Positions 1 through 64,000 of a stretch of 64,000 bases of DNA are shown piece by piece. The notes beneath the pieces were generated by a model. It saw only the letters and a program-made list of their open reading frames with translations. It had not been told where the DNA came from and did not search any database. The translations under genes were made by a program, and so were the position numbers. The stretch is from Sipunculus nudus (lineage: Eukaryota; Annelida; Sipuncula; Golfingiida; Sipunculidae). How positions within the stretch are numbered: position 1 is the first letter of the stretch; every line of letters starts with the position of its first letter. The stretch lies in the NCBI GenBank assembly GCA_026874595.1, contig CM049315.1, positions 78,413,401-78,477,400 of the forward strand, in the 5' to 3' direction.

Positions 1-2430
1 GAGGGTTTACAAGAGATAATCGCGAATATAAAACCTTCATTGTGCCACGTGTGCACAATTGAATCTCACATATATTGCGCCGTTAGTGTCAGTATTAGCA
101 TGTATGTACTTGCTTTATTTGATATTTGAATAGAGGCGCCCCTCTGGGCTTTTTTTTTATACATTTTCATGGAATTTTAATTGTATGATTGAGGCTTGCA
201 AATAACAATAATCGTGTAAGTTACTCAGCTGTGTTTTCAGGTATTGTTATGTATATATGTATGTTGCTAATGGTAGTATCTTCAGCTGAACAAGACTGGT
301 GGCGCAACCTGTATTTATTGCCTCAGCCAGGAGGGTACGCTTTCATCCCGTGCATGTGCTTGTGTGTGTGTGTAAATTGTTCACAACATAACCCACGCCA
401 ACTTGAACGGAATCTCATAGGTTTGTCAGGGCATTTCTAGAATCGCTTAGATTTTGGTGTGGTGCGGCACATGGCTCGGGTTCAGGAGCGTCATCAGGAA
501 TATAAAAAATGTACAGCCACTTTTGTATTGATGAATAGGAATATGGGGCGAATAAGTGAATGGGAACACGATTTCTGGAGCAACCCACAAAAGGCACCAA
601 CCATAATGCGGAGGCTTGTATTCCTTAGATTTCGAGTTTCATTTATTTTTTTGCGCTTTTTTTAAGTTCCAGCAATCTGAGCAACATAAAATCCGGCCTG
701 AGTATGTGTAGTATATGCTTAATCATTGTTATAACATTATTGTTTTAAATATTGCTGTAGGATATATACTGTGCTTTATGCAAATGGTATAAATCTTGTT
801 ATACATATTTAAAAAGGTATCATTATACCGAGTGAAACACGATCACTTTTATGTGTTAATTTTTTGTAACATTTTTGTATACACTTGTTATACATTTGTA
901 TACACCTTCATCATCCATTTTTATGAGAACGTTAAGCTTGGCTTAATCCTTTCAGATGAAAAATTCTATGGAAACTATTCACAAAAACTAATATATATCA
1001 TCTAAGGGACACATACTCCTCAGTGAACATTAGATTTGACGTATAATAAAAGCTTCCTTTTATGAGTCTACATATATAGCTTTTAGCTTATATTTACTCA
1101 TATGAGTTGTTTACAACCGGTTTTTTTACACACACTCCAAATTGAACTGGAACCGCGAAAAAGTGGTGGTTATTTTGAGGTGGTCCGTTAACAGAGATTT
1201 TCGTTAGGCGAGGTTTGAACACATAGTGCACTTATAGTTTTATAAGATTGCTTTGTGAATAAAATAACATCCAAATAAAACAGCGAACAGCCCGGTCAGT
1301 TTTGTTCAAACAAAAGGGGAGCAAACCCGTTTCCTTTGCTTTTTGGAAGACAAACAACAAGCAGTTTCCAGCACACGAGGGAGTGAGCTATGTGTACCCT
1401 TCCGCCAGAGTTTATTACTTCTCGAAACGAATCTCTTCTGTTTGGGCACTGTGGGACGGCCGGGACTTCTTGTCTCAACTGTCAAATTTTAAAAGCAAAA
1501 TTTGTTACAATTCAAGGAAACACCTGTTAACATTCCACATGCGTAAGCTTACATAAAATATTACTTATTCTGTTATGTCCTTAACACAAAAAACACAATG
1601 TTTTTAGCCATTAAATAATTCTTATCCAACACACTTGAACGAACTACATTGCCCTCTTCATTTCATTTATACATACGCGGCTTGTGTATTTAGAAGGCCG
1701 GTGCAATTTAGGGTTAGATTTTGACTTCAACAATCATTAAACAGCAGAGCAGTACTGTTGAGAGCCCGAGTCCGCGCAGTGTAATCTATGTGGGGCGGGG
1801 CTTTGTCCAGTGTGTAGGTGACGGTCTTCGTCCTCAACATAGGATACAGATGAAACGAAATGGAAAAGTTGTCAGTCGGTCACCACACCACGGTGTAAAA
1901 CATTCTAATACTGGTTGAGAATCCCTATTTTTTACTAGACGGCAGCACCTATTAGTAACCCTTTCAAACAATATCGACAAGCGCAATTAGCTTCATTCAC
2001 GGAACGTCACGGTTTATTACAAAGAATTCAAAGTTCGATCGTGGAGTGTACGTTTATTTACATTTTTGTGGCATATCTAATTATTTACTGCCTTGTAGGT
2101 GTAGGGCACTGCGTAAAATTAGGATATTTAGCGTAAATATGGATGAAAGTAATTACCATAATTCTCAGTCCATTCATAGCTTTTGAATTGTGGATGGCAG
2201 GTTTGACTTAGTTTGACCATAAGGTCGAGTGTACTGGTCTGAACTTTGACTTGTGCTGCCACCTGATGGTGAAACCCAGCAATCCCTGGTGAAGCAAGTA
2301 GTGGTTAAGAATGTGGCGTGTATCCAAGCGGTTTCATTCCATTTAAATGGCCCATTCATATACCAGATATGGTACATATACGTGAAACATAGTGTGTTCT
2401 CCTTAAAATATTATGGTATCTTCAGATATT
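1..2430. other. Unassigned AT-rich sequence
   Basis: I recognise no gene, RNA or repeat family here. The open frames are short, overlap on both strands and show no family motif. There are several homopolymer T tracts. Nothing in this stretch matches the repeat termini that fill the rest of the window. Confidence 0.5.
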
Positions 2431-4438
2431 TGTATCCGCCAAACGAAGTTTAGCGGATACTATGTTTTTGACCGGGTTCCGCCGCCGCCGCCGCCGCCGC
2501 GTTCCTTTCCGGGGAACTCCTCTGAGGCTACTGGACTGATTTTTCCTAAACTTACACCAATTATCGGGTCACATGTGAACTGGTGCCTAACCAATTGGCG
2601 TTGACCTCTGACCTTTCCTCTCTGCCCAGCGTCCATTTGTGCGCCTGTTTCCACACATAAACCCACATATCTCGGGAACCGTTTGACCAATCAGGAAAAA
2701 TGTTTTGTACAAATGTAGCCCTTGGATAGCTTTATAACATACACAAAAATGGTGGCGCCACCTGCAACCATTTTTGCATTTTTTGGGATAAAATCACTCA
2801 TATCTCGGCAGTGGTTTGACATATCTGCCTAAAATTTTGCAGGTTTATACATCCTGGCCAGCTTTCTTGATTTTATTACAGGTGGCGCAACCTACGTTCT
2901 AGTTTACGCTGCAGACATCAAAGCTCATATCTCGGGAATTGTTTGACCGATTAGGCCAAAATTTTGCATGTGTATAGATCTCACATAGCTCTTTATCATA
3001 CACAAAACTGGAGGGGCAACCTGCAACAATTTTTGCACAGCGTCTGTCTGTTTGTCTGCCGTGGGCTAAAATCACTCATATCTCAGTAGTGATTTTATCA
3101 TGCACAAAACTGGAGGGGCAACCTGCAACCATTTTTGCACAGCGTCTGTCTGTTTGTCTGCCGTGGGCTAAAATCACTCATATCTCAGTAGTGGTTTTAT
3201 CATGCACAAAACTGGAGGGGCCACCTGCAACCATTTTTGCACAGCGTTTCCTACGTTCTAGTTTACGCTGCAGACATCAAAGCTCATATCTCGGGAATTG
3301 TTTGACCGATTAGGCCAAAATTTTGCATATGTATAGATCTCACATAGCTCTTTATCATACACAAAACTGGAGGGGCAACCTGCAACAATTTTTGCACAGC
3401 GTCTGTCTGTTTGTCTGCCGTGGGCTAAAATCACTCATATCTCAGTAGTGATTTTATCATGCACAAAACTGGAGGGGCAACCTGCAACCATTTTTGCACA
3501 GCGTCTGTCTGTTTGTCTGCCGTGGGCTAAAATCACTCATATCTCAGTAGTGGTTTTATCATGCACAAAACTGGAGGGGCCACCTGCAACTATTTTTGCA
3601 CAGCGTCCGTCTGTTTGTCTGCCGTGGGATAAAACCACTCATATCTCGGCAGTGGTTTGACATATCTGCATAACATTTTGCAGGTTTATACATCCTGGAC
3701 AGCTTTCTTGATTTTATTACAAGTGGCGCCACCTACGTTCTAGTTAACGCTGCAGACATCCAAGCTCATATCTCGGGAACCGTTTGACCGATTGGGCCAA
3801 AATTGTGCATGTGTATAGGTCTCACATAGCTCTTTATCATACACAAAACTGGAGGGGCAACCTGCAACCATTTTTGCACAGCGTCTGTCTGTTTGTCTGC
3901 CGTGGGCTAAAATCACTCATATCTCAGTAGTGGTTTGACTTATCTGCCTAAAATTTTGCAGGTTTATACATCTTGGATAGCTTTCTCGACTTTTTTGCAG
4001 GTGGCGCCACCTACATTTTATGTTTATGCTGCAGACATTCAGGCTTATATTCAGGACTGGTTTGACATATCCCCCTGAAATTTTGCATTTATATAGATCT
4101 CACATAGCTCTTAATTATCCACAAAATTGGTGGCGCTACCTGCCACCATTTTTGCACAAGTCCTTCTGTTTATCTGCTGTGGGATAAAATCACTCATATA
4201 CATTTAGTGGTTTGACTTATCTGCCTAAAATTTTGCGTATGTATACAACTTGGACAGCTTTCTGGATTTTGTGGTAGGTGGCGCAACCTACATTCACATT
4301 TCTGCTGCAGACATCCATGTTAATATGCAACACACCTCACACTATTTCCCCTTGCCACTCAATCCATGCCTCACTTTACCCGTTCCACTCTGATTTTGGC
4401 CGATACACGTAGTCGCTTGTCGACTACCCGTATTCTAG
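2431..4438 (+). mobile_element. Type B Helitron-like element with tandem core
   Basis: The 5' end is an imperfect hairpin, GTATCCGCCAAAC (2,432-2,444), three-base loop, GTTTAGCGGATAC (2,448-2,460), with one mismatch. A CCG run follows at about 2,479-2,500. The core is a tandem array of roughly 280-290 bp units, each with two GGTGGCGCCACC-like palindromes and the phrase ATATCTCGGGAACCGTTTGA. The 3' end has a perfect 7-bp stem, GTAGTCG (4,409-4,415), loop CTTGT, CGACTAC (4,421-4,427), then seven bases and a terminal CTAG followed by T (4,435-4,438). A 3' hairpin a few bases before CTRR-T is the Helitron hallmark. The subterminal GGCCGATAC at 4,399 is a one-base variant of the inverse of the 5' GTATCCGCC. 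No coding capacity is seen, so this is non-autonomous. Frames inside it that look protein-like are core repeats. Confidence 0.7.
2891..3607 (+). repeat. 359-bp recent tandem duplication in type B core
   Basis: Bases 2,891-3,249 recur at 3,250-3,608 with very few differences; identical 5' halves of open frames start at 3,089 and 3,448, exactly 359 bp apart. Within each copy a shorter unit of about 100 bp (ACTGGAGGGG palindrome region plus the GTCTGTCTGTTTGTCTGCCG phrase) is itself repeated. The high identity compared with the surrounding diverged core repeats points to a recent local expansion. Confidence 0.75.
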
Positions 4439-5650
4439 TTAGATATAAAATTGTTTGGTTACTCGATCGTTGGCGCTAAACATAAACAGCTGGCATTCCA
4501 ACTGGTGGTCTCACATCGCAACTTCACATATCAAAATATATCCAAGATTGAAATCAGTTTTTCCTCTGTGTTTCTTTTTTTTTCATTTTTTTTCTCCTTG
4601 TCTGGGAGTTATCGCGCATGCTCAAGGATTGACCTCTTTTCACGCAGTCTTGTTTTGGTAAACAAACACATGTATACATTATTTATAAATTCACAGAACC
4701 ATAAGAACGTGTAAAACAGGTGAATTGGAAATACTAGGTCTGCGTGCCATGGTGGTTTCCTGAGAAAGTTTATAATTCAGCAAAATAAACATAAAGTGTG
4801 GAAATTATACACATATTATTTGTAAAGGATTATGTATCTTTAACAAAGGGAAAGTTATTTCAAGGAGTTTTGAGCGGATGACGGCATATCTTATGAGGAT
4901 AGGAATTCAAGCAAGAAACACTAATAAAATTAACGATATCCTACCCCGGGGGTTTGCAATGGTTTCCATTGATGCCAGTAATGTCGCAAACCTGGAGAAT
5001 ATCCTTTGTCAAGTGCTTGTGGGCCAAGTACTTAAAACTTGGAAATAGTACTTGAAAAAAGCCGGAGAATCAACTGAGTATATGTACACGTACCCACGCC
5101 GATGTATCAGTAACCAGCTGACCCCATCTGTTGGTGGACCTTCAAGCTGTAATATAAATTCTTTTTATGCCTCCTCAGGAATCGATCGTTTGTTACTTGG
5201 TCGGCTTGTCTGTTTGCAACGTCATGGAAAAAGTTCTAAACATATTTCAATGAAATTTTGGAGATTGCTAGGATGACATCAAAGGACCTTTCCATTAAAT
5301 TATAATATACAGAGTGATTTTAGAGTGAATGTGGATCACTATTTTATATTTTTAATTCAGAGATTTCTATACAGGCTATTGTGAGAAAGAATAGTTTCTT
5401 TGTCCCGATCGAGGGCGAGTGCCTTTTATTTGTATTAGGGCTTTGTTCTATAAGGTTGGTCTGTGATAGACAAACATTTCCTGTTTAGCTACATGTACAT
5501 AGCAGAGGTGTGATTAGGATCCTTGCAAAATTTGGGGTCTTAATATATTAATGATTTCCGATTTCAACGGATTTATTTGGAGCTGTGCACTCATGCTTTG
5601 TGTTACACCATCTAACATTTTCTGCTTATATTTTCATTTTGTAATACCAG
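4439..5650. other. Unassigned sequence
   Basis: No gene or known repeat is recognised. The two overlapping frames near 4,451-4,714 lie over T-rich low-complexity DNA. The stretch precedes the candidate exon at 5,651 and could be intronic, which I cannot test. Confidence 0.4.
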
Positions 5651-5877
5651 GGTTACTTTACATTGAAACTCGTCTCGAACTCCACCACTCAGAAAGTTGT
5701 TGGCAAAATATGCATTCATTTTCTTATCAATTTCCAACAAGGCACAAGAAAATGCTCGAAAAAGACACGTCTTCTCCAATGCGACTATACAGTAGTCGGG
5801 AAACTAATACCTGTATGGGCTCAAATAAACGAAATCATTCAACTCACCACAGAGCCAATGTCTGACTTGATATTGAG
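5651..5877 (+). CDS. Candidate internal exon, product unknown
   Basis: A 227-bp stretch is open in one frame (75 codons plus two bases) and is bounded by a good acceptor, TAATACCAG at 5,642-5,650, and a good donor, TTGAG then GTAGCT at 5,878. The predicted peptide starts GYFTLKLVSN and ends TTEPMSDLIL. Its composition is ordinary for a globular protein (balanced hydrophobic and charged residues, three cysteines), unlike the low-complexity frames around it. I do not recognise the family. A second long frame on the same strand (5,551-5,865) is shifted and looks like its shadow. No neighbouring exon of the same gene was identified. It could be a real internal exon of a host gene, a relic, or chance. 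Confidence 0.4.
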
Positions 5878-6084
5878 GTAGCTTGATACCTCCACAGCAC
5901 TATAAGGAAGGAAGTACTGTCAAATTGTGGTACCAGTTTTGTGGTAATGATCGTTTTGCATCAGCCGCTTGACCGTTCGAGCAGGAAAATGATAAAGGGA
6001 AAAGGGTAACTAAAATAAATATCTTGGCTTCTTATCAAACAATCTATATAATGAAGATATTTCTGGAGAGGTCTTAACAACCAT

Positions 6085-6103
6085 GTATATATATATATAT
6101 ATA
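6085..6103. repeat. Short (TA)n tract
   Basis: An uninterrupted run of about nine TA units, preceded by CATG. Confidence 0.9.
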
Positions 6104-6119
6104 ATTTAAAACACATTTC

Positions 6120-6800
<681 letters not shown>

Positions 6801-8631
6801 AGGTTACTATGTTAACTGTAACTTTTGTCATAGCAGGTGACGATTAGTCTGAATCTCTCTGGTCTTCATCATCATCTTATTACTTAACATGATGTTTGGT
6901 TTTGCGCATTCGTGACTTCCATATTAGTTGACCAGCGGGTGGGCTAATCCTGAACTAGAGTATATAAAAACGATTTTGCATTACCTAATTTATCACAATT
7001 GTTTCAACATATTTTCAAATTATAATTTCGAATCGGTAAGTTTAAATATGAGAACGTTACTAGTATAGTGTACGTTACTAAAGCCCAGTACAATGAAAAA
7101 TACTTGACAAGGAAGAAACTATCTTCAAAGGACATTTTAATATTTACTTTAGACGCCTGACTGTATATACTAGTGTATTTAAATGTGCTGCATAAAAAGT
7201 GCTTATTTTTTTTATGAATAATGCAATGTTTGCAAAAAAGACTTTTTTCTTGAATCAGTATATATGTACAATGACCAATAGAAGTAAATATTAATAAAGA
7301 TAATTCAACGTTCAAATACAACTATTTATAAAATCATAGCTTGGGCTGCTAACGTTTAGACCAAGGTTTGATAAAAGGTGTGTTGAAATGTAAGTAACTA
7401 ATCAGTTGCTCCCTAATGATTATTCCTGTATTATTTAGAACTAGAGATTATTGACTGATCCTGTATCTTGAGGATAAAGACTCATCGACGGAATCACTAA
7501 AACCATTAAAGAGTTTACTATTTCAACATTATTACAAACATTATGTTTTTTATATCCAGTCAGCCCAGCACGGTTGTGTGCAATGAATGCCGGAGACCTC
7601 ATCTAGTCATCTATTATGTAACTAATGCTGCAGTTCCCTACTTTAATCCCTATAAACATAATATATGATTTGTCAAGGTATATATAATATTATCATAAAG
7701 TATTCTGATGCGATTTCAGACCTCTGGGCGTGAATACGTGCCCATCTTCTGAAAGGATAGGGAAGGGTGCCAACGTACAGCAGCTAAATGCTTGGTATGC
7801 AGCCATTCCATGAGTGAGGGAATCCCTGGGGAATACCATATGATGTTAGTCTCGCTAGATTTATTTTTATTTTGAGATAAATAATTTTATGGGTGCATAG
7901 TAATATTGACATTGTCTTATTTTTTAAGGTTGCGTTGATATTTTTTCATATGAAGAAGTTTATTGGGTCTTTTTTTCATATGAAACAGTTCATTGGCTTC
8001 AGTTTATTTAAAAGTTATTATTTATATTTTTAAGGTTATCAACCAATCCGAGAAGGGAATCATGTGTTGCTATTAATGGATAAATACCACTTCAGACAAT
8101 CCAAGATTAAGTGCTGCTACCAGTGAGAAAAGCCATTATTTCTGTCAAGATATTATGGCTCTTTATGTGAAAGACCAACAGAAGTGATTAAATGTAGATT
8201 TTAATCAAGAAACATAAAAAACCTAAACTAGATTTTAAGGACTGAAATAATAAATCACCTTATTATCAATCAAACTCGGAAATCTGCTGTAAGCAGCCTT
8301 CCCTATGCTTTCAGAAAAAGGCTGAAATATTCACGGCCATAGGTCTTAAATTGCATTAAAATACTTTATTTTCATATTATTATATATATCTTGATAAAGC
8401 ATCATATGAGGAGCCTGAAAAAGACTTTTCACTCAGGTGGAAAATATGCAAAAAATCATTCAAAAGGATTTTTACATTAAGAATTATTTATTCTCATATC
8501 GACCATGTCACTGCTGGAACAATAAAAAGTTAACCTTTAGAAAAGGTATAACACAGTGTCATACGCAACGCGGTTTCAGAGAAAACTTAGGACAAAGGCG
8601 GAGTGAATTCCTTTTATAAGTATTATATATA

Positions 8632-9157
8632 TATGACAGCAGCATGCCAAACATGAAACAAATAATATCGGCACATAACCAAAAGCTCCTAAGCCAGAAA
8701 AGAGAGAAAGGAAACACGGAAGTTAACAACGCAAATTGCAACTGCAGAAATAAAAATGAATGCCCGATCAAGGAAGGATGTTTAACACGGAGTGTAATTT
8801 ACCAGGCCACAGTCACTCGGCAAGACAATAACCACACCGAAACATATATTGGACTGACAGAGAACACATTCAAAACACGGTACTACGGACACACCAGCAG
8901 CTTTAAAAACGAGAAATACAGAAACAGCACCACGTTGAGCCAGAGTGTATGGACCCTGAAAGACGAAAAAACACCATAGGGCCTATATGCCATCAGTTGG
9001 AAAATACTCGCGAAACGCAAGCCATATTCAACCACTACAAAGAAATGTAATTTATGTAACACGGAGAAATATTTCATCCTATGCAGCCCGGAACAGAAAT
9101 AATAGAAGCGAACCAACCTCCACATGTAAACACAGGGCCAAGCACCTGCTGTGTAAT
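8632..9157 (+). pseudogene. Penelope-like element C-terminus with GIY-YIG domain, broken
   Basis: From ATG at 8,644 the frame gives MPNMKQIISAHN, then a cysteine cluster (residues 32, 34, 40, 46; CNC, C, C) and a GIY-YIG-type core: VIY (51-53), TYIG (67-70), R79 and H83, SF and WTLK. This order is that of the C-terminal endonuclease of Penelope-like retroelements, which reverse-transcribe at nicked or telomeric ends. TAG at 8,977 interrupts it, but the same frame resumes with AISWKILAKRKPY and a CNLC..EKYFILC segment. A frameshift near 9,097 then leads to a STCKHRAKHLLCN-like end. The reverse transcriptase part is missing upstream, so this is a 5'-truncated dead copy. Confidence 0.75.
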
Positions 9158-10806
9158 ATCAAGTAATCCTACAAATCCCCACCAAATAAACACAATAGCC
9201 ACCTGAACCTTAACGAACACAATAACCCAAGCTTGATCCAGCTAATTTAAACGGACTAAATTCACACATTATCATTTCAGTTTGTACCTGAGGAGTGGGC
9301 TGGCTAGCAAGCTGAACCAACGAAACAGTACAGTACATCATGAAATCAAGCACCAATGAACCAAGGGTGCACATTCATACAAATTTAAGCACCAATAGTA
9401 CATGTCTATCGAGGTCTGACCAATTGGGTTCGGGTCCGCAAAAACGGATGAAAAACGATGCCAGAGTTTAACAGTTTATTTATAATGACCTGAAATGTAA
9501 AGAGAATCGGTGGAGAACTGCACACTGACAGTTGTATGGAATGAGCTGGTCTCTTAAGATACCAGTAACAATAGGCTATAGGCCTATAGGCCCTACCCAA
9601 TATTAAATTTGACAATAATGCAGGCACGCATCCAGCTTTTTTTTACAGGGAGGGGTCAACGGGTGTCATGCATAAAATTTCTATAGAAAAAGGTCGTTGG
9701 TTGAGAGCAGGGAGGGGTATAGACCCACCAAACCCCCCCGTCATGCATAGGCTTTGTCTAAAAAATGTCGTTTATTGAGAACTGCCCCCCCCCCCCCCCC
9801 TGGATCGATCTACGCCCCCACCCCCCTGGATCGATCCACGCCTGTAATGAATGACAAGATAACATTGAAAATACGAATCTGACAATTCCTTTGCAGTGAC
9901 TGTTCCCGCTAAACCTTCACGTAAGGTGATTGCGTACGGTTATATTCCAAAAGTGACATCCCGATAAGCTATTAGGAGGGAGATGACCGAAATACTGCCA
10001 GGTGCGGAGGTTTTACTGTAATGTACAATGGCGGAATAATCGAAAAGAAAAAATAGTCCTGCACTGTTTTCTTGTCCACTTAAAGGGAAACCTGTATGGA
10101 TTACTAAGGTATTGTCAGGTCCTGAACAATTCTTTTTTAATAACCTTATCCTGTTTATATTACTTCACATTAAATGTAATATACGATACACCTTATATGC
10201 ATGCGGTTGGGCCTATTAATCACGGCCCTATGTTGTGTTAGCGGACGTAAACTTAAGTGAAGCGGAGTATTTTGACGCGCCCGCCAATTTCCTGTCAAAC
10301 AGCTGGGGTTAAAAATATTAATACGCTGGCCTATACATTTAGATCAACTAATCAGTTCTGAGCGTGTAATTCTAAACAAAGTTAACATCAGTGACACGCG
10401 AGAATCAAAACGTTCGGATAATATACAGAGTGTTTTACGAGATCATAGATCGTATATGACAACTGCATTTGCTTTGGATTTGGACCTACTTCTCTCGCAG
10501 GAGGAAAGTTCCTACAAGGTAGTGACAAGTAGTAGTGCTATGTTCATTTCGAAACATCTTCTAATTTAGGCACCTGCAGCGGTGAGTAAATACGTCCAAG
10601 TTTAATTTTTGAGGTAAAATGCCTATTCCTGCCACCATTAAACATGTTTAACAGTAAAATATGCGTGGAAATGTCGGATGTGATACTTTTCCTGAGGCGA
10701 TAGCTTTATTTGTTTTCAAATTAGAAGGTAGAAAAGTAGTTGCCAGCCGCTTCACTAGGTGGCGACTCTGTTAGATGTTAGAGGAACGTATTTCCCAAGC
10801 CCTGTA
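9158..10806. other. Unassigned sequence with poly-C tract
   Basis: No gene is recognised. A clean 23-codon frame (LRSGLASKLNQRN...) near 9,291-9,362 might be the tail of the Penelope-like element. A poly-C run lies at about 9,784-9,800, followed by two near-identical TGGATCGATC copies. Two diverged units of the 34-bp minisatellite seen at 11.8-12.15 kb occur at about 9,346-9,402. Confidence 0.4.
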
Positions 10807-10807
10807 T

Positions 10808-11365
10808 AATAAGATAAGATAAGATCAGATCAGATAACATTTATTAGCCTTCAGTTCCAGGAATTTGTTGTTGACTTGCAATTCATTACATAAAAAATAA
10901 ATAAGTAAATAGATAGATAAATACATAAAAATAATACATAAAAATCACACATAACATATTGACTATGCATGTAAAATTAAGCATGTAAAAATGATAAAAC
11001 AGATAATTCTGCAGGTAAAACACATAATTCAAAACATTAAATTTCTAAGAGGGTTGTGAGTTAAAAAGTTTAATACTGTGTGGTACGAGAGATTTTTTAA
11101 AACGAGTTGTTCTGCAGAATATTGTATCTAGGCGTTTACCTGAAGGTAAAAAACGGCACTCTGAATATAGGGGATGTGTTTTGTCATTCATGACCTTAGA
11201 TATGAAGGCCATTGTTTTGGTTTCACAGATTTCCTGGTGTGTGGCAAGAGAAGTACCAGTTATTCTACTACTTCTCTTCCTGGTATTATTCAACTGTTTC
11301 TTTAACTTATCAGATATATTTGTAAACCAGCAACCCAGTGAATAAGTAAGTGAATATAAGGTAAT
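10808..11365 (-). mobile_element. LINE 3' fragment (reverse transcriptase C-terminus)
   Basis: Minus-strand frame from about 11,365 to 11,045 reads SLTYSLGCWFTNISDK, then HPLYSECRFLPSGKR and FKKSLVPHSIKLFNSQ. This is the typical end of non-LTR retrotransposon polymerases (CW.GN.S..., LPSGRR..., SF.P.AI..LN). The stop at 11,045 is followed by about 200 bp of 3' untranslated sequence and a simple tail, (TTATC)n on the minus strand, at 10,808-10,837. Such a 3' microsatellite is common for CR1/Rex-type LINEs. The copy is 5'-truncated where it meets type A repeat DNA at about 11,365. The longer 143-codon frame is a chimera: its first 37 or so residues are read through the neighbouring repeat. Confidence 0.75.
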
Positions 11366-11366
11366 A

Positions 11367-11797
11367 TAAGCAATAATCCTTTGTCCGTCGTCCGTCCGTC
11401 TGGCTGTCCGTCCGTTAACCAGGCACAAATCATAACCGCTGGACCTGGAAGTGGAATCTTCTAAATTGACATGCACGGAGGTCCATGAAAAATTTCCATG
11501 GAAACCTGAAATTAGGTCTGCTACCCATATTCTTCAAGCTATGGGGCTCCGAATATCACCCAAAATGAAGGAAACTTTGATACAAAAGCTCAAGTTTCTG
11601 AACAATTAATGCATTGATCACCATGATTCTTTGCATGGATATTGATCATGGAGTGTTTCATCAGTTTCTGCAGACTGGTGGCGCCACCTGTATTTTTTCG
11701 ACTTTTTATAATTTTTCCTCTATTTTTGAGACCTTAAAAGCTGCTGTCATCTGTAAAAAGAGCACAAATCATAATGACTGGAGCTAGAATATTCAAT
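11367..11797 (+). repeat. Type A core fragment
   Basis: Begins inside the type A 5' region (GCAATAATCCTTTGTCCGTCGTCC), includes the GTCCGTC run, the GGACCTGGAA and GAGCTATGGGGCTCCGAA phrases, and one exact GGTGGCGCCACC at 11,677-11,688. The subterminal inverted repeat is missing at both ends, so it is a fragment lying between a LINE and a minisatellite. Confidence 0.75.
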
Positions 11798-12150
11798 AGT
11801 GTACATTTGTACAAAGCACCAATTAACCAATGTTGCACTTTCATACAAAGCACCAATTAACCAATAGTACACATTCATACAAACCCCCAATTAACCAATA
11901 GTACACATTCATACAAAGCACCAATACTGCACATTCATACAAAGCACCAATTAACCAACGTTGCACTTTCATACAAAGCACCAATGCAAGAAACCATTAG
12001 TACACAATTATACAAATCACAAATTTATCAATATTACACATTCATACACATCACAAATTGTACAATTTCATACAAAACACCAGTTAACCAATGGTACACA
12101 TTCATACAAATCACCAGTTAACAAAAGTATATATTTGTAAAAAGCACTTA
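11797..12150 (+). repeat. 34-bp minisatellite, about ten degenerate units
   Basis: The unit reads approximately CATACAAAGCACCAATT followed by AACCAATAGTACACATT (34 bp). Some units are cut to about 20 bp by loss of the AACCAATAG part. Divergence rises toward the 3' end. It lies directly downstream of the type A fragment. Two further units occur near 9,346-9,402 beside the Penelope-like relic. Confidence 0.8.
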
Positions 12151-12286
12151 TTAACCTGTAGCCTACCAGATTCCTGTAAGTGTCTGTAAGTTTGTGTCAC
12201 ATGTTGATCTTTTAAAGTGTCTTCCATTGTAACCTATAATGGTGCTACCTAAGCCTTTTTCCAGCATGTTGGCATGTAAAGTGATT

Positions 12287-15073
12287 ATTAGCTCAGCTGA
12301 TTATAAGTCATCTGAGCTATAGTCGTGGTCCGTCCGGATGTCCGTCAGTAAGACTGGCACATTTCAACACCGTTCGACCTAGGAATCTGAAATTCGGCAC
12401 ACAGTTAGATGTCCCCAAAATCTCCTACCATGCTGAAAATTGGGTCAATAGGACTTCGTATCTTCGAGATATTAAGGAAAAACCTCAATTTTTTATTAGG
12501 AATCTATTTTTACACTTCGGGACTGCCTAATATCAAAACCACTCATCTGGTTTTCTTCATATTTAACATAAATATTTCTCTATATAGTCCCTATGTACAT
12601 GCCAGAAATTAAGACTATAAGTCATCTGAGCTATAGTCATGGTCCATCTGTCTGTCTGTCCGTCCGTCCGGATGTCCGTCGGTAAGACTGGCACATTTCA
12701 ACACCTTTGGACCTAGGAATCTGAAATTCGGCATACAGTTAGATGTCCCCAAAATCTCCTACCATGCTGCAAATTGGGTCAATAGGACTTCGTTCCTTTG
12801 AGATATTAAGGAAAAACCTCAATTTTTTATTAGAAATCTATTTTTACACCTCAGGACTGCCTAATATTAAAACCACTCATCTGGTTTTCTTCATATTAAC
12901 CATAAATATTTCTCTATATAGTTCCTATGTACATGCCAGAAATTAAGTCAGTATTATTTAATTTAAAAAAGTTATAGGCCCAAACATAATGGACTTTGTA
13001 AAAAAATCAGGAAATATTTGGTCACTTAAGACCAAAAGTGTTAAAGGTAGGGATTTTTTTTTCATTAATACAATTTTAATTAATCAAAATTCAATTGTTT
13101 ACCTAGAATTAGATCAAAATCTGTTAAAATTTTTTAATTATTGGCAAAAATATAAAATTTGTACCTTAAATTTTGCCCAACGTTGGCCAAGGCACGTTTT
13201 TTTCATGTATAAGTTCTGTAGATTTAATTTTCACAGCATGTACACATAAGGATTTAATCTGTTAAAATCTGAAATTTGAAAATAAAAGCTGCAAAATTAG
13301 GCTAGTTATTGAATTTTTTTAGGCTCTTGTTGTATTCCCTTACATCCTCAAGCAGTCCACTTTGATGACTGTAGTTCATTCAGTGCACATCCCTATGCTC
13401 CCCTGGCTGTTGGCATAATTTTAGATGTCCCAAAAATTTCCTACCAAACCGAAAATTGGGTCATTAGGACTTTGTTCTTTATATTAAAGAAAAACCTCCG
13501 TTTTCCATAAAAAAGCCATTGTTACAAGGCTGCCTAATATCAAAACCACTGATCTGTTTTTGATCATATTTAGTATTCACATTCTTTCATACATTTTCTA
13601 TGAACATACCAAAAATTAGGTCAGTATTTGGTATTATTTTGAAGTTATGGGCCACAATATAATGCAATTTTTATAAAAAATCAGGAAATATATTTACTCA
13701 CTTAACATGAGAATTGCTGAACCTAGAGACTTTTTTTCATGAATTTAACTTTATTTAATCAAGATTCAATTGTTTACCCAAAATTAGATCTGAATTTTGC
13801 AAGTTTTTCAAGTTATTAGCATAAATAAAAATCAATACCTTCAATTTTGTCCAACTTTGGCACTGTTGATTTAATTTTCACAGCATATATACATAAGGAT
13901 TTAATCTTTTAAATTCTGAAATTTCAAAGAAATTGATTGGAAAGAATAGCTTTTATTCACGTTTTCATACACCATGTCAAGTGTTGTTTACATCTAGCCC
14001 ACCTAGTAGTACAGCCTTCACTTGCATTATGTAACCCACCCCAGGCAGCTTGCCTTGGCTCAGCTTGGCCACTTCCAGAAGGCTTCTCCTCTGCCCTGCA
14101 CCCCCCCCACCCAATGGTGCATGAACTAGATGAATGTTATTATTTTCTGTATTTGATTCATTCTTATTCTAGGCTATGCTACATTTTAGATTTTGTATTG
14201 TACCAGATGCAGTGATTAAAGTGTACATTTAATTGTGTCAACAAAGTGGTGTATTGCTATGAAAGTGTGGATGTTCATCAGATAAGATCTTACTTCAGAA
14301 GAGTAAAAACTGCACCAGGTGTGAAATTGACTATAAATTCCAGTAATAAATTAAAACTGGGATAGTAATTAGCACAATGATATTTTTTGTCCCTCATTCA
14401 ACCAACAGTGTGTATACTTTATTTGAAAAGATGTTTTATTTTATCAAATTTACTGAATCTTTTATTTTATTTTGGTGAATAAAATTAAGCATGTACTGAA
14501 AACTCCAATGTGCAAAACTGTTTAATAGTGATTCAAGGAATATTCTTGTAGATGCCATGTTGTGGCATTATTTTCTTTTAAATTCAGTTTAAACATTAAT
14601 GATTTAAAAATAATAAAATATATGTGTATGAATAATATGACCCAATATGAGCTACACTCTGGATATATAATGATTGCAACTTTTTGCAACAATTCTAATG
14701 TTTTAACTTCTAGTTTCAGTTTTTTACTTTGTATATATAATGATTGCAACCTTTGCAACAATTCTAATATTTTAACTTATATTTTCAGTTTTTTTATTAA
14801 AAATTTATAAAACCTGTAAATAAAAAAATGATTCAGATAGAAACTTCTTAATGGAAAAAGTGAATATGCTTAAAAGAAATAGGCTTATATATAAACTTAA
14901 ATGCATTATTCCCTTGAAAGTGAAATAAAGGTATTAGTCCATTCTGTCCACTTGCCTGTCCATCTGTAAATTTTCATATGCATCACAGTATCTCAAAACT
15001 TTTACTGTTTTTCTTCATGACAGTCGTGTCAGAGTATTAGTTTGCAATCATATATTTAGAACTTTACTATAAC
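12287..15073 (+). repeat. Type C core of the outer element
   Basis: Starts with the A/C 5' hairpin: TAGCTCAGCTGA(T/C)T pairs with AGTCATCTGAGCTA. A GTCCGTCC run follows, then the C-specific core (GACTGGCACATTTC, TTAGATGTCCCCAAAATCTCC, GGAAAAACCTC). The first 334 bp, including part of the terminal hairpin, are duplicated in tandem (12,289-12,622 and 12,623-12,956). A third, diverged unit begins near 13,430. The rest to 15,073 is a long C-specific region that also occurs at 24.3-25.7 kb and 44.4-47.5 kb. At 15,073 it switches to type A core. Confidence 0.75.
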
Positions 15074-16173
15074 CAACTACATCACTGATGGTCATGATTT
15101 TTGGCAAACTTATTAATCATGAGAGTTTCTGCAGACTGGTGGCGCCTCCTGTATTTTTCGATTTTTTAAGAATTTTTTTCTCTATATTTGGGACCTTTAA
15201 AAATGTGGACATCTGTTAACAGGGCACAAATCATAACCACTGGACCTGGAATCTTCTTTCTTGATATTCTGAGAAACCTATGAAAAGTCTCCATGGAAAC
15301 CAGAAATTAGGTCTCTGTTACCCATATCCTTTGAGCTATGGGGCCCCAAAGTACCCCCCCCCCAGAATAGTGAAAAATTTCATACAAAACTTCAATATCT
15401 CATTAACTACATCACTGATGGTCATGATTTTTGGCATACATACTAATTATGAGATGTTCCATCAGTTTCTGCAGACTGATGGCGCCACCTGTATTTTTTC
15501 GATTTTTTTACGATTTTTTTCTCTATTTTTGAGACCTTAAAAGATGCAGTCATCTGTTAACAGGGCACAAATCGTAACAACTGGACCTAGAATCTGTTAT
15601 CTTGACATGCGGGGAGGCCCATGAAAAGTCTCCTTGGAAACCTGGAATTAGGTCTCTGTTACCCAGATATTTCAAGCTATGGGGCTCTGAAGTACCCCCC
15701 AGAATAATGAAAATTTGATTCAAAAACTTAAAATATCTGAACAACTAATGTGTTGATCACCATGATTCTATGCATGGATATTGATCATGGAGTATTTCAT
15801 CAGTTTCTGCAGACTGGTGGCGCCACCTGTATTTTTTCTATATTTTACAATTTTCTTTCTCTATTTTTGATACCTTAAAAGATGCGGTGATCTGATAACA
15901 GGGCACAAATTATAACGGCTGGACCTAGAATCTTCTTTCTTGACATGCAGAGAGGCCAATGAAAAGTCTTCTTGGAAACTGAAAATTAGGTGTCTGTTAC
16001 CCAAATCCTCAGAGCCATGGGGCTCTGAAGTATCCCCCAGAATAATGCAGAATTTGATACAAAAGCTCAAGTATCTGAATAACCACTGCATTGATCACCA
16101 AGATTCTTTGCATGAATATTGATCATGGGATGTTCCATCACTTCCTGCAGACTTGTGGCGCCACCTGTATTTT
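15074..16173 (+). repeat. Type A core, about three units
   Basis: Tandem units of roughly 335-340 bp with the order AACTACATCACTGATGG, GATCATGAGATGTTCCATCAG, CTGCAGACTGGTGGCGCCAC, T-rich block, GTTAACAGGGCACAAATC, GGACCTAGAATCTTC, GGAAACC, AATTAGGTCTCTGTTACCC, GAGCTATGGGG. Ends within the T-rich block where the hAT-like element starts. Confidence 0.85.
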
Positions 16174-18306
16174 CAGGGATAGAAATAATGGGAAAAAATT
16201 ACATTCCCCTGAGGGAATTCTGTGCAGTGCTGTTACATTCTCCATTCAAAAGTTACATTCCCTCATACAGAATTGGTTTATATTGGTAAATGTACAACAC
16301 AACTTGTCCTTAGAAGAGCCTATCTTTATCTTTATATTCTGTTCCCTATGGATCTGCACAAAAACACTAATTCTTAATTATTTTGTTTTCTTGATTCTAT
16401 TAATTGACAGAGAAACCATATACAATAAAAATTTAAAGAGGCACGCCATGGATTAAGCGTTGCCAAGTCATACTTAATATGACTGATTTTATTACTTACA
16501 ACTTAGAACTTGAGCCAATTTTCCATTTCAAAAACAAGGTTTTTCCTTTTCATTCATGCATTTCAAATCATCCCTATCAATTCCGTTACATATTATTGGC
16601 AGCCAAGTCCATTATTTTTGCTCACAATATGGCATATTTTCCTGCATTTAAAGAATATAAAAAGAAAAGTTAACCTTAGAAAATTTTTGAACTGGGCTTA
16701 AGCTTTTCCCTAATAACTGATGGGTGCCCTTTGTCTCAAGATCCACAGTATACATCGATGTGCAGATTGGAAAGTGCAACAATCATATTTGTTGCTCATT
16801 AAGGAAGTTTCAAAGTGGCAAATCAGTATTGAAACTTTTTGTCATGTTATGAAAAACTGAACTTACGAAAAAAGACATAGGGTGTACATTTATGTAAGGC
16901 TCTATTCGCCGTTAAATTGATTAATTAAAAAAAAGATAAATGCAATTTAGGCAGTTGGCCGTGCCAGCGTACGTTGCCCTGGTACGATGTCTGTCTGTTC
17001 AGGTCTGTGGCTATAAGAAGTAATTCTTTGACAAGTATAAAATAAATAAACGCCCAAATTTCTTTTCCCAATAAATTTAAAACAATCGGTAACTGGAACT
17101 AAATGGAACTTTTTCGTGTCATTTATGCGTGAGCGTATAGCCGCACGGAACTAAGCTACTTGTGCTGTGAGCCTTGAAAATTTGCGGCAAGCGCTTCCTT
17201 ATTAAAATAGTTTGGCAGACACCAACATTTAAAAAAAATCAAACTGTTTCTTATAACGGAAAGTCTTTTTGTCTGTACACCTGATTCATGAAATTTTTGT
17301 GTTACGTAGCCATGGAAACTATGTCAATTCAACCGGGAAGATCTAGCTGGTGGCGATGAAGGTCGCCACAGCATACTTGTTTGACAAGTATCAAACGATT
17401 AAATGTCCCGATTCCGGATCCGAGAAAATATAAAAAGGTCGACAATTGAAAAGTTCAGTTCTTCTGAGTTGTGACGTTTTCGTATGAATTATACTGTGAT
17501 AGTGAGTCATTCATTCACGAGAAACATCTCACTTTCATCAAGGTATATTCCCGGGCTAGGGCTTATTATAATACTGGGCTTCAGCGAGGTCTCATGGCCG
17601 TGAGGCACGAATAGTATGAGGGGAATTCCTATTCAAATTAAAACACATGACACGTTCAGTCAAGAGTAGAAATATGCAAATAAAGAAATGGCGACCTTTG
17701 ACTGCCTCGATTGGTCTGCCGTGAGACTTTGAGATTGGGGAGACCCGCACTATGTTACTTCTAATCGTAATAGCATACTGTAACGTAAAGCATCTTGATG
17801 ATTACGCTATAATCGTACTCTGTGCACGGAATGAAAAAAAAAAAAGCTTCCGTTCCTAGCATTGCCAATAAGGGGAACGATATTCCCCTGATCGAATAGG
17901 GTCATACGCCGGAATTTATATAAGGTCAACCTTGTGGCATTTTGGGTACACTTGCGGAGCAGGTGACACCTGTATTAGGATCATTGCGTCCAACCAAGCG
18001 AGCTCCCGGTACTGTTTGCAATGGAAGGCGTGCTTATGTGACAATGAATGTGGTCACAACTGCACCATTGCGAATTAATATTAAACGATTATGGCTTTCT
18101 AAGCTCACTGTTAAATTAAAATATGGCTATTTCAAGCGACTAAGTAATAATTTAACAATTCTACATATGTTTTTCCGTTTATCGAGGCTAAGTGTCAAGT
18201 AAAAAAATTCTACATTCCCGATCGGGAATTTCGAGTCAAAACCTGGCATTCCCGACAGCAAAGTTAGCTTCCTCAGGAAATCGGGAATGTAATATTTCGA
18301 TCCCTG
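16174..18306. mobile_element. hAT-like TIR element inserted in A core
   Basis: The left end is CAGGGATAGAAAT, followed within 35 bp by TTACATTCCC. The right end is GGGAATGTAATATTTC then GATCCCTG, whose complement reads CAGGGATCGAAATATTACAT. CAGGG-type ends suggest the hAT superfamily. The flanks are A-core T-rich block (GTATTTT on the left, ATTTTTTT on the right). Because the site is a T-run, an 8-bp target duplication cannot be read cleanly. Near each end there are extra inner inverted motifs (CATTCCCCTGAGGGAATTC; CATTCCCGATCGGGAAT). No transposase motif is visible in the 2.1 kb, so it looks non-autonomous. Confidence 0.6.
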
Positions 18307-19097
18307 ATTTTTTTTTCAAATTTTTTTCTCTTTTTTTTCAAACTTCAATGAAACTGTCATCTGTTAACAGGGCACAAATCATAACCACTGGAACTGGAAT
18401 CTTCAAACTTAATATCCAGGGAGGTCCATGAAAAATCTCCTTGAAAACCTGAAATAAGGTCTCTGTACCCATATCCTTGGAGCTATGGGGCTTGGAAGTA
18501 CCCTCCAGAATAATGCAAAATTTGATACAAAAGCTCAAGTATCTGAATAACCACTGCATTGATCACCATGATTCTTTGCATGAATATTGATCATGGGATG
18601 TTCCATCAGTTCCTGCAGACTGGTGGTGCCACCTGTATTTTTTCGAATTTTTACAAATTTATTTCTCTTTTTTTCAGACCTCAATGAAACTGTCATCTGT
18701 TAACAGGGCACAAATCGTAACCACTGGACCTGGAATCTTCAAACTTAATATCCAGGGAGGTCCATGAAAAATCTTCTTGAAAACCTGAAATTAGGTCTCT
18801 GTTACCCATATCCTTTGAGCTATGGGGCTCCGAAGTACCCCCCCCCCCCCCCCAAATAATGCAAAATTTGATACAAAAGCTCAAGTCTCTGAATAACTAC
18901 TGCATTGATCACCATGATTCTTTGCATGAATATTGATCATGGGATGTTCCATCAGTTCCTGCAAACTGGATGCACCATCTGTATTTTTTTTCAATTTTTA
19001 CGAATTTTTTTCCTTATTTTTGAGACCTTCAAAGAAGTTGTCATCTGTTAACAGGGCACAAATCGTAACTGCAGGACCTAGATTCTTCTAACTTGAC
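18307..19097 (+). repeat. Type A core, about two units
   Basis: Resumes the T-rich block after the hAT-like element and carries two further A units (GTTAACAGGGCACAAATC at about 18,362, 18,700 and 19,047). A poly-C run of 14 bases occurs at about 18,840-18,853. It stops at TTCTAACTTGACAT, where the LINE tail begins. Confidence 0.85.
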
Positions 19098-19132
19098 ATA
19101 ATAATAATAATAATAATAATAATTTATTCAAC
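19098..19132 (-). repeat. LINE 3' (TTA)n tail
   Basis: About 35 bp of ATA/AAT trinucleotide repeat directly follows interrupted type A sequence on the left and precedes the LINE 3' untranslated region. On the minus strand it reads as a TTA-type tail, expected at the 3' end of a target-primed LINE insertion. Confidence 0.8.
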
Positions 19133-19959
19133 TCAAAGACCCCTTTCGAGGTATACAGTGTTCTGTACATCTGTAGTAAAAAGCCACTATACATGGAAAA
19201 ATGACAATGCAATGTGATATGATACATAAATGACACGGCAATGTACATGAAACAATACATGAGGTAGTGGTACCATGTAAAAAAGTATAAAATTACAGCA
19301 AATAACGAGATATATTTAAATATTGACTAGTGTATCAAAAATTTTATAATCCAATTCAATATGAATTTAAATTGGTATAATGACAAAAATAAAACTGTTT
19401 TTATTACAAAGATACAAGTGTCTAAATACACTTTTTTTCCTTTTGGTACATAGCTGTTACGCAGAACATTTATACAAATTAATTCTTACATATAATTGCT
19501 AATAAAATAATACTGACATGTAGTTGAGCTTGAACTAATTAAAGTTACTATTATCTGTAAGCAAAGAACACCTATTTAATCATTATTTTAAAGAAAGTTT
19601 CTATAATCTAAACAAGCAGCTATATGTAACATCATGAGCAAAATATAATCGGTAGACAACCGTGAGTAACACTAAATCTGTGCATAAAAAAGATATAGAC
19701 AACATAAACAGCTATATATGTAACACTGTGCAAAAGAAAAAACTAGGCACTAAAATAAATGTGAATGTAATCCTATAGAATATAAATTGATGAAACTAAG
19801 GTCTGCTTCACTACTTAAATCTAGACATGATAATTTTTACAAACTTGGCCAACTTTGATAGTTGTAATGGGTCTGTAATATCGAACAATTCATACATTTT
19901 TAAAGTATTTGGTCTGCTCCAAAAATAACTGTTTAATTAACTAGATCTCTCCTTTTTAA

Positions 19960-20811
19960 ACTGTGGACATTTAAATAAATAATGAAACTCATCATCTTGT
20001 TCATTTAAGTTACATAAATCACATATATTTGAACAAGACAAATAGTTTTAATTATTACATGATGCAGGTAATCTGTGACCTCCACAACGAAATTTGGCTA
20101 AGGTTATCCTATCTGTGTAATTAAGCTGTTTCAAGTAAACTTCTAGACCTAAATCTTGTTTAAAGATTCTATAACTAGTACATGACCGGTTGCCTTCTAA
20201 TTCATTGTGCCAGTCTTGCAGATTAATATCCTTGAGTCTGAGTTCAATACTTTTGCGTAACCATTTTTTTTTTCACATCATTACCCATATGCCACATGTT
20301 TGAGTAACCACATTAATCAAGAATATTCTTAATCTTTGAAGCCCATTTTGGTTTAAAATCTGAATTATCATATAAACATTTTTGAAGCTTAAACATTATA
20401 CTAGACAATTTGGACTGTTTTCCTCCGATTAATTTTATCCAAAAATTAATCATTCTTCGTTCCACAAGGTAGTTTATAGGTATTTTGCCTAATTCACCAT
20501 AAACCATACAATTAGCTGTTTTCCTAGGTACTTTCAGTAGATTCTTAAAGAAATTTCTTTCAAATATTTCGATGTGACCCATTTTCTGAAAACCCCATAT
20601 TTCAGATCCATATAACAATATTGGGGTGACAAGGCTGTCAAATAGTTCACAGTTGATGTCAACTGGAAGTCTCAATTTTCGTGCTTTGGTGTTTAGACTG
20701 AACATGGCTAGCTTGACTTTACTGACCTGTTTGTTTATAGCCTTGTTGTATAGACCATTGTAATTGAAGGTTGTGCCCAGATAAACATAATCATCTACCA
20801 CCTCAAACTTT
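19960..20811 (-). pseudogene. LINE ORF2 C-terminal part, broken
   Basis: Starting at the junction the minus strand reads KFEVVDDYVYLGTTFNYNG, then LLYGSEIWGF and EIFERNFFKNLLKVP, the usual region after the reverse transcriptase domain. Asp is followed by TAA at 20,313. The frame resumes after a shift in a poly-A run (about 20,262-20,270) as KKWLRKSIELRLKDINLQDW, then RITLAKFRCGGHRLPASCNN, another TAA, and CSNICDLC...EFHYLFKCP near 20,035-19,960. The C-x2-C...H...C knuckle at the end is typical of CR1/jockey/L1-like ORF2 proteins. At least two stops and one frameshift make it a pseudogene. Confidence 0.8.
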
Positions 20812-23165
20812 CAGTCAAGCTGAGCTATAGCAATCACTCTTTGTTCGTTGTCCGTCTGTCCGTCCGTTAACCTGGCACAAATCGTAACCGCTGGACTTAG
20901 AATCTTGTAACTTTACATTCTGAGAGGTCAATGAAAAATCTCCTTGGAAACCAGAAATTAGGTCTCTGTTACCCATATCCATTGAGATATGGGGCCCCAA
21001 AGTACCCCCCAGAGTAGTAAAAAAATTCATACAAAAACTTCAATATCTCATTAACTACTTGACTGATGGTCATGATATTTGGCATACATATTGATCATGA
21101 GATGTTCCATCAGTTCCTGAGGACTGGTGGCACCACCTGTATTTTTCGATTTTTTACGAATTTTTTTCTCTATTTTTGATACCTTTAAAAATGTGAACAT
21201 CTGTTAACAAGGCACAAATCGTAACGACTGGACCTAGAATCTTCATTATCGACACACTGAGAGACCTATGAAAAGTCTCCATGGAAACCAGAAATTAGGT
21301 CTCTGTTACCTATATCCTTCGAGCTATGGGGCCCCAAAGTACCCCCCAGAGTAGTCAAAAATTTCATACAAAATCTTCAATATCTCAATAACTACAACAC
21401 TGATGGGCATGATTTTCGGCATACATATTGATCATGAGCTGTTCCATCAGTTTCTGCAGACTGGGTGCGCCACCTCTATTTTTTTCAAATTTTTATTAAT
21501 TTTTTTTTCTCTTTTTTTGAGACCTTTGAAGATGTGGTTATCTGTCAACAGGGTACAAATTGCAACAACTGGACGTAGAAACTTCATTCTTGTCATGCAA
21601 GGAGGCCCATGAAGAGTGCCTGTGGAAAATTGAAATTAGGTCTCTGTTACCCATATCCTTCAAGCTATAGGACTCTGAAGTATCTTTAAGAATAATGGAC
21701 AATTTGATACAAAAGCTGAAGTATCTGAACAACTTATGCGGAGATCACCATGATTCTTTGCATGGATAGTGACCATTAAGTGTTTTTATTAGTTTCTGCA
21801 GATTGGTGGAGCCACCTGTATTTTTGTATCCTCCAAAACGAAGTTTTGCAGATACCATGTTTTTGACCGGGTTCCTCCACCACCGCCACGTTTGTTTCCA
21901 GAGAGCTCCTCTGAGAAAAATGGACCGATTTTCCTGAAACTTACACCAATTATCTAGTCACATGTGAACTAGTGCCTAACCAATTTGTGTTGACCTCTGA
22001 CCTTTCCCCTCTATCCAGCGTCCTTTTGTGCGTCTGTTCCCACACATAAACCATCATATCTCGGGAACCGATTGACCAATCAGGAAATAAAATTTATACA
22101 AATGTAGCCCTTGGATTGCTTTATAACATACACAAAAATGGTGGCGCCACCTGTAACCATGTTTGCACAGTGTCCATCTGTTCATCTGCCTTGGGTTAAA
22201 ATCACTCATATCTCTGCAGTGAATTGACTAATTCACCTGAAATTCGGCATGCATATACATCCAGGATAGCTTTTTGATTTTATGACAGATGGCACCACCT
22301 ACATTCACATTCAAGCTGATCACATCCAAGCTCACATCTCAGGAACCATTTGACCAATTGGGCCAAAATTTTGCATGTGTATAGATATCACATAGCTCTT
22401 TATCATACACAAAACTGTTTTTGCACAGCGTCTGTTTTCTGCCGTGGGATAATGTCACTCATATCTCGGCAGTGGTTTGACATATCTGCCTAAAATTTTT
22501 CAGTTTTATACATCCTGGATAGCTTTCTTGATTTTATGACAGGTGGCGCCATTTACTTTCTAGTTTACGCTGCAGACATCCGAGCTCATATCTCGGGAAT
22601 CGTTTGAACGATTGGGCCAAAGTTTTGCATGTGTATAGATCTCACATAGGTCTTTATCATACACAAAACTGGAGGGGCCACCTGCAACCATTTTTGCACA
22701 GCGTCTGTCTGTTTGTCTGCTGTTGGCTAAAATCACTCGTATACATGTAGTGGTTTGACTTTTCTGCCTAAAATTTTGCATATGTATACAACTTGGACAG
22801 CTTTCTGGATTTGTGGTAGGTGGCACAACCTACATACACATTTAGGCTGCAGACATCCATGCTAATATGCAACCTACCTCACTCTATTTCCCCTTACCAC
22901 TCAATCCATGCCTCACTTCAACCGTTCCACTCTGATTTTGGCGGATACATGTGGTCACTTGTCGGCTACCTGTGTTCTAGTTTTTAAAGTTTACACATTT
23001 TTTCTCTATTTTTGAGATATATAAATAAAGACTAAATCTTGGCCTGTTGGTTAATCTGTTTGATGCTTCAGTTGAATGGGTATATACTACCATTCTGATG
23101 ATAAAATTTCCTTTAGCGAATCTCTTCCCTGTCAGCTGAGTGACATGACCCATGGGTCACTTGTT
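20812..23165 (+). mobile_element. Type A element carrying type B, 5' tip missing
   Basis: Starts at TTCAGTCAAGCTGAGCTATAG, so the first 15 or so bases including GCTCAGCTGA are absent. The A core has about three units with GGTGGCGCCACC-type palindromes. It is interrupted at 21,825 by a type B element (to 22,980) and resumes TTTTTAAAGTTTACACATT. It ends with TCAGCTGAGT (23,132-23,141), the hairpin TGACCCATGGGTCA (23,146-23,159) and CTTGTT. The right flank is LINE ORF2 sequence and the left flank is LINE reverse transcriptase sequence. Confidence 0.75.
21825..22980 (+). mobile_element. Type B element nested in type A
   Basis: The 5' hairpin is GTATCCTCCAAAACGAAG with partner TTTTGCAGATAC. The core units carry GGTGGCGCCACC (22,140-22,151). 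The 3' end has GGCGGATAC at 22,940-22,948 and ends TTCTAG at 22,980. The host site is the T-run of the A element; the type A copy at 51.0-52.3 kb has the same site without B (eight T at 52,066-52,073). There is no target duplication beyond T bases. Confidence 0.8.
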
Positions 23166-23345
23166 TAGACATTGTTATTGGTACAAAGTTTGGTATACAA
23201 TCGTGATCAGCTGTATCAGCCTTAGTTTCGGTTAAGCCTACAAGATCAAAATCTTGGACATACTATTCCAAAATCCCATAATTCAGTTTACTTTGTAAAC
23301 CACAAACATTCAAATTGAGTATTTTTAACAGTCCATTATTTTGTG
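23166..23345 (-). pseudogene. LINE ORF2 N-terminus (APE-type endonuclease), truncated
   Basis: The minus strand reads LKILNLNVCGLQSKLNYGIL, a TAG stop, then DFDLVGLTETKADTADHDC and IPNFVP. The N-V-x-GL-x-SK and LTETKAD motifs are the first two blocks of the apurinic-like endonuclease of non-LTR retrotransposons; the ETK glutamate is the usual metal ligand. The frame ends at the right border of the type A[B] element. The sequence between here and ORF1 (23,346-23,470) is the short inter-ORF region. Confidence 0.7.
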
Positions 23346-23470
23346 TTTGTGAATAGCAATGATCAAAATTTATCCTATGCGTTTTTTTCTCTTACCTTTT
23401 CTTGGATGCTACAGCTCTTAGATTCTATTGTACATTTTGATAACTTTGAAGCACAGGGGTCAGTTCTGTC

Positions 23471-23734
23471 CTAACAATTCAAATAAATTCCTAGTCCCAT
23501 AACCTTCTCTTCATTCCAGCCAATTTGAAGGAGATCCTCTGGGGAGTCAATGGTTTTCTTCTGGTCCTTGCCATTTTCTGATACGATGCAGAATATCCTA
23601 ACCTCTATGGTCCAAAGCTTCTTTATGTTAGTATCCTTCTTCAGCTCATAGACAAGTCTACTCCTTAGCTGAGTCAGATCATCATTCAAGAACATATGTT
23701 GATAGGCACTCACATTTCTAAGCTTCCTCCTGTT
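23471..23734 (-). pseudogene. LINE ORF1 C-terminal part
   Basis: From the type D border the minus strand reads NRRKLRNVSAYQHMFLNDDL, then TQLRSRLVYELKK and KLWTIEVRIFCIV, and SPEDLLQIGW, ending at the stop near 23,471. This matches the C-terminal part of LINE ORF1 proteins (..FLND.LT..R..L...K, ..W...GRI.). The upstream part of the same protein lies at 27,279-27,884, beyond the inserted type D element. Confidence 0.7.
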
Positions 23735-26700
23735 GGCCCTCAGCCCTTAGGCTGATGGGCTATTGTCGTTACCCAAGCTGTCGGTCGGTCCGTCTGTCCG
23801 GCGTCCGTTAACTTTTACCTTGTGAGTGGGATATCTTGAAAAGGATTCACCTTCAGAATTTTATTTCTTCGGTAAAGATGTATATCGACAAAATCTCGGT
23901 CAAGTTCGAAGATGGGTGACCTTGACCTATTTTTAGCTCAGCTGACTGTAAGTCATCTGAGCTATAGTCGTGGTCCTTTGTCCGTCGTCCGTCCGTCCGG
24001 CCGTCGGCCGTCCGTCCGTTAACAGGGCACGTTTTAAAACCGTTTGACCTACGAATCCAAAATTCTGCATACCATTAGATGTCCCCAAAATCTCCTACCA
24101 TACCGAAAATTGGGTCATTAGAACTTCGTTCCTACGAGATATTAAGGAAAAATCTCTGTTTTCCATAAAAAAGCAATTGTTACACTTCAAGTCTGCCTAA
24201 TATCAAAACCACTGATCTGTTTTTGATCATATTTAGTATTCATATTCTTCCATATATTTTCTGTGCACATACCAAAAATTAGGTCAGTATTGGGTATTAT
24301 TTTGAAGTTATAGGCCCAAATATAATGCAATTTTTTAAAAATCAGGAAATATATTTGCTCACTTAACATGAGAATTGCTGAAGCTGAAGACTTTTTTTCA
24401 GGAATATAACTTTATTTAATCAAGATTAAATTGTTTACCCAAAATTAGATCTGAATTTTGCAAATTTTTCAAGTTATTAGCATAAAGAAAAAATTAATAC
24501 CTTAAATTTTGTCCAACTTTGGCAGTGGCACGTTTTTTCCCTGTAAGCACTGTTGATTTAATTTTCACAGCATATATACAAAAGGATTTAATCTTTTAAA
24601 ATCTGAAATTTCAAAGAAATTGTTTGAAAAGAGTAGCTTTTATTCAAGTTTTCATACACCATGTCAAGTATTGTTTATATCTGGCCCACCTAGTAGTACA
24701 GCCTTCACTTGCATTATGTAACCCACCCAGGCAGCTTGCCTTGACCCAGCTTGGCCACTACTAGCAGGCTTCTCCTCTGCCCTGCACTCAACCCCCCCCC
24801 CCCCCCCCAGTGGGTGCATAAACTAGATAAATGTTATAATTTTCTGTATTTTATTTTATTCTTGGACATGCTACATTTTAGATTTTGGATTGTACCACCA
24901 GGGTTACAATGATTAAAGTGCACATTTAATTGTGTCCACAAAGTGATGTATTGCTATGAAAGTATGGATGTTCATCAGATAAGTAATGCTTTACTTCAGA
25001 AGAGTAAAACTTCACCAGGTGTGAAATTGACTATTAATTCCAGTTATTAATTATAGCTTAGATTGTAATTAGCATAATGATATTGTTTTTCCCTCATTCA
25101 ACCAACAGTGTGAATACTTTATTTGAAAAGATGTTTTTATTTTATCAAATTTACTGAATCTTTTATTTTATTTCGGTGAATAAAATTAAGCTTGTCCTGA
25201 AAACTCCAATGTGCAAAACTTTTTAATAGGAATTCAAGGAATAATTTTGTAGATGCCATGTTGTGGCATTATTTTCTTTTACATTCAGTTTAAACATTTG
25301 ATTTAAAAATAATAAAATATATGTGTATGCATAATATGACCCAATGTGAGCTACAATCTGGATATATAATGATTGCAACTTAGAATTCTAATATTTTAAC
25401 TTATATTTTCACTTTTATATTACAAATTTATAACACTTGTAAATAAAAAAAATGAATCAGATAAAAACTATTAATAAAAAAAGTGGATATGCTAAAAAAA
25501 TAGGCTTGTATATAAACTTAAATGCATTATTCCTTTGAAAGTGAAATGAAGGTATTAGTCCATTCTGTCCACTTGCCTGTCCATCTGTAAATTTTTCATA
25601 TGCATCACAGTATCTCAAAACTGTTACTGTTTTTCTTCATGACAGTCTTGTCAGAGTATTAGTTTGCAATCATATATTGAGAACTTTACTATAACCAAGT
25701 AGGAGGACCCTTTCCTCTTAGCTTCTCATATGCTTATATAAATATAAAACATTACAATAGAATATTTTTCATATTTTGCATTTGCAAAAATTTCAAACTT
25801 TTGTCATGACCCATGGGTCCTTTGTTTATATTCTGGATTCTCCACATCATTGTTTGGCAAAAACTGAATAAATACAGACATGGTGCAAATACTTTGCAAA
25901 TGTATATGAATATGAATATGAATATGTACTCCATTATAAAATTTCTTGCATAAGAATGGGAATTCAGGTAAAAATGAAATTATTTGAATACCAGTGCAAA
26001 TACTTTCAAAATGTATTCATGAATGCATATATTCTATAATATTATTTTAATAATTAGTTCAGTTATATTTTATTTAAAAAATCATATGATTCTCTTATTA
26101 TTTTTAATAAATATTATATTGGCACAACATTTGTTATTAAATTTTAATAAATAGTTGAACTTTTATTTTATGTGCTGCTTATAAGTTATATGGCCAGGTC
26201 AAAATCTGTGTGGCAATAGCACTCCATTTGTTAATAAAATAAGTGAAATCAATCCTCTTCCCTGTCTCCAAAAATACTATCAAAATCATACATAAGCTAA
26301 ACACCAACAACTCATAATAAAGCTTATATTTATTACCACACAAAACCAGCATATGCCTCTTTCCCAAATCATATTTTTTATCATATATAACAGCTGAGCG
26401 CCGTGACCCATGGGTCCCTTGTTTCTACATTTTTGAGCTGATTATAGAAAAACACTTAGATGCTTATTACTCAGGAACAATTTGGTGGATTTTCACAAAA
26501 CTTACTATGATTATTGGGACTGATAGTCTGTACCTGCTATACAAGTTTGGTGGCACCACCTACAATTTCTGATTTTTAATGAATTTTTATCGGATTTTTC
26601 AACTTTGGGCTTGTGAGCGGGATATCTCGAAAAGGATTCACCGTAAGAATTTTATTTTTTTGGTGAAGATGTATATTGACAAAATCTGGGTCAAGTTTAA

Positions 26701-27278
26701 AGATAGGTGACCTTGACCAATTTAGCTGATTATAGAAAAAACATTAAGAAGCTTATTTCTCAGGAACCATTGGATGGATTTTCACAATACTTACTATGAT
26801 CATAGGGACTGATGGTCTGTAACTGCTGCACAAGTTTGGGGGCGCCACCTGCAATTTCTGATTTTTTAACTTTGGCCTTGTGAGTGGGATATCTCTAAAA
26901 GGATTCACAATAGGAATTTTATTACTTTGGTGAAGATGTATATCAACAAAAATCTTGTTCATTTTCGAAGATGGGTGACCTTGACCTACTTTTCAAGGTC
27001 ACAGAGCTTATAATAGAATAAAACTTAGAAGCTTATTTTTCAGGAAGCATTTGGTGGATTGTTATGAATCATGGTACATACCTCTCCATTTTAAATTTAT
27101 AACTGAGACATGTACAGATATACATCCATGTGAGAACAGATATTTAGTACTTGTTACTGTTACCTCCTCTAAACACTGTTCTTTTGGCTGAGGGCTTTTG
27201 TCAGCTTTTGCTGATATTCTAGTTTTTCATCAGCGTTGTTCTAGTGTCTCTCAAGCCCAGCTTTTGCTGATATTCTAG
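23735..27278 (+). mobile_element. Type D Helitron-like element, itself split by type C
   Basis: The 5' end has GCCCTCAGCC at 23,736-23,745. The exact inverse GGCTGAGGGC occurs at 27,186-27,195, followed by the hairpin TCAGC-TTTT-GCTGA (27,201-27,214), TATT and terminal CTAG (27,219-27,222). A 56-bp duplication then repeats that terminus to 27,278. A GTCCGTCTGTCCGGCGTCCG run follows the 5' end. Core units of about 280 bp (GATATCTCGAAAAGGATTC, GTGACCTTGACC, GGTGGCACCACC at about 26,549) lie at 23,815-23,930 and 26,424-27,180; between them sits a type C element. Both flanks are consecutive LINE ORF1 codons, and the site is a T-run. No coding capacity is seen. Confidence 0.75.
23931..26423 (+). 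mobile_element. Type C element nested in type D
   Basis: Starts TTTTAGCTCAGCTGACTG with GCTCAGCTGA at 23,936-23,945 in a hairpin with AAGTCATCTGAGCTA. A GTCCGTCC run is followed by one C unit and the long C-specific region. It ends ACAGCTGAGC (26,390-26,399), a TGACCCATGGGTCC hairpin and CTTGTT (26,418-26,423). A second copy of the CATGACCCATGGGTCC-type end occurs internally at about 25,806. The type D core continues on both sides. Unlike A and B, the C core has no GGTGGCGCCACC that I could find. Confidence 0.75.
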
Positions 27279-27309
27279 TTTTTCATCAGCATTGTTCTAG
27301 TGTCTCTCC
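27203..27309 (+). repeat. 56-bp tandem duplication across the type D 3' junction
   Basis: AGCTTTTGCTGATATTCTAG followed by LINE flank TTTTTCATCAGC(G/A)TTGTTCTAG occurs at 27,203 and again at 27,259. Each copy joins the element terminus to about 30 bp of LINE ORF1. The two copies differ at one base in the flank. The outer copy continues into LINE ORF1 sequence. Confidence 0.8.
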
Positions 27310-27884
27310 TCACGAATCTGACTATAATAGGTCGCTTTTCTCCTCTGCTGGGTAACCTGTGACTGACACTGATATCCTCAGGTTTGATTGTGACTCCTGC
27401 CACTTTAAGCCAAGTTTATGGCAATGTCATTCGTATTTTCATCTGGTGACTGAGTCACCCCATTGATCCCCATTGAGCCTTCCAGTCGATCAAAATCAAA
27501 CCTTTGTTTTTGTAGTTCTCTCCTCAGTGCCACAACTTCCTTCCTGCTTTCCTCCAACTCTTTTTTTATATCCAGTTTCATATCATTCAGTAACTGTTTT
27601 GCAGTGGTTGTAACTGCAGACGTTACAGCTGAGGTGACGGCCTCTACAAGCACAGGTTGAACTTGTGCCATCACTTGCGCTACAACTTCCCCTATTGTCG
27701 CCCCTGATACATTTTTAGAGGTTTTCCTCCCCTTATTTTCACTTGTGACCGTGCTCAAGTCACTCACCGAGGCTTTTACAGCGTCATGCACTGCCACTGA
27801 CACATTGCTTAGAAACACATCATCATCAGATGCAGATTCTGTTGCCAGACAAGTAAACTGGTTTCCGTCGCCATTTGCCACCAT
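27279..27884 (-). pseudogene. LINE ORF1 N-terminal part
   Basis: Minus-strand ATG at 27,884 opens a 159-codon frame. The N-terminal part is Ser/Thr/Val-rich. Residues about 95-140 form a charged heptad-like coiled coil (LLNDMKLDIKKELEESRKEV, ALRRELQKQRFDFDRLE), followed by GINGV and PDENTNDIAINLA. A one-base shift at about 27,406 hides the continuation VAGVTIKPEDISVSHRLPSR then RPIIVRFVRRDTRTMLMK, which is characteristic of LINE ORF1 RNA-binding proteins. It ends at the type D border in the middle of the protein. The remainder is at 23,471-23,734. Confidence 0.75.
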
Positions 27885-27901
27885 GTTGACACCATAGGTC
27901 T

Positions 27902-28666
27902 GTCATCAAGGGAGGTTCATGAAAAGTCTCTGTGAAAACATGAAATTATGTCTCTGTTACCCATATCCTTCGTAGTAAGTACCCCTCAGAATAATTAAAA
28001 ATTTGATACAAATTTAAACTCCAGTATCTGAATAACCAATGCATTGATCTCCATGATTCTTTGCAGGCATATTAATCATGGAGTGTTCCATCAGTTCCTG
28101 CAAACTGGTGGCACCACCTGTATTTTTTTCAATTTTTTAGGCATTTTTTCTCTATTTATGAAACCTTCAAATGAAGTGGTCATCTGTTAACATGCCACAA
28201 ACTGTAACTGCTGTACCTAGAATCGTCTTACTTGACATCCAGGAAGACTAATGAAAAATCTCCTTGGAAACCTGAAATTAGGTTTCTGTTACCCATATTC
28301 TCCGAGCTATAGGGCTCATAAATTATACCCCCAAGAATAATTAAAAATTTGATACAAACAAAAGCTCCAGTATCTGAATAGCTAATGCCTTGATAGCCAT
28401 GATTCTTTGGATATATATTGATCATGCAGTGTTTCATCAGTTCCTGCAGACTAGTGGCACTTCCTGTATTTTTTTCAAATTTTTATGCATTTTTTTTCTA
28501 TTTATGAGACCTTCAAATGAAGTTGTCATCTGTCCAAAAGCCCACTGAAACCCATTTCTAAGGACTTTTCACAAAATTCCTGATTGTTTGCACTATGGCA
28601 GTCATTTTGCTCATTGTTCAACATTCCTTGAATTCAGCTGAGCGTCATGGCCCATGGGCCACTTGT
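27902..28666 (+). repeat. Type A core and 3' terminus of the outer element
   Basis: Resumes TCATCAAGGGAGGTTCATG in the register left off at 19,097. It contains two A units with GGTGGCACCACC-type palindromes and ends with TCAGCTGAGC (28,634-28,643), the TGGCCCATGGGCCA hairpin and CTTGTT. The last part before the end (CCCACTGAAACCC...) differs from other A tails. Confidence 0.75.
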
Positions 28667-29060
28667 TATAATGTATGGCTACATTTAAAATTCTCTAAAG
28701 TGAAACCTGTTACAGTGCATGAGTAAATATGTGCAGTAAAGAATATTGTATATATGGATAATTAGTGAGTCACTTAATTATTATCAACAATATAAATGTC
28801 AACGATATATACATCATTTATTATTATGAATGATATTTCATCAAAATACTGATTATTTGCATTTTCATTTAACTGATTATTTGTATTTTCATAACCTTAC
28901 TAGTCTATTTCATGTAATTATGTGAGGTATACATTAATATTGCATTTGTATATTTACCCAAAAATATAAAATTTATAGTAATTTTTAATTTTTAGTAGTT
29001 TTGGATTGATTAATCTGGGGGGGGGGCTTTGTCCTACACCCAGCAATGATCTGGTCTGAA
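28667..29060. other. Unassigned AT-rich spacer before the satellite
   Basis: About 390 bp with no recognised gene or repeat. It contains a G9 run near 29,020. The satellite starts abruptly after ATCTGGTCTGAA. Confidence 0.5.
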
Positions 29061-32000
29061 GGTTATTCCTGCAATCCTAAAGACGCATTCAACAGGGGCT
29101 GAATTAGGCAAGAGGGGCAAGATAAGGGGCTTCTCAGGGCTCTTTCAGGGGGTTTTTCTTTTGCCTACTCATAGATACCTAGTTTATTTAGATGCTGCAA
29201 TAGTCAGTGAGCTTGTCCTTATCATAAGGTTATTCCTGCATTCCTAAAGACGCATTCAACAGGGGCTGAATTAGGCAAGAGGGGCAAGATAAGGGGCTTC
29301 TCAGGGCTCTTTCAGGGGGTTTTTCTTTTGCCTACTCATAGATACCTAGTTTATTTAGATGCTGCAATAATCAGTGAGCTTGTCCTTATCATAAGGTTAT
29401 TCCAGCAATCCTAAAGACGCATTCAACAGGGGCTGAATTAGGCAAGAGGGGCAAGATAAGGGGCTTCTCAGGGCTCTTTCAGGGGGTTTCTCTTTTGCCT
29501 ACTCATAGATACCTAGTTTATTTAGATGCTGCAATAATCAGTGAGCTTGTCCTTATCATAAGGTTATTCCTGCAATCCTAAAGACGCATTCAACAGGGGC
29601 TGAATTAGGCAAGAGGGGCAAGATAAGGGGCTTCTCAGGGCTCTTTCAGGGGGTTTCTCTTTTGCCTACTCATAGATACCTAGTTTATTTAGATGCTGCA
29701 ATAATCAGTGAGCTTGTCCTTATCATAAGGTTATTCCTGCAATCCTAAAGACGCATTCAACAGGGGCTGAATTAGGCAAGAGGGGCAAGATAAGGGGCTT
29801 CTCAGGGCTCTTTCAGGGGGTTTCTCTTTTGCCTACCCATAGATACCTAGTTTATTTAGATGCTGCAATAATCAGTGAGCTTGTCCTTATCATAAGGTTA
29901 TTCCTGCAATCCTAAAGACGCATTCAACAGGGGCTGAATTAGGCAAGAGGGGCAAGATAAGGGGCTTCTCAGGGCTCTTTTAGGGGGTTTCTCTTTTGCC
30001 TACTCATAGATACCTAGTTTATTTAGATGCTGCAATAATCAGTGAGCTTGTCCTTATCATAAGGTTATTCCTGCAATCCTAAAGACGCATTCAACAGAGG
30101 CTGAATTAGGCAAGAGGGGCAAGATAAGGGGCTTCTCAGGGCTCTTTCAGGGGGTTTCTCTTTTGCCTACTCATAGATACCTAGTTTATTTAGATGCTGC
30201 AATAATCAGTGAGCTTGTCCTTATCATAAGGTTATTCCTGCAATCCTAAAGACGCATTCAACAGGGGCTGAATTAGGCAAGAAGGGCAAGATAAAGGGCT
30301 TCTCAGGGCTCTTTCAGGGGGTTTCTCTTTTGCCTACTCATAGATACCTAGTTTATTTAGATGCTGCAATAATCAGTGAGCTTGTCCTTATCATAAGGTT
30401 ATTCCTGCAATCCTAAAGACGCATTCAACAGGGGCTGAATTAGGCAAGAGGGGCAAGATAAGGGGCTTCTCAGGGCCCTTTCAGGGGGTTTCTCTTTTGC
30501 CTACTCATAGATACCTAGTTTATTTAGATGCTGCAATAATCAGTGAGCTTGTCCTTATCATAAGGTTATTCCTGCAATCCTAAAGAGGCATTCAACAGGG
30601 GCTGAATTAGGCAAGAGGGGCAAGATAAGGGGCTTCTCAGGGCTCTTTCAGGGGGTTTCTCTTTTGCCTACTCATAGATACCTAGTTTATTTAGATGCTG
30701 CAATAATCAGTGAGCTTGTCCTTATCATAAGGTTATTCCTGCAATCCTAAAGACGCATTCAACAGGGGCTGAATTAGGCAAGAGGGGCAAGATAAGGGGC
30801 TTCTCAGGGCTCTTTCAGGGGGTTTCTCTTTTGCCTACCCATAGATACCTAGTTTATTTAGATGCTGCAATAATCAGTGAGCTTGTCCTTATCATAAGGT
30901 TATTCCTGCAATCCTAAAGACGCATTCAACAGGGGCTGAATTAGGCAAGAGGGGCAAGATAAGGGGCTTCTCAGGGCTCTTTCAGGGGGTTTCTCTTTTG
31001 CCTACTCATAGATACCTAGTTTATTTAGATGCTGCAATAATCAGTGAGCTTGTCCTTATCATAAGGTTATTCCTGCAATCCTAAAGACGCATTCAACAGG
31101 AGCTGAATTAGGCAAGAGGGGCAAGATAAGGGGCTTCTCAGGGCTCTTTCAGGGGGTTTCTCTTTTGCCTACTCATAGATACCTAGTTTATTTAGATGCT
31201 GCAGTAATCAGTGAGCTTGTCCTTATCATAAGGTTATTCCTGCAATCCTAAAGACACATTCAACAGGGGCTGAATTAGGCAAGAGGGGCAAGATAAGGGG
31301 CTTCTCAGGGCTCTTTCAGGGGGTTTCTCTTTTGCCTACTCATAGATACCTAGTTTATTTAGATGCTGCAGTAATCAGTGAGCTTGTCCTTATCATAAGG
31401 TTATTCCTGCAATCCTAAAGACGCATTCAACAGGGGCTGAATTAGGCAAGAGGAACTTCTCAGGGCTCTTTCAGGGGGTTTCTCTTTTGCCTACCCATAG
31501 ATACCTAGTTTATTTAGATGCTGCAATAATCAGTGAGCTTGTCCTTATCATAAGATTATTCCTGCAATCCTAAAGACGCATTCAACAGGGGCTGAATTAG
31601 GCAAGAGGGGCTTCTCAGGGCTCTTTCAGGGGGTTTCTCTTTTGCCTACCCATAGATACCTAGTTTATTTAGATGTTGCAGTAATCAGTGAGCTTGTCCT
31701 TATCATAAGGTTATTCCTGCAATCCTAAAGACGCATTCAACAGGGGCTGAATTAGGCAAGAGGGGCAAGATAAGGGGCTTCTCAGGGCTCTTTCAGGGGG
31801 TTTCTCTTTTGCCTACTCATAGATACCTAGTTTATTTAGATGCTGCAATAATCAGTGAGCTTGTCCTTATCATAAGGTTATTCCTGCATTCCTAAAGACG
31901 CATTCAACAGGGGCTGAATTAGGCAAGAGGGGCAAGATAAGGGGCTTCTCAGGGCTCTTTCAGGGGGTTTCTCTTTTGCCTACCCATAGATACCTAGTTT

Positions 32001-35000
32001 ATTTAGATGCTGCAATAATCAGTGAGCTTGTCCTTATCATAAGGTTATTCCTGCAATCCTAAAGACGCATTCAACAGGGGCTGAATTAGGCAAGAGGGGC
32101 AAGATAAGGGGCTTCTCAGGGCTCTTTCAGGGGGTTTCTCTTTTGTCTACTCATAGATACCTAGTTTATTTAGATGCTGCAGTAATCAGTGAGCTTGTCC
32201 TTATCATAAGGTTATTCCTGCAATCCTAAAGACGCATTCAACAGGGGCTGAAGTAGGCAAGAGGGGCAAGATAAGGGGCTTCTCAGGGCTCTTTCAGGGG
32301 GTTTCTCTTTTGCCTACTCATAGATACCTAGTTTATTTAGATGCTGCAATAATCAGTGAGCTTGTCCTTATCATAAGGTTATTCCTGCATTCCTAAAGAC
32401 GCATTCAACAGGGGCTGAATTAGGCAAGAGGGGCAAGATAAGGGGCTTCTCAGGGCTCTTTCAGAGGGTTTCTCTTTTGCCTACTCATAGATACCTAGTT
32501 TATTTAGATGCTGCAGTAATCAGTGAGCTTGTCCTTATCATAAGGTTATTCCTGCAATCCTAAAGACGCATTCAACAGGGGCTGAATTAGGCAAGAGGGG
32601 CAAGATAAGGGGCTTCTCAGGGCTCTTTCAGGGGGTTTCTCTTTTGCCTACTCATAAATACCTAGTTTATTTAGATGCTGCAGTAATCAGTGAGCTTGTC
32701 CTTATCATAAGGTTATTCCTGCAATCCTAAAGACACATTCAACAGGGGCTGAATTAGGCAAGAGGGGCAAGATAAGGGGCTTCTCAGGGCTCTTTCAGGG
32801 GGTTTCTCTTTTGCCTACTCATAGATACCTAGTTTATTTAGATGCTGCAGTAATCAGTGAGCTTGTCCTGATCATAAGGTTATTCCTGCAATCCTAAAGA
32901 CGCATTCAACAGGGGCTGAATTAGGCAAGAGGAACTTCTCAGGGCTCTTTCAGGGGGTTTCTCTTTTGCCTACCCATAGATACCTAGTTTATTTAGATGC
33001 TGCAATAATCAGTGAGCTTGTCCTTATCATAAGGTTATTCCTGCAATCCTAAAGACGCATTCAACAGGGGCTGAATTAGGCAAGAGGGGCTTCTCAGGGC
33101 TCTTTCAGGGGGTTTCTCTTTTGCCTACTCATAGATACCTAGTTTATTTAGATGCTGCAGTAATCAGTGAGCTTGTCCTTATCATAAGGTTATTCCTGCA
33201 ATCCTAAAGACGCATTCAACAGGGGCTGAATTAGGCAAGAGGGGCAAGATAAGGGGCTTCTCAGGGCTCTTTCAGGGGGTTTCTCTTTTGTCTACTCATA
33301 GATACCTAGTTTATTTAGATGCTGCAGTAATCAGTGAGCTTGTCCTTATCATAAGGTTATTCCTGCAATCCTAAAGACGCATTCAACAGGGGCTGAATTA
33401 GGCAAGAGGGGCAAGATAAGGGGCTTCTCAGGGCTCTTTCAGGGGGTTTCTCTTTTGCCTACCCATAGATACCTAGTTTATTTAGATGCTGCAATAATCA
33501 GTGAGCTTGTCCTTATCATAAGGTTATTCCTGCAATCCTAAAGACGCATTCAACAGGGGCTGAATTAGGCAAGAGGGGCAAGATAAGGGGCTTCTCAGGG
33601 CTCTTTCAGGGGGTTTCTCTTTTGCCTACTCATAGATACCTAGTTTATTTAGATGCTGCAATAATCAGTGAGCTTGTCCTTATCATAAGGTTATTCCTGC
33701 AATCCTAAAGACGCATTCAACAGAGGCTGAATTAGGCAAGAGGGGCAAGATAAGGGGCTTCTCAGGGCTCTTTCAGGGGGTTTCTCTTTTGCCTACTCAT
33801 AGATACCTAGTTTATTTAGATGCTGCAATAATCAGTGAGCTTGTCCTTATCATAAGGTTATTCCTGCAATCCTAAAGACGCATTCAACAGGGGCTGAATT
33901 AGGCAAGAAGGGCAAGATAAAGGGCTTCTCAGGGCTCTTTCAGGGGGTTTCTCTTTTGCCTACTCATAGATACCTAGTTTATTTAGATGCTGCAATAATC
34001 AGTGAGCTTGTCCTTATCATAAGGTTATTCCTGCAATCCTAAAGACGCATTCAACAGGGGCTGAATTAGGCAAGAGGGGCAAGATAAGGGGCTTCTCAGG
34101 GCCCTTTCAGGGGGTTTCTCTTTTGCCTACTCATAGATACCTAGTTTATTTAGATGCTGCAATAATCAGTGAGCTTGTCCTTATCATAAGGTTATTCCTG
34201 CAATCCTAAAGAGGCATTCAACAGGGGCTGAATTAGGCAAGAGGGGCAAGATAAGGGGCTTCTCAGGGCTCTTTCAGGGGGTTTCTCTTTTGCCTACTCA
34301 TAGATACCTAGTTTATTTAGATGCTGCAATAATCAGTGAGCTTGTCCTTATCATAAGGTTATTCCTGCAATCCTAAAGACGCATTCAACAGGGGCTGAAT
34401 TAGGCAAGAGGGGCAAGATAAGGGGCTTCTCAGGGCTCTTTCAGAGGGTTTCTCTTTTGCCTACCCATAGATACCTAGTTTATTTAGATGCTGCAATAAT
34501 CAGTGAGCTTGTCCTTATCATAAGGTTATTCCTGCAATCCTAAAGACGCATTCAACAGGGGCTGAATTAGGCAAGAGGGGCAAGATAAGGGGCTTCTCAG
34601 GGCTCTTTCAGGGGGTTTCTCTTTTGCCTACTCATAGATACCTAGTTTATTTAGATGCTGCAATAATCAGTGAGCTTGTCCTTATCATAAGGTTATTCCT
34701 GCAATCCTAAAGACGCATTCAACAGGAGCTGAATTAGGCAAGAGGGGCAAGATAAGGGGCTTCTCAGGGCTCTTTCAGGGGGTTTCTCTTTTGCCTACTC
34801 ATAGATACCTAGTTTATTTAGATGCTGCAGTAATCAGTGAGCTTGTCCTTATCATAAGGTTATTCCTGCAATCCTAAAGACACATTCAACAGGGGCTGAA
34901 TTAGGCAAGAGGGGCAAGATAAGGGGCTTCTCAGGGCTCTTTCAGGGGGTTTCTCTTTTGCCTACTCATAGATACCTAGTTTATTTAGATGCTGCAGTAA

Positions 35001-38000
35001 TCAGTGAGCTTGTCCTTATCATAAGGTTATTCCTGCAATCCTAAAGACGCATTCAACAGGGGCTGAATTAGGCAAGAGGAACTTCTCAGGGCTCTTTCAG
35101 GGGGTTTCTCTTTTGCCTACCCATAGATACCTAGTTTATTTAGATGCTGCAATAATCAGTGAGCTTGTCCTTATCATAAGATTATTCCTGCAATCCTAAA
35201 GACGCATTCAACAGGGGCTGAATTAGGCAAGAGGGGCTTCTCAGGGCTCTTTCAGGGGGTTTCTCTTTTGCCTACCCATAGATACCTAGTTTATTTAGAT
35301 GTTGCAGTAATCAGTGAGCTTGTCCTTATCATAAGGTTATTCCTGCAATCCTAAAGACGCATTCAACAGGGGCTGAATTAGGCAAGAGGGGCAAGATAAG
35401 GGGCTTCTCAGGGCTCTTTCAGGGGGTTTCTCTTTTGCCTACTCATAGATACCTAGTTTATTTAGATGCTGCAATAATCAGTGAGCTTGTCCTTATCATA
35501 AGGTTATTCCTGCATTCCTAAAGACGCATTCAACAGGGGCTGAATTAGGCAAGAGGGGCAAGATAAGGGGCTTCTCAGGGCTCTTTCAGGGGGTTTCTCT
35601 TTTGCCTACCCATAGATACCTAGTTTATTTAGATGCTGCAATAATCAGTGAGCTTGTCCTTATCATAAGGTTATTCCTGCAATCCTAAAGACGCATTCAA
35701 CAGGGGCTGAATTAGGCAAGAGGGGCAAGATAAGGGGCTTCTCAGGGCTCTTTCAGGGGGTTTCTCTTTTGTCTACTCATAGATACCTAGTTTATTTAGA
35801 TGCTGCAGTAATCAGTGAGCTTGTCCTTATCATAAGGTTATTCCTGCAATCCTAAAGACGCATTCAACAGGGGCTGAAGTAGGCAAGAGGGGCAAGATAA
35901 GGGGCTTCTCAGGGCTCTTTCAGGGGGTTTCTCTTTTGCCTACTCATAGATACCTAGTTTATTTAGATGCTGCAATAATCAGTGAGCTTGTCCTTATCAT
36001 AAGGTTATTCCTGCATTCCTAAAGACGCATTCAACAGGGGCTGAATTAGGCAAGAGGGGCAAGATAAGGGGCTTCTCAGGGCTCTTTCAGAGGGTTTCTC
36101 TTTTGCCTACTCATAGATACCTAGTTTATTTAGATGCTGCAGTAATCAGTGAGCTTGTCCTTATCATAAGGTTATTCCTGCAATCCTAAAGACGCATTCA
36201 ACAGGGGCTGAATTAGGCAAGAGGGGCAAGATAAGGGGCTTCTCAGGGCTCTTTCAGGGGGTTTCTCTTTTGCCTACTCATAAATACCTAGTTTATTTAG
36301 ATGCTGCAGTAATCAGTGAGCTTGTCCTTATCATAAGGTTATTCCTGCAATCCTAAAGACACATTCAACAGGGGCTGAATTAGGCAAGAGGGGCAAGATA
36401 AGGGGCTTCTCAGGGCTCTTTCAGGGGGTTTCTCTTTTGCCTACTCATAGATACCTAGTTTATTTAGATGCTGCAGTAATCAGTGAGCTTGTCCTGATCA
36501 TAAGGTTATTCCTGCAATCCTAAAGACGCATTCAACAGGGGCTGAATTAGGCAAGAGGAACTTCTCAGGGCTCTTTCAGGGGGTTTCTCTTTTGCCTACC
36601 CATAGATACCTAGTTTATTTAGATGCTGCAATAATCAGTGAGCTTGTCCTTATCATAAGGTTATTCCTGCAATCCTAAAGACGCATTCAACAGGGGCTGA
36701 ATTAGGCAAGAGGGGCTTCTCAGGGCTCTTTCAGGGGGTTTCTCTTTTGCCTACTCATAGATACCTAGTTTATTTAGATGCTGCAGTAATCAGTGAGCTT
36801 GTCCTTATCATAAGGTTATTCCTGCAATCCTAAAGACGCATTCAACAGGGGCTGAATTAGGCAAGAGGGGCAAGATAAGGGGCTTCTCAGGGCTCTTTCA
36901 GGGGGTTTCTCTTTTGTCTACTCATAGATACCTAGTTTATTTAGATGCTGCAGTAATCAGTGAGCTTGTCCTTATCATAAGGTTATTCCTGCAATCCTAA
37001 AGACGCATTCAACAGGGGCTGAATTAGGCAAGAGGGGCAAGATAAGGGGCTTCTCAGGGCTCTTTCAGGGGGTTTCTCTTTTGCCTACTCATAGATACCT
37101 AGTTTATTTAGATGCTGCAATAATCAGTGAGCTTGTCCTTATCATAAGGTTATTCCTGCAATCCTAAAGACGCATTCAACAGGGGCTGAATTAGGCAAGA
37201 GGGGCAAGATAAGGGGCTTCTCAGGGCTCTTTCAGGGGGTTTCTCTTTTGCCTACTCATAGATACCTAGTTTATTTAGATGCTGCAGTAATCAGTGAGCT
37301 TGTCCTTATCATAAGGTTATTCCTGCAATCCTAAAGACGCATTCAACAGGGGCTGAAGTAGGCAAGAGGGGCAAGATAAGGGGCTTCTCAGGGCTCTTTC
37401 AGGGGGTTTCTCTTTTGCCTACTCATAGATACCTAGTTTATTTAGATGCTGCAATAATCAGTGAGCTTGTCCTTATCATAAGGTTATTCCTGCAATCCTA
37501 AAGACGCATTCAACAGGGGCTGAATTAGGCAAGAGGGGCAAGATAAGGGGTTTCTCAGGGCTCTTTCAGGGGGTTTCTCTTTTGTCTACTCATAGATACC
37601 TAGTTTATTTAGATGCTGCAGTAATCAGTGAGCTTGTCCTTATCATAAGGTTATTCCTGCAATCCTAAAGACGCATTCAACAGGGGCTGAAGTAGGCAAG
37701 AGGGGCAAGATAAGGGGCTTCTCAGGGCTCTTTCAGGGGGTTTCTCTTTTGCCTACTCATAGATACCTAGTTTATTTAGATGCTGCAGTAATCAGTGAGC
37801 TTGTCCTTATCATAAGGTTATTCCTGCAATCCTAAAGACGCATTCAACAGGGGCTGAATTAGGCAAGAGGGGCAAGATAAGGGGCTTCTCAGGGCTCTTT
37901 CAGGGGTTTCTCTTTTGTCTACTCATAGATACCTAGTTTATTTAGATGCTGCAGTAATCAGTGAGCTTGTCCTTATCATAAGGTTATTCCTGCAATCCTA

Positions 38001-39317
38001 AAGGCGCATTCAACAGGGGCTGAATTAGGCAAGAGGGGCAAGATAAGGGGCTTCTCAGGGCTCTTTCAGGGGGTTTCTCTTTTGCCTACTCATAGATACC
38101 TAGTTTATTTAGATGCTGCAATAATCAGTGAGCTTGTCCTTATCATAAGGTTATTCCTGCAATCCTAAAGACGCATTCAACAGGGGCTGAATTAGGCAAG
38201 AGGGGCAAGATAAGGGGCTTCTCAGGGCTCTTTTAGGGGGTTTCTCTTTTGCCTACTCATAGATACCTAGTTTATTTAGATGCTGCAGTAATCAGTGAGC
38301 TTGTCCTTATCATAAGGTTATTCCTGCAATCCTAAAGACGCATTCAACAGGGGCTGAATTAGGCAAGAGGGGCAAGATAAGGGGCTTCTCAGGGCTCTTT
38401 TAGGGGGTTTCTCTTTTGCCTACTCATAGATACCTAGTTTATTTAGATGCTGCAGTAATCAGTGAGCTTGTCCTTATCATAAGGTTATTCCTGCAATCCT
38501 AAAGACGCATTCAACAGGGGCTGAATTAGGCAAGAGGGGCAAGATAAGGGGCTTCTCAGGGCTCTTTTAGGGGGTTTCTCTTTTGCCTACTCATAGATAC
38601 CTAGTTTATTTAGATGCTGCAATAATCAGTGAGCTTGTCCTTATCATAAGGTTATTCCTGCAATCCTAAAGACGCATTCAACAGGGGCTGAATTAGGCAA
38701 GAGGGGCAAGATAAGGGGCTTCTCAGGGCTCTTTTAGGGGGTTTCTCTTTTGCCTACTCATAGATACCTAGTTTATTTAGATGCTGCAGTAATCAGTGAA
38801 CTTGTCCTTATCATAAGGTTATTCCTGCAATCCTAAAGACGCATTCAACAGGGGCTGAATTAGGCAAGAGGGGCAAGATAAGGGGCTTCTCAGGGCTCTT
38901 TTAGGGGGTTTCTCTTTTGCCTACTCATAGATACCTAGTTTATTTAGATGCTGCAGTAATCAGTGAGCTTGTCCTTATCATAAGGTTATTCCTGCAATCC
39001 TAAAGACGCATTCAACAGGGGCTGAAGTAGGCAAGAGGGGCAAGATAAGGGGCTTCTCAGGGCTCTTTCAGGGGGTTTCTCTTTTGCCTACTCATAGATA
39101 CCTAGTTTATTTAGATGCTGCAGTAATCAGTGAGCTTGTCCTTATCATAAGGTTATTCCTGCAATCCTAAAGACGCATTCAACAGGGGCTGAAGTAGGCA
39201 AGAGGGGCAAGATAAGGGGCTTCTCAGGGCTCTTTCAGGGGGTTTCTCTTTTGCCTACTCATAGATACCTAGTTTATTTAGATGCTGCAATAATCAGTGA
39301 GCTTGTCCTTATCATAA
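29061..39317. repeat. 167-bp satellite array, about 62 monomers
   Basis: The unit from GGTTATTCCTGCAATCC to CTTGTCCTTATCATAA is 167 bp; starts at 29,061, 29,228, 29,395 and 29,562 are exactly 167 apart. The whole span fits 62 monomers once eight 12-bp-shorter monomers and one 1-bp deletion are counted. Monomers are nearly identical (typical differences are AATAATC or AGTAATC, CTACTCA or CTACCCA, GAATTAGG or GAAGTAGG). The two leftmost monomers carry GGGTTTTTC where the others have GGGTTTCTC, as expected for edge copies. Stops in all frames exclude a protein repeat. The 167-bp period is near one nucleosome, as in many centromeric or heterochromatic satellites, but the location is not shown by the sequence. 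Confidence 0.97.
29702..37088. repeat. 22-monomer higher-order unit present twice in tandem
   Basis: Diagnostic variants recur at a constant offset of 3,626 bp: CAGAGGCTG at 30,095 and 33,721, AGGAACTTCT at 31,451 and 35,077 and again at 32,930 and 36,556, with GAAGGGC, GGGCCCTT, AAAGAGGC, GATGTTGC, TAAATACC and CCTGATCATAAG all matching. 3,626 equals 22 times 167 minus four 12-bp deletions. Match is lost at about 29,701 on the left and 33,463/37,089 on the right. I found only two differences in the paired copies (29,981 T against 33,607 C; 30,819 G against 34,445 A). Confidence 0.9.
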
Positions 39318-42300
39318 GAGTATGGATTTGCTCATTGTATCAGGGTGGGTATCTGAACATGTTACTATTAATTTTTACCTGTTTCACATAACTAAAAATT
39401 ACTTGTAATTCAACAATATTCAAATTGCAACTGAATGCAGTTGCATAAATTACTTTGAAAGAAACACTATTTCAGATTACATTAACATTTCATTTTCTGC
39501 TTGAAATCAAATGTACTTCAGCATTATAATGGATAAGTCACTCTTGTCATCCAGTTTCATTTGGGAGATGAGTCATGTTTATAAACATAAGACAAACAAG
39601 GTTTCCAAGGAGTGTTCTTTTCTGACTGGTGACAATATGATTGCAAGAAATATGTCACACAAAGGAAATATAGTCACAGTTTGGGTAGGAAATAAAGTCA
39701 TTCGGAATCGGTCACACATTTGTGTTTAAAAAGTTACAGTTTTAATTACAATTTTTAGTTGGGTAAACAATCATTAGGTATGAGTTAACCTTTGGTGTTC
39801 TGCCTGACCACCCGGCTATTAGTTGCTTATACACAAACATCAAAGGGCATGATTGTACTGTGCTTTGATTGTAAAGAGCTATCAGTATCCAAGGAAAACA
39901 CCTAAGTGATGTACCAGCAATGCAGTTTTTGAATACTTCCTTGATGATATCTTTGAAATTCATAAATGGTTCCAGATGATAACTGAAAGGTGTTGCAGTT
40001 GGCCACCAGGGGGCAGGCATGATCAGTTGCTGGTCTACTCTTGAGGAAGATGCTGCTGACAGTATCTTGGCGCCATCTACAGACAAAGTTCCTGCAGGTT
40101 GGACCAGGATATGTATCATCACATTGTCTTACCAGCAGGGCAAACAGATACCCAGGTAAAATTTGAAAATAAAATGCTTAAAACTGGCCATTAGAGTGCA
40201 TTATACTTAAATATTCCAGTTTATTTATATTGATATTAGGGTAAGATAAAGGAGTTATGCGTTCATTTTATATATAAATATTGTCACATTAATAGAAAAA
40301 CAAAATGTCAAATAGCTCATATGAAACTTTCTTACAAAGGACATTTTGCAAGGTTCAATCTTTAATAAATGAAATACACCAATACCGGTATTTCTGATAC
40401 GCATAAGATGAATGAAAAACACTGATAAAAACACCAGGGATAAATTTAAGCATTGCCAGGAACAACAGAAATGTTTATCTTGAGGTCTGATTTTATATTT
40501 GGGAACATCAAATGCAAGTTAATATTTAAAGATAAGTTTCAAGTGATAAAAACCTCAACAGGAAAAATTTTGATTTAAGATAAGTCACATTTTGGAGGAT
40601 AAACAAGTGTCTTTAATAATTATAATAGGTCAAACTGATGTAAAATCTTTTTGAATGGGGACTTTTTAATACAGCACAAATATAATATTTGTTTTAAATA
40701 GATCTTGAATTTTGAATTAATGTTGTAATTATCATCAAATGTAACCTTTCATATTTCATTCAGATTTTCATGTATACAGAAAATTTAAAGTTTATTATGA
40801 TAAGATAAATTTAAATAGTCGGTTATTCTGCAACACTACACAGCTTGCTGGGAGAGCCATAAAGCCAAACATCAGCCAACATGACAGTTACTGAGATGCT
40901 GGCTTGCAAAACAACCAGGAACAGACAGAACAAGTGGAACTCGGTGTGTTCCCAGCACCTCCACCAGTCCGGCCGTGCAAGAATCTGAGGAACATGTGCA
41001 ATATGTGGTAAGGATCACCAGTTCAGAGAAGGTCATGACTTTAAACCTGGCCAATGCCTCAAAGGCAAAATAGAACCTCAAGAGATTCCCTGTAATGTGT
41101 AACAATGTTTAAGATTATTATTACTCCAGGCCTGCCAAATCCTCTTTTTTTAAAAAAAGACTCTTTTTTTGAGGATTTACTGAAAATGAAGCTAATTACT
41201 CTTTCTTCACTCTTATTTTTAGCAGCAGTCTTTATTTCTCTTATGAAACGCTGTGCAGTTCTTGTGTGTGTAAATAACCTGCTAGCCGTCACAACCCCAC
41301 ATAGTAGGCAAACTGATAATTTGGCTGGTAAGCCTACTCAAGTTGTGATACAAGTTATATCTAGGAATGTATCCAGTGGTCTTGCATCAGGTTGCATTCA
41401 TACTGTGGCCCATAATCTCAATATTATGCTAAAATAATGAATTTACACAATAGTATACATGTGAGCTCACAACCCAAACTGAAACACCGTCTCCATGGAC
41501 ACGGGTCATTTCCTGTATTGCCTGCAAGCTGCCTGCGTCCTGTAACCTGTGCAGGCCATGCTTGTGTTCATATGGTCATAAATTGATAAAAAACACTCCA
41601 GGGGTTTACCAATGTGCTGGCTTGAAATGGAATTTTTCTCATTCATGTTTGGTATTATTAGAAAGTACACAAAAATGTAACGATTGGTCTGGTTTATGTT
41701 GATTGACAGTGCACCTGTAGGCCATGAAGCATTGTCAGAACTGACGAAAATATTTGCATCTTCATAAGGCCTTATAATGTGTTCCTCACACTTAGATTTC
41801 ATGACACTCTGGCACCAGTAATCTGGTAGTAATGCCAGAGGGTTGATATGATAATATCCAGCATGTGTCATTATCTGTGGAAAATGCCCTTATCTTCATG
41901 CAGGGGTAATGTGCAGTGATTGCTTCTGACTTTTCTGACAGACTTATTGTGCAAAGCACATCTTTATTCATTTTACAGAACCTTATATAAACAGATCACG
42001 TATTTGTGATGAACACAAATTTTGTAATGGAGATAAAAAAATCAGATTTTGTAACACTAGGCAGCGTGAAATGTTTGGTGGCCGCCAGGAATGAACAAAG
42101 AAGTCAGTGGTTTTTTGTTAACAAATAACTATAATTTATTTGTAAAACAACCCTAACAGTACAGTACACTAAATTAATACAATTAAACAGTATAACAGCT
42201 GTATTACAACAAATCAATACAATCACACAGTAAAATAAACGATGTGCACAGTACCTGGATACCACCACTGTTACAACGATAAGTTCTTTAAATGTATACT

Positions 42301-42364
42301 CTCAAGGAATGACAGTCCAGTGTAAAGCTCTTGTAACAATCCAGAAAGAAAACTGAAGTCCAAA
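39318..42364. other. Unassigned sequence
   Basis: No family is recognised. The longest frames (39,742-40,122 minus, 126 codons; 41,506-41,871 minus, 121 codons; 41,105-41,437 plus, 110 codons) have no motif I know and overlap frames on the other strand. The last part, 42,100-42,364, may be the 3' region of the tyrosine-recombinase element that follows. Confidence 0.4.
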
Positions 42365-43101
42365 AAAAAGCTATAATTGCTTTATTGGGATGTTAAATTT
42401 GTGAGCTGCACTAGTTGCAGCTTCATGTTTGCTGTGCGCTGTGAAAACAGAACTGTCTATACTAGCTGCTTCTAAGACATTTTTAGTCCAACGTGCAATG
42501 CTACTACTTGTGACACCTTATGAGGTTAACACCAACTGATGAACAATTTACTACCTAATCTGATTTCTCTGGTCCTACTCAAAGTTTCCTTCATATACGT
42601 AAAAGCACAGAGTCTCCTGTCCACTGGGAAAGCTGGCAGCACAAGCTCTGGCTGAGCCCGGCCAGGTCTGGACTGTTTAACCAGCTGCATTATGTGAAAT
42701 CTATATGAAGATTTTCCTGTGGTCATGTGTGTTGTGTCTATTAACTGAATTGATTGACATCTTGCACCTGTGACTAATAAACACAAGGTTACTTATTTCA
42801 AAGTGAGTAACTTTAGGGAAAGTTTATTTGCTGGAGACAACTTTTTAAGATATTCCAGGACTGTTTTTACATTCCATGTAGAAGTGTATTTTGGGAAGCT
42901 AGGCCTGGTTTGAAACACCGCTTTAGTGAACCTGCGTATTAATGGATGGTCACCAACTGTAAAAGGCTCCCCTTTTAAAGAAGTAACTGCGGACAGGGCT
43001 GAGTGTGCAGTGTTTAAGGCTAAGAAAACTGGCCTGGGAAACCAGCAAATGAGCTGATAGTCTTTTACAGTGACAAACGGTGGCGCTAAGCTACACACCA
43101 T
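42365..43101 (-). pseudogene. Tyrosine recombinase of a DIRS-like retroelement, broken
   Basis: The minus strand reads FLALNTAHSALSAVTSLKGE, then GDHPLIRRFTKAVF, TWNVKTVLEYLKKLSP and LSLKLLTLK. A TAA at about 42,790 follows, and the same frame continues LCLLVTGARCQSIQLI, QSRPGRAQPELVLPAFPVDR and AFTYMKETLSRTREIR. After a second TAA and a frameshift near 42,500 come SSSIARWTKNVLEAASIDSS, then VFTAHSKHEAATSAA. This is the DIRS/Ngaro/Crypton-type tyrosine recombinase layout. The first catalytic Arg (GARCQ) is present, but the HxxR box reads AHSKH, so its Arg is lost. Reverse transcriptase sequence was not found nearby. Assignment to DIRS rather than Crypton rests on motif wording only. Confidence 0.65.
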
Positions 43102-43541
43102 TCGTATCTACTCTGGGATAATTCTGGGAATATTTCAGATACAAAATGGCTACCCGTCTGCCAATCAGAAAAATGATCTCTTATGGCTGGCTGTTATCAG
43201 CCTATCATAGCTAAGTATAGCGGTTACTGCAGCGTGGGCTACACGTCTACATTATGTTACGCGTTATCCGATTGGTCTGCTGTATATGGATATTGGTAAT
43301 ACAGTTTTGCGGGAAACTATACATCGTATCCATGCTGTGTTCAGTTGTAAAAACCTGGGTACCTGGTGTTTAACATATATAGTATATATGTAAATACTAA
43401 GAACACCATTAATATATCTATTATAAGGTCTATCATCGTCCAAATTGACCTGCTTTTGAATTATGACCTGGTTAAAAACCCCCATCCATGTCTTCATTTC
43501 ACCCACTGTCATCACGATGAATAAAACATACTTTCGATATG
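43102..43541. other. Unassigned flank
   Basis: About 440 bp between the recombinase relic and the type C element. It may be the missing upstream part of the retroelement, but no motif is readable. Confidence 0.4.
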
Positions 43542-46500
43542 TTTTTAGCTCAGCTGACTATAAGTCATCTAAGCAATAGAAATGGTCCATTGTCCGTCGT
43601 CCATCCGTCTGTCTGTCCGTCCATCCATCTGTCCGTCTGTCTGTCCGTCTGGATGTCTGTCCGTAAGACTGGCACGTTTCGACAGCGTTGGACCTACGAA
43701 TCTGAATTTCTGTATACAGTTAGATGTCCCCATAATCTCCTACCATGCCAAAAATTGGGTCAATAGGACTTCGTTCCTTTGAGATATTAAGGAAAAACCT
43801 CAATTTTTTATTAGAAATCTATTTTCACACTTCAGGACTGCCTAATATCAAAACCACTCATCTGGTTTTCTTCATATTTACCATAAATATTCCTCTATAT
43901 AGTTCCTATGTACATGCCAGATATTAAGTCAGTATTATATAAAATAAAAAAGTTATGGGCCCAAACATAATGGACTTTGTAAAAAAATCAGGAAGATATT
44001 TGGTCACTTAAGACCAAAAGTATTAAAGGTAGGGACTTTTTTCCAGTAATACAACTTTAATTAATCAAAATTTAATTGTATACCAAAAATTAGATCAAAA
44101 TTTGTTAAAATTTTTTAAATATTGGCAAAAATATAAAATTGGTACCTTAAATTTTGCCCAACTTTGGCCATGGCACGTTTTTTTTCCTGTAAGTACTGTG
44201 GATTTAATTTTCACACCATGTATACATAAGGATTTAATCTGTTAAAATCTGAAATTTGAAAATAAAAGCTCCAAAATTAGGCTAGTTATTGAATTTTTTT
44301 GGAGGCTCTTGTTGTATTCCCTTGCATTGTCAAGCAGTCCACTTTGATGACTGTAGGTCATTCAGTGACATCTCTATGCTCCCCAGGCTGTTGACATATT
44401 TTTAGATGTCCCCAAAATCTCCTACCATACCGAAAATTGGGTCATTAGGACTTTGTTCCTTCGAGATATTAAGGAAAAATAAATTCTGTTTTCCATAAAA
44501 AAAGCCATTGTTACACTTCAAGGCTGCCTAATATCAAAACCACTGATCTGTTTTTGATCGTATTTAGTATTCACATTCTTTTATACATTTTCTATGAACA
44601 TACCAAAAATTAGGTCAGTATTGGGTATTATTTTGAAGTTATGGGCCAAAACATAATGCAATTTTTAAAAAAAATCAGGAAATATATTTACTCACCTAAC
44701 ATGAGAATTGCTGAACCTAGAGACTTTTTTTCAGGAATATAACTTTATTTAACCAAGATTCAATTGTTTACCCAAAATTAGATCTGAATTTTGCAAATTT
44801 TTCAAGTTATTAGCATAAATAAAAAATCACCTTAAATTTTGTCCAACTTTGGCACTGTTGATTTAATTTTCCCAGCATATATGCATGAGGATTTAATCTA
44901 TTAAAATCTGAACTTTCAAAAGAAATTGATTGGAATGAATAGCTTTTATTCATGTTTTCATACACCATGTCAAGTGTTGTTTACATCTAGCCCATCTAGT
45001 AGTACAGCCTTCACTTGCATTATGTAACCCACCCCAGGCAACTTACCTTGGCCCAGCTTGGCCACTACTAGCAGGCTTCCCCTCTGCCCTGCACTCACCC
45101 CCACCCCCCCGGCTGGTGCATAAACTAGATGAATGTTATAATTTTTCTGTATTTTATTTTATTCTTGGACATGCTACATTTTAGATTTGGTATTGAACCA
45201 CCAGGGTTACAATGATTAAAGTGTACATTTAATTGTGTCCACAAAGTGGTGTATTGCTGTGAAAGTGTGGATGTTCATGAGATAAGTAATTCCATACTTC
45301 AGAAGAGTAAAAACTTCATCAGGTGTGAAATTGACTATTAATTCCAGTAATTAATTAAAACTGGGATAGTAATTAGCAAAATGATATTGTTTGTCCCTCA
45401 TTCAACCAACAGTGTGTAAACTTTATTTGAAAAGATGTTTTATTTTATCAAATTTACTTTTATTTTATTTCGGTGAATAAAATTAAGCATGTCCTGAAAA
45501 CTCCAATGTGCAAAACTTTTTAATAGTGATTCAAGGAATATTCTTGTAGATGCCATGTTGTGGCATTATTTTCTTTTAAAATCAGTTTAAACATTTATGA
45601 TTTAAAAATAATAAAATATATGTGTACCGTCTTTCCTTGAACAGACGCCCGGGCGTTTATTTTTTTCAGACACTCCTTTGACCCGGCGTCTAAACAAGGC
45701 CGGCTTCTATTTATGGCCGGCGTTTATAAAAAAATACGTCATCAGGCTCGTCAGACAAACTAAAAATAGAACACGTCGAAACATTGAACCCGCCGGTCAC
45801 TAATCACTGACACATTTGAAAACATCGCCGGTACACGGATTGTGTTTACGAAATTTCCTTAGATGCCATAGGTATATGGGACACGCGCAATCTCCACAAT
45901 CACGCACCATAATTGGAATAAACGCAGAATCACAGCGAGAGATTGCAGTTGTACACAAAAATCTGTCCGCGCGGGCCCCTCGAAACCAGGTATCCAGGTG
46001 TTTTATGTGGCTGTTCCATTTATTTTACACCGCATGAACTTGGTAACATTTTTACGCTCTGAATACGGGGTGGCTCTTCCATTTACTGTTCTCAACGTAC
46101 AACTGGTAGCATTTGTTCCATCGAAATACGGAGGTTTGGTACTTATCAGCTTATAACGGCACAGCGTAATTCATTTTCATGACACTTTCCTCTCGTTAAA
46201 TATTTAACTGATTCAGCTCGACACAGCGTAATCAAGCGTTTCTGGCCTTGTATATACTAAACACGGGGTGGCAATTCCATTAACTGTTCACCTCGTATAA
46301 CTTGTAATATTGATTCCATCAAAATACAGGGGGTTGGTTCTTTATAACGGCAAAGCGTAGGTCAATTTAATGACACTTTTCTGCCGTTTTTTATCTGATA
46401 CAGCTTGACACAGCGTATTCAAGCGTTTCCGACCTGGTATATACTGGTATGTGACATTTACTGCCGGGAATATTACTGAATATATAGTTGTGGACAAGAG

Positions 46501-48269
46501 TACATACTATTTTTAACTTTAAAAATTATCTCAGAAGCGTGGCTTTGGTAACAGTGGGGACCCATTTAAAAGCGCTAAAAATGAAAGCAAGGAGCGTAAT
46601 TTGGCTTGACAGTAGCTACAAATTGTACCACTCGACACCATCATTTAGTGCCTGCATGCTACAGAAGAAATGTGTGCCAAAACGTATTTGAACAGTTCTG
46701 TTCAACCATCCGTGAGGTATAGACTTTCACCGTACCAAGTTTTATTGCTTGTTTCAAGCGGTACTATTTACTATTGCTTGATAGCAGTGATAGTATTAGA
46801 ATTCTCACTGCTGACGTATTTGTGTATCGCTTATTGAACGAATCGGGAATATATGGTGTCCCTCATGGAAACAAGCATTCACGTAAGATAAAAGTATGAT
46901 TTACAGAGTAAGAGGAATTAAACATATTATCAATACAACACAAACCGAAATTCATACAACAATCTATCGTCATTTTGACCGGTAAATACACCAATTATAA
47001 TGAAGGGAAAAGACATCTGATTGCAAACATAGAAACTACTCTGACACAAGGCCTGTGAACAAGACCGGCGTCTATTTAAGGCCGGCGTTTATTTTTCTGG
47101 GACATTGTTTTGCCCCGGCGACTAAATAAGGCAGGCGACTATTTAAGGTCCGGCGTCTGTTCAAGGAAATACGGTATGCATAATATGACCCAATGTTTTT
47201 TACTCTGTATGTATAATGATTGCAACTTTTGCAACAATTCTAATATTTTAACTTATATTTTCAGGTTTTTTAATTAAAAATTTATAAACCTGTAAATAAA
47301 AAAATGATTCAGATAAAAACTTCTTAATGGAAAAAGTGGACCTGCCTAAAAAAATAGGATTATATATAAACTTAAATGCATTATTCTCTTGAAAGTGAAA
47401 TAAAGGTATTAGTCCTTTCTGTCCACTTGCCTGTCCATCTGTAAATTTTCATATGCAACGCAGTATCTCAAAACTTTTACTGTTTTTCTTCATGACAGTT
47501 TTGTCAGAGTATTAGTTTGCAATCATATATTTAGAACTTTACTATAACCAAGTAGGAGGGCCCCTTTCCTCTTAGCTTTTCATATTCTTATATAAATGAA
47601 AAACATTACAATAGAATATTTCTACATCCACCTTTGTGCTGCCCTCACTTTTCCCTTCTCCGAACCCTATCCCAAAGTCAGCCTCAGTAAGCAAGAACAA
47701 GATGAATCAGATATATTCATACTTTAATATTTTGTATAACTATTCGTCCATAGGTACCTATGTACATGCCAGAAATTATGTCAATATTGTGAAATATGTA
47801 GACATAGTGGGCATCAAAATAATGTACCTTGTCAAGACTAAAGAGATATTGTGTCATACAGTCACATATTCATAAATCACTTCATCAGCATAGTTAATCA
47901 TAACATCATATCTGTCAAATTGAACGCTTGCAGACTACCATACACTTTAGATCCTTCAACAAATAGCCTTATCATCATTCTACTACTGCTTATTACTGAT
48001 GTCATTGCATTCATATTTGCTCAAATATATCACAATTTTCAACCCCTCCTAAATAAATAAAAAATAAACCACTTTATTTGACTCTATTAATCCATCAGTC
48101 AGGTAATTTCATTTATCATTTACTCACATATTACATTACATTCCTTTATAATAGCCCAACATGTACATGATATTCATAAGCTTTATCGACTCGATATAGT
48201 ATCACAGTGGAGAAACATTTATAGTCCAATCACAATCAGCTGAGCGCCATGACCCATGGGTCCCTTGTT
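43542..48269 (+). mobile_element. Type C element with a TIR transposon inside
   Basis: GCTCAGCTGA at 43,548-43,557 opens a 5' hairpin (partner AGTCATCTAAGCAATAG, degraded). A long GTCCGTCC/GTCTGTC run follows at about 43,590-43,660. Two C units and the C-specific region follow. The end is TCAGCTGAGC (48,236-48,245), TGACCCATGGGTCC and CTTGTT. A 1,548-bp TIR element sits at 45,627-47,174. The C-specific tail here includes AACCAAGTAGGAGG...TTTCCTCTTAGC, shared with the copy at 25.7 kb but absent from the outer element at 15.07 kb. Confidence 0.75.
45627..47174. mobile_element. TIR transposon with TA target duplication
   Basis: The left end is CCGTCTTTCCTTGAACAGA followed by CGCC, and the right end complement is CCGTATTTCCTTGAACAGA followed by CGCC (22 of 23 match). 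TA flanks both sides (45,625-45,626; 47,175-47,176). Two paralogous empty sites exist, ATATGTGTATGAATAATATG near 14,621 and ATATGTGTATGCATAATATG near 25,320, so the insertion point is certain. Further in, both ends carry GC-rich GCCGGCGTTTAT-type repeats in opposite orientation. An internal segment of about 200 bp is duplicated (about 46,061-46,262 and 46,263-46,450: ACGGGGTGGC, TTATAACGGC, CAGCTYGACACAGCGTA). No transposase is recognised. The TA duplication fits Tc1/mariner-like or related superfamilies. Confidence 0.8.
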
Positions 48270-48331
48270 TTTTCTTATTTAGACTTTATTCCAAATAAAA
48301 TAATGCAAACAAATGAAAAAAAAAATGAAAA

Positions 48332-48381
48332 CTGCCTGTCAAATTTTGTTGTTGCCTGTCAAGTTCAAATTTGACAGGCAG
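48332..48381. repeat. 15-bp inverted repeat
   Basis: CTGCCTGTCAAATTT (48,332-48,346) and its exact complement AAATTTGACAGGCAG (48,367-48,381) are separated by 20 bp that contain a third GCCTGTCAA. It lies just outside the end of the type C element. It could be a small stem-loop or the trace of a foldback element. Confidence 0.7.
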
Positions 48382-48720
48382 CAGTTGCTTGTTATTTCCA
48401 AAAATGAAATTCGAGTATGTTACTCAACTTAATTCAAGAATTTGCCATCAATGAGATATATCTGTATTTTAATTTTGCATTCAGTATGCATCTGTAATAA
48501 TTTTACATATATTTGTGATTTATTTTTTATAAAAGGTCAGCTGAAAAGCATTTTGTATTGGGAAAATTAATTTCAAAGTTCAAGTAGGAACCACTTTTGT
48601 GTACAGATGGTAGCACTTGGTTTACCATTGGCAGATTGCCAATGCCTTGATGTTGGCAGTTAGCCAAGATGATGTCAGCTCTATAAATAGTTTTGGCACA
48701 GTGCTAGGATTGGAAGAAGT

Positions 48721-48823
48721 GCAGCCAGGTATAGGTCAAAAGTTCACTCAGTGCAGCCAGGTACAGGTCAAAAGTTCACTCAATCTAGCCAGGTGCAGGT
48801 CAAGAGTTCACTCAGTGCAGTAG
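48721..48823 (+). repeat. 32-bp minisatellite, three copies
   Basis: The unit GCAGCCAGGT(A/G)YAGGTCA followed by AAAGTTCACTCA recurs at 48,721, 48,753 and 48,785 with a few substitutions. A related CAGCCAAGTCAAGAGGTCAC occurs near 52,990 in the type E repeat. Confidence 0.75.
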
Positions 48824-48879
48824 CTTGAGGCAGTAATTTGTCACAGGTCACTCGGGGGCAACTGCCTTACTCACCCGAG

Positions 48880-50805
48880 TCTTGTCAGCCCAGTGCATCA
48901 AACTCTGGGGAAGTTTAATGTATTGGACTGATATTTTGACCTGTCTATGTGTCTTTGATGGTATTCTCATTTACAAGACAGGTGGTGCCACCTACATTGA
49001 CTTTTGCAGTGTGTGCACCTGCTTATTTCTAAAGAGGAATTTGATACATCAGCCTAAAATTAGGCATGTTTATACATATCGGGTAGCTTTATAGTGTACA
49101 AGACTGGTGGCGCCACCTACAATAATTTTTGCACAGTGTATGTCCCTGCTTTTTTCACAGGAGGGGTTTGACATATCAGTCTGACATTGGGCATATGTAT
49201 ACATCTCATCATTGTATATAAGACTAGTGGTGCCAGCTAAAATAATATGTTTTCAGTCGAATGCCGACGCTGCTGCCATGGCCCCAACGGTTTCCGGAGA
49301 ACTCCTCCATAACCTTTGGACAGAATTTTTTAAAATTCGGAATTATGATCGGTCACATGTGAACTGCGGCGCCCTCATTTTTGGTTGACCTCTGACCTTT
49401 ATTCTCTGCCCAGCATCTATTTGTGGGTCTGTTTCCACACATAAACCCTCATATCTCAGGAACCGTTTTACCAATAAGGCTAAAGATTTTGCACAAATGT
49501 AGCCCTTGGAAAGCTTTATAACATACACTCAAAAATGGTGGCGCCACCTGCAACCATTTTTGCATGGCATCCATCTGTTCATCTGCCTTGGGATTAAAAC
49601 ACTCATATTTCTGCATTGGTTGGACTTGTCCACCTGAAATTTTGCATGTTTATACATCCTGGACAACTTTCTTGATTTTATGACAGGTGGCGCCAATTAC
49701 ATTCACATTTAAGCTGCAGACATCCAAGCTCATATCTCGGGAACCATTTGACCAGTTGGGCCAAAATTTTGCATGTTTATACATCTTGGACAGCTTCCTC
49801 AATTTTTGACAGGTGGCACCACCTACATTTACTCTGCAGACATCCAAGCTCATATATCGGGAACCGTTTGACCAATTGGATCAAAATTTTGCATTTGTAT
49901 AGATCTCACATAGCTCTTCATCATAGGCAAAACTGGTGGCGCCATCTGCAGCCATGTATACACAGCGTCCATCTGTTCATCTGCCTTGGGATAAAATCAC
50001 TCATAACTTAGCAGTGGTTTGACTTTTTCACCTGAAAATTTGCAGGTTTATACATCCTGGACAGCTCTCTTGATTTTATGACAGGTGGCACCACCTACAT
50101 TCAGGTTTACTCTGCAGACATCCAAGCTCATATCTCGGGAACTGTATGACTGATTGGGCCAAAAGTATGCATGTGTATAGATCTCACATAGCTCTTCATC
50201 ATAGGCAAAACTGGTGGCCCCACATGCAACAACTTATGCACAGTGTCCATCTGTTCATCTGCCTTTGGATAAAATCACTCATATCTCAGAAGTGGTTTGA
50301 CTTATAAATCCACCTGAAATTTTGCAGGTTTATACATCCTGGACAGCTTTCTCGGTTTTATGAGAGATGGCACCACCTACATTCACGTTTACTCTGGAGA
50401 CATCCAAGCTCATATCTCGGGAACCGATTGACTGATTGAGCCAAAATTTTGCTCGTGTTTAGATCTAACATAGCTCTTCATCATAGGCAAAACTGAAAGC
50501 GCCACCTTCAACCACTTATGCACAGCGTCCATCTGTTCATATGCCTTGGGATAAAAATCACTCATATCTCAGCAGTGGTTTGACTTATCCACCTGAAATT
50601 TTTCAGGTTTATACATCTTGGACAATTTTCATGATTTTATGACAGGTGGCACCACCTACATTCATGTTTACACTGCAGATATCAATGCTGATATTCAACA
50701 CACCTCACTCTATTCCCCTTGCCACATAATCCATGCCTCACTTCACCTGTCCCACCCTGATTTCTGGGGATACACATAGTCGCTTGTCGACAACCCATAT
50801 TCTAG
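48880..50805 (+). mobile_element. Type B Helitron-like element, long core
   Basis: The first part (48,950-49,250) carries an unusual core (GACAGGTGGTGCCACCTACA, GTGTGCACCTGCTT) and the usual B head hairpin is absent. From 49,250 the sequence follows the B order (TTTTCAGTCG, TTTCCGGAGAACTCCTCC, TCACATGTGAAC, TTGACCTCTGACCTT). About five core units with GGTGGCGCCACC or GGTGGCACCACC palindromes follow. The 3' end is the degraded hairpin AGTCGCTTGTCGACAACC and terminal CTAG (50,802-50,805) in T. Confidence 0.65.
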
Positions 50806-50985
50806 TTTTAAAATGTCCTAGTCTGAAACTTGCATGTCCGAAACGTCCATTTGCTGAAATCATAATGACTAAGGTAGATATGCAGGACTTAAGAGGATCA
50901 ATATTGAATTTTAAAAATAAACCTCCATTCATTCTCCCAAACTTTGCACAGCTTCCCATTAGACTTGTAGGCCTTGTTTAATTAA
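50806..50985 (+). repeat. Type E 3' tail following B
   Basis: Starts TTTTAAAATGTCCTAGTC and ends GTAGGCCTTGTT. It is shared with 54,420-54,586, so both B copies at 48.9 and 53.5 kb sit in the same host repeat, here called E. The end CTTGTT resembles the A/C end. A GATTTAAAT-rich spacer follows before the next element. Confidence 0.55.
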
Positions 50986-51037
50986 AAAAAATGATTTAAA
51001 TAAAAAATCTGATTTAAATCAAATAAATCTGATTTTT

Positions 51038-52251
51038 TTTTTAGCTCAACTGACTTTCAGTCATGCTGAGCTTTAGGGATCACTCTTTGTCCGTCGTCTG
51101 TCTGTCTGTCCATCTGTCCATTAACAAGGCACAAATCTTAACCACTGGACCTAGAATCTTGGAACTTGACATTCTGAGAGGTCCATAAAAAATCTCCTTG
51201 GAAACCAGAAATTAGGTCTCTGTTACCCATATCCTGTGAGCTATGGGGCCCCTAAGTACCCCCCCCCCCCCAGAATAGTCTACAAAAACTTCAATATCTC
51301 ATCAACTACATCACTGATGGTCATGATTTTTGGCATACATATTGATCATGAGATGTTCCATCAGTTCCTGCAGACTGGTGGCGCCACCTGTATTTTCAAT
51401 TTTTTACGAATTTTTTATCTATTTTTGAGACCTTAAAAAATGTGAACATCTGTTAACAGGGCACAAATTGTATAGACTGGACCTAGAATCTTCACTCTTG
51501 ACACAATGAGATACCTATGAAAAGACTCCATGGAAACCAGAAATTAGGTCTTTTTTACCCATATCCTTCGAGCTATGGGGCCCCAAAGTACCCCCGAGAA
51601 TAGTAAAAAATTAAATACAAAAACTTCAATATCTCATTAACTACATCACTGATTGTTATGATTTTTGGCATACATATTGATCATGAGATGTTACAACAGT
51701 TTCTGCAGACTGGTGGCGCCACCTGTATTTTTCGATTTTTTACGAATTTTTTTCTCTATTTTTGAGACCTTTACGGATGCTGTCATCTGTTGACGTGGCA
51801 CAAATTGTGACAACTGGACCTAGAAGCTTCATTCTTGTGATGCAAGGAGGCCTATGAAAGGTGTCTATGGAAACCTGAAATTAGGTCTCTGTTACCCATA
51901 TCCTTCAAGCTATAGGACTCCGAAGTATCCCTCAGAATAATGGAAAATTTGATACAAAAGCTGAAGTAACTGAACAACTAATGCAGAGATCACTACGATT
52001 CTTTGCATGGATATTGACCATTAAGTGTTTTTATTAATTTCTGCAGACTGGTTGAGCCACCTGTATTTTTTTTAAAGTTTACGCATTTTTTCTGTATTTT
52101 TGAGATATATAAATACAGACACAATCTTGGCCTGTTGGTTAAGTTTGATGCTTCAGTAGAATGGGAATATACTACCATTCAGATGATAAAAATTTCCTTT
52201 TGCGAATCTCTTCCCAGTCAGCTGAGTGTCATGACCTATGGGTCACTTGTT
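51038..52251 (+). mobile_element. Type A element without the B insertion
   Basis: GCTCAACTGA (51,044-51,053) sits in the 5' hairpin (partner TCAGTCATGCTGAGC). About three A core units follow, with exact GGTGGCGCCACC at about 51,379 and 51,714. The tail reads GAGCCACCTG, TA, eight T, AAAGTTTACGC, showing the uninterrupted B target site at 52,066-52,073. It ends TCAGCTGAGT (52,218-52,227), ATGACCTATGGGTCA and CTTGTT. This is the most compact complete A copy, about 1.2 kb. Confidence 0.8.
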
Positions 52252-53498
52252 AGTGAACCTGTGAGCTTATGCGATGGCGCCGCATCGTCCGTCCATCCGT
52301 CTTCAGCCGTCCGCCGTCGGGGGCTTGCTTTCCGCCGTCCATGGCTGTAAGTCAAAAAACCGTCGGAGCTAGCAGCTCCAAATTACATGTAAGAATTAGT
52401 CACATTTGAAACTTGGTGCCCTGGAGCTTATTATAGGATATCTGCATTAATTTAGATTTTATAGAGAAAAAGCTTAAAAAACTTTAAAAATCTTCTTCTC
52501 TGAAACTGTCCAGCCAAATTGTCCAATATTTCACAGAAATGTTTCTTGGAACAATCTCACTCAAGTTTGTTCTAAAAGGTTTCAGTTCGATGATTTTTGG
52601 CAGAGTTACAGGAAGTTGAACTTAGTCCTCTGTGCAAAAATGCATACTAAACTTAAAATCTCATTAACAGCTGGAGCTGTCATCACCAAATTTTATGCCA
52701 ATGTTTGTCACATGAGTCATATATGAAATTGAGGTGTTGGTGGCCACCTACATTGATCTGAATTTTTACAAGCAAAAATGTAAGTTTAGAATCTTCTAAC
52801 TTATACACTGTTTTTTTAAGAAACGGTTAAGCTAATAGGTTTAAACTTTACAAGAATTATTTTATGGTAGGGTTCTGCCAGTTTTATAAGAATAGTTTGG
52901 GTGAATGCAGCTGTAAAAAAGCAGTTCAGCCAATTGAAAAAGGCTTTCTGTGTTTGAAAACAGATTTGACAACATGCACACTTTCAGCAGCCAAGTCAAG
53001 AGGTCACTCAGTACAACCAGATATGGTCCAGACATCGCAATGGCAACTGACCTGGCTCTGTCTGGTGTCTAGACAATGTTTGTAGACATATAGACACAAC
53101 ATGTAGACTTCTAGACACATGGTCTAGATGCAGAATGCCCAGATTAGAATTATTGGGACTATATCTTTCAATTGTTTGAAAAAAATTGGTTTGCATTTTT
53201 TATTGAATCTGTGAGCTTATGCAATGGTGTAGTTGTCCGTCTTCCGTCATGCATCGTAGCTATCTCCAAAAGTGCAGGAGCTTGCATCACCAAAATTTTT
53301 GCAAAAATTTGTCATAAAAAAAATTCTATTGGATTTTGCTTATTTCTTGGCTAACTGCATTTTCTTATATTTTATGGGGAAGAAGCTAAAAACATTAAAA
53401 AATGTTCTTCTCTCAAACCATGCTGCCAATTTACTGTTCATCTGTACCTTTAATCCTCCCTGGTAGAAGGACCACATCCAAAATATCCTGACTGATAC
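52252..53498 (+). repeat. Type E repeat, 5' part
   Basis: Begins GAACCTGTGAGCTTATGCGA then a palindromic GATGGCGCCGCATC segment and GTCCGTCCATCCGTC run. The head recurs at about 53,205 (GAATCTGTGAGCTTATGCAA). A unit with GAGCTGTCATCACCAAATTT and GGTGGCCACC (about 52,740) is present. Its tail appears after the B element at 54,424. The layout (head, GTCCGTC run, core, CTTGTT end) parallels the A/C family, but I could not define clear subterminal inverted repeats. Confidence 0.45.
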
Positions 53499-54423
53499 AT
53501 CCTCGTTTATCTGAGTTTTGCGGATACTATGTTTTCAGTCGGACGCCGCTGCCGCTTAGGTTCCGGAGAACTCCTCCGTAACCACTGGGCAGTACTTTTT
53601 TAAATTCAGAATTATGATTGGGTCACATACGAACTGCTGTTCTCTCATTTTTGGTTGACCTCTGTACTTTCCTATCTGCCATGCATCCATTTGTGCATCT
53701 GTCTCAACACATAAACCCACATATCTAGGGAACCGTTTGACCGATCAGGCTAAAAATGTAGCCCTTGGAATGCTTTATAACATATTCTAAAAATGGTGGC
53801 GCCACCTGCAACCCTTTTTGCTCAGCGTCCATCTGTTCATCTGCCTTGGGATAAAATCACTCATATTTCAGCAGTGGTTTGACTTATCTGCCTAAAATTT
53901 TGCAGGTTTATACATCCTTGACAGCTTTCTTGATTTTATGACAGGTGGCACCACCTACATTCATGTTAACGCTGTTTATACTTCTTGGATAGCTTTCTCG
54001 ATTGTGTGGTAGATGCTGCCACCTACTTTTATGTTTATGCTGCAGACATTCAGGCCTATATCTCAGGACTGGTTTGACATATCCCCCTGAAATTTTGCAT
54101 ATGTATAGAAATTATATATCTCTTAACCATACACAAAATTGGTGGTGCTCCCTGCCACCATTTTTGCACAGTGTCCTCCTTTAATACAAGTAGTAGTTTG
54201 ACTTATATGCCTAAAATTTGCATATGTATATAACCTGGACAGTTTTCTGGATTTTGTGGTAGGTGGCGCAACCTACATACACATTTCAGCTGCTGACATC
54301 CATGCTAATATGCAACACACCTCACTCTATTTCCCCTTGCCACTCAATCCATGCCTCACTTCACCTGTTCCACTCTGATTTTTGCAGATACACATAATCG
54401 TTTGTTGACTTCCCATATTCTAG
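53499..54423 (+). mobile_element. Type B Helitron-like element inside type E
   Basis: The head is degraded (CATCCTCGTTTATCTGAG then TTTTGCGGATAC). The core has about three units, with GGTGGCGCCACC near 53,795 and degenerate copies after it. The 3' end has GCAGATACACATAATCG, a weak hairpin and terminal CTAG (54,418-54,421) followed by TTTTAAAATG. Type E sequence flanks both sides. Confidence 0.65.
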
Positions 54424-54586
54424 TTTTAAAATGTCCTAGTCCGAAATTTGCAGGTCCGAAACATCAATTTTGCTGAAATCATAATACTAAGGTAGATCTG
54501 CAGGACATAAGAGGATCAATATTAAATCCTCAATTCATACTCCCAAACTTTGCACAGGTTCGCATTAGGCCTGTAGGCCTTGTTAT
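54424..54586 (+). repeat. Type E 3' tail
   Basis: AAAATGTCCTAGTCCGAA to GTAGGCCTTGTTA, a diverged copy of 50,806-50,985. The terminal GCCTGTAGGC can fold. A TTAA insertion site lies just after it. Confidence 0.55.
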
Positions 54587-54590
54587 TTAA

Positions 54591-56021
54591 CACATTCGCT
54601 GCCAATGACATGTATACTCGTCATTTATTTTGATTCCCCCAGTACCAAGCACGTGTATTCACGTCATTTTTTTTATAAGCCATTTTCAGCAGGAATTCTC
54701 ATAAATTAATAATTTCTTTGCAGATGAGTAGCATACCATTTATAAAATAGTCTCGCAGTATGAAAATGAATTATTTTTTATTCAACAATGTGCTGCATCA
54801 TTCCAAAGCTGGAAAGATGTGTAGATGGTGCCAAATTCCACGGCTCCGGTCCATTGCCGTGAAATAACTTTACGACGCGCTTCAGTTTTAAGTCGATTCC
54901 TTGTAAGAATACTACTCTGAATCAAACAAAAAGGAGGATCCTAAAAACTATGTAGCTAGTTTAATATTCGAACATGTTTTGGCCACTTATTTACGACAGA
55001 CCTGGTCACGAGACCGAGGTGTGATAGATCGCACCTTAGGCGTGAACTCAAGATAGCGAGGCGTTAGGTGGTTCAGGTTTATTTCCGCGAGGACAGGGTA
55101 TCGCGCAATCAGCAACAAAGGGCGCGTGCCTCATGATTGAAACACAGATTGGCAGGGTAATCAGAACATGGCTGCAAATGATTCTGTCGGCTTATTCCTT
55201 GTTCCTTATTTACTTATATATAGATATATGCATATATTAGTAACTACACAAACAAGTGCTCGTAAATTGCAAAACTGAAATAATCTCGGTGTTTCATGTG
55301 ACTGTGACAATGACGAGGTCAGTTGCGCGTCAAGGCTCAAGCAAGTTGGTATAAATAAAGTCTATAACTATGTTTGAAAATTATATGTGAAATGTAAAGT
55401 TATACATATATATTTTTTTATTATAATGTTCGGTAAAATTGCTGTGTTCGCTATAAAAGTGTAAAAATGTATGTTTGAGCTAAAACTACATGTTTAAAAA
55501 AAAAAAATTCACACCACACAGGTTTGAAGACACGCGTTTGCCTATGTTTCACATTACAGACCACCTGTTGTAACCACTGCGCCATTCCGGATCGGTTCCC
55601 GACCTTTGTGTTTATGGTAACATTACATAAATGTATATAGGCCTATATTTGTCAGTGCCTCTCAGTCATTTGACTCTTCCCAATTCAGCATTCGCGCCGA
55701 CATACACATTTTCATTTAGTTCATCATTTACAATAAATATAGATCTTTATTTGAATCAGTTGTTAGCTTTATGCTGGTGTCAAGGTAGACGCTATGTGAC
55801 CAGTCCTCCGTGGCCATGCTTTGACTATTATCGCGGTCATTTGGCTCATTGCCCAACTTCACACCTCCCCTGAGTTTTATTGCCCCTGTGTTATCCGAAA
55901 TCACACCTTCTTATCAGGTAATTAGCACCTAGTCTTGGTACCACTGCAGCTCCCGGGGCTGCTGGGGTCTATGTGTATGGCCCTGGCACTGGGGGTGAAC
56001 AAGGGCTTGGCAGTGAATGTG
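54591..56021. mobile_element. piggyBac-like TIR element at TTAA
   Basis: TTAA at 54,587-54,590 and 56,022-56,025 flanks ends reading CACATTCGCTGCCAA and, on the complement, CACATTCACTGCCAA (14 of 15 match). TTAA target duplication with CAC-type ends is characteristic of the piggyBac superfamily. The 1.43-kb interior shows no transposase motif; the frame at 55,631-55,873 is unrecognised. A tRNA-like segment lies inside on the minus strand. Confidence 0.7.
55518..55590 (-). repeat. tRNA-like SINE head, tentative
   Basis: On the minus strand TGGCGCAGTGG (55,574-55,584) fits the internal A box of tRNA genes, and TCTTCAAACCT (about 55,520-55,530) is a weak B box about 45 bp downstream. A T-run follows. 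The anticodon arm and acceptor stem do not pair well, so this is not called a tRNA gene. It may be a SINE fragment or chance. Confidence 0.3.
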
Positions 56022-56025
56022 TTAA

Positions 56026-56681
56026 AAAAAAAATTAAATTTACAACCCTGTGACCTATCCTTTATAATTACACATCATCCTTTTTGTAAAGCTATCTTCA
56101 TGATCCTCAATCAACAGACAGTGCCACCAACATGCTATTGACCTATCATTTAAAAACAAATGAATCACAAGTTTCCCCTGCCACAGAGGTAATGTTCTCA
56201 ATATGAGCTGTAATGATACATTGTCTCACAAAACAAAACGTATCATGATACTTTTGTTGACTATACAAATCATACAGAGTAAATTAACTGTACTGGTAGT
56301 TTGGATTTCCTTATCTTTGTATGGATACATTGTTATTTCCCCTAGTCTCCCTGTTTTCTTAACCTCTACTCCAGTTCATTGCCAATACTTTGTTCCTGGA
56401 ATAAAGGGTTACAGGAACAAAGTATTGGCAATTCCTTTAGCTTGTTGAGCAAGTGGAAGCGTATGTTCTCACTGTAACACAAGCCTCAGTTTGATTTCCA
56501 GTGCAGAAGAGCTTATTAAAATAATTTTGTTTTAGTTTCTTTAACATGGGCAAAAATGTATTTGATACTCTACATCTAGATCTGGACCTTTTGAGAATGA
56601 AGTTCATCATGGTAACATACTATTATGAAATTTCAGATATATAACAATTTAATTAGAACAACTTGTTTTTGTTCTCTTCAG
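56026..56681. other. Unassigned sequence upstream of the WDR81-like exon
   Basis: No gene is recognised. A perfect inverted repeat, CCAATACTTTGTTCCTG (about 56,382-56,398) against CAGGAACAAAGTATTGG (about 56,412-56,428), can form a long hairpin. The end of the stretch is a pyrimidine-rich tract and AG (TTTTTGTTCTCTTCAG), a good splice acceptor for the next feature. Confidence 0.5.
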
Positions 56682-57851
56682 AAAGAGGAGAGGTACTTGA
56701 TGGAAATGGTGCCAAGTTTATACCACTGCCCAATTTTAGACCTTAATTGACAGGGGTGAATTCAAACATATGGCCAGAGAACAAACAAATCATCCAAATT
56801 TACCACAACCAGTAGTTATTATAAAATCAACCAAGAACTTCTTTATTGTGAAAGAATTTGTTCAGCATACTGTTCATGACTGTGTAACATTTACTCTCTT
56901 ATGCCAAACCTTTGTTCATCTCATATCAAGCTTTACAGGACGTGGGCTACTGTAACAGGAAAGGTGTCCAAGTACAGTCACTCAGTTTAAAAGATTTATA
57001 TATTGATGAAAAATTGTGGACTCAGTTGAATTTACATCACTCATCAGGTAGCTTGAAAAAAAACACCACTGCAAGGAGAGAGTAACAATTTGCATACTCA
57101 AAGGCCAATAGCACTGGATTAAACAAAAAATTTGCATACTCTCCATGAAGACACAACTCATCAGGATCAAGATGACACACATGCAGTTAGTCAGAGTAGC
57201 AAAATGACTTCTACTCATGACATTGAAGCCAGGGACCTTACATATCTTGGTACAGTTGTCCAGGAATGGTCAGAAGGTAGAATTACTAATTTTGATTACC
57301 TCATGGTGCTTAATAGATTGGCAGGCAGGAGAATGGGGGACCTAAACCATCACCCTGTTATACCGTGGGTCAGCAATTTTCAGCAGCCAAAAGGAGGTTG
57401 CCGAGATCTCACAAAATCCAAATTCAGACTCAACAAAGGTGACCATCAACTTGATTTGACATTTGACATTCCATCACCATTGCAGCCAGTGTCTAGCAGT
57501 GATTCTATGGACATTCCGCACCACATCTGATGTGCTTTCCGATATCACTTATGTGTACAAAGCTTGCAGGACTACAAACCAGTTCTGTGTGCCCACGTGA
57601 GGTCAAAATGGGTACCAATTGAGTATCCATCAAACATGCAGCACCTACAGGAGTGGACACCAGATGAATGTATCCCAGAATTCCCTACCGATCCCACCAT
57701 TTTCACCTCTATCCGTGAAGATCTGCCAGACCTTGGTATTCCTGCATGGTGCTTCGTCCTTCAGATTTCTGGGCAGTGCAGAGAAATTCTTGAAGCAGAA
57801 CATGTGGCTTCACAGCTTCACCTCTGGATTGACCTTTCATTTGGTTAAAAG
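56682..57851 (+). pseudogene. WDR81-like exon relic (BEACH region)
   Basis: WDR81 is a BEACH/WD-repeat endosomal regulator of PI3K-III activity. The relic keeps the family's order: KFIPLPNFRP, KNFFIVKEFVQHTVHDCVTF, YQALQDVGYCNRKGV, LSLKDLYIDEKLWTQL, then [81 protein letters not shown] and [10 protein letters not shown]. These switch frame several times: TAA after NFRP; shifts near 56,920, 57,528 and 57,580; a compensated pair at 57,750-57,790; and TAA in place of the Tyr after SFG. Both splice borders are intact (acceptor TTCAG at 56,677-56,681; donor AAAAG/GTAGG at 57,851), so this is an unprocessed relic, not a retrocopy. The number of breaks argues against sequencing error alone. The WD repeats are not in the window. 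Confidence 0.8.
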
Positions 57852-58130
57852 GTAGGAACATCTTTATTTATAACATTCTCTCTGTTCTCCTTAAGCACTT
57901 CAGTCACACACATTTTCACTTCTAGATTGACTTTTGATTAGTCTCATTTTCTCTGTTGACTATTCCTTTCCACATTTCACTGGATGGCATTGTGGTTTTG
58001 TGAGAAAATGCCATTTTACACTTGTGATATATATGGTCAAAAGAATTTAATTTTGTGATAGGCCCATATAAAATATCTGTGAAACTGATTTTATTTCTAA
58101 TTCTCCATTGTTCAGAAAGAAATTGTATTA
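57852..58130. other. Unassigned, possible intron remnant
   Basis: Follows the donor site of the WDR81-like relic and contains nothing else recognised before the next element starts. Confidence 0.4.
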
Positions 58131-61100
58131 TTTTTAGCTCAGCTGACTTTCAGTCATGTTGAGCTATAGCGATCACTCTTTGTCTGTCGTCCGTCTGTCC
58201 ATCCGTTAACCTAGCACAAATCGTAACTGCTGGACTTAGAATCTTGTAACTTTACATTCTGAGAGGGCAATGGAAAATCTCCTTGGAAACCAGAAATTAG
58301 GTCTCTGTTACCCATATCCTTTGAGCTATGGAGCCCCAAAGTACCCCCCCAGAAAAGTCAAAAATTTAATACAAAAACTTCAATATCTCATTAACTACTT
58401 GACTGATGGTCATGATTTTTGGCATACATATTGATCATGAGATGTTCCATCAATTCCTGAGGACTGGTGGCGCCACCTGTATCGTTCAATTTTTAACGAA
58501 TTTTTTTCTCTATTTTTGATACCTTTAAAAATGTGAACATCTGTTAACAAGGCACAAATCGTAACGACCGGACCTAGAATCTTCATTCTCGACACACTGA
58601 GAGACCTATGAAAAGTCTCCATGGAAACCAGAAATTAGGTATCTGTTACCCATATCCTTCCAGCTATGGGGCCCCAAAATATGCCCACAGAAAAGTCAAA
58701 TATTTCATGGAAAAACCTCAATATCTCATTAAATACTTGACTGATGGTCATGATTTTTGGCATACATATTGATCATGAGATGTTACATCACTTCCTGCAG
58801 ACTGGTGGCGCCACCTATATCGTTCAATTTTTTACGAATTTTTTTCTCTATTTTTGAGACCTTTCAAAATGTGAACATCTGTTAACAAGGCACAAATCAT
58901 AAAGACTGGACCTAGAATCTTAATTCTTGAAACACTGAGAGGTCCATGAAAAATATCCTTGGAAACCAGAAATTAGGTCTCTGTTAACCATATCCTTCGA
59001 GCTATGGGGCCCCAAAGTACCCCCCAGAGTAGTAAAAAATTTCATACAAAAACTTCAATATCTCAATAACTACATCACTGATGGTAATGTTTTTCGGCAT
59101 ACATATTGATTATGAGATGTTCCATCAGTTCCTGCAGACTGGTGGCGCCACCTGCATTTATGATTTTTCACGATTTTTTCCTCTATTTTTGAGACCTTTA
59201 AGGATGCTGTCATCTGATAACGTGGCACAAATCGTAACGACTGGACCTAGAATCTTCATTTTTGACACACTGAGAGACCTATGGAAAGTCTCCATGGAAA
59301 CCAGAAATTAGATCTCTGTTACCCATATTCTTTGAGCTATGGGGCCCCAAGGTACCCCCCCAGAGTAGTCAAAAATTTCATACAAAAACTTCAATATCTC
59401 AATAACTACATCACTGATGGTCTTGATTTTCGGCATACATATTGATCATGAGATTTTCCATCAGTTCCTGCAGACTGGTGGCGCCACCTATACTGTTTGA
59501 TTTTTTTACGATTTCTTCCTCTTTTTTTAGACCTTTAAGGATGCGGTCACATGTTAACGTTGCATAAATCGTAATGACTGCACCTAGAATCTTCCTTCTT
59601 TACACACTTAGAGACCTATGAAAAGTCTCCATGGAAACCAAATGGGTCTCTGTTATCCATATGCATCGAGAAATGGGGCCCCAAAGTACCCCCCAGAGTA
59701 GTCAAAAATTTAATACAAAAACTTCAATATCTCAATAACTACATCACTGATGGTCATGATTTTTGGCATACATATTGATCAAGAGGTGTTTCATCAGTTC
59801 TTGCAGACTGGTGGCACAACCTGTATTTGTTCGGGTTTTTTTTTTACGATTTTTTCCTCTATTTTTGAGACCTTTAAGGATGCTGTCATCTGTTAGCTAG
59901 CACAAATCTTAACGACTGGACCTAGAATCTTCATTCTCGATACACTGAGAGACCTATAAAAAATCTCCATGGAAACCAGAAATTAGGTCTCTGTTACCCA
60001 TATCCTTCGAGCTATGGGGCCCCAAAGTACCCCCCAGAGTAGTCAAAAATTTCATACAAAAACTTCAATATCTCAATAACTACATCACTGATGGTCATGA
60101 TTTTCGGAATACATATTGATCAATAGGTGTTTCATCAGTTCTTGCAGACTGGTGGCACAACCTTTATTTGTTCGGGTTATTTTTATGATTTTTTCCTCTA
60201 TTTTTGAGACCTTTAAGGATGCTGTCATCTGTTAGCGTGGCACAAATCGTAACAACTGGACCTAGAATCTTCATTCTCGATACACTGAGAGACCTATGAA
60301 AAGTCTCCATGGAAACCAGAAATAAGGTCTCTGTTACCCATATCCTTTGAGCTATGGGGCCCCAAAGTACCCCCCAGAGTAGTCAAAAATTTCATACAAA
60401 AACTTCAATATCTCAATAACAACAACACTGATGGTCATGATTTTCGGCATACATATTGATCATGAGCTGTTCCATCAGTTTTTGCAGACTGGGTGCGCCA
60501 CCTTTATTTTTTCAAATTTTTACGAATTTTTTTTTCTCTTTTTTTGAGACCTTTAAAGATGTGGTTATCTGTCAACAGGGTACAAATTGCAACAACTGGA
60601 CCTAGAAACTTCATTTTTGTCATGCAAGGAGGCCCATGAAGAGTGCCTGTGGAAACTTGAAATTAGGTATCCGTTACCCATATCCTTCAAGCTATAGGAC
60701 TCTGAAGTATCCATCAGAATAATGAACAATTTGATACAAAAGCTGAAGTATCTGAACAACTAATGCGGAGATCACCATGATTCTTTGCATGGACATTGAC
60801 CATTAAGTGTTTTTATTAGTTTCTGCAGACTGGTGGAGCCACCTGCATTTTTGTATCCTCCAAAACGAAGTTTTGCAGATACTATGTTTTTGACCGGGTT
60901 CATCCGCCCCCACCACGTTTGTTTCCAGAGAGCTCCTCTGAGAAAAATGGACCGATTTTTCTGAAAGTAACACCAATTATCTAGTCACATGTGAACTAGT
61001 GCCTAACCAATTTGTTGACCTCTGACCTTTCCCCTCTATCCAGCGTCCATTTGTGCATCTGTTTCCACACATAAACCCTCATATCTCGGGAACCGATTGA

Positions 61101-62214
61101 CCAATCAGGAAATAAAATTTATACAAATGTAGCCCTTGGATTGCTTTATAATATACACAAAAATGGTGGCGCCACCTGTAACCATGTTTGCACAGTGTCC
61201 ATTTGTTCATCTGCCTTGGGTTAAAATCATTCATATCTCTGCAGTGAATTGACTAATTCACCTGAAATTCGGCATGCATATACATCCAAGATAGCTTTCT
61301 TGATTTTATGACAGATGGCACCACCTACATTCACGTTCAAGCTGATCACATCCAAGCTCTTATCTCAGGAACCATTTGACCGATTGGGCCAAAATTTTGC
61401 ATGCGTATAGATATCACATAGCTCTTTATCATACGCAAAACTGGTGGTGCCACCTGCAACCATTTTTGCACAGCGGCTGTCTGTTTTCTGCCATGGGATA
61501 ATGTCACTCATATCTCGGCAGTGGTTTGACATATCTGCCTAAAATTTTGCAGTTTTATACATCCTGGATAGCTTTCTTGATTTTATGACAGGTGGCGCCA
61601 CTTACATTCCAGTTTAGGCTGCAGACATCCGAGCTCATATCTCGGGAACCGTTTAAACAATTGGGCCAAAATTTTGCATGTGTATAGATCTCACATAGGT
61701 CTTTATCATACACAAAACTGGAGGGACCACCTGCAACCATTTTTGCACAGCATCTGTCTGTTTGTCTGCCGTTGGCTAAAATCACTCATATACATGTAGT
61801 GGTTTGACTTTTCTGCCTAAAATTTTGCATATGTATACAACTTGGACACCTTTCTGGATTTGTGGTAGGTGGCACAACCTACATACACATTTAGGCTGCA
61901 GACATCCATGCTAATATGCAATATACCTCACTCTATTTCCCCTTGCCACTCAATCCATGCCACACTTCAACCGTTCCACTCTGATTTTGGCGGATACATG
62001 TGGTCACTTGTCGGCTACCCGTATTCTAGTTTTTAAAGTTTACACATTTTTTCTCTATTTTTGAGATATATAAATAAAGACTAAATCTTGGCCTGTTGGT
62101 TAATCTGTTTGATGCTTCAGTTGAATGGGTATATACTACCATTCTGATGATAAAATTTCCTTTAGCGAATCTCTTCCCTGTCAGCTGAGCGACATGACCC
62201 ATGGGTCACTTGTT
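58131..62214 (+). mobile_element. Type A element carrying B, expanded core
   Basis: GCTCAGCTGA (58,137-58,146) with hairpin partner TCAGTCATGTTGAGCTATAG. About eight A core units with periods of 334-341 bp follow (CCATATCCTTCGAGC-type marks at 58,315, 58,653, 58,991, 59,326, 59,660, 60,001 and 60,341). Each has a palindrome of the GGTGGCGCCACC kind (exact at 58,466-58,477). Type B is inserted at 60,852-62,029 in the same T-run as in the copy at 20.8-23.2 kb. It ends TCAGCTGAGC (62,181-62,190), TGACCCATGGGTCA and CTTGTT. The flanks differ from the other A[B] copy. Confidence 0.85.
60852..62029 (+). mobile_element. Type B element nested in type A (second copy)
   Basis: Same head (GTATCCTCCAAAACGAAG), core order and end (GGCGGATACATG, GGTCACTTGTCGGCTACCC, TATTCTAG) as the B at 21,825-22,980, with scattered substitutions. 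It sits at the identical position in the host A element. Confidence 0.8.
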
Positions 62215-63154
62215 GTTAGTTAACTTAGAGATTTTAACATGTTCATCATATACTGAGAAACCTGTGTAATAAGACAACATGTGGAACTGGTCTCAAGTGG
62301 TCTTAATTTACAGATGGTCATATGAGACAGGTTAGTTTTAACTGTTCGGATTGCTTTTTGTTCATTGAAGGGTAATCTTTATAGACAGGTGGTCTTTCAG
62401 ACAGGTTTCACTTTATTTTCAGGCTAACAAATAAAAAGGTTCAATGGAGTTTATTTTATTAACTTTTTATTTAAATGAAATTTTTGTTTTTAAGTTTTGT
62501 AACAGATCTGTTAGTTCCAAAAGTAATTTAAAAGGATTGTTGCAGTATTCTCAGTGCTGTTGCAGCTTGAGCATGATGATGTTGACATAAAGTATTCCTA
62601 AGGTTAATCAATACATCTTGATTGTAGCTTTTAATTTCTGTATAATCATTTAGCTATCACGTAACAGCTGAGTGGGGACGCAGCAGTTTTAGCAAAAAAT
62701 GTGTGTTTACCATTGGTGGATCACCATACATGGTAGGCCAATCATGGCATCATCCACCTAAAAAGATTGTGCCTCAGTACATGGGGAAACAGTGGCCAAA
62801 AATAAGTATCTTTCTCCTGTATTTTCTCCCCATTGTTCAGCTTTTCATTTGTGAAACACCAGCTGTTAACCACAATGTTACCTGAAGCATCAGCAAATAA
62901 GAAAAAAAACGGAATTCTTTGTATATGTATTGGTACCAGAGATATGTTAAATAAATCTCCAATTAGTACAGGCACACATTCACATAAAGTTATACATCTG
63001 AATGAAGGTCACTTTGAGAAGAGTTGGTGTGAGCTATTGATGACAAGTTATAAATCCTGCTTGGTCCAAAGTAGTTTCTATTGTAAAATTATCATATTTT
63101 TGTTTTAGGAAATAAAGCTGATCTACGAATAGGCATCCATGTCCTTAAAAGAAC
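62215..63154. other. Unassigned sequence
   Basis: No gene or repeat family recognised. Frames on both strands at 62,703-63,108 overlap and carry no known motif. Confidence 0.45.
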
Positions 63155-63615
63155 TGAACCAACATACATGGTTACAGGGCATATTCCAACTGATAAAATA
63201 GTTACTTACAGAGCATGTTCCAGTCAATAAAATGGTTCCTTACAAAGCATGTTCCCATCAAAAACAGTTATTTACAGTGCATTATCGAACCAATAATACA
63301 GTTACTTAAAATAGTTACTTACAGGGCATGTTTCAGTCAATAAAATGGTTCCTTACAAAGCATATTCCCATAAAAAACAATATTTACAGTGCATTATCGA
63401 ACCAATAATACAGTTACTAAAAATAGTTACTTACAGGGCATGTTTCAGTCAATAAAATGGTTCCTTACAAAGCATATTCCCATAAAAAAACAGTTGTTTA
63501 CAGTGCATTATCGAACCAATAATACAGTTAGTTACCTACAATCCATGTGCCATCTGATGAAAGTTATTTTTAGGGCACAACTCAGTGAATACAATGGTTA
63601 CTTATATGGCATGTT
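63155..63615 (+). repeat. About 113-bp tandem repeat with shorter subunits
   Basis: GGTTCCTTACAAAGCAT recurs at 63,234, 63,347 and 63,459 (spacing 113 and 112). Inside each unit, short related blocks (GTTACTTACAGRGCATGTT, CAGTCAATAAAATG, TTTACAGTGCATTATCG) suggest the unit grew from a motif of about 35-40 bp. Outer copies at both ends are more diverged. Confidence 0.75.
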
Positions 63616-63765
63616 CTAACAGTTACTTCAAGAGCAGTAAAACAGATGTGTAAATGGAGTCATGATAATTCATAAATTAGAAATTCAGTTTTCTACTGAC
63701 AGTGTCTGATTGTGAAATCCAATGATGTTAAGCCATATTATGTCATGTTTTAAATAATTAGTCCT

Positions 63766-64000
63766 GTTTTTAGCTCAGCTGTTTGAAAGTCATCTGGGCT
63801 AATCACTCTTTGTCCGTCGTCCATCTGTCTGTCTGTTAACCAGGCACAAATCGTAAATGCTGGACCTAGAATCTTGTGACTTGGGATTCTGAGAGGTGGA
63901 TGAAAAGTCTCCTTGGAAACCAGAAATTAGGTCTCTGTTTCCCATATCCTTCAAGCTATGGGGCCCCAACCATAGCTATCTAAAAAAAGGCAGGAGCTAG
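63766..64000 (+). mobile_element. Type A element 5' end, runs to window edge
   Basis: TTTTTAGCTCAGCTGTTTGA then AAGTCATCTGGGCTA, the GTCCGTCGTCC run, and A core up to GAGCTATGGGGCCCCAA at about 63,968. After that the sequence departs from type A (CCATAGCTATCTAAAAAAAG). The rest lies outside the window. Confidence 0.7.

Follow-up and report, generated by a model that had tools for sequence, protein, structure and literature searches.

A palindrome at the 3' boundary of a module shared by Helentron-like tandem cores in Sipunculus nudus

Elements called Cg_HINE, which are non-autonomous Helentrons with satellite-like cores, have been described in the Pacific oyster, and Helentron elements with cores of this kind are reported to be abundant in oysters (PMC7492417). 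In the part of that account available to us, Cg_HINE elements carry a 5' sub-terminal inverted repeat with an inner complement, a left-flank microsatellite, a tandem core, and a 3' sub-terminal repeat plus palindrome; they occupy T-rich targets, and some of their core families have two conserved segments in common while the remainder is dissimilar (PMC7492417). The elements studied here share these traits, with T-rich targets as an apparent likeness. They differ, compared by description, in the place of the palindrome, which lies at the element 3' end in the oyster and in each core unit here, and the same part of the oyster account mentions no core palindrome common to many families (PMC7492417). 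DINE-1 of Drosophila is likewise Helentron-derived and has in common with our elements sub-terminal repeats, a 3' stem loop, central repeats, and apparently TT insertion; however, a shared core palindrome does not appear in its description as far as it was available (PMC4067079). In the accessible part of a report on bivalve repeats (PMC5139131), the Manila clam satellite phBglII400, deposited as GenBank U80936, has two-part monomers with 12-bp and 10-bp palindromes, as does our family F in kind, and in the pearl element DTC84 a palindrome close to the junction between repeats is conserved, a likeness to the arrays here; these palindromes were compared with ours by description.

The window (the whole 64-kb stretch of DNA analyzed here) contains the 12-bp palindrome GGTGGCGCCACC in 15 exact and 24 one-mismatch copies, where shuffles predict 0.03. 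The 1.43-Gb genome holds 111,729 exact copies, compared with 14 of a reversed control, and their density is uneven, with 15 in the 64-kb window versus 2 in 200 kb (20 random stretches). These counts bear out the first-pass annotation in its central claim, that the palindrome is common to different tandem cores, and exact copies do stand at the positions that it cited (11,677, 22,140, and 58,466). Also as described there, each type A unit (338 bp) has one palindrome and each type B unit (129 + about 149 bp) two, the D-type core carries the variant GGTGGCACCACC at 26,549, which is the form expected from loss of the central CpG, and the palindrome is missing from the long C core (about 12,290-14,640) even when 3 mismatches are allowed; that core has neither GGTGGCGCCACC nor the alternative palindrome GGTCATGACC. 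The range given for the palindrome, 11677 to 61173, proved too narrow, given that exact copies occur from 2,751 and one-mismatch copies lie beyond both ends (298; 61,591-61,602). A literature text search for GGTGGCGCCACC returned a sole match, unrelated by title, and a search for GGCGCCACC with "satellite" returned five papers, none of them on such satellites as judged by titles and the starts of abstracts. Three patterns searched in viral contigs gave 0 matches each.

The A and B arrays are the cores of non-autonomous Helentron-like (HINE) elements, all of which lie on the forward strand of the window. The A element at 51043-52251 (exact palindromes 51377 and 51712) and the A element with both ends present at 58136-62214 (exact 58466, 58804, 59141, and 59477) begin with a sub-terminal inverted repeat and adjacent inner complement, a hairpin of the AGCTCAGCTGAC...GCTGAGCT type (1 mismatch each versus the typed form), followed by a GTCY microsatellite and central 338-bp arrays. 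The A 3' sub-terminal repeat and hairpin (GTCAGCTGAGC, TGACCCATGGGTCA, and CTTGTT) are exact at 62180; the copy at 52217 has 3 mismatches, and the one at 23131, which has 1, closes an A element with a damaged 5' end (7 mismatches) at 20797-23165 (variants 21126 and 21805, exact 22140). T-runs precede the A elements at 51043 and 58136, and B is nested twice in a T-run of A (about 21827-22984; 60854-62033, with an exact palindrome at 61165); the variable length of the T-runs obscures any target-site duplication. Further A-type cores lie at 11369-11798 (a fragment, exact 11677), 15075-16173 (sites 15138, 15478, 15816 [exact], and 16154), 18308-19102 (variant 18622), and 27901-28667 (variant 28107), the last followed by a stretch at 28633-28667 that resembles the A 3' end with 4 mismatches. 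The 95-bp 3' end of the A family matched at 100% in the best 40 of 848 candidates, which suggests that this family may have moved recently.

The B element at 2432-4438 runs from its own 5' hairpin, GTATCCGCCAAAC...GTTTAGCGGATAC (1 mismatch), to a CTAG end, with exact core-unit palindromes at 2751 and 4000 plus decayed copies. The B 3' end reads GGCGGATAC and CTAG at 61989 and 22940; the copy at 4398 has GGCCGATAC as its repeat and shows the hairpin GTAGTCG..CGACTAC most clearly. The B arrays have a period of about 278 bp. Two more B elements lie at 49242-50809 (3' end found, 5' end placed by similarity; sites 49537 [exact], 49812, 49935, 50084, and 50645) and 53514-54427 (3' end 12 mismatches from the typed end; sites 53795 [exact], 53944, and 54262). 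GCC runs form the left-flank microsatellite in B and in family F, whose carriers, read by eye, show HINE anatomy as well; the 5'-end comparison covered A and B. The remaining features are the D-type core (H in our scripts) at 26433-27060 (variants 26549 and 26838), the I/J-type modules at 48895-49237 (GGTGGTGCCACC at 48981, exact 49106), and the start of a further element at 52253-52748, with GGTGGCCACC at 52739-52748. The last is by-eye kin of a script family also labeled C, distinct from the long C core, which has 13 members in the fetched loci at 0-1 mismatch to GGTGGCGCCACC, the criterion on which they were picked. Rfam gave two weak, overlapping, sub-threshold miRNA matches in the window (56.4 kb) and nothing at the gathering threshold on four fetched loci (L009, L035, L032, and L039).

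Consensus units of ten families share a ~95-bp module with the palindrome at its 3' end. Eleven of the 12 palindrome columns are invariant versus 6 of 150 other columns, and outside the palindrome the units are only 32-63% identical (median, 44%), in a comparison where Bx2 is represented by a single copy and J has no exact palindrome. TCTC, present in seven of the consensus rows, stands 74 or 76 nt from the palindrome, and in nine of the ten consensus units a T directly follows the palindrome, giving AGGTGGCGCC on the opposite strand. Flanking sequence had been said to differ between families, which does not hold as stated, given that the upstream flanks are remote homologues at nearly equal spacing. 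This comparison shows the palindrome as the 3' boundary and best-kept part of one old module common to the ten core families. The cores seem to descend from a single ancestor, so that sharing of the palindrome would need no spread between unrelated repeats. The alternative that all cores are recent copies of one ancestor appears right as to the single ancestor and wrong as to its age. A palindrome-blind search of unselected DNA gave 78 hits, of which 21 fell short of the full module and were excluded; of the remaining 57 full-length modules, 55 retained the site (≤4 mismatches). Family-weighted identity at the site was 0.877 (0.799 without fitting, when no shift was allowed), versus a mean of 0.652 and a maximum of 0.755 for other 12-column windows; on a wider blind list from random stretches, the site was present in just 11 of 18 hits. 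Because the palindrome led to the families in the first place, and they in turn supplied the blind model, palindrome-free families may be missed. Overlapping loci (L006 and L007) were removed before the counts, as were L002 and L008 from the within-family conservation analysis onward.

Selective conservation, as originally proposed, holds between families and hardly within them. Palindrome versus neighbor conservation was 0.878 versus 0.855 in A (8 of 36 rows had no letters at the site), 0.878 versus 0.840 in B1, and 0.894 versus 0.845 in B2, and the palindrome ranked 99th of 262, 31st of 128, and 9th of 112 among 12-column windows. The central CpG is the main point of decay, its two positions being changed in 28 and 27 of 129 sites versus 3-17 at other positions, counted in sites with ≤4 mismatches. 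Inserted copies lose the palindrome nearly as fast as neighboring bases, mostly via this CpG. When B1, the one family covered, was read by its flanks at 100 of 2,639 places, the exact palindrome stood at only 6, and the non-palindromic GGAGGGGCCACC of a B1 subfamily was the nearer match at 54. The wide amplification of this subfamily argues against a strict need for the palindrome. In the half-module F2, GGTCATGACC takes the place of GGTGGCGCCACC.

We tentatively favor, at a little under an even chance, a reading in which the palindrome acts in cis as a two-fold symmetric binding site for a protein, one of the roles raised by the first-pass annotation, and helps the lineage of elements carrying it to amplify or to be tolerated. 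Its status as the best-kept part of the module hints at such a candidate site without proving it. The extended form, W-GGTGGCGCCACC-T, would be recognized by a host protein or a Rep/helicase protein, and the lineage carrying it would then be amplified or tolerated. A site that acts in this way would be retained in copy-making lineages and freely lost from copies after insertion. One short site has stayed fixed as the remainder of the module fell to about 44% identity, and a 14-bp probe of it would be a specific and inexpensive means of asking whether these arrays are docking sites or filler. A stronger version, that a fixed dimeric germline host or replication-protein site is obligatory in at least ten Helentron-like core families and has been seeded at perhaps 300,000 places, with the same machinery perhaps orienting insertions toward chromosome ends, is improbable; its number includes decayed copies and is extrapolated from the window, where 15 of the 39 near-exact sites are exact.

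The palindrome could instead be functionless, the slowest-decaying relic of common ancestry, aided by conversion among units within one array or across related arrays. The single module common to the cores, the closeness of within-family conservation to that of neighbors, and the amplified non-palindromic form all fit this reading, to which we give about one chance in four. However, no pair of the site decays faster than the central CpG, so low mutability cannot account for 11 of 12 invariant columns against a median identity of 44% elsewhere.

That the palindrome is a recombination or junction hotspot, at which arrays would break, grow, and exchange their flanks, is unlikely, although the clam satellite phBglII400 has 13 of 16 breakpoints in its 12-bp palindrome and the rest in the 10-bp one, according to the accessible part of that report (PMC5139131). 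Array borders here differ, with 0 of 50 measurable ones within 6 bp of the palindrome center, which counts against the recombination point suggested earlier. Ten of 60 borders were unmeasurable (5 at a locus end, 5 with no site nearby), and many of the B borders share a single design and so are not independent. Four of 10 measurable A 3' borders do lie 12.5-15.5 bp from the center, two of them being nested B insertions, and in two B copies (L043 and window 22330) the site is missing but almost nothing besides. Families that resemble each other in the left flank do not tend to do so in the right (Mantel r -0.09, p 0.70), which is in keeping with an exchange of flanks, but this test has low power because right-flank identity is close to the shuffled level.

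That the palindrome forms a hairpin or cruciform for rolling-circle replication of the element, a role also raised by the first-pass annotation, is very unlikely. The palindrome is perfect, the half-module has another palindrome at about the same place, A units also contain TGGGGCCCCA, and a 30-base B2 context folds at -3.8 kcal/mol, matched by only 13 of 200 shuffles. The 12-mer alone, however, reaches -1.3 kcal/mol, equaled by 90 of 200 shuffles, the A context is equaled by 37 of 200, and the element 5' ends fold far more strongly (-11.6 kcal/mol for A and -13.7 kcal/mol for B, in typed idealized forms). Both-sided compensated change was seen in 1 of 129 sites, with 1.2 expected for that pair, and in 1 of 46 B1 sites that resemble the palindrome, so compensation is not above chance. 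A CTCF-like insulator site is more doubtful still, given that, although the half AGGTGGCGC resembles part of the CTCF core and the following T extends it on the other strand, the other half of the CTCF motif was not seen by eye in A, B1, B2, and C flanks.

Segmental duplication was considered as the source of the arrays in the window and rejected, given that most flank pairs have no match; the exceptions are two 35-37-bp matches and mutually overlapping stretches. A further exception is the pair of B copies near 50.8 and 54.4 kb, which beyond their ends have 166 bp in common at 83% and so may be duplicates or lie inside one host repeat.

The 12-bp palindrome GGTGGCGCCACC occurs in the window as 15 exact and 24 one-mismatch copies compared to 0.03 expected, and a search of the genome (1,426,538,692 bases, 153 contigs), in which the window is C10:78,413,401-78,477,400, returned 111,729 exact copies versus 14 for the reversed control. 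The copies are clustered, given that the first 100 among the matches listed all lie within C1:0.12-0.94 Mb, and 20 random stretches totaling 200 kb held only 2 exact copies. The positions reported in the first-pass annotation (11,677, 22,140, and 58,466) were correct, but its range of 11677..61173 begins too late, since the first exact copy already occurs at 2,751. A 167-bp satellite at 29059-39318 (62 copies, 96% matches) lacks the palindrome with up to 3 mismatches allowed.

In the tandem cores, the palindrome sits at the 3' boundary of an old repeat unit of ~95 bp, the module. In the sampled loci, 92 sites with ≤1 mismatch formed five linkage groups (44, 20, 13, 9, and 4) and two singletons, and the 90 grouped sites were split further into ten families. 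Palindrome columns were invariant among these families at 11 of 12 positions, the sole exception being a central C-to-T in family J, versus 6 of 150 columns elsewhere in the alignment; pairwise identity outside the palindrome was 0.32 to 0.63 (median, 0.44). The earlier view that the flanks differ while the palindrome stays needs one correction, as the flanks are not unrelated: TCTC precedes the palindrome by 74 or 76 nt in 7/10 aligned families, the stretch between the two is weakly similar, and a T directly follows the palindrome in 9/10.

Because the ten families had been found via the palindrome, we ran a model restricted to the left module on the window and 20 random stretches (264 kb). 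The palindrome (≤4 mismatches, within 3 bp of its expected place) accompanied 55 of the 57 full-length hits, which represent about 10.4 effective families (47 of 48 in the window, 8 of 9 in the random stretches), versus 32 of 4,000 random window positions. Family-weighted identity at the site was 0.877 (0.799 without shift), whereas 12-column windows across the module averaged 0.652 and reached at most 0.755. Since the control model was built from palindrome-bearing families, selection bias is reduced rather than removed. When the search was widened to E ≤0.1 and most loci, the site occurred with ≤3 mismatches in 126/154 hits (window, 57/64; random loci, 11/18; selected loci, 58/72), 2 of the 154 having run off a locus end.

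The selective conservation proposed earlier applies between families, but inside a family the palindrome exceeds neighboring bases in conservation by only a small margin. In the 129 sites recovered blind at ≤4 mismatches, changes hit the central C 28 times and the central G 27 times, compared to 3 to 17 times for each other position; the form in family D, GGTGGCACCACC, rightly called a close variant, is therefore the expected product of CpG decay. Compensatory changes preserving the palindrome did not exceed chance at these sites, with one both-sided change seen and 1.2 expected for that pair. When sites of the B1 family were read by means of their flanks only, the 100 listed (of 2,639 places) included 6 exact palindromes and 54 sites that were nearer the non-palindromic GGAGGGGCCACC. 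This form has clearly amplified, and no other result weighs as heavily against the palindrome being strictly required. Window units of B1 at 3010-3573 carry GGAGGGGCAACC or GGAGGGGCCACC and resemble this common non-palindromic subfamily.

Retention in lineages alongside loss from individual copies is the pattern that would be expected of a cis site on which active elements depend. From sequence, a putative symmetric protein-binding site is the best-fitting reading. A hairpin fares less well, given that the one predicted for the palindrome is weak. A recombination point was not seen at the array borders, 0 of 50 measurable ones lying within the palindrome, unlike clam phBglII400, most of whose breakpoints are reported to fall in its 12-bp palindrome (PMC5139131), a comparison made on the published description.

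Types A (338-bp units) and B (129- plus about 149-bp units) lie inside elements resembling HINEs, non-autonomous Helentron-like elements. Both carriers have 5' hairpins, left-flank microsatellites, inverted sub-terminal repeats, 3' hairpins, and T-rich borders, matching the HINE anatomy of oyster, mite, and Drosophila as far as the consulted portions of its published descriptions go (PMC7492417, PMC4067079). Family F, judged by eye, has the same anatomy. The best 40 of 848 candidate matches to the 95-bp A 3' end, the only ones scored, were each 100% identical to it, which suggests that the A family moved recently. B is nested within A at about 21,827 and 60,854; the A elements concerned (20797-23165 and 58136-62214) carry it at the same place and share 93% identity over 2.3 kb, and the composite may be mobile, or may have been duplicated, as a unit.

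Module clusters sampled from C1:0.1-0.93 Mb (loci L001, L003-L005, and L029-L048) were all minus (27/27); the window, which lies 1.2 Mb from the C10 right end, held only plus clusters (10/10), and in random stretches 6/7 were minus. Of the A 3' ends listed (40), four lie no more than 2.1 Mb from a left chromosome end (one on C1, two on C4, and one on C7), and all four were minus. Given this strand coherence near the C1 left and C10 right ends, elements may point toward the nearer chromosome end through a telomere-ward insertion bias, a lead only, as most clusters come from one C1 stretch. Insertion following fork direction, described for IS200/IS605 in the part of the source consulted (PMC5371812), would give such orientation. 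One B1 branch along C1:0.3-39.6 Mb had 42 of 82 elements plus, and its strand clustering was not significant (p 0.10-0.39).

The long C core of the first-pass annotation lacks the palindrome, as that annotation had said, and also lacks GGTCATGACC, which the half-module F2 carries at about the palindrome's position. F cores (L035 and other F loci) contain GGTCATGACC and repeated AGGTCA-type stretches (AGGTCAAAGGTCAAGGTCA), which we take to resemble nuclear-receptor sites. Past their 3' ends (50810-50970 and 54428-54580), two of the B copies have 166 bp in common at 83%, which may reflect a duplication, a host repeat present at both, or a B element end set too early. An open frame at 57123-57527 encodes a partial BEACH domain (PF02138, E 1.9e-13).
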